The notes under the pieces: generated by a model
What the model was told of the DNA's origin: nothing
The model's input: the letters and a program-made list of their open reading frames with translations, nothing else
The model's database searches: none
Translations under genes and position numbers: made by a program
Shown: positions 1 through 60,000 of the stretch, piece after piece
Layout of the letters: every line of letters starts with the position of its first letter
How positions within the stretch are numbered: the first letter of the stretch is position 1
Assembly (NCBI RefSeq): GCF_964204645.1
Contig: NC_134030.1
Span: forward strand, 20,839,110-20,899,109
Length of the DNA: 60,000 nucleotides
From: Tubulanus polymorphus
Taxonomy: Eukaryota; Nemertea; Palaeonemertea; Tubulaniformes; Tubulanidae
Reading direction: 5' to 3'

Positions 1-1885
1 AGGAATAGGGTTCATGGAGTAGAGGCAGCTCAGGCGATAGTAAAAAAAGCACTTCTGTAAATGCAAAAATGACACTTCTCTATTTCAACCGTCCTAATCT
101 ACAACATTAATCATCATGGAAGCCAAAAGTAACGTTCAAAATAATATCAACATTTTGCAAGCACTTCAATTCAAGTCCTACTCGTTATGAATCCTGAATA
201 CGGATGGCGGGGGTACCTAGGGGGGACAGGGATACGAACCTTAAAAAGCCCTCGCATGCCAGGGCCCACTTCTCTAAGCGAACTGAAAGAAAATCATTGC
301 GAAAAACGACATGCAGCGTTTCGAGGGACGTTACTTACTGATCGTTTTCATTCCTCCGAAACTCGGCTGTTGTGAACTCGAAGTCGACGAGGTTTTTCCG
401 CCGTCGGCGAATGAGGTCGTCCTCGGTCTGCCGCTCATGATTGAATCCTGTCTCTCGATTCCCTCGTCCTCGGACCCTCAGATTCTAACGCCTCGTACCG
501 CCGTCTTCTATTCGCATCGGTTGAGAAAAACTTACTCGCTGCTATTCGTAAAATCTCGAAGGTTTATTATTACATCCCGGACTGATTCAGTCGTTTTCTG
601 TCGTCTCCTTACTCAACAAACCACACCCGCGATTCAAGCCTGATTTTCGCCCGGTTCGACCCTTTAAAACGCGTCGATTCCGGTCTATCCGACGCTCGTG
701 ATTCGGCTGATTCGATCTGACGTGATTCGACTGTGACCCGCCCGAAAACTGCGGCGATTTACAGCATTTTAGCCCGTCGAAAAACAGTGTCTAGTGTTTG
801 GTTTCCAATGGCTGCTCTCTCTACAATGACGGAGAAATGGCGACCATTCGGCGAACATCGGTGATGTCCGTAACCGCTCGGTGGATAACGGTTTCGGCCG
901 AGCGGTGACGGAGTTTACCGGATCGATCGGTTTCTCCCGAACGGTGACGGAGTTTACCGATTAGCCGATATACCCCGAGAAGAGATGTACTTAACCGATG
1001 CATCGATTCTATTCAGTGGTTCTAATACTGAGTTAATTTATATTTTTGGTTTGGACACTCGGACCACACTCGAAATCGAATTTCTCTGATTGGCCCGGTA
1101 GACTGTAGAGCCCGGTAACCAGTCTACTGGTTCGACGGTCTTGTTTATGCTATTCTGTATGAATAACACATGTGTAATGTATGTGGTATTTTCTCATTTA
1201 AAATTTTTTAACTTGTGTTTTGTGTATTGTATTTTATTATTTCAAAATTTGTAAATTTATTGAATTTGGGAATCTGATGCGTATTGTAGACGTCCGCGAA
1301 TGTTCCGGGTTGTGTGGGTGGGTCCGGTTCCGATTATTTAGTTCCAAGGTTATCCAATAGACAGCAGACCAGTCGCAAAAATTAGCTGTTTCTTACTTCT
1401 AGCTAGTTAGACTAATTCATAGATAAATATATGGTGAATTTTAAATGATTTTAATTATTTAGAGTATTAAGAATTCATCGGTAGAATTGAAACGCATTTC
1501 ATTCTGATTTTCAGAGGATTTTTTCAGATCAGTTCCAAGGTCTTTTGATAGATGGCGTATAAGTAGCTGCTGATGAATGCTACACACCTCACATGTGGAG
1601 CCGGTAGATCACGTAGGCCGAATTTCATTACAGCTAAGATCCACACATCTACGGCTTATTGTCACAATTTGGATGATTTAACGCAATAATTATCGATGAT
1701 ATAGAAGTGAAGTTGGTTTCGAGGGTGAGTTAGATTTCTTAATTCTCTCCTCCGACTGCGAGAATCATTATTAGAATTGAATCTGAAATGATTGTTGTCT
1801 TGAAGAAGGACATTTTTTCTGCCCCCGTGCCCCCGCCCCATCTCTTTTTGATTGCGCGTTGCTGGTTTTTTACTTAGGGACAAAC
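1..1885. other. Left flank without a convincing gene
   Basis: I see no recognisable gene here. The stretch 300-650 is more GC-rich than its surroundings and holds an open frame at 311-643, but the translation has no domain or motif I recognise and no clear splice context. Around 885-965 a segment of roughly 47 bp containing 'gtgacggagtttaccg' occurs twice in tandem. From 1020 on the sequence is AT-rich, with no long frame. It could be the 3' untranslated region of a gene lying left of the window. Confidence 0.4.
221..285 (-). repeat. tRNA-derived fragment (SINE-like)
   Basis: Read on the minus strand, this stretch has a box-A-like TTAGAGAAGTGG, an anticodon-arm-like TGGCATGCGAGGGC as in alanine tRNAs, and a box-B-like GGTTCGTATCC, in the order and rough spacing of a tRNA gene. 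The acceptor stem does not pair well, so I read it as a decayed tRNA-derived repeat, not a working tRNA gene. Confidence 0.42.
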
Positions 1886-2480
1886 TGTTATTAAGGGCAA
1901 GGCATGGTCATTGACAAACTGATGTAAATAAAACCGGGTCATTGACAAAATGGGGTAGGCCTAATAGAATTAGACAAATCATCATCTGGCATCTGCGTGG
2001 GTTAGGCGCCCCAGCTTGGTTTTTACTAACACTATCAACTTACCTGTAATATAGCACTGGGTCAGTGGCAACCTGGGGTAAGGCTGGGTCAGTGACAGTG
2101 ATGAACAAACTGTGGTAATTAAGTCCGGGTCAGTGACAAACTTGGGTAATTAAGCCTGGGTCAGTGGTGACAAACTGGGGTAATTAAGCCTGGGTCAGTG
2201 GCAAACTGGGGTAATTAAGCTTGAGCGAGTGACAAACTGGGGTAATTAAGCTTGGGTCAGTGACAAACTGGGGTAATTAAGCCTGGGTCAGTGGCAAACT
2301 GGGGTAATTAAGGCTGGGTCAGTGACAAACTTGGGTAATTAAGCCTGGGTCAGTGACAAACTGGGGTAATTAAGCCTGGGTCAGTGGCAAACTGGGGTAA
2401 TTAAGGCTGGGTCAGTAACAGCTGGTAACAAGATACTGGGAGGTAATTAAGGCTGGGTCTGTGGCAAACTGGGGAAATTT
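1886..2480. repeat. 31-bp tandem minisatellite
   Basis: Units of about 31 bp (core 'gggtcagtgacaaactggg' followed by 'gtaattaagcct') repeat head to tail. Copies are degenerate at the left edge (from about 1890) and regular between 2110 and 2420. A run of G at about 2512-2521 follows directly. Confidence 0.9.
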
Positions 2481-2822
2481 AGGCTAGCTGTCCCGTCAGT
2501 AAATAACTGGGTGGGGGGGGGGTCATTAAGACTGCTTTCTGGTTTTTTTTAAGAGCTCAACTTTCACACAAAATATCAAAATGGAAATGTTCTCTAAATG
2601 AAAATCACTTCTTGTTCACTTCCAATTAGGCATAAACTATTTCCGATGAAATAATTTTTGATTCATTTATTTCGTAACTAAGAAATTTGTCGATACAATT
2701 CCTGATTTTAAGGCTGAAATGAAACATATTTTATTAGCCACATATGTTGTCGCTCGGTCCGATTAAAATCAAACTCACCACTTCGCGTGACGTTTACCAG
2801 ACATAAGCTATGACGTGAATGA

Positions 2823-2825
<3 letters not shown>

Positions 2826-2918
<93 letters not shown>
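2826..2918. repeat. (AT)n microsatellite
   Basis: An almost pure run of alternating A and T of about 90 bp, with no inverted arms around it. This differs from the AT runs in the receptor spacers. Confidence 0.97.
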
Positions 2919-2919
<1 letters not shown>

Positions 2920-3330
2920 CCGATGCAGCTGTTGAAATGAAATGTTTAATCAGTTTCCGATGATAAATAGATTTCGATAGGAATTCGTTATCGAGGATTT
3001 GAGACTATTTAATCATCGGGCGACTGATCGAGAATTTAATAATAAGTCAGCTGCGTAAACAAATGGATACCGATTGTAAGCTGCGAGTTTGCAAAACGAT
3101 CCTTCCCCCCATAGAATAAACGCGCTTATAATTACTGTTGTTTATTAGTATTCAAGCATTTGTTGATGTAAGTAATCGATCTTTCTGGTTATGATATACG
3201 ATAAGTAGATATTAATTTTATGGATTCGTCAAGTCAGTTGGTCGTTGCTCGTCTCCACGCTGAGCTCTGTTGTAGTGTAAACCTCATTAGTGTTCAGGTG
3301 TAATTAATCTCCGGTAGGCCTGATATATGT

Positions 3331-3442
3331 TATATAACACCGACTCATTGTATCTGTCTGGTTGAAGCTGGCGACCTAGTGCAGTCTCTGAACTGGAAAA
3401 TATTAGCGCTCTCACATCTTGGCTATACCTCACTTTTTCAAG
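3331..3442 (+). promoter_or_regulatory. Candidate core promoter and noncoding first exon
   Basis: A TATATAA sequence lies at 3331-3337. About 105 bp downstream is a good splice donor, AAG|GTATGT, with the exon ending at 3442. The coding exon at 6594 begins right after an acceptor (tttttcag), so the transcript needs an upstream noncoding exon. This TATA-plus-donor pair is the best candidate I see. It is inferred from sequence only; the real start could lie elsewhere. Confidence 0.3.
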
Positions 3443-3516
3443 GTATGTTTTTCTTCTTTTTTTGGCAAATTAGATTTGATCAAGTTCCAAAGTTGTATGG
3501 GGTAGATTTGATTTGG

Positions 3517-4265
3517 GGTTAGACAGTTGTGATGGTTTAATTTGACTCTGAACTCAGTTCCACACAGTTGTGTTGGTTTAATTTGACTCTGAACTCAGTT
3601 CCACAGTTGTGTTGGTTTAATTAGCCTCAGAACTCAGTTCCACAGTTGTGAGGGTTTAATTTGACTCTGAACTCAGTTCCACAGTTGTGTTTGTTTAATT
3701 AGCCTCAGAACTCAGTTCCACAGTTGTGAGGGTTTAATTTTACTCTGAACTCAGTTCCACAGTTGTGTTGGTTTAATTAGCCTCAGAACTCTGTTCCACA
3801 GTTGTGAGGGTTTAATTAGCCTCAGAACTCAGTTCCACAGTTGTGTGGGTTTAATTTGACTCTGAACTCAGTTCCACAGTTGTGTTGGTTTAATTAGCCT
3901 CAGAACTCAGTTCCACAGTTGTGAGGGTTTAATTTGACTCTGAATTCAGTTCCACAGTTGTGTGGGTTTAATTTGCCTCTGAACTCAGTTCCACAACTTT
4001 GTGTTGGTTTAATTTGACTCAGATCCCAGTTCCACGCAGTTGTGTGAGTTTAATTTGACTCTGAACTCATTTCCACAGTTGTGTGAGTTCAATTTGACTT
4101 TGGACCCAGTTCCACAGTTGTGTTGATTAATTTGCCTCTGAACTCAGTTCCACAGTCGTGTGGGTTTAATTTGACTCTGAACCCAGTTCCACACAGTTGT
4201 GTTGGCTTAATTTGACTCTGTTGTGCGGGTTCAATAATTGACTCAGGAACCCAGTAGCACAGTTG
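3517..4265. repeat. 40-bp tandem minisatellite
   Basis: Units of about 40 bp with core 'actcagttccacagttgtg' followed by 'ttggtttaatttgactctga' repeat about 18 times. Two alternating versions occur, one with 'tttgactctg' and one with 'ttagcctcag', which suggests a higher-order repeat. It lies in the presumed first intron of the ENPP6-like gene. Confidence 0.92.
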
Positions 4266-5274
4266 TACAGGATTCCACTAGATTTCTTAGATAGACCCTA
4301 TGAATCGGAATAATCTAGTTATCAGCCAGTAAAAAGCTCGCAAGGCCTCAACGAAATATCCCAGACGTGAATTACGTATGATCAGGTTTTTTGCCAGGTC
4401 ATGTTTTGTGTAATATTTTCATGTATTCAGACAGTAATGTATTTTTTAATGAATGAGTGACAGTAGACGATTGAACCAGTCAGTCTATTAATACCTACCG
4501 GTAACACACTGACAGCTCCTAGTTCTACTCTGTGTACAGTTAGACTACAGTTAGACTACCTACAATATTGTGTTTTATGGAGGTAGGTTAGAATGCGGGG
4601 GCCTCTTTTATTCTTTATCTCGCTATACTCTTAGTTTTTGAAGTAATTAACTTTTACAGCCTAGTAACGCGTACGTTAACCCGAAAGACTTGAATATTAC
4701 AAGCCTTGCAGCATAATTTCTCTTTTCTACTTTCAATGTTTACTTTTTCCTTATAATTCCGCGTCCTTACGACCCATTGATTCCTTGAAACCTATTGCAA
4801 TTCGAGCAAAATGCGCGAAAACTCATTCAATTTTGAAAAATAGTCGATTAAAAATGTTTGTAGTTGTACACTAGACTACGCTTGCTAAATCAATAAATTT
4901 GGGAAGGGTTTTTCTTACCCAATCAATGAATTAGCAGAAGCAGAATAGAAATTTAGATTAGGTAGGACTAGTGTATAGGTTGATATTTTAATTTTACGAA
5001 ATTACAAAACCAACGAATTAATAGTTTAAACAGTACATCCAGATAAAGAGTATCGATTTAGGAGGATTCTACTGAAATTATTACTGTAAATTGGTGAAGT
5101 GCGGATATTTCCTCAAAATTTGAAAATGTCTCCTTTAAAACTCATGATCTGTGGGGAACCTTAATTGATTGATTATTAGTAATGACTAGTTTTTATTCAG
5201 GGTTAAGCTTATGGTTAGGTTAGGTTAGGTACGTATACGTACATTAATTCATAAGGGACACCTAAACTGCTGTA
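4266..5274. other. Intronic stretch with no gene seen
   Basis: AT-rich sequence within the presumed 5' intron. I see no open frame of note, no tRNA and no clear transposon ends. A short run of three TTAGG units sits at about 5214-5229 and is too short to mean anything. Confidence 0.5.
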
Positions 5275-6540
5275 GTTGCTACTTTGTTGATGTCCCACTG
5301 CACACTAGCGACACCTGGTGGATCCTCACTTGCCACAAGAGGAAAGTTTTCTGAAGTAGTCGATGTTTTACTGCACATTAGCGACAACTGGTGGATCCTC
5401 ACTTGCTACTAGTGGAATCCTCTATTGTTGCAGTAGTTGATGTCCTACTGCACACTAGCGACACCTGGTGGATCCTCACTTGCCACAAGAGGAAAGTTTT
5501 CTGAAGTAGTCGATGTTTTACTGCACATTAGCGACAACTGGTGGATCCTCACTTGCTACTAGTGGAATCCTCTATTGTTGCAGTAGTTGATGTCCTACTG
5601 CACACTAGCGACGCCTGGTGGATCCTCACTTGCTACAAAGGGAATCCTCTATTGCTGCAGTAGTTGATGTCCTCCTTCACACTAGTGACACCTCACTTGC
5701 TACTAGTGGAATCCTCTATTGTTGCAGTAGTTGATGTCCTACTGCACACTAGCGACACCTGGTGGATCCTCACTTGCTACAAGTGGAATCCTCTATTGCC
5801 GCAGTAGTCGATGTTTTACTGCACACTAGCGACGCCTGGTGGATCCTAACTTGCTACAAGTGGAATCCTCTAATGCTGCAGTAGTCGATGTTTTACTGCA
5901 CACTAGCGACAACTGGTGGATCCACACTTGCTACAAGTGGAATATTTTATTGCCGCAGTAGTTGATGTCCTACTGCACACTAGCGACACCTGGTGGATCC
6001 TCACTTACCACAAAGGGAATCCTCTATTGCTGCAGTAGTTGATGTCCTACTGCACACTAGCGACGCCTGGTGGATCCTCACTTGCTACAAAGGGAATCCT
6101 CTATTGCTGCAGTAGTTGATGTCCTCCTTCACACTAGTGACACCTCACTTGCTACTAGTGGAATCCTCTATTGTTGCAGTAGTTGATGTCCTACTGCACA
6201 CTAGCGACACCTGGTGGATCCTCACTTGCTACAAGTGGAATCCTCTATTGCCGCAGTAGTCGATGTTTTACTGCACACTAGCGACGCCTGGTGGATCCTC
6301 ACTTGCTACAAGTGGAATCCTCTAATGCTGCAGTAGTCGATGTTTTACTGCACACTAGCGACAACTGGTGGATCCACACTTGCTACAAGTGGAATATTTT
6401 ATTGCCGCAGTAGTTGATGTCCTACTGCACACTAGCGACACCTGGTGGATCCTCACTTACCACAAAGGGAATCCTCTATTGCTGCAGTAGTTGATGTCCT
6501 ACTGCACACTAGCGACACCTGGTGGATCCCCACTTAGAAT
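5275..6540 (+). repeat. 77-bp satellite array, forward orientation
   Basis: Units of 77 bp run head to tail up to 50 bp before the first coding exon. Each contains 'cactagcgacacctggtgg' and 'tgatgtcctactgcac'. A shortened variant unit containing 'cctccttcacactagtgac' occurs at 5671 and again at 6123, so part of the array is a higher-order repeat of about 452 bp. The same family occurs in reverse orientation at 9713-10545 and 13470-13795. Confidence 0.95.
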
Positions 6541-6593
6541 CCTCTATTTGAATAGTTGTATTCTGATCAATATTTCTGTGATTGTATTTTTCA

Positions 6594-6794
6594 GCGTATC
6601 GTTGTTGTCTCTCGTCAAGTCTCCGATGAACGCCGCTGATACTACGACTAACGCCACCTATGATGTACGCCAGCCGGTCGGGCGCCACACCTCGTCGATG
6701 GCGCGATATCTCTGCCCGTATTTCCTGTGCATGTTGCTGCTAGCGTATTTACAGCATACGCTAGCCGCGCCCGCTGCATCGCCTAGCAACAGTC

Positions 6795-6826
<32 letters not shown>

Positions 6827-6989
6827 CTGCTCGTATTGTTGTTCGACGGATTACGCTGGGATTATGTTGCCGATGACGACCGCAGTTTACCGGGGTTCGC
6901 GACCGTTTTTAAAAACGGGGTGAAAGCCGATCACCTGCGACCGGTTTTCCCGACGCTGTGCTACCCGAATCTCTACTCGCTTGCCACAG
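6594..6989 (+). CDS. ENPP6: ENPP6-like exon 1 (signal peptide, Asn run, nucleophile)
   Basis: The acceptor is tttttcag before 6594 and the donor is CACAG|GTACGT after 6989, phase 1. The exon encodes the signal peptide ([18 protein letters not shown]), an (AAT)9 poly-Asn run, the [10 protein letters not shown] metal-ligand segment and FPTLCYPN with the nucleophile-position Cys (codon TGC at 6959-6961). The open frame continues into the intron to 7300, but that part is minisatellite. Confidence 0.85.
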
Positions 6990-9900
6990 GTACGTGTTTT
7001 ACGCCATTGTCAATTTACAGTTGGAGCCATCCCATTTTGCCTGGAACCATCCTCTTCTGTTTAGAACCGCTCGCTGAGCCTGAAACCATCGCTTCAGCGT
7101 GGAACCATCCTAGCATGGATCCAACCGACTTAAGCCCTGAACCATCCTGTTTAACATGGAGCCACCCCCTTAGCCTGGTACCACCCTTTCGACAGCCCCG
7201 AACCATCCTCTTAAGCTTGAAACCATGCTCTTTAGCCCCAAGCCACCCTTTCAGCCTGGAACCACCCATCAATACTGGAAGATTTAGCGAACTCGGGTAA
7301 TAACGAGTCTCGAAAATTGAGATTAACAAACGCGAAAATTTCTATTAAGAGGGAAATAATTTATATGTCTCGATAAGCAGGAAAAGTTAGAAGGGCAATG
7401 CAGGTACAGGCACAGGGTTCAGGGGATTTAAACCTTGGATCTAGTTTAAACAAAAAATACGGCTATTGTTATATCTATTGTATCAAATCAAATCGCGATC
7501 TACTTATTAACCCTTTCAGTGCGTATACACTGCAGTGCGGTGTATGAATCAGTGATGGATTTTGCTAGCACACCGCACTGCGGTGTATGGGTGTAATTAG
7601 TAATTAGTTTTTATCTCTATTGAAAGATGGCAGCACCTGCCAAACATAGTGAAATATTAGTTACTAACGATACACCGCGCCGCGGTGTAGACGCACTATA
7701 GTGGTATTCCCGTTATTCAACACACTAGGGCGGAATTTTTCAAAATTTTCAGATTATCCCCAGCACTATAGGGTATTGATTAGTCAGCACTGAAAGAGTT
7801 AAACAAATAACAATCACTCAATCCCTACTTAAAGATTAAAAAGATGGACAGCTATATTGTAAAAAAAACGTTGAAACAGCGGTTTTCAAGCTGAATTCTG
7901 AATGTTGTTTGTTACAGGTCTATATCCGGAGAGTCACGGTATGATCGGTAATTACATGTACGACAGCGTCGAAGACGAACATTTCAAAGCGAAATCGACG
8001 AAATCTTTTTGGTGGAACGGTGCTGAACCGATTTGGATCACTGCGAAAAAACAGGTTAGAGCGCATGCAAATTCAAAATGCCACATTTTCAACCTTAGCG
8101 GAGTCGTAATGACATTTAGCTGAAACGTTGTTTAAAAGTTAAAGACGATTCAAAATTATGACTCCAAATTGCTGTTTCATAAATCTAGTTGAGTCCTTAT
8201 TACTATTGTATAGTCTCAATGACTCAATTAACTGTACTATGCTTATACTCTTAACCCTTTCGCTGAAACATGATTGAATCATGGTTTGCCACAGTCACCA
8301 GAGGTGAAAAAAATTTAAGCAATTTAAATAGAAAACCATTCATTTTTTGTTGGGCCTTGATGTTATCTCGATAGAAAATAGAGATATTTTTTCTAAATTT
8401 TAAATGTGACAGAATCAACTGGCTAATGTTTCAGAAAATGTCAGAGCTTAGTTGTCTGGTGTACGTACATAGAGTTATGTATATATGTGTTGACAAGTGC
8501 TATACAATACTTGATGATGAGCATATCGAATGTCAATTTAGTGACGGGCCCAGCTAGCCATACGCAGCGAAAGTGTTATTAAGAGTTTGCCATAAGAGTG
8601 AAAGCTTCTTGAATCGAATGGTTACTTCGATAATTAAAAACATTGTTGTTCTAGGGTAAACGCAGTGGTTGGTATTACTGGCCAGGTTGTGAAGTGAAGA
8701 TTCACGGTTATACTCCGGATTTGTGTAAACCGTATTATTACTACCCGAGCAAGAAGGACGTCTCCTCGGCCGTACTGGACGCTGTTACTAGACTGCGCGA
8801 CGACTCTTTAGATATCGCCGGTAAGATATTAGTCCTTTCTGTATTTCTATTTCTGTGTATATGGAATGTTAACCCTAACAGATCCCAGGGTGGCCCATCT
8901 TCACCCGTCAAGGGATTCGAACCCACTACGCTAAAGCTGTTCCCCGAACCCCTTGACCTCACGAGTCGTTGGAGTCGTTACTAGCCGACCAGAATCCGGT
9001 CGTACCAATCACAGCGCTTGTAACAAACCGACAGTAGACTTCTGTTGGTTTTCCCGTTAAATGGACCAATCAGCGAACGTTTTACCGAACAAGGAAGTAT
9101 TTCGCAAATCGATATATGACGTCATGCGCAACAGCGCCAGTAATGAAATCACGCTTCGTGAGGCCAGGGGGCTGGTGGAAGCGAGTTCGGGAGTGATACT
9201 GGACCCCTGGCAAGCAAGGATGAGGGTGGCCACTTTACGACGAGTTTCTTGGTCGAAGGTTCTTCTCTGGTCTCTCCCCATTGGGAAAAAAGAAACATCG
9301 AACCTGCTAATAATGACTTGCGTGGCGCTCGGCAGGGTTGAGGGAGGATAATGAAATGAATGTGTATTTGTTGTAGGTGTATACAGTGAGGTATTAGACG
9401 TGACCGGTCACCGCCACGCGTCCGACTCCAGCCAGATGAGAACGGCTCTCAGCGATGTCGATTCGATCGTGATACTCGCCGTCGCCGAGATTAAAAAACA
9501 CGGTCTGCAAAACTCGGTGAATCTGATGATCGTCTCCGATCACGGGACGACCCCCGTGTCGCTGTCGAGAGTCATCAATCTACGAGAGCTCGTCAAAGAG
9601 TCGCAGGTCGATAGAATGCTGGACGGCGGGCCGTACGTGAACATCTGGCCGGCGCAGAACCAATTAAAACAGGTCAGTTACATTTTCATCATTCTTACTT
9701 AAAGTGGATTGTTGTATCCACCAGGTGTCGCTAGTGTGCAGTAGGACATTAATTACTGCGGCAATAGAGAATTCCACTGGTGGCAAGTGAGGATCCACCA
9801 GGTGTCGCTAGTGTGCAGTAGGACATGAACTACTGCAGCAATAGAGAATTCCACTTGTGGCAAGTGAGGATCCACCAGGGGTCGCTAGTGTGCAGTAGGA

Positions 9901-12107
9901 CATTAATTACTGCGGCAAATGAGAATTCCACTTGTGACAAGTGAGGATCCACCAGGTGTCACTAGTGTGCAGTAGGACATCAACTACTGCGGCAATAGAG
10001 AATTCCACTTGTGACAAGTGAGGATCCACCAGAGGTCGCTAGTGTGCAGTAGGACATCAACTACTGCAGCATTAGAGGATTCCACTTGTGACAAGTGAGG
10101 ATCCACCAGGTGTCGTTAGTGTGCAGTAGGACATCAACTACTGCGGCAATGGAGAATTCCACTTGTGGCAAGTGAGGATCCACCAGGTGTCACTAGTGTG
10201 CAGTAGGACATCAACTACTGCAGCAATGGAGGATTCCACTTGTGGCAAGTGAGGATCCACCAGGTGTCACTAGTGTGCAGTAGGACATCAACTACTGCGG
10301 CAATGGAGGATTCCACTTGTGGCAAGTGAGGATCCACCAGGTGTCACTAGTGTGCAGTAGGACATCAACTACTGCAGCAATGGAGAATTCCACTTGTGGC
10401 AAGTGAGGATCCACCAGGTGTCACTAGTGTGCAGTAGGACATCAACTACTGCGGCAATGGAGAATTCCACTTGTGGCAAGTGAGGATCCACCAGGTGTCA
10501 CTAGTGTGCAGTTGGACATCAACTACTGCGGCAATAGAGGATTTTTCGTGTCTCGTTTGATGATCGTATTTGTATTTGTATTTTCAAAGATCCAGGCTTG
10601 ATTATGTTTTCATTGGCAAATGACTTATGAATTTTATGTTTGATTCTTTTTCAAATCTCAGGTGTACACGATTTTGAAATATTCCAAAGAACCGATGACG
10701 GTTTATTTAAAAGAAGATCTTCCGGAACGATGGCATTATAAAAACAGCGCACGAGTCGCGCCGATAACAGTAGTGGCCGATCCAGGCTGGTACATCATAT
10801 CGGTAAGTCATTAATCTGTTGACATTCCTCCCTCCCAGGGATTTGAACCTTATGACAATGTGAGACTCTGCCACGTTCCGCCCTCCCAGGGATTCGAACC
10901 TGATGACATCATGAGAATCTGCCGCATTCAACCCTCGCTAGGATTCAAACCTGATGACATCATGAGAATCTGCCGCATTCAACCCTCGCTGGGATTCGAA
11001 CCTTATGACCTCAAGAGACTCTGCCACGTTCCTCCCTCGGCAGGGGTTCGAACCTGATGACATCATGAGAATCTGCCGCATTCAACCCTCGCTGGGATTC
11101 AAACCTGATGACGTCATGAGACTCTGCCACGTTCCTCCCTCGCAGGGATTCGAACCTGATGACATCGCGAGACTTTGCCACATTCCTCCCTCGGCAGGGG
11201 TTCGAATTATATTCAAATTATGATGAATTATTTGCTGATTATAGCATCATAAAGGATTTCCGATGTACACAAGTAATCGTTACCCGGCCGCAGCCGTACA
11301 CGGGTATGATAATCAACATCCAGACATGTGGGGAATGTTCGCCGCTACTGGACCAGGTACGATTAACAAACACTTCTTCAGCCTACGAGTTGTTCTTGAC
11401 GAGTTGGAGTCAAAATTCTCACCAGATTCTCAAAATATTGACACCAGAATATGATGTTTGCCCACAACTATAGAACTGACTCCAAAGTCAAATCTTACCT
11501 CGCAACTATAGAAATGACTCCAGAGTCAATTTTTACCTCACAACTATGGAAATGACTCCTGAGTCAAATTTTACCTCACAACTATAGAAATGACTCCAGA
11601 GTCAAATTTTACCTCGCAATCGTTGAATTGACTCCTTGCAAAACATTGACTCCGGAGTCAAATGTTCACCCACCTGATGAAACTTCAGTAATTCGTGAAG
11701 TGTTGGACTATTTGGCTCTGCTTCGAATAACTTACTTAAGCCCCCCCCCCCCCAAAAAAAAAGTCAAACTATTGATTAGACGAATTCCTAAATTCTTCAT
11801 TAAATTTTCAGATTTTAAGCGAGGTCTCAAGGTCGGTGGAGTATCGATAGTTGACGTTTACGCGTTGATGTGTCGCAGCGTCGGACTGGCGCCCGCTCAT
11901 AACAACGCCACCTGGTCGAACGTAGCCCAACTAATCGACGACGACGACGAAAATCATTCCATATCATCGGCGGTCGCCGATCCGAAATACGACGTCGTCA
12001 AGGCGACGAGTGTTGCGGCGTCGTCGCCGGATTCGACCCGATTCCGATCCGTAGTCCTGATGACGGTGTTTAGCGTTTTGGCCGCCGTCGCCGGTCGGTT
12101 GGTTTAA
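6698..12107 (+). CDS. ENPP6: ENPP6-like ectonucleotide pyrophosphatase/phosphodiesterase (choline phosphodiesterase), 7 coding exons
   Basis: Joining exons 6594-6989, 7918-8054, 8655-8820, 9377-9672, 10662-10802, 11245-11356 and 11812-12107 gives a continuous frame of 479 residues from the ATG at 6698. An in-frame ATG at 6626 would add 24. I chose 6698 because it opens directly into a signal peptide. ENPP6 hydrolyses choline-containing lysolipids and glycerophosphocholine outside the cell. The metal-binding set is complete: Asp50 (FDGLR), Asp and His in LDVTGH, Asp and His in SDHG, and the late His in VHGYDN. ENPP6-like signatures include [16 protein letters not shown] and YYWPGCE. The hydrophobic C-terminus with no charged tail fits a GPI-attachment signal, as in vertebrate ENPP6. 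Oddities: a run of nine Asn before the catalytic domain, and Cys88 where the family has a Ser or Thr nucleophile. Identification as an ENPP is secure; the ENPP6 subtype is likely. Confidence 0.88.
7010..7280. repeat. Short-period minisatellite in intron 1 of the coding region
   Basis: Degenerate units of about 25 bp built on 'agcctggaaccatcctctt' repeat about 10 times just downstream of the exon 1 donor. They keep the reading frame open by chance and should not be taken as coding. Confidence 0.75.
7507..7802. mobile_element. piggyBac-type MITE
   Basis: The ends are TTAACCCTTTCAGTGC and, inverted, GCACTGAAAGAGTTAA, matching at 15 of 16 positions. The flanking TTAA fits the piggyBac target-site duplication and the CCC-starting terminal repeat. 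Inside are two odd-length perfect palindromes, ACACCGCACTGCGGTGT (7570-7586) and TACACCGCGCCGCGGTGTA (7671-7689). It has no coding capacity, so it would depend on a transposase elsewhere. Confidence 0.8.
7918..8054 (+). CDS. ENPP6: ENPP6-like exon 2
   Basis: The exon runs from acceptor gttacag to donor CAG|GTTAGA. It completes the split glycine codon and encodes [16 protein letters not shown] and [16 protein letters not shown], segments typical of the ENPP catalytic domain with ENPP6-like wording. It ends in phase 0. Confidence 0.88.
8251..8582. mobile_element. Second piggyBac-like MITE
   Basis: The left end TTAACCCTTTCGCTG is mirrored by a right end whose reverse complement reads TTAATAACACTTTCGCTG. 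The inner 13 bases match at 12, with a 3-bp insertion near the right terminus. It lies in the intron before exon 3 and is non-coding. Internally it carries the near-palindrome CATGATTGAATCATG. Confidence 0.6.
8655..8820 (+). CDS. ENPP6: ENPP6-like exon 3
   Basis: The acceptor is ttctag before 8655 and the donor is GCCG|GTAAGA after 8820, phase 1. It encodes [19 protein letters not shown] and the segment through [13 protein letters not shown] and the following insertion are shared with ENPP6/ENPP7-type enzymes. Confidence 0.87.
8821..9376. other. Intron 3 of the ENPP6-like gene
   Basis: It holds a short stem-loop: GTCAAGGGATTCG at 8907-8919 pairs with CGAACCCCTTGAC at 8945-8957, and the left arm looks like a tRNA B box. 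An open frame at 9061-9351 gives no recognisable protein. I see nothing else. Confidence 0.5.
9377..9672 (+). CDS. ENPP6: ENPP6-like exon 4 (metal ligands)
   Basis: It runs from acceptor tgttgtag to donor CAG|GTCAGT. It encodes [18 protein letters not shown], supplying Asp and His ligands of one metal site, and [12 protein letters not shown], supplying Asp and His of the other. It ends in phase 0. Confidence 0.9.
9713..10545 (-). repeat. 77-bp satellite array, reverse orientation
   Basis: About 11 units of the same 77-bp satellite as at 5275-6540, here as the reverse complement (core 'ccaccaggtgtcgctagtgtgc'), starting 41 bp after the exon 4 donor. In the pre-mRNA the two arrays are complementary and bracket coding exons 1-4. 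Confidence 0.95.
10662..10802 (+). CDS. ENPP6: ENPP6-like exon 5
   Basis: The acceptor is caaatctcag before 10662 and the donor is TCG|GTAAGT after 10802, phase 0 at both ends. It encodes [20 protein letters not shown] through PGWYIIS, matching the region between the SDHG and HGYDN motifs, which carries no catalytic residues. Confidence 0.82.
10828..11215 (-). repeat. 51-bp tandem array carrying tRNA-type B boxes
   Basis: About eight units of 51-52 bp. On the minus strand each contains GGTTCGAATCCC or a one-base variant (a perfect pol III B box in several units). About 24 bp before it is TGGCAGAGTCT, which resembles an A box. The spacing is shorter than in a normal tRNA and no cloverleaf forms. 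Confidence 0.8.
11245..11356 (+). CDS. ENPP6: ENPP6-like exon 6 (last metal-binding His)
   Basis: I place the start at 11245 after gattatag, giving phase 0 from exon 5, and the donor at CCAG|GTACGA. It encodes [20 protein letters not shown] and MFAATGP. The His of VHGYDN is the last zinc ligand. The acceptor is the least certain splice site of the gene. Confidence 0.75.
11455..11670. repeat. 40-bp tandem repeat
   Basis: About five units of 'aactatagaaatgactccag' plus 'agtcaaattttacctc'. Each carries a TGACTCC-N-GAGTCA dyad, the sort of half-site pair bound by bZIP factors; that reading is speculative. Confidence 0.8.
11812..12107 (+). CDS. ENPP6: ENPP6-like exon 7 (C-terminus and GPI-type tail)
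   Basis: The acceptor is taaattttcag. It encodes [20 protein letters not shown], matching the end of the catalytic domain, then a variable acidic and Ser/Ala-rich linker. It closes with a hydrophobic tail ([18 protein letters not shown]) ending at TAA, as expected of a GPI-attachment signal. Confidence 0.88.
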
Positions 12108-12199
12108 CCGGGCGTTCGGAGACTCGGGAGAGGTTTGAATTGTGATGTCCGTATTTTAGTCTAACCCCGTTGACGGAATAGCTACCGGTTTTTCTATTG

Positions 12200-12293
12200 T
12201 TAACCCTTTCCCGTCCCGTCACTTTTTGGGAAAGTCGAAACCCATGAAAATTGATGAAAGCGGTTATATAGGCAACGGGCGGTATAGGGTTAA
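12200..12293. mobile_element. Miniature TTAA-bounded element in the 3' UTR
   Basis: A 94-bp segment bounded by TTAACCCTTTCCCG and, inverted, CGGTATAGGGTTAA. The outer 8 bases match exactly and the next bases partly. It is of the same piggyBac style as the two intronic elements and lies about 95 bp after the stop codon. Confidence 0.5.
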
Positions 12294-12534
12294 TGATTAG
12301 GTTTTTTAAGTCGAGCTGAGCCGGCGTGCCGTGGGCGTGTTTTGTACAGATATTATATTCAAACATCAATTGTGCCATATTCAGTCTTTCAGTATGAAAA
12401 AACGCGGTAAAATGTTTTTCAGAAATATTATTACAAAAATGGCCTGTCTCTTGTTGGTTTCCATGCTTTTGGTTTAAGGGAAACCTCTCTGGTGGCCACT
12501 TCCATAGAATATAACGCATTTGCGGTCATCGAGT

Positions 12535-12540
12535 AATAAA
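12535..12540 (+). terminator. Candidate polyadenylation signal of the ENPP6-like gene
   Basis: AATAAA about 430 bp after the stop codon. It is the first canonical hexamer downstream that I found. Confidence 0.45.
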
Positions 12541-12744
12541 GCAAGAGTTGTTGAAGTTGGGAAACTTCAAAAATAGGTAGCAAAATGCATAATGCAAGTA
12601 GGACCACCTTAAAAATAGCATTTTATTGTGGTGCCTTTGCCTTGTAGAGATATCAATCTGCAGCCTGGACCCTATACTCTGCACAAACATCATTCTAACA
12701 GTTAACAATCGTCCACACGTCACATCTCTTCAGTTCTTTTCCCG

Positions 12745-13050
12745 AGACATTATTTAATTGAAAATGAACTACAAACTCGTGACATTAGACATTTTATCAG
12801 CTCACTTTCAAAAACTGATCATCCACACTTCACATGTGTTCAGAACTTGAGACATATTTTTAATCGAAAATGAACTACAAACACCAGACATTAAACATCT
12901 TATCAGCACACTTTCAAAAACTGATCGTCCACACGTCACATGTGTTCAGTGCTTCACCTGAGACATTTTTAATCGAAAATGAACTACAAACACCAGATAT
13001 TAGACATTTTATCAGCGCACCTTCAAAAACTGATCATCCACACTTGAGAG
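12745..13050 (-). repeat. 109-bp minisatellite, copies in opposite orientation to those in the receptor array
   Basis: Nearly three units of the minisatellite found upstream of every receptor gene, here on the other strand (core 'ccacacttcacatgtgttcag' and 'aaaatgaactacaaacacc'). It is the only copy set outside the array, which suggests the family is older than the receptor duplications or moved here separately. Confidence 0.88.
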
Positions 13051-13469
13051 GGATGTTTCCAGGCTGAAGATCGATATGTACATCGAAGGCATAGGCGTGT
13101 TGGGTGAATCGTAAACATATATACTGCTCAGTTGATATCTCGGTAACAGCAGGGAACAACAACGAAACTCATCGTCATCAAAGAGAAAAATATGCATTTA
13201 TTTTTACAACTCGCAACATCAAGATATGTATAAGGTACATCGCATAAACGAGCAGTTTTTACAATCTGTTCGAAATGCGTGGACACGACAGGTGTTCATC
13301 TATTGAAAATGATTTCGTGAAATTATGTGCTGAAAATATTCAGAAGAAAAGTGGAATGGTATATTCTTTATTGGTTGTAGCTTATTCTGCCACTTGGATC
13401 TACTGCCATGACAACATTTGGTTGCTTCCATATGTCTTGATTGTTTTAGATAATTATTGTACTGGCAAT
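13051..13469. other. Stretch with no gene seen
   Basis: Short open frames only, none with recognisable content. No repeat stands out. Confidence 0.4.
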
Positions 13470-13795
13470 TTGGATCCACCAGGTGTAGCTAGTGTGCAGT
13501 AGGACATCAACTACTGCGGCTATAGAAGATTCCACTTGTGGCAAGTGAGGATGCACCAGGTGTCGCTAATGTACAGTAGGATATCAACTACTGCGGCTAT
13601 AGAAGATTCCACTTGTGGCAAGTGAGGATGCACCAGATGTCGCTAGTGTGCAGTAGGACATCAACTACTGTCACGATAGGGATTCCACTTGTTGCAAGTG
13701 AGGATGCACCAGGTGTCGCTAGCGTACAGTAGGACATCAACTACTGCGGCAATAGAGGATTCCACTTGTTGCAAGTGAGGATCCACCAGGTGTAA
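13470..13795 (-). repeat. 77-bp satellite array, reverse orientation, third site
   Basis: About four units of the same 77-bp satellite as in the ENPP6-like introns, in the same orientation as 9713-10545. Confidence 0.92.
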
Positions 13796-14110
13796 ATCAA
13801 TTTTCAATGAAACTAGAAAACAACAAACCACGAGTAGAAAAGTATGAAAACTTTTCGAGGCTCGTATGACGATCATATTTGTAGCCGCGACATCTGGTGG
13901 GGAATGCCAGTACTCGTATGAAGCTGGAATCTAGTAACGCGTGTCAAGTCTCTCACTCAAGTTACCAAAACCAGTGCGTTTTGTAACGAATCTGTGATAT
14001 AATGAAACTCGTATTTTGATACATACATTATACCGATATTATGTATTTTAATATTTAGATCACAGCATTAGAGAATTTTGTAAATAGACATATTGCATAC
14101 GTATTCTTCT

Positions 14111-14485
14111 GGCACCCCCTAGTGGTCGGTTACCATCGGCAGTGTCCGTTGTAATTGTTTAAGACCACCAGGGGGCGTTTTACGGATCGTTATTTGTTTT
14201 TGCGTCGCCTCCTAGTGGCCGGTTACCAGCGGCAGTGCCCGTTGTAATTTTTTAAGGCCACCAGGGGGCGTTACGATTATTAATTCTGGGGTTAGTTGTG
14301 TTCTGCGCCCTTTGATTGGTCGGTTACCATCGGCAGTGCCCGATGTAATTGTTTAAGACCACCAGGGGGCGCAACTAACATTAATCAGGGGGTAATTGTT
14401 GTGTAAATAGGTGTTTTATGCCCCCTCGGGGGTCGGTTACCATCAGCAGTGTCTGTTGTAATTGTTTAAGACCTCCAGGGGGCGC
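14111..14485. repeat. Four-unit array with paired CTCF-core-like sites
   Basis: Units at about 14111-14177, 14206-14270, 14306-14372 and 14420-14485. Each runs from a CCCCCTAGTGGT-type left end, through a constant middle (cggttaccatcggcagtg, then gttgtaattgtttaag), to a CCACCAGGGGGCG right end. The right end equals the core of the CTCF consensus known from vertebrates and flies, and the left end is its reverse complement, although the left half of unit 3 is decayed. Spacing grows from 95 to 114 bp, so this is a tandem set with unrelated fillers. Confidence 0.75.
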
Positions 14486-16090
14486 TTGTTTATCATGTAG
14501 TACCGCGGCGCGTCGTCTTGGCTCGGCTCAAATTTTTGTCATTTTTTTTTTCTTTTAGTCAAATAATTGTTAAGTACTGGGTGACTAGAAAATGACTAGG
14601 TTGTGACTAGTTAGCAGCATATAGGAGAAAAAAGCGGTTACTTAGAATGCCGAGATAATTTTGTTTTCACTGCTCAAAGATCTGAGTTATTTTAAAAGGC
14701 TTATTTTACAGCAGCCTTGGTTTATGTTTAACATTTCTCGAAAGACCTGCGTTCGAATACCAGGGTAAATAATGTGCTTTTTGCCGTGAATTTTGTTGTA
14801 GAAAAAAAAAATCTCCATTACCGGACTCAGTTCCACAGTTGAGTTATGAATGCGGTTATAATTAAGTAAAACATTTTTCGTCAGATTTTAACAGTCATTG
14901 TCTAAATTAAGAGCAGTCTAAAGTCCGTAGATATTTGATAAATCGCCATCATTGAAATTAGCCCTGGACGAGACATAAGTCGAATTGTCTAGCGAGATTA
15001 CCTTGAGTCTTATTCAGCCAGTGGAAACTTGAGTTAAGTCTGGGCTTTGCACTATTATTGGTCTATTAATCTGCTGACGATACTACATATTTGAAAATGA
15101 AATTGATTTGAACCCTTATCCGTGGACTGGTTCACGCTATTTGCCAAACATTCATTCATATCACAAAATGATTGTAATTGCTATTGATACATGTAATGAT
15201 GATGATTAAATAATGATAATTTATTGAAGCCTAAAATGCATTGATAGAATGCTCTAAATGGCTTTACAAAAAAATGCTCGCGAATATCACCTAAGTTTTT
15301 GGTAATTTGTGAATTTTCCTTTTATCCTAAAATCTCCTTTTGAAACCTATTGAATTAATAATAATTTCGGATATTGTCCGAATGGATTTGATTTCTTGTG
15401 TATATTTTTTGTTTTTCGATTTTGATTGCTTTGAACTCGCTCTGTATTTATCGCATACTTCGTTGTTCGTGTGTGAAATTAATGAAAATTGCTGTTCGTA
15501 AAGAATTTACGGAACTTTGGGCAGGTTTCGATTCCAGAAATTCTCCAGAATAGAGGCGCTCTACCTATTCCGGAAAAGCATCTGTGAACCTGATAGAAGC
15601 GGCCGTTAGAGAGTTTTTTAGCCGGAATTTCTTCTAGTAAACCATTCAATCTATGTACAATCGAAATTTGCCTTACAGCCGAGAGGGGCGGGAATAATTT
15701 CCTAAACCAAGCAAAACAAACTGGGGCTGCAAAAGTCGCGCAAAAGTTGGTTAAAGACAACTGACGGATTGATATCCGAGTAACGACGAACTTTTAATAG
15801 TCACTATGTCAACTATCCACTGGTTAACTCTCACCAACTTTTCAGCGACTGCAGCCCCTAGCGTAATTTTAAACCCGAAAAAATTTCAAATTCTGTTTCT
15901 GTTTTTATATGTATACTTTAATGGCAAGATGCACGATTTATAGCTTTAGTTCATTGGTTCTAGGCGGCAGATACAGCATGTAATTCAATTCTTGATTGTG
16001 TAGATAAAATTCTCCATTTGTGTAAGTTATAAAGGCAGCGTTCATTAAGTACATAATAGGCAGAGAATCAAGCACGTTTCGGACATGTCA
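14486..16090. other. Intergenic stretch with no gene seen
   Basis: AT-rich, with only short open frames. The longest, on the minus strand at 15479-15760, has no recognisable domain. A B-box-like 'gcgttcgaataccagg' at about 14749 is isolated. Confidence 0.45.
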
Positions 16091-16094
16091 GCAT

Positions 16095-16370
16095 AGCGTG
16101 CATGGTTGTATCTGTACTATAACCGATCCCATTTCAAAATCAAGCTTAATACAAACGCGTGCGCTTAAAAGTCTGAGGGTGTTAAATTCATCAAACGACA
16201 TCGCTTAAAATATAAATGCTTTTAATGCCAGTGTACGGTGACTGATCCTATTTCAAACTCATTAATATCAAGGTTAACGCAAACGCGCGCACAAGGAAGT
16301 CCATAGGTGTTAATTTCTTCAATCGGCATCCTTTGCACTGCTATGACGTGTTCTGTATAAATGCTCTTCA
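16095..16370. repeat. Degenerate direct duplication of about 120 bp
   Basis: The segment from about 16100 (ccgatcccatttcaaa, then aatacaaacgcgtgcgc) recurs in diverged form from about 16225 (tgatcctatttcaaac, then aacgcaaacgcgcgcac). No function is apparent. Confidence 0.6.
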
Positions 16371-16546
16371 TCTTCTTGAATTCTTCATTCCACATAGATA
16401 GTTATATGGGGATGTAATGAATTGCCATCAACAGAAGTTTGTATTGACTTCATCAACCTGCAGCATCATGCGGCAGGCATAAATAGAAATGATAAGTAAA
16501 TCGGAATATTCGGTCCGTACTTTTCCCTAAAGACTCACTGCTACGT

Positions 16547-16820
16547 ACAAGCCATGTTAGACATGAATCTGTTGATGTCCTACTCAACAATTGTCTTGAT
16601 ATTATCCGAGTTTTCAGCGTCTTTCCACAAAACCCTCTTGTTATTCACCTTAATTATTATTATTCTTAAATCGCTCCTTCAAGCCCCACTGTTTTGTGCA
16701 AGCCATGTTAGACATGAATCTGTTGATGTCCGATTCAACAATTGTCTTAATACATTGTCGTCAGCTCCTTCCCCCAAAACCCCCTTTGTTTTTCTCTTTG
16801 ATTATTATTATTCTTAAATA
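16547..16820. repeat. Direct duplication of about 145 bp
   Basis: A block containing 'caagccatgttagacatgaa' and 'tctgttgatgtcc' occurs at 16549 and again at about 16698. Each copy ends in 'attattattattcttaaat'. The open frames across it are not gene-like. Confidence 0.85.
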
Positions 16821-17539
16821 TTCCGAAATAAGAGAACAAAATTATCTGATAAAAGAAATGAACATGGTAAAAAAAAGTAACCAGATAAAATGAACATGAC
16901 AGCATCGTACACTGACACATTGAGAGCAACAACATAAGAAGGCATTATGGTGTAACAAACATAATTTGGGTCCAAATTTTTAATGGCAATTTGATTTATT
17001 TTCTATATGGATACAACGAACTATCAGTTATTGCGAACAGATCTTCTTGTACGTACATATCATAATCTTGGTTTTCTTGACTCGCCTGGCTAACGGCTTG
17101 CGTAGACGTGTTTTTAATGAACGCTCCTTTATTAACTGATACTGGAACCTCCTAGAAGACCCTGTTCCGTATGAACCATCAGCTGTTCTCCTGGGTCCTT
17201 GGAATTTTACTTAGGCTCTCAAGATGTAATTTTTGAAAAGAAAATTTTTTAAAAAGCGTACAAATACTTGGCTTGGCTTGGTAAGACGTGGTTAGTATCC
17301 CGAATTAGGTATATGGAGAACGATTATGTATTATGCCAATATTAATACACAGACTGTCGTCTTTGAGAAGAGAAGTGTCAATTTTGCTTTATAACTGTGC
17401 TTGGCTCTTTGCCTTAAGTCTTAACACTATGAACCCTGTCCTCGGTGAAAATATATGTGAACTGAATTTGTTGGAAATAAATTATTTGAATGATTGAGAT
17501 TTTTTGTTGTTTGAAGTTGGTACTTTTCATCGCTTCCAA

Positions 17540-17612
17540 CCCGAGACACCGTCCAGACTGCGCACTGAATCGGTATCCAATAGACCGGGTTCGAATCTGG
17601 GACACCCCCTGT
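17540..17612 (+). repeat. tRNA-like B-box fragment
   Basis: GGGTTCGAATCTGGGA at about 17587 is a perfect B box with flanks able to form a T-arm-like stem. I find no convincing A box, so this is probably an old SINE or tRNA pseudogene fragment. Confidence 0.3.
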
Positions 17613-17676
17613 TTATCCTGTATTCGTCATCTCTTGGTGCCGCTACTGCTGGTAGTTAGTCTAGTTCGTTTCGCAG

Positions 17677-17830
17677 GTCGAAACTTCTCGTTAAAATCAT
17701 CACGTTCGTCGCCTTGTTGCTGCTCACCGTGGCGTTGTCGACCATCACGCCTCTTCTACCGCCAATGCTGGTTCACGTCGCCAACCATCAAAATCAACCA
17801 ACGTTTATGAATAACTGGGTCTTAAGATAA
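17677..17830 (+). CDS. Candidate orphan terminal exon with a membrane anchor
   Basis: After a plausible acceptor (tagttcgtttcgcag), a phase-1 frame of 50 codons runs to TAA at 17828-17830. It encodes SKLLVKIITFVALLLLTVAL and then a short polar tail ending NNWVLR. The base composition is GC-richer than the flanks, like the ENPP6-like exons, and the hydrophobic stretch followed by a short tail looks like a real C-terminal anchor. I cannot find upstream exons and do not recognise the family. It may be a gene remnant. Confidence 0.3.
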
Positions 17831-18569
17831 GAAATCGCAAAGATGGCTGCCTCTAAATCTTCCAGCTAGGTAGACATTTGGAATTTGTCGGGCCATGTAC
17901 CTAACGTTTGTAGGCCCAAAGTACAAATAACGTAGGGGTCAGTGACTGAATCATTTTTTCTATTCCACTGGTATTTTCTAAAGGCAAAATTGGCTTACGC
18001 ATATTTTCATCATGTTGTTTGCTATTTCGCCACCTGTCTCATTTGGGATTCAAATTACTGGAAAGTGGACGATATGAAAACCTGAACAAACATTCGTTGT
18101 CAGGAGGGATATGATCAATATGATAAACCATTTTACAGTTGCTAGCCGCAATTTTGTTAGAGTACTTTAGTCCTGTATTGTTGGGTCATTTTTTTCTCTT
18201 TTCTAAAAGATATCTGTGATGCGTGTTTTATCATATTTCATCTGTCCCTGGATGGATTTCGACAGGTTTAGCAACAATCAAACCGCGTGAATCTCTTGGT
18301 TTCAGATCCTCCAAAAGTGACACCAACATTTCTATTCGTTCTGATCTCGCTATATTGTTCTCTTCTTGCTTCTAACCATTCTCCCAATTTCTTCACTTCT
18401 TTGAGATCACATGTCTGCGTTTAAAAAAGTTGCTAAAAGCATCCGCCTCTCTTGTCACTTTTGGTGGGTAGACAAGGGTGAGAAACAAGTTATCATCTTA
18501 TAGCCTGAGTTGTGATTTTGATTAGTTCGCAATACGGTCAATATCGTGTGGTTAACGCGAAACCAGTTA
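17831..18569. other. Stretch with no gene seen
   Basis: No long frames, repeats or RNA-like structures noted. Confidence 0.4.
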
Positions 18570-18684
18570 GGCTAAAAAAATTGCTACCTTGTTTCTCCGC
18601 TCTGCTGAGCTTAAATGTTGACCCGGCCGGCCGCCTATCTACCCTATACGCTGCGGAGAAACAAGGTATCATTTTTGTTTAGCC
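18570..18684. repeat. Foldback hairpin element
   Basis: A left arm at 18570-18600 and a right arm at 18653-18684 are inverted copies: both read GGCTAAA then A-rich sequence, then a perfectly shared 18-base inner part, ACCTTGTTTCTCCGC with neighbouring matches. The loop is about 52 bp and contains GGCCGGCC. It could be a tiny foldback transposon or the source of a structured RNA. Confidence 0.75.
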
Positions 18685-18879
18685 TTATTTACAAATAAAA
18701 AAGATTTGACTATCATGTTTAAAAATTGATTCAGTTCTAATTAATAAAGATACATGCATTAAGTTTTAGTCATATTTCTTCTATGCGATAAAACCACCGG
18801 TACGATTAGTAGGTGTATTCTGTTATTTTACCATCATGGAACATAAAAAAATGGGAGTTATTCTAAAGCTCTCCTTCCT

Positions 18880-19120
18880 CACAAACGAACATTGCTTCTC
18901 ATCTCCGAGTACGCGAAAATTGGGAGACTTTTCTGCCAGCGCTGGTAACACCTATAGGTTGACGATAGCGCGGATACAACTGCTGACATCCACAAAATAC
19001 TAAAGTTGCTCAGGGATAATGGATGCATTAGGGACGTCACTAATGCCCTGTTCGCTATTAGGAACCGAACCTCTGATTTATCGACATCATTCATTAATGG
19101 ACTAGATTTCAATGCAGTGT
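18880..19120. repeat. Diverged copy of a block from the receptor spacers
   Basis: This segment aligns by eye with 27610-27850, 47110-47345 and 57605-57830. Shared landmarks are 'agaccttttctgc', 'gcgcggataactgctgac', 'gataatggatgcattagg', 'cactaatgc' and 'atcattcatt'. It lies 3' of receptor A, in the same orientation as in the spacers, and probably marks the left edge of the ancestral duplication or a dispersed repeat. Confidence 0.7.
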
Positions 19121-19519
19121 AAAGAACGCAGGGGCGGATCCAAGCTATATTCCACTGTATTCCAGAATATAGTCAGAAAATGTGAATAACATATCTTCTA
19201 GAAGTAGCTAATCTAACAGGTCCAGAATAAGCTTACGTGGAACAAGAAAAAAGAGTCTTCTCAAATTTTTCTTGGGGTGGAACCTCAAACCCCCTTTAAT
19301 GAGCTTTGCCGCCGACATATCACTGAGCAATGATTTTCAGAGAAGTCAAATTCACAGGCTGGATCTGCCCCTTGAACAACACATGAACATCGAAATAAGA
19401 ACTCATGAGCGACAGCGGCTATTGTTAATAAAAATAATTCACTAGACCTGACTGGTCACCATAGCTATTTGGTCACCACACTGAGCAATCTACCAACTTT
19501 CACCGTTCACCACAACTAG

Positions 19520-19592
19520 CAGTTGGCCTAATGCTAGTGTGCACGTCTGCTGCGCTTGAGGTCGAAGGTTCGAATCCCGCCTGGGTTGTTTT
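19520..19592 (+). repeat. tRNA-derived element
   Basis: GGCCTAATGCTAGTG resembles the D-arm and box A of arginine-type tRNAs, and GGTTCGAATCCCGCC is a perfect box B. The acceptor and anticodon stems are not complete, so I call a tRNA-derived repeat or pseudogene, not a working tRNA. Confidence 0.55.
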
Positions 19593-19739
19593 TGGAAATG
19601 CTGTTCGGCGCGTCAGAATGAGGAGTAAAGTTAAAGTCCCTCGCACGATATAATTTTTCGTGCAATATCAACTAAATATTTCTTTTCAGTATAGACACAA
19701 AACTATAAATATTAATCATACGATGAATCAAAAGATGAT

Positions 19740-19745
19740 TTTATT
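19740..19745 (-). terminator. Candidate polyadenylation signal of receptor A
   Basis: AATAAA on the minus strand, about 20 bp beyond the stop codon. This would be a very short 3' UTR, so a further signal downstream is possible. Confidence 0.35.
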
Positions 19746-19764
19746 ACTCTCCGATATCATTTTT

Positions 19765-22700
19765 TCAAACCCGTTTATTTCTGGCCCGAATTGATTTGAT
19801 ATCAATAGTGAGGATGGTGTAAAGAAGTGGATTCAGTGACGAGTTGATCGGTAGGAAAAGTACCGCCAACCAAGCCGCCACTTGGTTCGGTATTTCTACT
19901 CGGAATACAGCGCAAAACTGAACGATAATTATCGGTAACCAGCAAAATAAATTACACAGATTTATCACTAAACTCCTACGTGCCAGAACCAATTCGGTAG
20001 GATCAGCTCTACCCGAGCCGGACCTGCTTCCAGATACGAGTCTATACATCTGTGCATACGTCATCATTATTGTAACAAGTACGACCGAGTTAAACGCGGC
20101 ATAAATTGAGAATGAATATTGCCAGGCGTGGACATTGATGGATAGTAAATTCATAGGTAAACAAACACCAGTTGTGCCGTAAAAATTATTTCCGAAATAA
20201 TAAGATGGCGAAAGTGGTAGCATTGAAATGATGCTTAAAGTGATCCAACATATACAACAAATACTGGACACAGAAATCGTAGATGTAATTGGGTTTCGAG
20301 AAAATGGATCGACGATATTTGAGTATCTCTGACGGGTTAGAATGAGGAGAAAAATCAAGGATCCTTCGCACGAAAGCGTCACTATAATCCCAGCGAGTCG
20401 ACACAATGAACTACCCGTCCAACTTTCAGAATATAGAAAATAAACTCCTTTATAGACGTAATCGGCTCCTGCGATCAGAAACAGATAAATCGACATCAGA
20501 AAATCGCAAGTGGCAATATTAATGATGAGGATATCAGAGGATGTGTTACGTGATTCAGAGGATGAAATGCGTAACGCTTGAACGCGAAGTAAAATTACGA
20601 TGATGTTCGCAAAAAAGCTGAATGAAGCGATCGCCCAAATGATTGCTCTAAGAACAGTGTTACCCATCAGGTCGGAACAAGATGAAAATTGGTCGGCTTC
20701 CGGGAGACACTGGTCAACACTCGAAACCATGCAACAAAATTTGTACGCGTCAGAAGCCAAAGAACTCAATAATGTAACACTGTCAAAAACGTTTCTTTGT
20801 ACGGATATGACTTTTGAATTTTTGGTTAGATCCATAATTCTTAGCTTTGTTAATCCGGCAAATGCGTGTGTTGAAATATGTCTGATTTTGTTATTGCTGA
20901 TATTTAGAGACTCTAAAGCGGATAAACCACTGAACACATTTCCACTGAGTAACGACAAGGAAAGTCCGTGAAGATCGAGATCGCTTAGTGAATTTAAACC
21001 TTGAAAACTGCCTTCTTCCAAATTTGTTAAAGGATTTCCAAAAATGATGAGAATTTCCAAACTAGACAAACCGGTGAATGTATTCGCGGACAATGATATT
21101 AAGCGGTTATATGTAAGATCTAATGTATGTAGATTATGCAGGTTTGAGAACGAGTTTGGAACAATATAAGATAAATTGTTACGTGAAATATTGAGGAGAT
21201 GTAGATAGAGGTAAGAAGAAAACGTGGACTCATTGAATACAAGTCGATTATCTGATAATATCAGAACACGAGTTGATGCCGAGAAAAGATCATTAATTTC
21301 TACTAAACCAGCATCATCGCAATAAATGAAATGACCTTGACATTTACAATATTTTGGACACGAAACGTCACAGTAGGACTCGTCATCAGTGGTATGTTTA
21401 CAATTTACAACACCATCGCAAACTTCAGATTGAGGTATACATCGGTTTTCCTGGCCACATTTGAACATGCCGGGACATGATAAAGTCTCGCAGTTTCGCT
21501 CGTCTTCTGAATTAGGACAATCTGATCGACCATCGCACACCTGTCCCATCGGTATACAGTAAGATGCTGGACATTTCACAGTACCAGCAGGACATATGAA
21601 ATCAGTACAACCTTGTATATGTTCGAGCCTTCTACATACCGGGTAACCAATCGACATCCTTTCTAAAATACATCTATGACGTCTAGAATAACAATGAGGA
21701 GAATCGAAAGAACATCTTTGTTCATCAGATTCTGTACAAAGATTTGTAAAGTTAGTCGTACAGTAGTTATCATTATTACAGTGAACAGTAGGATTCACTG
21801 TAACATTCGATGTTAAAAGTTCATCTTCTTCGAGGCTTCCGCTACAATCTACAACACCATCTCGATACAATAGAGAACTGATACATTCACCGTTGTTACA
21901 CAGAAACCCGTTGCAAAGTTGCGGAGCACATCCCCACTCATCGGAGCCGTCCTTACAGCTAACGATTCCATCACATCGGTACGATCTATCCACACATTGT
22001 CCACTAGTACAACGGTATTTTTGGTGCAAACACAGTGGATGAAAACACAAGTTTTCATCCGAGCCATCGACACAATCCGGTTCAAAGTCGCAGATACCAC
22101 TTATAGATGTAACCCGTCCATCCGAACAGTGGAACTGACTTAGTAAGTTTAAACCCGAACAATCGAGTTCATCTTCACCGTGTTGACAGTCGTTTCTGGT
22201 ATCACATACGCGATGGTCACTGATACATCTTTGATCGTTACATTTAAATTGCCACGATTTACAACCGCTTATAGAAGCCAACTCTTCATCAGTTACATTA
22301 TAGGAACATAGCACGGAATGAACGTTGTTCGTCTGATTATTCCACGGTTTTATCGACCATTTTAATGACTCGATAAAAGTGATTTCATCCCTTGTCAAAA
22401 CTGGTTCGATCACTTTAAACATTTTCCTAGCATCCATAGTCAGTATAGCGCCATATTGATGTTTAAAACAAAAAGCGTCCATTAATGCTTTTATTTCATT
22501 TTCCACATGGAAAGTTACAATACCTATTTCAGCGTGAAGGTCACGACACATTTTCGTAGCGCTTCGAATATCCAAACTTCGATTGTTGTTCCAATCTGTG
22601 AGAATTTGACAACATTTGCCGTCCACATTTTGCCAGCCTCTTTTACAGGTCGAGTTGTTGGATGTATTGGGATTTCGAGCACTTTCATATCCAGTTAGAA

Positions 22701-23052
22701 ATGCGATATCGTTATGAGTATCAGTTATTTCTATGATACTCGTTGTATTTTGATTTCTTATTGTCGAATTATCCATGCGCTCTGAATCGACGTGAATTCT
22801 ATCCGATTCGCAAATAAAAGTTGTTCGAGTCTCCTCGATTTGACACGGGAATCGAACCCAGTTCGCTGATCCTCGTGGATTATTCAGTATCATCGCCGTA
22901 CACGGCATATTGACGTCATTTATCGGCTGTTTTCGTAGAGGAGATATCAACCCTTGAATAACTTCTGGTATGGTTTCGTTTATCATAGCAGGTTTAAACC
23001 ACTCTGCGTAGCTCAATGGTTTCCCATCAGTCCATGAGTGATACCCATCATT
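19765..23052 (-). CDS. Receptor A exon 3 (lectin, LDLa, LRR and 7TM)
   Basis: The acceptor AAACAG at 23053-23058 is followed by NDGYHSWTDGKPLSYAEW, continuing lectin domain 1. One uninterrupted 1,095-codon exon then carries everything through the 7TM region and stops after IRARNKRV. Such a long intronless exon may reflect an ancient retrocopy fused to upstream ectodomain exons; this is an inference. Confidence 0.92.
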   Translation of the reverse strand, partial: NDGYHSWTDGKPLSYAEWFKPAMINETIPEVIQGLISPLRKQPINDVNMPCTAMILNNPRGSANWVRFPCQIEETRTTFICESDRIHVDSERMDNSTIRNQNTTSIIEITDTHNDIAFLTGYESARNPNTSNNSTCKRGWQNVDGKCCQILTDWNNNRSLDIRSATKMCRDLHAEIGIVTFHVENEIKALMDAFCFKHQYGAILTMDARKMFKVIEPVLTRDEITFIESLKWSIKPWNNQTNNVHSVLCSYNVTDEELASISGCKSWQFKCNDQRCISDHRVCDTRNDCQHGEDELDCSGLNLLSQFHCSDGRVTSISGICDFEPDCVDGSDENLCFHPLCLHQKYRCTSGQCVDRSYRCDGIVSCKDGSDEWGCAPQLCNGFLCNNGECISSLLYRDGVVDCSGSLEEDELLTSNVTVNPTVHCNNDNYCTTNFTNLCTESDEQRCSFDSPHCYSRRHRCILERMSIGYPVCRRLEHIQGCTDFICPAGTVKCPASYCIPMGQVCDGRSDCPNSEDERNCETLSCPGMFKCGQENRCIPQSEVCDGVVNCKHTTDDESYCDVSCPKYCKCQGHFIYCDDAGLVEINDLFSASTRVLILSDNRLVFNESTFSSYLYLHLLNISRNNLSYIVPNSFSNLHNLHTLDLTYNRLISLSANTFTGLSSLEILIIFGNPLTNLEEGSFQGLNSLSDLDLHGLSLSLLSGNVFSGLSALESLNISNNKIRHISTHAFAGLTKLRIMDLTKNSKVISVQRNVFDSVTLLSSLASDAYKFCCMVSSVDQCLPEADQFSSCSDLMGNTVLRAIIWAIASFSFFANIIVILLRVQALRISSSESRNTSSDILIINIATCDFLMSIYLFLIAGADYVYKGVYFLYSESWTGSSLCRLAGIIVTLSCEGSLIFLLILTRQRYSNIVDPFSRNPITSTISVSSICCICWITLSIISMLPLSPSYYFGNNFYGTTGVCLPMNLLSINVHAWQYSFSIYAAFNSVVLVTIMMTYAQMYRLVSGSRSGSGRADPTELVLARRSLVINLCNLFCWLPIIIVQFCAVFRVEIPNQVAAWLAVLFLPINSSLNPLLYTILTIDIKSIRARNKRV

Positions 23053-26000
23053 CTGTTTAAAATATAAATCATTTTCATTCATCGACAGTAAAAATGGTTT
23101 TACCATTATTTTCATTATTAATTAATTGAAGTTAATCCGTTCATAATTGATTTATTGAGGTTAATCAGTTCAATTTATGACATTTGACTTGTAAGTGTGT
23201 TAAGTGTCTGAATGCCAATTTGATCTTTTTCAATATTTGGCATGAAAAAAAAGAATTCGAGAATTTTCAATTTTCTCACCACTATAAAAATTATCATAAG
23301 TCCTGTATAGAAGTTATATATACATAATATTTTGATGCCATAAAAATGACACATCAATTTGGAGTCTCTTATTTCAAATTCGATGTTGATTTTCTTTTTC
23401 ATTTGTCGAGAGTGGAAGTTACCTTGTATTTTAGCCCGATCATCATTATAAGCGCCTCCTGGGTATATCCCTTTCTAAGCAGTTTCGTGGCGAATAATCT
23501 TTTGACAGAAATCATTTCATCTTGTGAGTTGATACTGAGAAGATGTCCTCCGTATTTCTGTTGACAATACATTTCAGCGTTCTCCCAATTCAGACGTTCA
23601 TCTCTGATGTATTTGACGCAGGAAATTCCCGAATCTATAAATCCTGATTTACAGCCGATTTTATCAAACTGTTTTATTGGTAACGACTTTTCTAAATTGT
23701 ATTGTATTTGAAATGTGGGAACGCGATCCTTTATCTCAAATTGCAAATCATTGTCACTTAAACTATAAAATATATTTCCACGTTTAGCATAAGTTCCACA
23801 TATTGTAATTTGATGTTGGGCTTCGCTTTTTGGAATAGCAAATCCATTATCGTAAAGGTCACGTATCTGTTGCTTGAAAAGAATTGGGTCTTTGTCCAAT
23901 GAAGATAATTTACTGCACGGTAAAGTCTGAATAAATTTGATTATAAATCTGTAATATTGAATTCGATTATTCATTATCGGGTTTTCAAAGATATAATAAG
24001 AAGACTTCGAAGTATATCCCGCCGATCCCGGATAGTTCGGTGATTGTACGATTCCACATTCATCCCTATCCGGGAAAAATGAAACACCAAATTGAGATTG
24101 TGTAGGTTTTTTCTCTCCTTGACATTTACGACGTAGTTTAACTATCAATTCATCATTCCAGAATTGATATTTGTAGAACAATTTCAAAGTGTTTAATACG
24201 AAACTGTTATTGAGAAACTGATTTGATAAACTCATTTCCATGTCACATGATCTACTAGAGTATCGCGCTGGAAAACATGCATCAATTTGATATTCATATT
24301 CTGATAAAATACAAATATTTTCTAAAGGAAGGCGCCGGTTTTCAGGTGTAATCACCAGACAGTGTGACGTCATATTAATCTGATTTTCTCCTTCCCGTAA
24401 AACATACCCGTAACAATCAGTAGGATTGAATCTGAGATACCCAGATTTAGGTACATCATTAAAAGCGTATCCTACTACAGTAACCGTTCCTCCTGATGTA
24501 ATCAGACTGACGACCCTACGACCGTACCACTGACCAGGACAATACGGACCATAGCGTCTAGCTGTAAAACTACCACCATCATATATATAAAATCCAGCTC
24601 TCTCGCACGTCTCTGATAAAACTGTTAGTTTTAATCTATCCTCATAGATATCAACTTTCCGCTTGAATTCTAATGTATTTATACGATACGATAATTTTGT
24701 CTTCTTTGACGCCGGGAGGAGTTTGCTTGGAATCAAACTTGCGCTGGAGCCAGATATCTACAAAATATGAATAACTTACGAATAAAAGAACGATTTACAT
24801 TATTCTGCGTTTACGAAACGGATTATATTTGAAAGATACATTAATGCTTTCGTCTTCGACCACGGGCCAGTACACAAGCTGGCTGTTAAACAGCTACAAA
24901 ATAGTGAAAATAAGACTTTTTCCCTTCTTCTTAAACTAAACAAAAAGCGTTAATGTTTCTTTTTTTCGCATAAGAAATTAGATATCAATTTAGACGATGA
25001 GGTTTCTTTTTAATTGTTTTTTGAGATTTATTGCAACATCTTCATTTGATGCTAAATGAAAATTGATATCTCCTATTTCAATTAAGTTTCATCTTTTTAG
25101 TGTTATCTCGATTACGTTTTGGCTCATATGGCTCATATGATATTTTACATTTAATTTAATCATGTTTACTCACCCTGGGTTTGTGGACTTGTACGTCTTC
25201 TATAGAAATAGATTTCACTTCAAATTCTATCCTTACATTCGATTGTAAAACACCTGGTCTTATTAAAACGCACAGTATGACGAGAAAGCCTTCAGATTTA
25301 ACACTCAGTGATTCCAGGTAGTTGTAACCGAGTAAAATATCAGTTCCTACAACGCGTAACCCTTCTAGTTTATATACACCGATGACGTCACCGGATGTGC
25401 TGAGATCACGTGTCCAGTTGAAGACGACGTACTGTAACACCTGCACTGTGATAGACCAGCAGTGTAAGTGTTTTGATCGAGTTATTACGTGTAAACTGTT
25501 GTCATCGGGAATGAGCACTCCAGACTCGTTATTAGAGATTTGAATTAACGGATTAGAGACGTTCCAATCAGATATTCTATATACCTTAACTGATAGTTGT
25601 GATTTAAAGGATGATGGATGTGTATCATCAATAATGGCTTTGTCAGTTTTAGTATAGAATGATGATGGTGGATGTCCGGTTTGTTCTGGTATAACAGCAA
25701 TAGGTTCACTGATGTTCCATCCGTCGTAAATTTGAACAGTTGTCACTGAATGAGCGCCAGGAGGTAATCTGAAATCTATTTGTGTAAATGTCAAATTCAT
25801 CGCACAACCATTCGGGATCCCGATCCATTCCAAGTACAATTTACATTGACTTAAGATGATTGCGAATTTGTATCCTGCCGAAGTTTGTAATTTGTTTAAC
25901 ATTAAATTGTATTCTCTGCAGTTGTGAATGAATTTCAAATGGCTTCGTTCAAAACGATATATGACATAAACCCAACTACCCCGCGCACCATCGACGTTAC

Positions 26001-26364
26001 TTCTAAACATCAACGAGATCGAATCGTTACGGCGGATTTCATGTTTTCCTTCTCCGCAGAATCTGTTATCGGACTCACCGACGAGAAGGTAGTTATCACT
26101 ACAGAACATCGACGGCTCGATGTCGTAGTATAGTTTGATGTTGAAAGTTCCCGGTAAAGAGCTGTTGACGAACCAACGACATTCAACACCGCGCGTTAAC
26201 GACGGGTAATTCGGTGAAACGATGTAACCGGACGTAGAATCGAGTGGGTACCAAGTGTTGTTACAAGACGAACTGACCGTCACAGAGTCAGACAGATCAG
26301 CGTGTGCGATGTTAACTCGCCAGACGATCAGCGACGCTATAAACAGCGCTCTCAGTCGATCCAT
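19765..26364 (-). CDS. Receptor A: CUB / C-type lectin / LDLa / LRR / 7TM receptor (GRL101- and relaxin-receptor-like)
   Basis: Three exons (26364-25174, 24757-23423, 23052-19765) joined in phase 0 give 1,937 residues. Order: signal peptide 1-22; CUB 34-139; CUB-like 149-262 and about 290-390; CUB-like about 448-530; CUB 631-752; C-type lectin domain 766-923; second lectin domain 978-1091; LDLa modules at 1106, 1151, 1183, 1222 (degenerate), 1329 and 1368; LRRNT 1407; seven LRRs about 1435-1610; 7TM 1642-1924. TM2 has DFLMSIYLF and TM6 has CWLP, TM7 has NPLLY, and the TM3 and loop-2 cysteines are present, as in LGR-type class A receptors. The DRY motif reads QRY. I start at the ATG of MDRLRALF because it is the only one common to all copies; an in-frame ATG at 26376 exists only in A. 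It is a plasma-membrane receptor with unknown ligand. A lacks the ILKTR tail of the other copies and is the most divergent. Confidence 0.9.
23423..24757 (-). CDS. Receptor A exon 2 (CUB modules and first half of lectin domain 1)
   Basis: It runs from acceptor TTTTGTAG to donor AAG|GTAACT, 445 codons. It contains a CUB-like module (FYIYDGG, VVSLITSGG), a cysteine-rich linker, a CUB starting CGIVQSPNYPG, and the start of the lectin domain (LNWENAEMYCQQKYGGHLLSI, then ALIMMIGLKYK at the splice). The intron interrupts the lectin fold just after the conserved GL. Confidence 0.9.
25174..26364 (-). CDS. Receptor A exon 1 (signal peptide and three CUB-type modules)
   Basis: It ends at donor AGG|GTGAGT. 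CUB 1 has the usual SGYIVSPNYPS start and paired cysteines (Cys34/Cys62, Cys88/Cys103). Residues 149-262 form a second CUB-like module and differ strongly from the other copies. Residues 266-390 are a third one and are almost identical in all copies. Confidence 0.9.
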
Positions 26365-26540
26365 ACCGAACAGCATCAACACGACTGAACCGAATCTTTC
26401 AAACTATTATTCGGATCACTTTGTGTCGAAAAACAACCGAACACAAATTACATTTCGTCCAATCAGAATATTCCCTGAGAATTCTTGGAAATTGATATGT
26501 TTCGTCGATGCTGCAATTTTTTGAAACCGATTCTAATTCT
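26365..26540 (-). promoter_or_regulatory. Conserved proximal upstream region of receptor A
   Basis: An inverted CCAAT (plus-strand ccaat at 26459-26463) lies 95 bp before the ATG, within a block (acaaattaca-ttcgtccaat, then gagaattct) kept in all four genes. No TATA box is clear. Confidence 0.35.
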
Positions 26541-26694
26541 GCGTGCTGAACATTTACGCTGACAGATCAGTTTATCAAGTTATGGATGCAAAGATAAATT
26601 TTAGACTTCCAAAGGCAAATTAGATCAACTAAAGGTTCAAAATTTCTTATTGTTTACATTGTTAAAACAATATTCCAGATGGGAAAAGGGGACG

Positions 26695-27340
26695 TTCTGA
26701 GTATGTCTGGTGTTTGTAGATCATTTTCAATAAAAAAATGTCTCAGGTGAAGTTGTGAACACATGTGAAGTGTTGACGATCAGTTTTTGAAAGTGTGCTG
26801 ATAATATGTCTAATGTCTGGTGTTTGTAAATCATTTTCAGTTAAAAATGTCTCAGGTGAAGCACTGAACACATGTGAAGTGTGGACGATCAGTTTTTGAA
26901 AGTGTGCTGATAAAATGTCTAATGTCTGGTGTTTGTAGTTCATTTTCAATTAGAAATGTCTCAGGTGAAGCACTGAACACATGTGAAGTGTGGACGATCA
27001 GTTTTTGAAAGTGTGCTGATAAAATGTCTAATATCTGGTGTTTGTAGTTCATTTTCAATTAAAAATGTCTCAGGTGAAGCACTGGACACATGTGAAGTGT
27101 GGGCGATCAGTTTTTGAAAGTGTGCTGATAAAATGTCTAATGTCTGGTGTTTGTAGTTCATTTTCAATTAGAAATGTCTCAGGTGAAGCACTGAACACAT
27201 GTGAAGTGTTGACGATCAGTTTTTGAAAGTGTGCTGATAAAATGTCTAATGTCTGGTGTTTGTAGTTCATTTTCAATTAGAAATGTCTCAGGTGAAGCAC
27301 TGAACACATGTGAAGTGTGGACGATCAGTTTTTGAAAGTG
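26695..27340 (-). repeat. 109-bp minisatellite upstream of receptor A, about 6 units
   Basis: Units repeat every 109 bp. On the plus strand each has 'aacacatgtgaagtgtggac' and 'atgtctaatgtctggtgttt'. Six CACATGTG-type sites occur, at about 26760, 26870, 26979, 27088, 27197 and 27306. CACATGTG is a palindromic E-box. Confidence 0.95.
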
Positions 27341-27894
27341 CAAATGAAATCTCGTGCATTTCCACAGTATTTGATAATAGTGAAATAACTTATAGAAGAA
27401 CATCTGAACACCCCTTAAACCTGCCAACATACTCATGACGTCACGAGTTTTGGCAATTACACATTCTTAGTACAAAGTATGTATGGATGGCAATAAATGA
27501 AAATAGACCGCCCCAGCCGGAATGGAAGCATCGATATCATTTTCTTGGTCGTTACGTTGAATCTTTTCAAATAACTTGTTAAAACCAGTCGGATTGATTC
27601 CCAACGGGTTTAGCAATAACATGCAAACATTCGGAGACCTTTTCTGCGATGTCGAGTTTGACTGCTGGTAACCGGTCGAGGTCACCCTTCGCGCGGATAA
27701 CTGCTGACGTTCACGAAATAATAACGTGACTTTGAGATAATGGATGCATTAGGAACATACACTAATGCACGGTGGAATTAATCGAGAAATTATCTGTTCA
27801 CTGTTAGTAACTCAGTAATATCATTCATTGATACACGATATTCTAATGCAGTAAAACATTATGTCGAATAATATTCTAACATATTTTGACGAAC

Positions 27895-28085
27895 TTGTAT
27901 TCACCTCATGGGCTCGTATTTGAAGTTTGGGGGTGAATTGTAGCTTAGATCATCATCCCTGGTACAATATATATAAAAAGAATTATAAAAAGAATTCTTT
28001 ATATATATAGTACCAGGCATACTGGATGATCTAAGCTACAGTTCATCCCCAAACTTCAAATACGAGGCCCTGTGGTATTCACACG
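27895..28085. repeat. AT-centred palindrome in the A-B spacer
   Basis: The left arm at about 27898-27966 (ctcgtatttgaagtttgggg, ending ccctggtac) is mirrored by the right arm at about 28011-28084 (gtaccagg, ending ccccaaacttcaaatacgag). The centre is an AT-rich core of about 45 bp with 'aaagaattcttt'. Arms are about 70 bp and imperfect. Confidence 0.88.
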
Positions 28086-28938
28086 CAGAGAAACGTTATA
28101 GCAAGCACCCTGCGAATTTCTGCTTGAACATGATGTGCGTAACTAGATCAAAAATCCTATAACCAGCAACCAATGACGGGAACGTGTTCTTTAGGTTTTA
28201 AACTTATACATTTCACTGAATTCTTGGTTCTGGACATGCAACACGCTTAGCGGCTAATGTATCCGAATCGCCTACTTTTTGCTCTCAACAGTTTGTTTTA
28301 AACAATTACTAAGTGAGGCATTATTCAGACAGAGAACATGTATAGAATTAGTATGGCATTGAATTAGGTTTTTTTAGTTATCATTTCTATTAGCTCGCAG
28401 TATCCGGATATATCATATTGCTGGTACGAATATCTATGGTCAAAAATGTTACAAGTATAATGCATCATATAAGATGAGGTTATTCATAATCAAAAACGAG
28501 CTGATAGCAAATTCGAAATATTCAACGATCATACTTGAAAACTTTCATTTTTATCTTATAAAATTGAATATAGCGAGTTTTATTATCTTTTGCTAATTTT
28601 TTCTTATCTTATCAAGGATAGAAAGAATATCGTGCGGCTCGAATCGTAAATTACCGTGGTGAACTTTTTGGTGCGAAAACGGTAGGTAACGAATGTAACC
28701 ATATGATATGGCGGCTGATTCGGGCCAAGTTAAGAAAAAAGAATTCCGCGCAATGTATATATCGCTTCGTTTTTTCGCCGCGCAGAACGAACCTGTGTTT
28801 CTCGTTTCTGCGCCCGCCGAAATAAACTTCGTTTAGCTGCGTCCGGTTGACATCCACGCGTTGACATTCGATGATAGAAGATCTATAAACACGTGTACGG
28901 GTATAAACGGGCTGTTGGTGTTCGGTTTTTGAGAATCG

Positions 28939-29117
28939 CTAGCCAGGGCGAAACTCGGTTTTCGTAGCTAGTCGACTAGTGGTCGAAACTAATAACCGAA
29001 TGCGCTTAATTTCCGAACTATATCCGGAATATAGTTCCGACTAACTGAAATTCGGTTAGATTTAGTTCGACTATAGTCGACTAACTCAGATATCAAACCG
29101 AAGTTGGCCCAGGCTGG
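28939..29117. mobile_element. Foldback MITE 3' of receptor B
   Basis: The left half, starting GCCAGGGCGAAACTCGGTTT, aligns with the inverted right half, starting GCCTGGGCCAACTTCGGTTT. Both halves contain TAGTCGACTA and AACCGAAT. Inner palindromes include GAACTATAT-CCGGA-ATATAGTTC (29015-29037) and TCGACTATAGTCGA (29067-29080). Confidence 0.7.
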
Positions 29118-29923
29118 GGATTTTGTATGTACTAAATTACTGAATGTCTCCGTGAGCTATGTATTGTCTTTATGTGTGGCCTGGACGATTCTACTGTTTT
29201 GATCTTAAAATAGGAAATGACCCTGTTATTGATTTGATTGGTAAATTCCTCGTCCCTTACAGACCCACCACACCTGCCGGGAGCGAAACAGGGGGTTTAA
29301 TATTGAAATTGGAAGTACAGATATAGTTGTGTGATCGGCGGTCGAGTTTACAACAGTTTGTTTAAATCGAAGTACATTATTGGGAAATTTGGTTCCGGGT
29401 TATCCAAACAATATTCCATTGGTTAGCCTACCAGTTAAAGCAGTAAACACGTGCATGTTTTTAATCGATTCTTGTGTATGCAGCCGGGAGGTCGTTCAGA
29501 TATTCGATTTCGGAGGAGTTTGAACGTATGATTGTGGTAAAAAATATAGTTCGTGTTGAACGAATATTCGACATCAAGTAAGCATGTGTATAAGATCGAT
29601 AACGGAATCTGCGACTCAGGAAAGTAGCTGAATTTCAAAAAAAAAATTTCTGTTCGGAGAAGACAGAAAGACCAACCACGCAGAGCGGTAGATTTGAAAC
29701 CTGATTTCCTAAGCCACGAGAGAATGATAAATCTCCGACCTAGGCACAAAACTAAATATTCGTTTGATGCGTCGAAAACACTATCGTAGGTTAAACTTGA
29801 AACTGAAATAAGGTATGATGATTTTATCAGTCTCCAACTGTTTCCAAAAATAGTTTTCCATGAATATAGCGGCTGAAGGCGCTCCTAGCGTGTATCCAAA
29901 GTTTCTATCGACTGATAAATGTT

Positions 29924-32900
29924 TCAGCGAGTTTTTAAAATCCGTTTATTTTTAGCCCGAATTGATTTAACATCGATAGTGAGGATGGTGTAAAGAAGTG
30001 GATTCAGTGACGAGTTGATCGGTAGGAAAAGTACCGCCAACCAAGCCGCCACTTGGTTCGGTATTTCTACTCGCAATACAGCGCAAAACTGAACGATGAT
30101 TATCGGTAACCAGCAAAATAAATTACACAGATTTATCACTAAACTCCTACGTGCCAGAATCAATTCGGTAGGATCAGCTCTACCCGAGCCGGACCTGCTT
30201 CCAGATACGAGTCTATACATCTGTGCATACGTCATCACTATTGTAGCAAGTACGACCGAGTTAAACACGGCAAATATAGCGAATGAATATTGCCAGGCGT
30301 GGACATTGATGGTCAGTAAATTCATAGGTAAACAAACACCGGTTGTGCCGTAAAAGTTATTACCGAAATAAGAAGATGACGATAGTGGTAGCATTGAAAT
30401 GATGCTTAAAATGATCCAACATATGCAACAAATACTGGACACAGAAATCGAAGATATAATTGGGCTTCCAGAAAATGGATCGACGATATTCGAGTATCTT
30501 TGACGGGTAAGCATGAGCAGAAAGGTCAGCGATCCCTCGCAAGATAGAGTCACTATAATCCCAGCGAGTCGACACGATGAACTATCCGTCCAACTTTCAG
30601 AATTTAAGAAGTAAACTCCTTTATAGACGTAATCGGCTCCAGCGATCATAAACAGATAAATCGACATCAGAAAATCGCAAGTGGCAATATTAATAATGAG
30701 GATATCAGAGGATGTATTACGTGATTCAGAGGATGAAATTCGAAACGCTTGAACGCGAAGTAAAATGACAATAATGTTTGCGAAAAAGCTGAATGAAGCG
30801 ATCGCCCAAATGATTGCTCTAAGAACAGTGTTACCCATCAGGTCGGAACAAGATGAAAATTGGTCGGCTTCAGGGAGACACTGGTCAACATTCGGAATCA
30901 TGCAACAAAATTTGTACGCGTCAGAAGCCAAGGTACTTATTAATGTAAGACTGTCAAAAACGTTTTTTTCTACGGATATGACTTTTGAATTTTTGGTTAG
31001 ATCCAGACTTTTAAGTTTTGTTAATCCGGCAAATGCGTTTGGTGAAATATAACTGATTCTGTTATTGCTGACATCTAACGACTCTAAAGCGGATAAACCA
31101 CTGAACACATTTCCAACGAGTAACGACAAGGAAAGTCCGTGAAGATCGAGATCGCTTAATGACTTTAAACCTAGAAAACTGCCTTCTTCTAAATATCTCA
31201 CTGGATTCCCAAAAATCAAGAGAATATTCAAACTGTTCAAACCGGCGAATGTATTCGCGGACAATGACATTAAGCGGTTATATGTAAGATCTAATGTATG
31301 TAGATTATGCAGGTTTGAGAACGAGTTTGGAACAATATAAGACAAATTGTTACGTGAAATATTAAGAAGGTGTAGATAGAGGTAAGAAGAAAACGTGGAC
31401 TCATTGAATACAACTCGGTTTTCTGATAAAATCAGAACTCGAGTTGATGCCGAGAACATATCTGTAATTTCTACCAAACCAGCATCATCGCAATCAATTA
31501 AATGACCTCGACATTTACAATTTTCAAGACACGTGACGTCACAGTAAGACTCGTCATCAGTGTTATGTTTACAATTTACAACATCATCACAAACTTCTGA
31601 TTGAGGTATACATCGGTTTTCCTGGCCACATTTGAACATGCCGGGACACGACAAAGTCTCGCAGTTTCGCTCGTCTTCTGAATTAGGACAATCGGATCGA
31701 CCATCGCACACCTGTCCCATCGGTATACAGTAAGATGCTGGACATTTTACAGTACCAGCTGGACATTTGAAATCAGTACAACCTTGTATATGTTCGAGCC
31801 TTCTACATACCGGGTAACCAATCGGCGTCCTTTCTAAAATACATCTATGACGTCTAGAATAACAATGAGGAGAATCGAAAGAACATCTTTGTTCATCAGA
31901 TTCTGTACAGAGATTTGTGAAATTAGTCGTGCAGTAGTTATCATTATTACAGTGAACTGTAGGATTCACTGTAACATTCGATGTTAAAAGTTCATCTTCT
32001 TCGAGGCTTCCGCTACAATCTACAACACCATCCCGATACAATACAGAACTGATACATTCACCGTTGTTACACAGAAACCCGTTGCATATTTGTGGACCGC
32101 ACTCCCGTTCGTCGGAACCGTCCTTGCAGCTAACGATTCCATCACATCGGTACGATCTATCTACACATTGACCACTAGTACAGCGGAATTGTTGGGGCAA
32201 ACACAGTGGATGAAAACACGATTTCTCATCCGAGCCATCGACACAATCCGCTTCAAAGTCACACAAACCACTTATTGATATAACCTGACCATCTGAACAG
32301 TGGAACTGACTTTGTAAGTTTAAACCAGAACAATCGAGTTCATCTTCACCGTGTTGACAGTCGTTTCTGGTATCACATACGCGATGGTCGCTGATACATC
32401 TTTGATCGTTACATTTAAACTGCCACGATTTACAACCGCTTATAGAATCCCACTCTTCACCAGTCTTATTATAGTAACATAGCACGGAATGAACGTCGTT
32501 TGTCTGATTATTCCATGGTTTTATCGACCATCTCAACGACTCGATAAAAGTGATTCCATTCCTTGTCAAAACTGGTTCGATCACTTGAAACATTTTCCTA
32601 GCATCCATAGTCAGTATAGCGCCATATTGATGTTTAAAACTAAACTCGTCAATTAATGCTTTTATTTCATTTTCCCTGCGCCTAGTAACAATAGCTATTT
32701 CAGCGTGAAGATCACGACACAATTTCGTAGCGCTTAGAATATCCAAACCTCGATTGTTGATCCAATCTGTGAACATTTTACAACATTTACCTTCGACATT
32801 TTGCCAACCTTTTTCACAGGTCGAGTTGTTGGTTGTATTTGGATTTTTAATACTTTCATTTCCAGTGAGAAATACGATATTGTTAAGAGTATCAGTTAGT

Positions 32901-33211
32901 TCTGTGATGCTCGTTGTATTTGTTGAATTATCCACGCGTTCTGAATCGATGTCAATTCTATCCGATTCACAAATAAAAGTTGTTCGAGTCTCCTCGATTT
33001 GACACGGGAATCGAACCCAGTTCGCTGATCCTCGTGGATTATTCAGTATCATCGCCGTACACGGCATATTGACGTCATTTATCGGTTGTTTTCGTAGAGG
33101 AGATATCAATCCTTGAATAACTTCTGGTATCGTTTCGTTTATCATTGCAGGTTTAAACCACTCTGTGTAGCTCAATGGTTTTCCATCAGTCCACGTGTAG
33201 AAACCATCATT
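29924..33211 (-). CDS. Receptor B exon 3
   Basis: 1,095 codons plus stop, acceptor TTTGAACAG. It differs from C by a small number of residues over the lectin, LDLa and LRR parts; from the LRRNT through the LRRs the two proteins look almost the same. Confidence 0.92.
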   Translation of the reverse strand, partial: NDGFYTWTDGKPLSYTEWFKPAMINETIPEVIQGLISPLRKQPINDVNMPCTAMILNNPRGSANWVRFPCQIEETRTTFICESDRIDIDSERVDNSTNTTSITELTDTLNNIVFLTGNESIKNPNTTNNSTCEKGWQNVEGKCCKMFTDWINNRGLDILSATKLCRDLHAEIAIVTRRRENEIKALIDEFSFKHQYGAILTMDARKMFQVIEPVLTRNGITFIESLRWSIKPWNNQTNDVHSVLCYYNKTGEEWDSISGCKSWQFKCNDQRCISDHRVCDTRNDCQHGEDELDCSGLNLQSQFHCSDGQVISISGLCDFEADCVDGSDEKSCFHPLCLPQQFRCTSGQCVDRSYRCDGIVSCKDGSDERECGPQICNGFLCNNGECISSVLYRDGVVDCSGSLEEDELLTSNVTVNPTVHCNNDNYCTTNFTNLCTESDEQRCSFDSPHCYSRRHRCILERTPIGYPVCRRLEHIQGCTDFKCPAGTVKCPASYCIPMGQVCDGRSDCPNSEDERNCETLSCPGMFKCGQENRCIPQSEVCDDVVNCKHNTDDESYCDVTCLENCKCRGHLIDCDDAGLVEITDMFSASTRVLILSENRVVFNESTFSSYLYLHLLNISRNNLSYIVPNSFSNLHNLHTLDLTYNRLMSLSANTFAGLNSLNILLIFGNPVRYLEEGSFLGLKSLSDLDLHGLSLSLLVGNVFSGLSALESLDVSNNRISYISPNAFAGLTKLKSLDLTKNSKVISVEKNVFDSLTLISTLASDAYKFCCMIPNVDQCLPEADQFSSCSDLMGNTVLRAIIWAIASFSFFANIIVILLRVQAFRISSSESRNTSSDILIINIATCDFLMSIYLFMIAGADYVYKGVYFLNSESWTDSSSCRLAGIIVTLSCEGSLTFLLMLTRQRYSNIVDPFSGSPIISSISVSSICCICWIILSIISMLPLSSSSYFGNNFYGTTGVCLPMNLLTINVHAWQYSFAIFAVFNSVVLATIVMTYAQMYRLVSGSRSGSGRADPTELILARRSLVINLCNLFCWLPIIIVQFCAVLRVEIPNQVAAWLAVLFLPINSSLNPLLYTILTIDVKSIRAKNKRILKTR

Positions 33212-36200
33212 CTGTTCAAAAATAAAATCCAGATTCATCTATCAACTTCAAAAATGGCTGCAAAAACGGTTTTTAAGCATTTTTCTACTTTAATCATTGA
33301 CATTGTGTTTAGACTCGAATATTTTCAGTGCATATTTCACATCTTTTTCAAAATTCAGCTTCAAAATGAAGTTTTATTTATAATTGATATCTAGAATAAA
33401 GAATATTTGCATTCATCAAATTTTATGATTTACATGAATTGAGAGTCTAGTGATTCCAGGATAATCTAACTTTCTTATCCCATTTTGTCGAGTGTAAGTT
33501 ACCTTGAATTTTAGCCCGATCATCATTATAAGCGCCTCCTGGGTATATCCCTTTCTAAGCAGTTTCGTCGCGAATAATCTTTTGACAGAAATCATTTCAT
33601 CTTGTGAGTTGATACTGAGAAGATGTCCTCCGTATTTCTGTTGACAGTACATTTCAGCGTTCTCCCAATTCAGATGTTCATCTCTGATGTATTTGACGCA
33701 GGAAATTCCCGAATCTAGAAATCCTGATTTACAGTGGATTTTATCAAACTGTTTTATTGGTAACGACTTTTCTAAATTGTATTGTATTTGAAATGTGGGA
33801 ACGAGATCCTTTATCTCAAATTGCAAATTATTGTCACTTAAACTATAAAATATATTTCCACGTTCAGCATAAGTTCCACATATTTCAGTTTGATGTTGGG
33901 TTTCACTATGTGGAATCATTAATCCATTATCGTAATAGTCTTTCAACCGTTGTTTGAATAGAATTGGGTCTTTGTCTGAACTAGATAATTTACTGCACGG
34001 TAAAGTCTGAATAAATTTGATTATAAATCTGTAATATTGAATTCGATTATTTTCTATCGGGTTTTCAAAGCTATAATATAAAGATTCCGGAGCATGTCCC
34101 ACCGATCCCGGATAGTTCGGTGATTGTACGATTCCACATTCATCCCTATCCGGGAAATATGAAGAACCGAGAAATGGCGTTGGTTTTTTCGCTCCTTGAC
34201 ATTTACGACGTAGTTTAACTATCAATTCTCTTTGCCAGAATTGATATTTGTAGAACAATTTCAAAGTGTTCAATACAAAACTGTTATTGAGAAACTGATT
34301 TGATAAACTCATTTGCCTGTCACATGTTCTACTCGTGTATCGCGCAGGAAAACATGCGTCAATTTGATATTCATATTCTGATAATATATAAATGTTTTCT
34401 AAAGGAAGGCGCCGGTTTTCAGGTGTAATCACGAGACAGTGTGACGTCATGTTGATCTGATTTTCTCCTGCCTGTAAAACATATCCATCACAGTCAGAAG
34501 GATTGAATCTGAGATACCCAGCCGTGTCTCCTATTAATGATTCTATGCGAGTTCTTAGTTCTGGCACCAAATTATCCCAGTTATAAGCGTATCCTACTAC
34601 AGTAACCGGTCCTCCTGATGTTATCAGACTGACGACGCGACGACCGTATTTATTACCAGGACAATACGGACCATAGCGTCTAGCTATAAAATTACCACCA
34701 TCATATATATAAAATCCAGCTCTCTCGCACGTCTCTGATAGAACTGTTAGTTTTAATCTATCATCCTCATAGATATCAACTTTCTGTTTAAATTGAAATG
34801 TGTTTATGCCATACGTTAATGTTGTCATCTTTGATGTCGGGAATAGTTTGCTCGGAGACAAACTAGCACCGGAGCCAGATACCTACAAAATATGAATATT
34901 GATCATTAATCGAATAATTTAGATTCTTTTGTTAGATTTTACATTATTCTTAAGTCAAACACTTTATGTATTTATCCGACAAAATAATTGACGAATTTCC
35001 TTGTTCTTAATTACACTTTTGAATACATTAAAGGGATGTTCCGTATCTTATATTTTCGCACAAGAAATTTAACGGTTTTACAAAAAAAGTTATTTTTTCA
35101 AAGATTTATTTAAACATCAGTACTTTTACTAATATTCATGTTTAATGAAAATAAATATTTCTCAATTAAACAATTCTACATAATTTTGTTAAGCAATAGC
35201 TGAGAAATGATTTTACTAATTGTGGACTTGCACGTCTTCTGTTGTAAGAAAAATTCAACTTCAAACCCATTTTTATTTCTATGGTTCATTCTTACGTATT
35301 ATTTAGCTGAGGCTGAGTAGTTATTTCACTCACCCTTCGTTTGTGAACTTGTACGTCTCCTGTGGATAAAGATTTCACTTCAAATTCAATGTTTACATTC
35401 GATTGTAAAACACCTGGTCTTATTAAAACGCACAGTATGACGAGAAAGCCGTCAGATTTAACACTCAGTGATTCCAGGTAGTTGTAACCGAGTAAAATAT
35501 CAGTTCCTACAACGCGTAACCCTTCTAGTTTATATACACCGATGACGTCACCGGATGTGCTGAGATCACGTGTCCAGTTGAAGACGACGTACTGTAACAC
35601 CTGCACTGTGATAGACCAGCAGTGTAAGTGTTTTGATCGAGTTATTACGTGTAAACTGTTGTCATCAGGAATGAGCACTCCAGACTCGTTATTAGAGATT
35701 TGAATTAACGGATTAGAGACGTTCCAATCAGATATTCTATACACCTGAACTGATAGTTGTGATTTAAATGACAAACGGCGTTTTTTTGAGAAAATAATGG
35801 CTTTGTCAGTTTTAGTATAAAATGATGACGGTGGATGTCCGGTTTGTTCTGGTATAACAGCTATTGGTTCACTACTGTTCCATCCGTCGTAAATTTGAAC
35901 GGTTGTCGCTGAATCAGCGCCAGGATATAATCTGAAATCTATTTGTCTAAACGTCAAATTCATAGCGAAACCATCCGGGATCTCGATCCATTCCAAATAC
36001 AATTTACATCGCATTAAATATATTACGAATTTGTATCCTATCGATGTTTGTAATTTGTTTATACTGTACATAGCTTTCATGCAGTTGTGAATCAATTTCA
36101 AATTGTTTCGTTCGAAACGATATGTGACATAAACCCGACTACCCCGCGCACCATCGACGTTACTTCTAAACATCAACGAGATCGAATCGTTACGGCGGAT

Positions 36201-36527
36201 TTCATGTTTTCCTTCACCGCAGAATCTGTTATCGGCCGCACCGACGAGAAGGTAATTATCACTACAGAATATCGACGGCTCGATGTCGTAGTATAGTTTG
36301 ATGTTGAAAGTTCCCGGTAAAGAGCTGTTGACGAACCAACGACATTCAACACCGCGCGTAAACGACGGGTTATTCGGTGAAACGATGTAACCGGACGTAG
36401 AATCGACGGGGTACCAAGTGTTGTTACAAGACGAACTGATCGTCACAGAGTCAGACAGATCAGCGTGTGCGATGTTAACTCGCCAGACGATCAGCGACGC
36501 TATAAACAGCGCTCTCAGTCGATCCAT
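29924..36527 (-). CDS. Receptor B: CUB / C-type lectin / LDLa / LRR / 7TM receptor
   Basis: Exons 36527-35334, 34882-33503 and 33211-29924 join in phase 0 to give 1,953 residues with the same module order as receptor A. The frame is intact. It is the longest copy because exon 2 carries 15 extra codons. The tail ends AKNKRILKTR, shared with C, D and E but not A. Its 7TM region and 3' flank resemble those of D more than those of C at several sites. QRY replaces DRY and NPLLY is kept. Confidence 0.9.
33503..34882 (-). CDS. Receptor B exon 2, with a 15-codon insertion
   Basis: 460 codons against 444-445 in the other copies. After VVGYAYN the sequence reads WDNLVPELRTRIESLIGDTAG before rejoining GYLRFNP (about 34519-34580). 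The frame is kept. The insertion sits in a loop of a CUB-like module. Confidence 0.9.
35216..35290 (-). pseudogene. Relic of a duplicated exon-1 end inside intron 1 of receptor B
   Basis: The plus-strand sequence 'tgtggacttgcacgtcttct' and the following 40 bases copy the last part of exon 1, most like the living exon end of receptor A (tgtggacttgtacgtcttct). The donor is destroyed and stops are present. Equivalent relics lie at 44625-44700 and 55252-55325. Confidence 0.65.
35334..36527 (-). CDS. Receptor B exon 1
   Basis: 398 codons, donor AGG|GTGAGT. Upstream of the ATG the frame contains TTG codons and then a TAG, so MDRL is the only usable start. The CUB-2 module carries B-specific residues such as CMKAMYSINKLQ, and FSKKRRL where the other copies have a DTH-containing loop. 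Confidence 0.9.
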
Positions 36528-36690
36528 ACCGAACAACAATCTCTACTGAATAATCAAAACTTGCATAGCTTTACGAAATCGAAACAAATTACAGTTCGTC
36601 CAATTAGAAAATTCGCTGAGAATTCTTTGAAATAGATATTTTTCGTCGTTGCTGCAATTATTTTGAAACCGATTCTAATGAAGCGTTCTG
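36528..36690 (-). promoter_or_regulatory. Conserved proximal upstream region of receptor B
   Basis: An inverted CCAAT at 36600-36604 lies 73 bp before the ATG, the same distance as in C and D. Confidence 0.35.
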
Positions 36691-36799
36691 ATTTTTTTAA
36701 TGCTCAGCTTCCAATTTATAACAGATATTCATATATCATATATTTCGTGTAGCTAACTACTACAAGTTCACGTGTTTATAGAAGTGAAAGATCATTTTA

Positions 36800-37100
36800 A
36801 ACATATGCGTGGTGAAGTGCGGAAGATCTGTTTTGAAAGTTCACTGAAAAGATGTCTGATATCACATGTTTATGTACATTTTTTAATAAAAAAAATGTCT
36901 CAGTTGAAGACCTGAACACATGTAAAGTGTGAACGATCAGTTTTTGAAAGTTTGTGCTGATAATATGTCTAATGTCTGGTGTTTGTAGTACATTTTTTAA
37001 TAAAAAAAATGTCTCAGTTGAAGACCTGAACACATGTGAAGTGTGGACGATCAATTTTTGAAAGTGTGTGCTGATAATATGTCTAATGTCTGGCGCTTGT
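36800..37100 (-). repeat. 109-bp minisatellite upstream of receptor B, 2-3 units
   Basis: Two clear units, with 'aacacatgtaaagtg' at about 36917 and 'aacacatgtgaagtg' at about 37030, plus a diverged one. It has the fewest copies in the array, and its right edge is cut by the AT run. Confidence 0.9.
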
Positions 37101-37101
37101 A

Positions 37102-37250
<149 letters not shown>

Positions 37251-37798
37251 CCGCAGAGAAACGTTATAGCAAGCTCCCTGCGAATTTCTGCTTGAACATG
37301 ATGTGCGTAACTAGATCGAAAATCCTATAACCAGTAACCAATGACGGGAACGTGTTCTTTAGGTTTTAAACTTATACATTTCACTGAATTCTTGGTTCTG
37401 GACTCTCAACACCCTCAGCGGCTAAATACAATCCGAATCGCCTACTTTTTGCTCTCAACAGTATTTTTTAAACGATTACTAAGTGATGCATTATTCAGAC
37501 AGAGAACATGTATGGAATGAGTATGAATTATGTTTTTTTAGTTATCATTTCTATTAGCTCGCAGTATCCGGATATATCATATTGCTGGTACGAATATCTA
37601 TGGTCAAAAATGTTACAGGTATAATGCATCATATAAAATGATGTTATTCATAATTAAAAACGAGCTGATAGCAAATTCGAAATATTCAACGATCATACTT
37701 GAAAACTTTCATTTTTATCTTATAAAGTTGAATATAGCGAGTTTTATTATCTTTTGCTAATTTTTTCTTATCTTATGAAGGATAGAAAGAATATCGTG

Positions 37799-38067
37799 TG
37801 ATAAGTTTGTACAGTGGACTCCACTAGACTCAAATTCTTGGGACCAGAAAACAAAATCAACGAGTTAAGGGGAATTCGAGTTGAGGTTTTTGACGAAATT
37901 GGCCAAAAATTATCAAGAAATTAAACCATTCTGTATCGATCCTACGTGGCTTATTTGACTATTGGATGCTAAATAGAAATAAATCCTGCTAAAATAAAGT
38001 TTGTTTAGTCTCTTATTTTCCTCCATAACTTTACTCGGTGCGAAGAAAAATAAACGATCATAAAATG
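37799..38067. mobile_element. 269-bp block present in the B-C and C-D spacers only
   Basis: The block interrupts 'gaatatcgtg-cggctcgaat', which is continuous in the A-B and D-E spacers. It starts tgataagtttgtacagtgga and contains 'gagttaaggggaattcgagt'. No terminal inverted repeats or clear target duplication are visible, so insertion versus deletion is open. Confidence 0.6.
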
Positions 38068-38386
38068 CGGCTCGAATCGTAAATTACCGCGGTGAACTTT
38101 TTGGTGCGAAAACAGTAGGTAACGAATGTAACCATATGATATGGCGGCTGATTCGGGCCAAATTAAGAAAAAAGAATTCCGCGCAATGTATTTCGCTGCT
38201 TCGTTTCTGCGTCCGTTTCTTCGCCGCGCAGAAGGACGAACCTTCGTTTCTCGTTTCAGCGCCCGCAGAAATGAACTTCGTTCAGCTGCGTCCGGTTGTA
38301 ACCACGTGTTGACATTCGATGATAGAAGATCTATAAACACGTGTACGGGTATAAACGGGCTGTTGGTGTTCGGTTTGAGGATCGCT

Positions 38387-38556
38387 AGCCAGGGCGAAAT
38401 TCGGTTTTCTTAGCTAGTCGACTAGTGGTCGAAACCGAATGCGCTTAATTTCCGAGCTATTTCCGGAATATAGTTCCGACTAACTGAAATTCGGTTTCAT
38501 TTAGTTCGACTATAGTCGACTAACTCAGATATCAAACCGAAGTTGGCCCAGGCTGG
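38387..38556. mobile_element. Foldback MITE 3' of receptor C
   Basis: It is the same inverted-repeat element as at 28939-29117, with slightly shorter inner sequence. Confidence 0.68.
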
Positions 38557-39368
38557 GGATTTTGTATGTACTAAATTACTGAATGTCTCCGTGAGCTATG
38601 TATTGTCTTTATGTGTGGCCTGGATGATTCTACTGTTTTGATCTTAAAATAGGAATTGACTCTGTTATTTATTTGATTGGTAAATTCCTCGTCCCTTACA
38701 GACCCACCACACAAGCCGGGAGCGACACAGGGGGTTTAATATTGAAATCGGAAATCGAAGTACAGATATAGTTGTGTGATCGGCGGTCGAGTTTACAACA
38801 GTTTGTTTAAATCGAAGTACATTATTGGGAAATTCGGTTCCGGTTCATTCAAACAATGTTCCATTGGTTAGCCTTCCAGTTAAAGCAGTAAACACGTGCA
38901 TGTTTTTAATCGATTCTTGTGTATGCAGCCGGGAGGTCGTTCAGATATTCGAGTTCAGAGGAGTTTGAACGTATGATTGTGGTAAAAAATATAGTTCGTG
39001 TTGAACGAATATTCGAAGTCAAGTAAGCATGTGTATAAGATCGATAACGGAATCTGCGACTCAGGAAAGTAGCTGTATTTCAAAAAAAAACCTCTGTTCG
39101 GAGAAGACAGAAAGACCAACCACGCAGAGCGGTAGATTTGAAACCTGATTTCCTAAGCCACGAGAGAATGATAAATCTCCGACCTAGGCACAAAACTAAA
39201 TATTCGTTTGATTCGTCGAAAAAACTATCGTAAGTTCAGACTTGAAACTGAGATAAGATACGATGATTTTATCAGTCTCCAACTGTTTCCAAAAATAGTT
39301 TTCCATGAATATAGCGGCTGAAGGCGCTCCTAGCGTGTATCCAAAGTTTCTATCGACTGATAAATGGT

Positions 39369-42300
39369 TCAGCGAGTTTTCAAAATCCGTTTACTTTTAG
39401 CCCGAATAGATTTAACATCGATATTGAGGATGGTGTAAAGAAGTGGATTAAGCGACGAGTTGATCGGTAGGAAAAGTACCGCCAACCAAGCCGCCACTTG
39501 GTTCGGTATTTCTACTCGCAATACAGCGCAAAACTGAACGATTATTATCGGTAACCAGCAAAATAGATTACACAGATTTATCACTAAACTCCTACGCGCC
39601 AGAACCAATTCGGTAGGATCAGCTCTACCCGAGCCGGACCTGCTTCCAGATACGAGTTTATACATCTGTGCATACGTCATCATTATTGTAGCAAGTACGA
39701 CCGAGTTAAACACGGCAAAAATAGCGAATGAGTATTGCCAGGCGTGGACATTGATGGTTAGTAAGTTCATAGGTAAACAAACACCAGTTGTGCCGAAAAA
39801 GTTATTTCCGAAATAAGAAGATGACGATAGCGGTAGCATTGAAATGATGCTTAAAATGATCCAACATATGCAACAAATACTGGACACAGAAATCGAAGAT
39901 ATAATTGGGCTTCCAGAAAATGGGTCCACGATATTCGAGTATCTTTGACGGGTAAGCATTAGCAGAAAGGTCAACGATCCCTCGCAAGATAGAGTCACTA
40001 TAATCCCAGCGAGTCGACACGATGAACTATCCGTCCAACTTTCAGAATTTAAGAAGTAAACTCCTTTATAGACGTAATCGGCTCCAGCGATCATAAACAG
40101 ATAAATCGACATCAGAAAATCGCAAGTGGCAATATTAATAATGAGGATATCAGAGGATGTATTACGTGATTCAGAGGATGAAATTCGAAACGCTTGAACG
40201 CGAAGTAAAATGACAATAATGTTTGCGAAAAAGCTGAATGAAGCGATCGCCCAAATGATTGCTCTAAGAACAGTGTTACCCATCAGGTCGGAACAAGATG
40301 AAAATTGGTCGGCTTCAGGGAGACACTGGTCAACATTCGGAATCATGCAACAAAATTTGTACGCGTCAGAAGCCAAGGTACTTATTAATGTAAGACTGTC
40401 AAAAACGTTTTTTTCTACGGATATGACTTTTGAATTTTTGGTTAGATCCAGACTTTTAAGTTTTGTTAATCCGGCAAATGCGTTTGGTGAAATATAACTG
40501 ATTCTGTTATTGCTGACATCTAACGACTCTAAAGCGGATAAACCACTGAACACATTTCCAACGAGTAACGACAAGGAAAGTCCGTGGAGATCGAGATCGC
40601 TTAATGACTTTAAACCTAGAAAACTGCCTTCTTCTAAATATCTCACTGGATTCCCAAAAATCAAGAGAATATTCAAACTGTTCAAACCGGCGAATGTATT
40701 CGCGGACAATGACATTAAGCGGTTATATGTAAGATCTAATGTATGTAGATTATGCAGGTTTGAGAACGAGTTTGGAACAATATAAGACAAATTGTTACGT
40801 GAAATATTAAGAAGGTGTAGATAGAGGTAAGAAGAAAACGTGGACTCATTGAATACAACTCGGTTTTCTGATAAAATCAGAACTCGAGTTGATGCCGAGA
40901 ACATATCTGTAATTTCTACCAAACCAGCATCATCGCAATCAATTAAATGACCTCGACATTTACAATTTTCTGGACACGTGACGTCACAGTAAGACTCGTC
41001 ATCAGTGTTATGTTTACAATTTACAACATCATCACAAACTTCAGATTGAGGTATACATCGGTTTTCCTGGCCACATTTGAACATGCCGGGACATGACAAA
41101 GTCTCGCAGTTTCGCTCGTCTTCTGAATTAGGACAATCTGATCGACCATCGCACACCTGTCCCATCGGTATACAGTAAGATGCTAGACATTTTACAGTAC
41201 CAGCTGGACATTTGAAATCAGTGCAACCTTGTATATGTTCGAGCCTTTTACATACCGGGTAACTAATCGGCATCCTTTCTAAAATACATCTATGACGTCT
41301 AGAATAACAATGAGGAGAATCGAAAGAACATCTTTGTTCATCAGATTCTGTACAGAGATTTGTGAAATTAGTCGTACAGTAGTTATCATTATTACAGTGA
41401 ACTGTAGGATTCACTGTAACATTCGATGTTAAAAGTTCATCTTCTTCGAGGCTTCCGCTACAATCTACAACACCATCCCGATACAATAGAGAACTGATAC
41501 ATTCACCGTTGTTACACAGAAACCCGTTGCATATTTGTGGACCGCACTCCCGTTCGTCGGAACCGTCCTTACAGTCAACGATTCCATTACATCGGTACGA
41601 TCTATCTACACATTGACCACTAGTACAGCGGAATTGTTGCGGCGAACACAGTGGATGAAAACACGATTTCTCATCCGAGCCATCGACACAATCCGCTTCA
41701 AAGTCACACAAACAACTTATTGATATAACCTGACCATCTAAACAGTGGAACTGACTTTGTAAGTTTAAACCAGAACAATCGAGTTCATCTTCACCGTGTT
41801 GACAGTCGTTTCTCGTATCACATACGCGATGGTCGCTGATACATCTTTGATCGTTACATTTAAACTGCCACGATTTACAACCGCTTATAGAAGCCAACTC
41901 TTCACCAGTTACATTATAGTAACATAGCACGGAATGAACGTTGTTTGTCTGATTATTCCATGGTTTTATCGACCATCTCAACGACTCGATAAAAGTGATT
42001 CCATTCCTTGTCAAAACTGGTTCGATCACTTGAAACATTTTCCTAGCATCCATAGTCAGTATAGCGCCATATTGATGTTTAAAACTAAACTCGTCAATTA
42101 ATGCTTTTATTTCATTTTCCCTGTGCCTAGTAACAATAGCTATTTCAGCGTGAAGATCACGACACAATTTCGTAGCCCTTAGAATATCCAAACCTCGATT
42201 ATTGTTCCAATCTGTGAACATTTTACAACATTTACCTTCGACGTTTTGCCAACCTTTTTCACAGGTCGAGTTGTTGGTTGTATTTGGATTTTTAATACTT

Positions 42301-42656
42301 TCATTTCCAGTGAGAAATACGATATTGTTAAGAGTATCAGTTAGTTCTGTGATGCTCGTTGTATTTGTTGAATTATCCACGCGTTCTGAATCGATGTCAA
42401 TTCTATCCGATTCACAAATAAAAGTTGTTCGAGTCTCCTCGATTTGACACGGGAATCGAACCCAGTTCGCTGATCCTCGTGGGTTATTCAGTATCATCGC
42501 CGTACACGGCATATTGACGTCATTTATCGGTTGTTTTCGTAGAGGAGATATCAATCCTTGAATAACTTCTGGTATCGTTTCGTTTATCATTGCAGGTTTA
42601 AACCACTCTGTGTAGCTCAATGGTTTTCCATCAGTCCACGTGTAGAAACCATCATT
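39369..42656 (-). CDS. Receptor C exon 3
   Basis: 1,095 codons plus stop, acceptor TTTGAACAG. It carries the extra LDLa cysteine noted for the gene. Confidence 0.92.
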   Translation of the reverse strand, partial: NDGFYTWTDGKPLSYTEWFKPAMINETIPEVIQGLISPLRKQPINDVNMPCTAMILNNPRGSANWVRFPCQIEETRTTFICESDRIDIDSERVDNSTNTTSITELTDTLNNIVFLTGNESIKNPNTTNNSTCEKGWQNVEGKCCKMFTDWNNNRGLDILRATKLCRDLHAEIAIVTRHRENEIKALIDEFSFKHQYGAILTMDARKMFQVIEPVLTRNGITFIESLRWSIKPWNNQTNNVHSVLCYYNVTGEELASISGCKSWQFKCNDQRCISDHRVCDTRNDCQHGEDELDCSGLNLQSQFHCLDGQVISISCLCDFEADCVDGSDEKSCFHPLCSPQQFRCTSGQCVDRSYRCNGIVDCKDGSDERECGPQICNGFLCNNGECISSLLYRDGVVDCSGSLEEDELLTSNVTVNPTVHCNNDNYCTTNFTNLCTESDEQRCSFDSPHCYSRRHRCILERMPISYPVCKRLEHIQGCTDFKCPAGTVKCLASYCIPMGQVCDGRSDCPNSEDERNCETLSCPGMFKCGQENRCIPQSEVCDDVVNCKHNTDDESYCDVTCPENCKCRGHLIDCDDAGLVEITDMFSASTRVLILSENRVVFNESTFSSYLYLHLLNISRNNLSYIVPNSFSNLHNLHTLDLTYNRLMSLSANTFAGLNSLNILLIFGNPVRYLEEGSFLGLKSLSDLDLHGLSLSLLVGNVFSGLSALESLDVSNNRISYISPNAFAGLTKLKSLDLTKNSKVISVEKNVFDSLTLISTLASDAYKFCCMIPNVDQCLPEADQFSSCSDLMGNTVLRAIIWAIASFSFFANIIVILLRVQAFRISSSESRNTSSDILIINIATCDFLMSIYLFMIAGADYVYKGVYFLNSESWTDSSSCRLAGIIVTLSCEGSLTFLLMLTRQRYSNIVDPFSGSPIISSISVSSICCICWIILSIISMLPLSSSSYFGNNFFGTTGVCLPMNLLTINVHAWQYSFAIFAVFNSVVLATIMMTYAQMYKLVSGSRSGSGRADPTELVLARRSLVINLCNLFCWLPIIIVQFCAVLRVEIPNQVAAWLAVLFLPINSSLNPLLYTILNIDVKSIRAKSKRILKTR

Positions 42657-45600
42657 CTGTTCAAAAATAAAATCCAGATTCATCTATCAACTTCAAAAAT
42701 AGCTGCAAAAACGGTTTTTAAGCATTTTTCTACTTTAATCATTGACATTGTGTTTAGACTCGAATATTTTCAGTGCATATTTCACATCTTTTTCAAAATT
42801 CAGCTTCAAAATGAAGTTTTATTTATAATTGATATCTAGAATAAAGAATATTTGCATTCATCAAATTTTATGATTTACATGAATTGAGAGTCTAGTGATT
42901 CGAGGATAATCTAACTTTCTTATCCCATTTTGTCGAGTGTAAGTTACCTTGAATTTTAGCCCGATCATCATTACAAGCGCCTCCTGGGTATATCCCTTTC
43001 TAAGAAGTTTCGTGGCGAATAATCTTTTGACAGAAATCATTTCATCTTGTGAGTTGATACTGAGAAGATGTCCTATGTATTTCTGTTGACAGTACATTTC
43101 AGCGTTCTCCCAATTCAGATATTCATCTCTGATGTATTTGACGCAGGAAATTCCCGAATCTAGAAATCCTGATTTACAGTGGATTTTATCAAACTGTTTT
43201 ATTGGTAACGACTTTTCTAAATTGTATTGTATTTGAAATGTGGGAACGCGACCATTTATCTCAAAATACAAATCATTGTCCCTTAAACTATAAAATACAT
43301 TTCCACGTTTAGCAATAGTTCCACATATATTAGTTTGATGTTCGGTTCCGCTTCCTGAAATAGCTAATCCATTATCGTAAAAGTCATGTATTTGTTGTTT
43401 GAATAGAATTGGGTCTTTGTCAAATCTTGATAATTTATTGCACGTTAAAGACTGTATAAACTTGATTATAAATCTGTAATATTGAATTCGATTATTTTCT
43501 ATCGGGTTTTCAAAGCGATAATAAGAAGATTTCAAAAAATATCCCGCCGATCCCGGATAGTTCGGTGATTGTACGATTCCACATTCATCCCTATCCGGGA
43601 AATATGAATGCCCGAATTGGGATTGTGTAGGTTTTTTTACTCCTTGACATTTACGACGTAGTTTAACTATCAATTCATAATTCCAGAATTGATATTTGTG
43701 GAACAATTTCAAAGCGTTAAATACGAAACTGTTATTGAGATACTCATTTGATAAACTCATTTGCCTGTCACACTTTCGTCTCGAGTATCGCGCAGGAAAA
43801 CATGCGTCAATTTGATATTCATATTCTGATAATATATAAATGTTTTCTAAAGGAAGGCGCCGGTTTTCAGGTGTAATCACTAGACAGTGTGACGTCATAT
43901 TGATCTGATTTTCTCCTTCCCGTAAAACATATCCATCACAATCAGCAGGATTGAATCTGAGATACCCAGAGTTAGGTACATCACTATAAGCGTATCCTAC
44001 TACAGTAACCGGTCCTCCTGATGTAATCAGACTGACGACGTTACGACCGTATTTATGGCCAGGACAATACGGACCATAGCGTCTAGCTGTAAAATTACCA
44101 CCATCATATATATAAAATCCAGCTCTCTCGCACATCTCAGATAAAACTGATAGTTTTAATCTATCATCATAGATATCAACTTTCCGTTTAAATTCTAATG
44201 TATTTATACGATACGATAATATTGTCTTCTTTGACGCCGGGAATAGTTTGCTCGGAATCAAACTTGCACCGGAGCCAAATATCTACAAAATATGAATATT
44301 GATCATTAATCTAATAATTTACATTGTTTTGTTAGATAAATTGTTTTACATTTTTCCTTAAATCATACACTTTATGTATTTATCCGACAAAATAATTGAC
44401 GAATTTTCCTTGTTCTTAATTACACTTTTGAATACATTAAAGGGATGTTCCGTATCTTATATTTTCGAACAAGAAATTTAAAGGTTGTACAAAAAAGTTA
44501 TATTTTAAAGAATTATTTAAACATCAGTTCTTGCACCAATATTCATGTTTAACAAAAATTCATATTTCTCATTTTAACAATATCAATTTAATTTTGTAAA
44601 ACAAAAGCTGAGAAATAATTTTACTACATCTGTGGACTTGCACGTCTTCTATTGAAAGAGAAATCTTTAAACTCATTTTTATTTCTATGGTTCATTCTTA
44701 CGTATTATTTAGCTGAAGCTGAGTAGTTATTTTACTCACCCTTCGTTTGTGAACTTGTACGTCTCCTGTGGATAAAGATTTCACTTCAAATTCTATCCTT
44801 ACATTCGATTGTAAAACACCTGGTCTTATTAAAACGCACAGTATGACGAGAAAACCGTCAGATTTAACACTCAGTGATTCCAGGTAGTTGTAACCGAGTA
44901 AAATATCAGTTCCTACAACGCGTAACCCTTCTAGTTTATATACACCGATGACGTCACCGGATGTGCTAAGATCACGTGTCCAGTTGAAGACGACGTACTG
45001 TAACACCTGCACTGTGATAGACCAGCAGTGTAAGTGTTTTGATCGAGTTATTACGTGTAAACTGTTGTCATCAGGAATGAGCACTCCAGACTCGTTATTA
45101 GAGATTTGAATTAACGGATTAGAGACGTTCCAATCAGATATTCTGTACACCTGAACTAATAGTTGTGATTTAAAGGACAATAGATGTGTATCGATAATGG
45201 CTTTGTTAGTTTTAGTATAGAATGATAATGGTGGATGTCCGGTTTGTTCTGGTATAACAGCTATAGGTTCACTGGTGTTCCATTCGTCATGAATTTGAAC
45301 AGTTGTCACTGAACGAGTGCGAGGAGATAATCTGAAATCTATTTGTAAGAACGTCAAATTCATAGCGAAACCATCTGGGATCTCGATCCATTCCAAATAT
45401 AATAAACATCGATATAAATATATTGCGAATTTGTATCCTGTCGAAGTTGGTAATATGTTTATTCTTTGTTTGTATATTATGCAGTTATGAATAAACTTTA
45501 AATTGTTTCGTTCATAACGATATATGATATAAACCCGACTACCCCGCGCACCATCGACGTTACTTCTAAACATCAACGAGATCGAATCGTTACGGCGGAT

Positions 45601-45927
45601 TTCATGTTTTCCTTCACCGCAGAATCTGTTATCGGACTCACCGACGAGAAGGTAGTTATCACTACAGAATATCGACGGCTCGATGTCGTAGTATAGTTTG
45701 ATGTTGAAAGTTCCCGGTAAAGAGCTGTTGACGAACCAACGACATTCAACACCGCGCGTAAACGACGGGTAATTCGGTGAAACGATGTAACCGGACGTAG
45801 AATCGACGGGGTACCAAGTGTTGTTACAAGACGAACTGACCGTCACAGAGTCAGACAGATCAGCGTGTGCGATGTTAACTCGCCAGACGATCAGCGACGA
45901 TATAAACAGCGCTCTCAGTCGATCCAT
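39369..45927 (-). CDS. Receptor C: CUB / C-type lectin / LDLa / LRR / 7TM receptor
   Basis: Exons 45927-44740, 44282-42948 and 42656-39369 give 1,936 residues, with all modules of the family and no disruption. Exon 3 is close to B. Unusual changes in C are an extra cysteine in the second LDLa module (ISCLCDFEADC instead of ISGLCDFEADC), which could upset disulphide pairing, and Leu for Pro in the fifth LDLa (KCLASYC). The tail reads AKSKRILKTR. C has Val in ELVLARRSL and Lys in AQMYKLV where B and D have Ile and Arg. Confidence 0.9.
42948..44282 (-). CDS. Receptor C exon 2
   Basis: 445 codons. Variable segments read PGHKYGRN, NEYLNNSFVFNALKLFHKY and SGSGTEHQTNICG; the scaffold between them matches the other copies. 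The tail of the exon ends GLKFK at donor AAG|GTAACT. Confidence 0.9.
44740..45927 (-). CDS. Receptor C exon 1
   Basis: 396 codons. The CUB-2 module shares CIIYKQRINILPTSTG with D but differs at other variable sites, for example FLQIDF where A and D have FTQIDF, and SPRTRSVTT where D has SPGAHSTTT. Confidence 0.9.
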
Positions 45928-46080
45928 ACCGAACAACAATCTCTACTGAATAATCAAAACTTGCATAGCTTTACGAAATCGAAACAAATTACAGTTCGTC
46001 CAATTAGAAAATTCGCTGAGAATTCTTTGAAATTGATATTTTTCGTCGTTGCTGCAATTATTTTGAAACCGATTCCAGTT
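45928..46080 (-). promoter_or_regulatory. Conserved proximal upstream region of receptor C
   Basis: An inverted CCAAT at 46000-46004 lies 73 bp before the ATG, in the block shared by B and D. Confidence 0.35.
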
Positions 46081-46239
46081 TTGCATATTTGAACTTTTTG
46101 CAGTTCAGTTTCTCATGAAGCGTTCTGATATTTTTATTGCTCAGTTTCCAATTAATAACAAATATTCATATATCATATATTTCGTGTAGCTAACTACTAC
46201 AAGTTCACGTGTTTATAGAAGTGAAAGATCATTTCAAAC

Positions 46240-46830
46240 ATATGCGGGGTGAAGTGCGGAAGATCTATTTTGAAAGTTCACTGAAAAGATGTCTGATATC
46301 ACATGTTTATGTACATTTTTTGATAAAAAATGTCTCAGTTGAAGACCTGAACACATGTTAAGTGTGGACGATCAATTTTTGAAAGTGTGTGCTGATAATA
46401 TGTCTAATATCTGGTGTTTGTAGTTCATTTTCAAATAGAAATGTCTCAGGTGAAGCACTGAACACATGTGAAGTGTGGACGATCAGTTTTTGAAAGTGTG
46501 CTGATAAAATGTCTAATGTCTGGTGTTTGTAGTTCATTTTCAATTAGAAATATCTCAGATGAAGCACTGAACACATGTGAAGTGTGGACGATCAGTTTTT
46601 GAAAGTGTGCTGATAAAATGTCTAATGTCTGGTGTTTGTAGTTCATTTTCAATTAGAAATGTCTCAGGTGAAGCACTGAGCACATGTGAAGTGTGGACGA
46701 TCAGTTTTTGAAAGTGCGCTGATAAAATGTCTAATGTCTGGTGTTTGTAGTTCATTTTCAATTAGAAATGTCTCAGGTGAAGCACTGAACACATGTGACG
46801 TGTGGACGATCAGTTTTTGAAACTGCAAAT
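46240..46830 (-). repeat. 109-bp minisatellite upstream of receptor C, about 5 units
   Basis: Units with 'aacacatgt' at about 46350, 46462, 46571, 46680 and 46790. The left-most units are more diverged, like those before B and D. Confidence 0.94.
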
Positions 46831-47389
46831 AAAATCTCATGCATTTCCTCAGTATTTGATAATAGTGAAATAACTTATAGAAGAACATCTGAACACCCCT
46901 TAAACCTGCCACCATACTCATGACGTCATGAGTTGTGACAATTACAAATTTTTAGTACAAAGTATGTATGGATGGCAATAAATGAAAATAGACCGCCCCA
47001 GCCGGAACGGTAGCATCGATATCATTTACTTGGTCGTTACGTTGAATCTTTTCAAATAACTTCTTAAAACCTAGTCGGATTGATTCCCAACGGGTTTAGC
47101 AATAACATGCAAACATTCGGAGACCTTTTCTGCGAAGTCGAGGTTGACTGCTGGTAACCGATCGAGGTCACCCTTCGCGCGGATAACTGCTGACGTTCAC
47201 GAAATAATAACGTGACTTTGAGATAATGGATGCATTAGGAACATACACTAATGCACGGTGGAATTAATCGAGAAATTATCTGTTCCCTGTTAGTAACTCA
47301 GTAATATCATTCATTGATACACGATATTCTAATGCAGTAAAACATTATGTCGAATAATATTCTAACATATTTTGACGAACTTGTATTCA

Positions 47390-47870
<481 letters not shown>

Positions 47871-48422
47871 ATTCACACGCAGAGTAACGTTATAGCAAGC
47901 TCCCTGCGAATTTCTGCTCGAACACGATGTGCGTAACTAGATCGAAAATCCTATAACCAGCAACCAATGACGGGAACGTGTTCTTTAGGTTTTAAACTTA
48001 TACATTTCACTGAATTCTTGGTTCTGGACACTCAACACCCTCAGCGGCTAAATACAATCCGAATCGCCTACTTTTTGCTCTCAACAGTATGTTTTCAACG
48101 ATTACTAAGTGAGGCATTATTCAGACAGAGAACATGTATGGAATGAGTATGAATTATGTTTTTTTAGTTATCATTTCTATTAGCTCGCAGTATCCGGATA
48201 TATCATATTGCTGGTACGAATATCTATGGTCAAAAATGTTACAAGTATAATGCATCATATAAGATGAGGTTAATAATCAAAAACGAGCTGATAGCAAATT
48301 CGAAATATTCAACGATCATAATTGAAAACTTTCATTTTTATCTTATAAAGTTGAATATAGCGAGTTTTATTATCTTTTGCGAGTTTTTTTCTTATCTTAT
48401 GACAGATAGAAAGAATATCGTG

Positions 48423-48692
48423 TGATAAGTTTGTACAGTGGACTCCACTCGACTCAAATTCATTGGGACCAGAAACAAAAATCGACGAGTTAAGCGGAAT
48501 TCGATTTGAGGTTTTTGACGAAATTGGCCAAAAATTATCAAGAAATTAAACCATTCTGTATCGATCCTACGTGGCTTATTTGACTATTGGATGCTAAATA
48601 GAAATAAATCCCGTTAAAATAAAGTTTGTTTTGTCTCTTATTTACCTCCATAACTTTACTCGGTGCGAAGAAAAGTAAACGATCATAAAATG
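48423..48692. mobile_element. 270-bp block, second copy
   Basis: It is the same block as at 37799-38067, at the same site in the spacer. Confidence 0.6.
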
Positions 48693-48998
48693 CGGCTCGA
48701 AACGTAAATTACCGCGGTGAACTTTTTGGTGCGAAAACGATAGGTAACGAATGTAACCATATGATATGGCGGCTGATTCGGGCCAAGTTAAGAAAAAAGA
48801 ATTCCGCGCAATGTATATATCGCTTCGTTTTTTCGCCGCGCAGGAAAACGAACCTGTGTTTCTCGTTTCTGCGCCCGCCGAAATAAACTTCGTTTAGCTG
48901 CGTCCGGTTGTAACCACGTGTTGACATTCGATGATAGAAGATCTATAAACACGTGTACGGGTATAAACGGGCTGTTGGTGTTCGGTTTGAGGATCGCT

Positions 48999-49175
48999 AG
49001 CCAGGGCGAAACTCGGTTTTCGTAGCTAGTCGACTAGAGGTCGAACTTAATAACCGAATGCGCTTAATTTCCGAACTATTTCCGGAATATAGTTCCGACT
49101 AACTGAAATTCGGTTTCATTTAGTTCGACTATAGTCGACTAACTCAGATATCAAACCGAAGTTGGCCCAGGCTGG
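48999..49175. mobile_element. Foldback MITE 3' of receptor D
   Basis: Third copy of the inverted-repeat element. Confidence 0.68.
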
Positions 49176-49982
49176 GGATTTTGTATGTACTAAATTACTG
49201 AATGTCTCCGTGAGCTAAGTATTGTCTTTATGTGTGGCCTGGACGATTCTACTGTTTTGATCTTAAAATAGGAAATGACCCTGTTATTGATTTGATTGGT
49301 AAATTCCTCGTCCCTTACAGACCCACCACACCTGCCGGGAGCGAAACAGGGGGTTTAATATTGAAATTGGAAGTACAGATATAGTTGTGTGATCGGCGGT
49401 CGAGTTTACAACAGTTTGTTTAAATCGAAGTACATTATTGGGAAATTTGGTTCCGGGTTATCCAAACAATATTCCATTGGTTAGCCTACCAGTTAAAGCA
49501 GTAAACACGTGCATGTTTTTAATCGATTCTTGTGTATGCAGCCGGAAGGTCGTTCAGATATTCGATTTCGGAGGAGTTTGAACGTATGATTGTGGTAAAA
49601 AATATAGTTCGTGTTGAACGAATATTCGACATCAAGTAAGCATGTGTATAAGATCGATAACGGAATCTGCGACTCAGGAAAGTAGCTGAATTTCAAAAAA
49701 AAAATTTCTGTTCGGAGAAGACAGAAAGACCAACCACGCAGAGCGGTAGATTTGAAACCTGATTTCCTTAGCCACGAGAGAATGATAAATCTCCGACCTA
49801 GGCACAAAACTAAATATTCGTTTGATGCGTCGAAAACACTATCGTAGGTTCAAACTTGAAACTGAAATAAGGTATGATGATTTTATCAGTCTCCAACTGT
49901 TTCCAAAAATAGTTTTCCATGAATATAGCGGCTGAAGGCGCTCCTAGCGTGTATCCAAAGTTTCTATCGACTGATAAATGTT

Positions 49983-52900
49983 TCAGCGAGTTTTTAAAAT
50001 CCGTTTATTTTTAGCCCGAATTGATTTAACATCGATAGTGAGGATGGTGTAAAGAAGTGGATTCAGTGACGAGTTGATCGGTAGGAAAAGTACCGCCAAC
50101 CAAGCCGCCACTTGGTTCGGTATTTCTACTCGCAATACAGCGCAAAACTGAACGATAATTATCGGTAACCAGCAACATAAATTACACAGATTTATCACTA
50201 AACTCCTACGTGCCAGAATCAATTCGGTAGGATCAGCTCTACCCGAGCCGGACCTGCTTCCAGATACGAGTCTATACATCTGTGCATACGTCATCACTAT
50301 TGTAGCAAGTACGACCGAGTTAAACACGGCAAATATAGCGAATGAATATTGCCAGGCGTGGACATTGATGGTCAGTAAATTCATAGGTAAACAAACACCG
50401 GTTGTGCCGTAAAAGTTATTACCGAAATAAGAAGATGACGATAGCGGTAGCATTGAAATGGTGCTTAAAATGATCCAACATATGCAACAAATACTGGACA
50501 CAGAAATCGAAGATATAATTGGGCTTCCAGAAAATGGGTCCACGATATTCGAGTATCTTTGACGGGTAAGCATGAGCAGAAAGGTCAACGATCCCTCACA
50601 AGATAGAGTCACTATAATCCCAGCGAGTCGACACAATGAACTATCTGTCCAACTTTCAGAATTTAAGAAGTAAACTCCTTTATAGACGTAATCGGCTCCA
50701 GCGATCAAAAACAAATAAATCGACATCAGAAAATCGCAAGTGGCAATATTAATAATGAGGATATCAGAGGATGTATTACGTGATACAGAGGATGAAATTC
50801 GAAGTGCTTGAACGCGAATTAAAATGACAATTATGTTCGCAACAAAGCTGAATGAAGCGATCGCCCAAATGATTGCTCTAAGAACAGTGTTACCCATCAG
50901 GTCGGAACAAGAAGAAAATTGGTCGGCTTTCGGGAGACACTGGTCAACATTCGGAATCATGCAACAAAATTTGTACGCGTCAGAAGCTAAAGTACTTAAT
51001 AATGTAAGACTGTAAAAAACGTTTTTTTCTACGGATATGACTTTTGAATTTGTGGTTAGATCCAGACTTTTAAGTTTTGTTAATCCGGCAAATGCGTTTG
51101 GTGAAATATAACTGATTCTGTTATTGCTGACATCTAACGACTCTAAAGCGGATAAACCACTGAACACATTTCCACCAAGTAACGACAAGAAAAGTCCGTG
51201 AAGATCGAGATCGCTTAATGACTTTAAACCTAGAAAACTGCCTTCTTCTAAATATCTAACTGGATTCCCAAAAATAAAGAGAATTTCCAAACTGTTCAAA
51301 CCGGCGAATGTATTCGCGGACAATGACATTAAGCGGTTATATGTAAGATCTAATGTGTGTAGATTAACCAGGTTTGAGAACGAGTTTGGAACAATATAAG
51401 ACAAATTGTTACGTGAAATATTAAGGAAATGTAAATAGAGGTAAGAAGAAAATGTGGACTCATTGAATACAACTCGGTTTCCTGATAATATCAGAACACG
51501 AGTTGATGCCGAGAAAAGATCAGTAATTTCTATTAAACCAGCATCATCGCAATCAATTAAATGACCTCGACATTTACAATATTTTGGACACGTGACGTCA
51601 CAGTAGGACTCGTCATCAGTGGTGTGTTTACAATTTACAACACCATCGCAAACCTCAGATTGAGGTATACATCGGTTTTCCTGGCCACATTTGAACATGC
51701 CGGGACACGTCAAAGTCTCGCAGTTTCGCTCATCTTCTGAATTAGGACAATCGGATCGACCATCGCACACTTGTCCCATCGGTATACAGTAAGATGCTGG
51801 ACATTTTACAGTGCCAGCTGGACATATGAAATAAGAGCAACCTTGTATATGTTCGAGCCTTCTACATACCGGGTAACCAATCGGCATCCTTTCTAAAATG
51901 CATCTATGACGTCTAGAATAACAATGAGGAGAATCGAAAGAACATCTTTGTTCATCAGATTCTGTGCAGAGATTTGTAAAGTTAGTCGTACAGTAGTTAT
52001 CATTATTACAGTGAACTGTAGGATTCACTGTAACATTCGGTGTTAAAAGTTCATCTTCTTCGAGGCTTCCGCTACAATCTACAACACCATCCCGATACAA
52101 TAGAGAACTGATACATTCACCGTTGTTACACAGAAACCCATTGCATATTTGTGGACCGCACGCCCGTTCGTCGGAACCGTCCTTACAGTTAACGATTCCA
52201 TTACATCGGTACGATCTATCTACACATTGACCACTAGTACAGCGGAATTGTTGCGGCGAACACAGTGGATGAAAACACGATTTCTCATCCGAGCCATCGA
52301 CACAATCCGCTTCAAAGTCACACAAACCACTTATTGATATAACCTGACCATCTAAACAGTGGAACTGACTTTGTAAGTTTAAACCAGAACAATCGAGTTC
52401 ATCTTCACCGTGTTGACAGTCGTTTCTCGTATCACATACGCGATGGTCGCTGATACATCTTTGATCGTTACATTTAAACTGCCACGATTTACAACCGCTT
52501 ATAGAAGCCAACTCTTCACCAGTTACATTATAGGAACATAGCACGGAATGAACGTCGTTTGTTTGATTATTCCATGGTTTTATCGACCATCTCAACGACT
52601 CGATAAAAGTGATTCCATCCCTTGTCAAAACTGGTTCGATCACTTGAAACATTTTCCTAGCATCCATAGTCAGTATAGCGCCATATTGATGTTTAAAACT
52701 AAACTCGTCAATTAATGCTTTTATTTCATTTTCCCTGTGCCTAGTAACAATAGCTATTTCAGCGTGAAGATCACGACACAATTTCGTAGCCCTTAGAATA
52801 TCCAAACCTCGATTATTGTTCCAATCTGTGAACATTTTACAACATTTACCTTCGACATTTTGCCAACCTTTTTCACAGGTCGAGTTGTTGGTTGTATTTG

Positions 52901-53282
52901 GATTTTTAATACTTTCATTTCCAGTGAGAAATACGATATTGTTAAGAGTATCAGTTAGTTCTGTGATGCTCGTTGTATTTGTTGAATTATCCACGCGTTC
53001 TGAATCGATGTCAATTCTATCCGATTCACAAATAAAAGTTGTTCGAGTCTCCTCGATTTGACACGGGAATCGAACCCAGTTCGCTGATCCTCGTGGATTA
53101 TTCAGTATCATCGCCGTACACGGCATATTGACGTCATTTATCGGTTGTTTTCGTAGAGGAGATATCAATCCTTGAATAACTTCTGGTATCGTTTCGTTTA
53201 TCATAGCAGGTTTAAACCACTCTGTGTAGCTCAATGGTTTCCCATCAGTCCAAGTGTAGAAACCATCATTGTCATTCATTGG
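49983..53282 (-). CDS. Receptor D exon 3 with a shifted acceptor
   Basis: 1,099 codons plus stop. The intron end differs from B and C immediately upstream of the coding part, so the acceptor CAG falls 12 bp further upstream than in the other copies. Confidence 0.88.
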   Translation of the reverse strand, partial: PMNDNDGFYTWTDGKPLSYTEWFKPAMINETIPEVIQGLISPLRKQPINDVNMPCTAMILNNPRGSANWVRFPCQIEETRTTFICESDRIDIDSERVDNSTNTTSITELTDTLNNIVFLTGNESIKNPNTTNNSTCEKGWQNVEGKCCKMFTDWNNNRGLDILRATKLCRDLHAEIAIVTRHRENEIKALIDEFSFKHQYGAILTMDARKMFQVIEPVLTRDGITFIESLRWSIKPWNNQTNDVHSVLCSYNVTGEELASISGCKSWQFKCNDQRCISDHRVCDTRNDCQHGEDELDCSGLNLQSQFHCLDGQVISISGLCDFEADCVDGSDEKSCFHPLCSPQQFRCTSGQCVDRSYRCNGIVNCKDGSDERACGPQICNGFLCNNGECISSLLYRDGVVDCSGSLEEDELLTPNVTVNPTVHCNNDNYCTTNFTNLCTESDEQRCSFDSPHCYSRRHRCILERMPIGYPVCRRLEHIQGCSYFICPAGTVKCPASYCIPMGQVCDGRSDCPNSEDERNCETLTCPGMFKCGQENRCIPQSEVCDGVVNCKHTTDDESYCDVTCPKYCKCRGHLIDCDDAGLIEITDLFSASTRVLILSGNRVVFNESTFSSYLYLHFLNISRNNLSYIVPNSFSNLVNLHTLDLTYNRLMSLSANTFAGLNSLEILFIFGNPVRYLEEGSFLGLKSLSDLDLHGLFLSLLGGNVFSGLSALESLDVSNNRISYISPNAFAGLTKLKSLDLTTNSKVISVEKNVFYSLTLLSTLASDAYKFCCMIPNVDQCLPKADQFSSCSDLMGNTVLRAIIWAIASFSFVANIIVILIRVQALRISSSVSRNTSSDILIINIATCDFLMSIYLFLIAGADYVYKGVYFLNSESWTDSSLCRLAGIIVTLSCEGSLTFLLMLTRQRYSNIVDPFSGSPIISSISVSSICCICWIILSTISMLPLSSSSYFGNNFYGTTGVCLPMNLLTINVHAWQYSFAIFAVFNSVVLATIVMTYAQMYRLVSGSRSGSGRADPTELILARRSLVINLCNLCCWLPIIIVQFCAVLRVEIPNQVAAWLAVLFLPINSSLNPLLYTILTIDVKSIRAKNKRILKTR

Positions 53283-56200
53283 CTGCAAAATCGATTTTTA
53301 AGCATTTTTCTACTTTAATCATTGAAATTGTGTTTAGAATCGAATATTTTCAGTGCATATTTTACATCTTTTTCAAAATTCAGCTTAAAGATTAAAATAT
53401 GCTTATAAATAAAAATTGTCAATTTTCGACCATCATTATATTCGTTATACTTTTTATGAATTAAATTTTATTTATAATTGACATGTAGAATAAAGAATAT
53501 TTGCATTCATCAAATTTTACGATTTACATGAATTGGGAGTCTAGTGATTCGAGGATAATCTAACTTTCTTATTCCATTTCGTCGAGTGTAAGTTACCTTG
53601 TATTTTAGCCCGATCATCATTATAAGCGCCTCCTGTGTATATCCCTTTCTAAGCAGTTTCGCGGCGAATAATCTTTTGACAGAAATCATTTCATCTTGTG
53701 AGTTGATACTGAGAAGATGTCCTCCGTATTTCTGTTGACAGTACATTTCAGCGTTCTCCCAATTCAGACGTTCATCTTTGATGTATTTGACGCAGGATAT
53801 TCCCGAATCTAGAAATCCTGATTTACAGCCGATTTCATCAAACTGTTTTATTGGTAACGACTTTTCTAAATTGTATTGTATTTCAAATGTGGGAATGCGT
53901 TCCTTTATCTCAAAATACAAATCATTGTCCCATAAACTATAAAATACACTTCCACGTTTAGCCATAGTTCCACATATTTTAGTTAAATGTTCAGTGTCGC
54001 TTCCTGAAATAACTACTCCATTATCGTAAAGGTCATGTATCTGTTGCTTGAATAGAATTGGGTCTTTGTCTGATCTAGATAATTTACTGCACGGTAAAGT
54101 CTGAATAAATTTGATTATAAATCTGTAATATTGAATTCGATCATTTTCAATCGGATTTTCGAAGTTATAATAAGATGATTTCGAAGTATATCCCGCAAAG
54201 CCCGGATAGTTCGGTGATTGTACGATTCCACATTCATCCCTATCCGGCAAATATGAAGAACCGGGAAATTGTGTAGGGTTTTTTACTCCTTGACATTTAC
54301 GACGTAGTTTAACTATTAATTCATCATTCCAGAATTGATATTTGTAGAACAATTTCAAAGTGTTTAATACAAAACTGTTATTGAGAAACTGATTTGATAA
54401 ACTCATTTGCCTGTCACACTTTCTTCTCGAGTATCGCGCTGGAAAACATGCGTCAATTTGATACTCATGTTCTGATAATATATAAATGTTTTCTAAAGGA
54501 AGGCGCCGGTTTTCAGGTGTAATCACCAGACAGTGTGACGTCATGTTGATCTGATTTTCTCCTTCCCGTAAAACATACCCGTAACAATCAGCAGGACTGA
54601 ATCTAAGATACCCAGAGTTAGGTACATCACTATAAGCGTACCCTACTACAGTAACCGGTCCTCCTGATGTAATCAGACTGACGACGTTACGATCGTATTG
54701 ATAACCAGTACAATACGGACCATAGCGTCTAGCTGTAAAATTACCACCATCATATATATAAAATCCAGCTCTCTCGCACGTCTCTGATAAAACTGTTAGT
54801 TTCAATCCATCCTCATAGATATCAACTTTCCGTTTAAATTCTAATGTATTTATGCCATACGTTAATGCTGTCATCTTTGATGTCGGGAAGAGTTCGCTCG
54901 GAATCAAACTTGCACCGGAGCCAAATATCTACAAAATATGAATATTGATCATTAATCGAATAATTTACATTGTTTTGTTAGATACATTGTTTTACATTAT
55001 TCTTAAATCATACACTTTATGTATTTATCCGACAAAATAATTGACGAATTTTCCTTGTTCTTAATTACACTTTTGTTCCGTATCTTATATTTTCGCACAA
55101 GAAATTTAAAGGTTGTACAAAAAACTTATATTTTAAAGAATTATTTAAACATCAGTACTTGCACCAATATTCATGTTTAACAAAAATTCATATTTCTCAT
55201 TTTAACAATGTCAATTTAATTTTGTAAAACAAAAGCTGAGAAATAATTTTACTACATCTGTGGACTTGCACGCCTTCTATTGAAAGAGAAATCTTTAAAC
55301 TCATTTTTATTTCTATGGTTCATTCTTACGTATTATTTAGCTGAGGCTGAGTAGTTATTTTACTCACCCTTCGTTTGTGAACTTGTACGTCTCCTGTGGA
55401 TAAAGATTTCACTTCAAATTCTATCCTTACATTCGATTGTAAAACACCTGGTCTTATTAAAACGCACAGTATGACGAGAAAGCCGTCAGATTTAACACTC
55501 AGTGATTCCAGGTAGTTGTAACCGAGTAAAATATCAGTTCCTACAACGCGTAACCCTTCTAGTTTATATACACCAATGATGTCATCGGATGTGCTGAGAT
55601 CACGTGTCCAGTTGAAGACGACGTACTGTAACACCTGCACTGTGATAGACCAGCAGTGTAAGTGTTTTGATCGAGTTATTACGTGTAAACTGTTGTCATC
55701 AGGAATGAGCACTCCAGACTCGTTATTAGAGATTTGAATTAACGGATTAGAGACGTTCCAATCAGATATTCTATACACCTGAACTGATAGTTGTGATTTA
55801 AAGGACAGTAGATGTGTATCGATAATGGCTTTGTAAGTTTTTGTGTAAAATGATGATGGTGGATGTCCGGTTTGTTCTGGTATAACAGCTATAGGTTCAC
55901 TGGTGATGTTCCATCCGTCGTAAATTTGAACAGTTGTCGTTGAATGAGCGCCAGGAGATAATCTGAAATCTATTTGTGTAAACGTCAAATTCATAGCGAA
56001 ACCATCCGGGATCTCGATCCATTCCAAATATAATATACATCGTTTTAAATATATTGCGAATTTGTATCCTGTCGAAGTTGGTAATATGTTTATTCTTTGT
56101 TTGTATATTATGCAGTTATGAATAAACTTCAAATTGTTTCGTTCATAACGATATATGATATAAACCCGACTACCCCGCGCACCATCGACGTTACTTCTAA

Positions 56201-56558
56201 ACATCAACGAGATCGAATCGTTACGGCGGATTTCATGTTTTCCTTCACCGCAGAATCTGTTATCGAACTCACCGACGAGAAGGTAGTTATCACTACAGAA
56301 TATCGACGGCTCGATGTCGTAGTATAGTTTGATGTTGAAAGTTCCCGGTAAAGAGCTGTTGACGAACCAACGACATTCAACACCGCGCGTAAACGACGGG
56401 TAATTCGGTGAAACGATGTAACCGGACGTAGAATCGACGGGGTACCAAGTGTTGTTACAAGGCGAACTGACCGTCACGGAGTCAGACAGATCAGCGTGTG
56501 CGATGTTAACTCGCCAGACGATCAGCGACGATATAAACAGCGCTCTCAGTCGATCCAT
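49983..56558 (-). CDS. Receptor D: CUB / C-type lectin / LDLa / LRR / 7TM receptor
   Basis: Exons 56558-55368, 54928-53597 and 53282-49983 give 1,940 residues with the family's full module order and no disruption. The start of exon 3 is remodelled: the usual acceptor segment is replaced and a new acceptor, GATTTTGCAG, adds four residues (PMND) before NDGFYTW inside lectin domain 1. Other changes include CNLCCWLP in TM6, where the others have CNLFCWLP, and CLPKADQF before TM1. The tail is identical to that of B. Confidence 0.9.
53597..54928 (-). CDS. Receptor D exon 2
   Basis: 444 codons. Variable segments read CTGYQYDRN, KNPTQFPGSSYLPD and SGSDTEHLTKICG. Confidence 0.9.
55368..56558 (-). CDS. 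Receptor D exon 1
   Basis: 397 codons. Its CUB-2 module is close to C but has one extra codon in GWNITSEP and its own residues at several variable sites. SSPCNN replaces SSSCNN at the start of CUB 1. Confidence 0.9.
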
Positions 56559-56710
56559 ACCGAACAACAATCTCTACTGAATAATCAAAACTTGCATAGC
56601 TTTACGAAATCGAAACAAATTACAGTTCGTCCAATTAGAAAATTCGCTGAGAATTCTTTGAAATTGATATTTTTCGTCGTTGCTGCAATTATTTTGAAAC
56701 CGATTCTAAT
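56559..56710 (-). promoter_or_regulatory. Conserved proximal upstream region of receptor D
   Basis: An inverted CCAAT at 56631-56635, 73 bp before the ATG. Confidence 0.35.
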
Positions 56711-56849
56711 GAAGCGTTCTGATTTTTTCCAATTAATAACAAATATTCATATATCATATATTTCGTGTAGCTAACTACTACAAGTTCACGTGTTTATAGA
56801 AGTGAAAGATCATTTTAAACATATGCGTGGTGAAGTGCGGGAGATCTGT

Positions 56850-57300
56850 TTCGTAAGTTCACTGAAAAGATGTCTGATACCACATGTTTATGTACATTTT
56901 TTAATAAAAAAAAAATGTCTCAGTTGAAGACCTGAACACATGTGAAGTGTGGACGATCAGTTTTTGAAAGTGTGCTGATAAAATGTCTAATGTCTGGTGT
57001 TTGTAGTTCATTTTCAATTAAAAATGTCTCAGGTGAAGCACTGGACACATGTGAAGTGTGGACGATCAGTTTTTGAAAGTGTGCTGATAAAATGTCTAAT
57101 ATCTGGTGTTTGTAGTTCATTTTCAATTAAAAATGTCTCAGGTGAAGCACTGGACACATGTGAAGTGTGGACGATCAGTTTTTGAAAGTGTGCTGATAAA
57201 ATGTCTAATATCTGGTGTTTGTAGTTCATTTTCAATTAAAAATGTTTCAGGTGAAGCACTGAACACATGTTAAGTGTGGATGATCAGTTTTTGAAATTGC
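56850..57300 (-). repeat. 109-bp minisatellite upstream of receptor D, about 4 units
   Basis: Units with 'acacatgt' at about 56938, 57047, 57156 and 57265, the middle ones nearly identical. Confidence 0.94.
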
Positions 57301-57865
57301 AAATAAAATCTCATGCATTTCCACAGTATTCGATAATAGTGAAATCACTTATAGAAGAACATCTGAACACACCTTATACACCAAGGCTCTTACATACTCA
57401 TGACGTCACGAGTTTTGGCAATTACAAATTTCTAGTACAAAATATGTATAGATGGCAATAAATGAAAATAGACCGCCCCAGCCGGAACGGAAGCATCGAT
57501 ATCATTTACTTGGTCGTTACGTTGAATCTTTTCAAATAACTTGTTAAAACCTAGTCGGATTGATTCCCAATCGTTTTAGCAATAACATGCAAACATTCGG
57601 AGACCTTTTCTGCGAAGTCGAGGTTGACTGCTGGTAACCGGTCGAGGTCACCCTTCGCGCGGATAACAGCTGACGTTCACGAAATAATAACGTGACTTTG
57701 AGATAATGGATGCATTAGGAACATACACTAATGCACGGTGGAATTAATCGAGAAATTATCTGTTCCCTGTTAGTAACTCAGTAATATCATTCATTGATAC
57801 ACGATATTCTAATGCAGTAAAACATTATGTCGAATAATATTCTAACATATTTTGACGAACTTGTA

Positions 57866-58110
<245 letters not shown>

Positions 58111-58980
58111 ACACGCAGAGTAACGTTATAGCAAGCACCCTGCGAATTTCTGCTTGAACACGATGTGCGTAACTAGATCGAAAATCCTATAACCAGAAAC
58201 CAATGACAGGAACGTGTTCTTTAGGTTTTAAACTTATACATTTCACTGAATTCTTGGTTCTGGACATGCAACACGCTTAGCGGCTAATGTATATACAATC
58301 CGAATCGCCTACTTTTTGCTCTCAACAGTTTGTTTTAAACGATTACTAAGTGAGGCATTATTCAGACAGAGAACATGTATAGAATTAGTATGGCATTGAA
58401 TTAGGTTTTTTTAGTTATCATTTCGATTAGCTCGCAGTATCTGGATATATCATATTGCTGGTACGAATATCTATGGTCAAAAATGTTACAAGTATAATGC
58501 ATCATATAAGATGAGGTTATTCATAATCAAAAACGAGCTGATAGCAAATTCGAAATATTCAACGATCATACTTGAAAACTTTCATTTTTATCTTATAAAA
58601 TTGAATATAGCGAGTTTTATTATCTTTTGCTAATTTTTTCTTATCTTATGAAGGATAGAAAGAATATCGTGCGGCTCGAATCGTAAATTACCGTGGTGAA
58701 CTTTTTGGTGCGAAAACAGTAGGCAATGAATGTAACCATACAATATGGCGGCTGATTCGGGCCAAGTTAAGAAAAAAGAATTCCGCGCAATGTATATATC
58801 GCTTCGTTTTTTCGCCGCGCAGGAAAACGAACCTGTGTTTCTCGTTTCTGCGCCCGCCGAAATAAACTTCGTTTAGCTGCGTCCGGTTGACATCCACGCG
58901 TTGACATTCGATGATAGAAGATCTATAAACACGAGTACGGGTATAAACGGGCTGTTGGTGTTCGGTTTTTGAGAATCGCT

Positions 58981-59157
58981 AGCCAGGGCGAAACTCGGTT
59001 TTCGTAGCTAGTCGACTAGTGGTCGAAACTAATAACCGAATGCGCTTAATTTCCGAACTATTTCCGGAATATAGTTCCGACTAACTGAAATTCGGTTTCA
59101 TTTAGTTCGACTATAGTCGACTAACTCAGATATCAAACCGAAGTTGGCCCAGGCTGG
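58981..59157. mobile_element. Foldback MITE 3' of receptor E
   Basis: Fourth copy of the inverted-repeat element. Confidence 0.68.
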
Positions 59158-59964
59158 GGATTTTGTATGTACTAAATTACTGAATGTCTCCGTGAGCTAA
59201 GTATTGTCTTTATGTGTGGCCTGGACGATTCTACTGTTTTGATCTTAAAATAGGAATTGACCCTGTTATCGATTTGATTGGTAAATTCCTCGTCCCTTAC
59301 AGACCCACCACACCTGCCGGGAGCGAAACAGGGGGTTTAATATTGAAATTGGAAGTACAGATATAGTTGTGTGATCGGCGGTCGAGTTTACAACAGTTTG
59401 TTTAAATCGAAGTACATTATTGGGAAATTTGGTTCCGGGTTATCCAAACAATATTCCATTGGTTAGCCTACCAGTTAAAGCAATAAACACGTGCATGTTT
59501 TTAATCGATTCTTGTGTATGCAGCCGGGAGGTCGTTCAGATATTCGAGTTCTGAGGAGTTTGAACGTATGATTGTGGTAAAAAATATAGTTCGTGTTGAA
59601 CGAATATTCGACATCAAGTAAGCATGTGTATAAGATCGATAACGGAATCTGCGACTCAGGAAAGTAGCTGAATTTCAAAAAAAAAATTTCTGTTCGGAGA
59701 AGACAGAAAGACCAACCACGCAGAGCGGTAGATTTGAAACCTGATTTCCTAAGCCACGAGAGAATGATAAATCTCCGACCTAGGCACAAAACTAAATATT
59801 CGTTTGATGCGTCGAAAACACTATCGTAGGTTCAAACTTGAAACTGAAATAAGGTATGATGATTTTATCAGTCTCCAACTGTTTCCAAAAATAGTTTTCC
59901 ATGAATATAGCGGCTGAAGGCGCTCCTAGCGTGTATCCAAAGTTTCTATCGACTGATAAATGTT

Positions 59965-60000
59965 TCAGCGAGTTTTTAAAATCCGTTTATTTTTAGCCCG
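59965..60000 (-). CDS. Receptor E, 3' end only (cut by the window edge)
   Basis: The last 36 bases encode the C-terminal residues of another receptor (ending NKRILKTR and TGA). They are identical in sequence to the ends of B and D, and the 3' flank matches too. The rest lies beyond the window, so the array has at least five members. Confidence 0.9.
   Translation of the reverse strand, partial: RAKNKRILKTR

Follow-up and report, generated by a model that had tools for sequence, protein, structure and literature searches.

A tandemly expanded family of GRL101-type LRR receptors in Tubulanus polymorphus, probably a recognition repertoire

What use does a nemertean worm have for a tandem array of giant receptors that join CUB, lectin, LDLa and LRR modules to a 7TM segment, and how far does the family extend beyond the array? 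The DNA analysed here (the window) is a stretch of 60,000 nucleotides of the Tubulanus polymorphus genome. It carries four intact genes in tandem on the minus strand, at 19765–56558, each of three exons (Table 1).

Gene structure and domain order

The original prediction of four intact three-exon genes, each encoding about 1,940 residues, was borne out. The encoded proteins have 1937, 1953, 1936 and 1940 residues and no internal stops, and in all four genes the exons are open and the introns are phase-0 GT-AG. Part of a fifth gene, also predicted, lies at the window end and continues past it; a genome search with exon 3 placed the exon 3 of this copy at 20899077–20902373 of contig C6. Exons 1 and 2 were considered as a separate upstream gene. 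This was rejected because intron 2 splits lectin domain 1, because exon 2 is directly preceded by an in-frame TAG in the acceptor and has its first invariant Met at residue 129, and because the database model P0054 spans the same exon 2/3 junction. Retrocopies were rejected as well, since introns are retained.

Table 1. Exons of the receptor genes, in positions of the window
Feature	Position	Strand	Remark
Copy 1, exon 1	25174..26364	-	Signal-like start, CUB (by Pfam), stretch without recognised domain
Copy 1, exon 2	23423..24757	-	Variable region without recognised domain, first half of lectin domain 1
Copy 1, exon 3	19765..23052	-	Rest of lectin 1, lectin 2, six LDLa, LRR, hinge, 7TM, stop
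Copy 2, exon 1	35334..36527	-	
Copy 2, exon 2	33503..34882	-	Insertion of 15 residues that the other copies lack
Copy 2, exon 3	29924..33211	-	
Copy 3, exon 1	44740..45927	-	
Copy 3, exon 2	42948..44282	-	
Copy 3, exon 3	39369..42656	-	
Copy 4, exon 1	55368..56558	-	
Copy 4, exon 2	53597..54928	-	
Copy 4, exon 3	49983..53282	-	
Fifth copy, partial	59965..60000	-	Last 11 codons and stop

Each protein has, in order, a CUB domain, approximately 640 residues without a recognised domain, two C-type lectin domains, six LDLa modules, about seven LRRs, a hinge and a 7TM segment; the predicted module order and the intact tandem arrangement were thus correct. Pfam returned six LDLa stretches, the number predicted (four canonical and two irregular by regular expression), together with LRR_8 and with 7tm_1 over profile positions 10–260 of 260. 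The number of LRRs, seven, is a count by eye, the regular expression having picked up one. A 19-residue hydropathy scan of the 7TM part flagged six segments, not seven. The signal-like leader was judged by eye; its hydropathy peaks at 2.1–2.3 in an 11-residue window and is sub-threshold over 19 residues.

Where several CUB modules had been predicted, one is firm. It exceeds the Pfam cut-off in scans of exon 1 by itself (copies 4 and 1), is recognised at E<=1 (best 1.6e-6) in 15 of 17 family members, and gave a profile match to cubilin at 2e-9; with the whole joined protein as query, Pfam reported neither CUB nor Lectin_C. The second CUB is a candidate, suggested by the motif SPNYPG and by weak profile hits. 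Residues 140–785, up to the lectin start, otherwise match nothing, and none of the 3,826 candidates in a protein search with residues 1–990 reached E<=0.01. Five N-terminal segments after CUB1, compared with a 7-sequence CUB seed, reached probabilities of 0.1–5.4%. With a deeper alignment only residues 622–785 (4.1 versus 1.0 for shuffles) and 140–265 (2.2 versus 0.8) slightly exceeded shuffled sequences, and the former aligned with CUB1 itself over 20 columns, at 31%. AlphaFold2 models of exon 1 and exon 2 from the four window rows were unusable (mean pLDDT 30.0 and 29.1).

Both predicted lectin domains were recovered. Domain 1, interrupted by intron 2, passes Pfam once joined (7e-7). The divergent domain 2 fails Pfam, but a 6-sequence profile of it finds C-type lectins among PDB chains, the best at 2e-14. 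The suggestion that the lectin layer binds glycans is weakened for domain 1, because its sugar motif reads QPIN..WVR or a near variant in all 20 copies: the canonical QPD/EPN and WND-type motifs are lost, whereas five mollusc proteins have QPD with WHD at the equivalent positions.

Receptor class and relatives

By their sequence, the receptors are best classed as GRL101-type (type C2) LGRs with a predicted LRR ectodomain, hinge and 7TM. The LGR-type 7TM and the kinship to snail GRL101 that were originally proposed are upheld. An FSSCSDLM-type hinge is found in 20/20 copies, exact in 14 and with one change in 6. The best solved relative of the LRR-7TM part is RXFP1 (2e-76, ranked after four LRP2 chains). 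In a 41-row midpoint-rooted tree the 7TM sat on a long branch (1.68) in a group with GRL101-like rows of lophotrochozoans (80/91), and crustacean GRL101-like rows fell with LGR5/TSHR/LHCGR-like rows (71/78). CWLP (CWxP) and NPxxY are each kept in 19 of 20 copies, the exception, L002, being truncated. The acidic residue of the TM3 D/ERY motif is replaced by Q or H in all 20 copies and by Q in P0054, whereas D or E is present in the 36 other tree rows, and shark RXFP1 retains an acidic residue there; from sequence, this loss may entail weak coupling.

The full module order, which had seemed possibly undescribed, is not unique, because a protein database search found it in predicted proteins of Argopecten irradians (P0060), Haliotis rufescens (P0001) and Solemya velum (P0003). 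These differ from the worm copies in that their lectin retains QPD and WHD, their TM3 retains D/E, and the C-tails of this mollusc group are longer and kinase-like by eye, whereas the window proteins and P0054 end soon after TM7. P0001 and P0003 also carry extra ApeC and F5/8 C domains, unlike the worm receptors. A signature between LDLa modules, C-x2-[DE]..C-[RK]..H-[LIM]-x2-C, defined here post hoc from the sequences and not from the literature, is common to P0001, P0003 and all four window copies. It occurred in 18 of 133 database proteins, each of which has NPxxY, and was missed in six other LGR-like database proteins, P0060 among them.

RXFP1, the relaxin receptor and a type C1 LGR, resembles the worm receptors in its LRR, hinge and 7TM; it has a single LDLa and is not known to carry CUB or lectin. 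Lymnaea GRL101, a type C2 LGR, has the LDLa array, LRR and LGR 7TM of the worm receptors; the passages describing it give twelve LDLa and six LRR and mention neither CUB nor lectin (PMC8286064). A close published arrangement is SudRes2 of Biomphalaria sudanica, where GRL101-like LGRs that combine C-type lectin, LDLa, LRR and 7TM are densely clustered in a region reported as associated with schistosome resistance (PMC12297450). As in the worm, these genes were poorly annotated, in the snail until manual curation (PMC12297450). The cluster spans 440 kb and holds 12 genes, ten of them with the full set of domains, compared with more than 200 loci in the worm; the term CUB is absent from the main text on SudRes2 (PMC12297450). 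That account describes an N-terminal lectin domain as found solely in the snail genes (PMC12297450); contrary to this, database proteins of scallop, abalone, clam and Lineus also have a lectin domain.

Family size, conservation and selection

The family comprises more than 200 loci across the genome. Exact family motifs occurred 268 times for CUB, 220 for lectin 1 and 207 for the 7TM, with no occurrence of the reversed controls. On contigs C4 and C5, whose places were listed in full, a hand check found all three motifs in order at 8 of 10 loci. Among the best 42 of 776 candidates in the exon-3 search, all were open (41 have no stop, and the stop in the remaining one is, by position, copy 1's own terminal stop) and 41 lay on C6 at 17.9–22.1 Mb. 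Some clusters are mostly broken; at C6 18.67–19.05 Mb, one intact locus was seen among nine sampled. Searches of a set of 5.8 billion proteins returned a single model from T. polymorphus, truncated at 689 residues, and nothing else that exceeded 42% identity. The family thus seems almost unannotated, a sign that entire families may escape annotation. What is new is this scale, the module order itself being already in databases.

The LDLa and 7TM part is constrained and the N-terminal part is fast-changing with fixed cysteines. Mean identity is 85% in the 7TM and 50% at residues 621–785, with pooled pN/pS of 0.20 and 0.65, respectively; no pooled pN/pS exceeded 1. Each of the 20 cysteines that copy 4 has in residues 1–785 is shared by at least 90% of the 20 sequences compared. 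CUB1, though distal too, is conserved like the 7TM (85%), and lectin domain 1 is also conserved. In the window clade residues 691–785 gave a dN/dS of 1.53, in regions picked after viewing the scan. Positive selection was dropped because the same residues in three other clades did not repeat this signal (0.54, 0.64 and 0.27).

Possible roles of the family

We infer that this lineage-specific, tandemly expanded GRL101-type (type C2) LRR GPCR family is probably a recognition repertoire. The variable N-terminal region and lectin 2 would bind diverse outside ligands on other cells, microbes or prey; binding would be relayed through LDLa, LRR and hinge to the one conserved 7TM, roughly as in RXFP1, so that many inputs would converge on one kind of G-protein signal. 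Counted in favour are the more than 200 loci with intact genes, constrained 7TM and variable, cysteine-fixed N-terminus, the ApeC domains of two mollusc relatives of the same module order, and the snail lectin-GRL101 cluster associated with parasite resistance (PMC12297450). Against it count the lack of any pooled pN/pS above 1 and the unrepeated window-clade value, the conservation of distal CUB1 and of a lectin 1 without canonical sugar motif, the loss of the D/ERY acid and the mostly broken clusters. The top SudRes2 variants, moreover, are reported in a neighbouring non-GRL101 gene (PMC12297450).

Within the repertoire reading, sensing of microbes or non-self by the predicted receptors is plausible, and immune or non-self sensing is our first choice, held with somewhat less than even confidence. 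Its fullest form is more speculative: each worm might have perhaps 100 or more intact giant receptors (an extrapolation), each with its own disulphide-fixed variable N-terminus on a common 7TM of high basal activity. If true, a GPCR repertoire would take the place of the expanded TLRs, NLRs or scavenger receptors of other invertebrates. Receptor repertoires reveal what an animal must distinguish; mosaic LGRs expanded to more than 200 loci would represent a type of repertoire new among invertebrates and would carry the theme of the snail schistosome-resistance cluster into another phylum.

Environmental chemosensing, the second choice within the repertoire reading, is rather unlikely. Receptors that detect cues from prey, mates or habitat, with each sensory cell using one or a few, would fit a tandem birth-and-death family with a conserved 7TM, and a GRL101-like gene is reported as enriched in starfish sensory tentacles (PMC6267866), but so large a multi-module ectodomain is unusual for small odorants. 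The resemblance of the LRR-7TM part to RXFP1, and the proposal of GRL101 as an IGF receptor (PMC8286064), would suit a role in binding the worm's own insulin/relaxin/IGF-like peptides, the role proposed for single-copy GRL101, with the expansion being incidental. We consider this improbable: a family of more than 200 loci whose N-terminal region changes fast is ill-suited to a few hormones, and one GRL101 is reported per ambulacrarian studied (PMC8286064).

Equally improbable is that many copies no longer signal and act as decoy or adhesion receptors with the 7TM mainly as a membrane anchor. The missing D/ERY acid and the short C-termini of the window proteins and P0054 point that way, whereas the strong constraint on the 7TM and the retained CWLP and NPxxY argue against it. 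It is unlikely, if less so, that assembly duplication or pseudogenes inflate the copy number, so that far fewer functional members exist. On C6, two segments, at 19.82 Mb and 20.06 Mb, look like twins: their motif spacings agree to within one base, and the proteins of the one pair fetched are 99.9% identical. Of the 26 fetched loci, 15 are complete and open and the remaining 11 incomplete or broken. Yet the window copies differ by dS of 0.07–0.17, the sampled clades are far more divergent, and the loci are spread over at least 8 contigs.

Receptor genes and their modules

The receptors of the window are real and functional-looking, and belong to a family much larger than was originally reported; their function is one that we infer. 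Stop-to-stop reading of the window revealed three long frames per copy on the minus strand, repeated four times. Joined at GT-AG sites, these yielded complete spliced proteins in all four copies (1937, 1953, 1936 and 1940 residues), with introns in phase 0 throughout. Together with the remnant of a fifth copy, which lies inside a 1.97-kb stretch that is 98.2% identical to 28000-29959, this upholds the original prediction of four intact genes with matching splice sites and a partial fifth. Exon 1 of each copy opens, a few codons past a stop, with a hydrophobic leader (11-residue hydropathy peak of 2.1-2.3), by hydropathy a putative signal sequence.

The CUB domain exceeded the Pfam cut-off when exon 1 was scanned alone, and a CUB profile of 17 sequences matched cubilin (2e-9) and MASP chains; CUB and Lectin_C were both absent, at E<=1, from the Pfam results for the complete joined protein. 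Residues 140-785 had no convincing Pfam match. Lectin 1 is interrupted by intron 2 and passed the Pfam threshold (7e-7) once the cut-off piece was joined, the Pfam match in exon 2 family members being to the lectin domain start only. Lectin 2 had no Pfam match; its profile of six sequences (two window copies and four relatives) retrieved C-type lectin chains from the PDB, the best at 2e-14 and an NKG2-D construct at 8e-5 among the matches listed (60 of 88). Both of the C-type lectin domains originally predicted were thus recovered, the second by profile only. Downstream, Pfam identified six LDLa stretches, LRR_8 and 7tm_1, and RXFP1 was the closest solved protein to the LRR-7TM portion (2e-76; the four rows ranked above it are LRP2 chains), in keeping with the predicted six LDLa modules, LRRs and LGR-type 7TM. 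A moderately hydrophobic stretch of exon 1 (residues 350-379 of copy 4 and their equivalents; Kyte-Doolittle peak 1.69) lies in the supposedly extracellular region.

Features located in the window and in related database proteins
Feature	Location	Strand	Remark
Fifth-copy remnant, RAKNKRILKTR-stop	59965-60000	minus	C-terminal end only inside the window
109-114 bp minisatellite arrays	26703-27340, 36867-37104, 46249-46822, 56911-57296		one per receptor copy
77-bp minisatellite, three arrays	5286-6535, 9716-10543, 13472-13794		units look mutually inverted
Exon-like frames, ectonucleotide pyrophosphatase/phosphodiesterase-like	6491-9702	plus	resemblance; family name presumed
Apextrin C-terminal (ApeC) domain, P0001 (abalone, Haliotis rufescens)	residues 6-207		N-terminus
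Apextrin C-terminal (ApeC) domain, P0003 (Solemya velum)	residues 67-274		N-terminus

The minisatellite with the 109-114 bp unit lies upstream of each of the four copies and may promote unequal exchange. A related, inverted array is found outside the receptor array, at 12708-13043.

Family size and turnover in the genome

An exon-3 search of the assembly (267.8 Mb, 77 contigs) placed 41 of the best 42 of 776 candidates on contig C6 at 17.9-22.1 Mb, and one on C32, at 77-100% identity; the window itself occupies C6:20839110-20899109. All but one of these 42 were stop-free, and the TGA counted in the remaining one is by position copy 1's own stop. Exact degenerate motifs occurred genome-wide 207 (7TM), 220 (lectin 1) and 268 (CUB) times, totals that take in pseudogenes and recent segmental copies, while the reversed-pattern controls gave 0 matches genome-wide; some of the CUB matches may come from isolated exons or from other genes. 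Counted by hand, two regions, C6 17.9-22.2 Mb with 73 7TM motifs and C9 2.27-5.18 Mb with 64, hold at least 137 of the 207; the window's array has seven, on the minus strand. Co-location of the three motifs was counted on C4 and C5, both listed in full, where CUB, lectin 1 and 7TM stood in order at 8 of 10 loci (for example, C5 8617605 / 8615025 / 8612029). Two C6 segments, at 19.82 and 20.06 Mb, are twins whose motif spacings agree within one base; one pair of proteins from them (L012 and L018) is 99.9% identical.

Twenty-six loci, picked non-randomly for spread, were fetched (20 from C6, two from C9 and one each from C4, C5, C8 and C22). Exon 3 was matched in all of them, and exons 1 and 2 in 25 (both unmatched at L009). 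The script scored 16 of the 26 as complete and open; L002 was then removed, as TM7 is missing, which leaves 15, and adding the four window copies brings the tally to 19 of 30. At L026, exon 1 runs past the fetched stretch and exon 3 is also broken. The subcluster at 18.67-19.05 Mb of C6 (L001-L009) has one intact member in nine, the other eight carrying frameshifts, stops or lost parts, which suggests birth-and-death turnover.

Constraint, signalling motifs and the candidate sensor

Among 20 sequences (190 pairs, L002 and near-twins left in), CUB1 and the 7TM averaged 85% identity, lectin 1 77% and lectin 2 56%; residues 621-785 averaged 50%, with a minimum of 30%. Each of the 20 cysteines in residues 1-785 of copy 4 is retained in at least 90% of these sequences. 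Pooled over 25 non-independent pairs from four clades, pN/pS was 0.20 for the 7TM (codon bootstrap 0.15-0.27), 0.26 for lectin 1 and 0.65 (0.52-0.80) for residues 621-785. At residues 691-785, dN/dS reached 1.53 in the window clade, a value unmatched in the three other clades (0.54, 0.64 and 0.27). On this pattern, the ectodomain is less constrained and positive selection is unproven. Because similarity among the copies is mosaic, with zero amino-acid changes and one silent change between copies 2 and 3 in the LRR block, the sequences suggest gene conversion.

CWLP and NPxxY are each present in 19 of 20 copies. At the acid position of D/ERY all 20 copies carry Q or H, against D/E in each of the 36 non-Tubulanus rows of the 7TM alignment. 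Loss of charge at this residue often lifts the basal activity of class A receptors. The long loop of lectin 1 reads QPINDVN..WVR or a near variant, versus QPD..WHD in five mollusc proteins (three from Haliotis), and this difference makes canonical calcium-dependent sugar binding by lectin 1 unlikely. Lectin 1 is also conserved, which argues against it as the variable sensor. As the best candidate sensor we infer the cysteine-fixed stretch that separates CUB1 from lectin 1, together with lectin 2.

Relatives in databases and the literature

The family looks nearly unannotated in the protein set searched, since a single protein, P0054 of Tubulanus polymorphus itself, a palaeonemertean, exceeded 42% identity in searches jointly covering proteins of 604-3395 residues, and the N-terminal query returned nothing at E<=0.01. 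P0054 (62% over 73% of exon 3) starts with MTIGLKWK-NDGYYTWTDGK, the same exon 2/3 junction as in the window copies.

Among the papers that the literature searches listed, none was found on a protein with CUB, lectin, LDLa, LRR and 7TM, most subscription papers and bioRxiv lying outside the coverage. In the portions of the literature consulted, the closest published system is the SudRes2 cluster of Biomphalaria (PMC12297450), the type C1/C2 LGR naming follows PMC4079206 and PMC11863921, and a survey of nemertean neuropeptide GPCRs excluded LRR GPCRs (PMC8557429).

Of 30 retrieved database proteins that combine LDLa, LRR and 7tm_1, by hand count six have Lectin_C, five CUB (that of P0060, from Argopecten irradians, from a separate scan) and four both. 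Three of the 30 (P0001, P0003 and P0060) share the module order of the window receptors, so the full order, for which the original prediction knew of no family, does occur elsewhere; the coral protein P0009 has both CUB and Lectin_C, but in a different order. ApeC, found in two of the three, has been linked elsewhere to bacterial wall binding. By eye, the C-tails of six mollusc and coral GRL101-like receptors (P0001, P0003, P0009, P0060, P0061 and P0067) resemble degenerate protein-kinase lobes; such tails are absent from the window copies. P0009 and P0067 gave weak Pfam kinase matches, below the cut-off.
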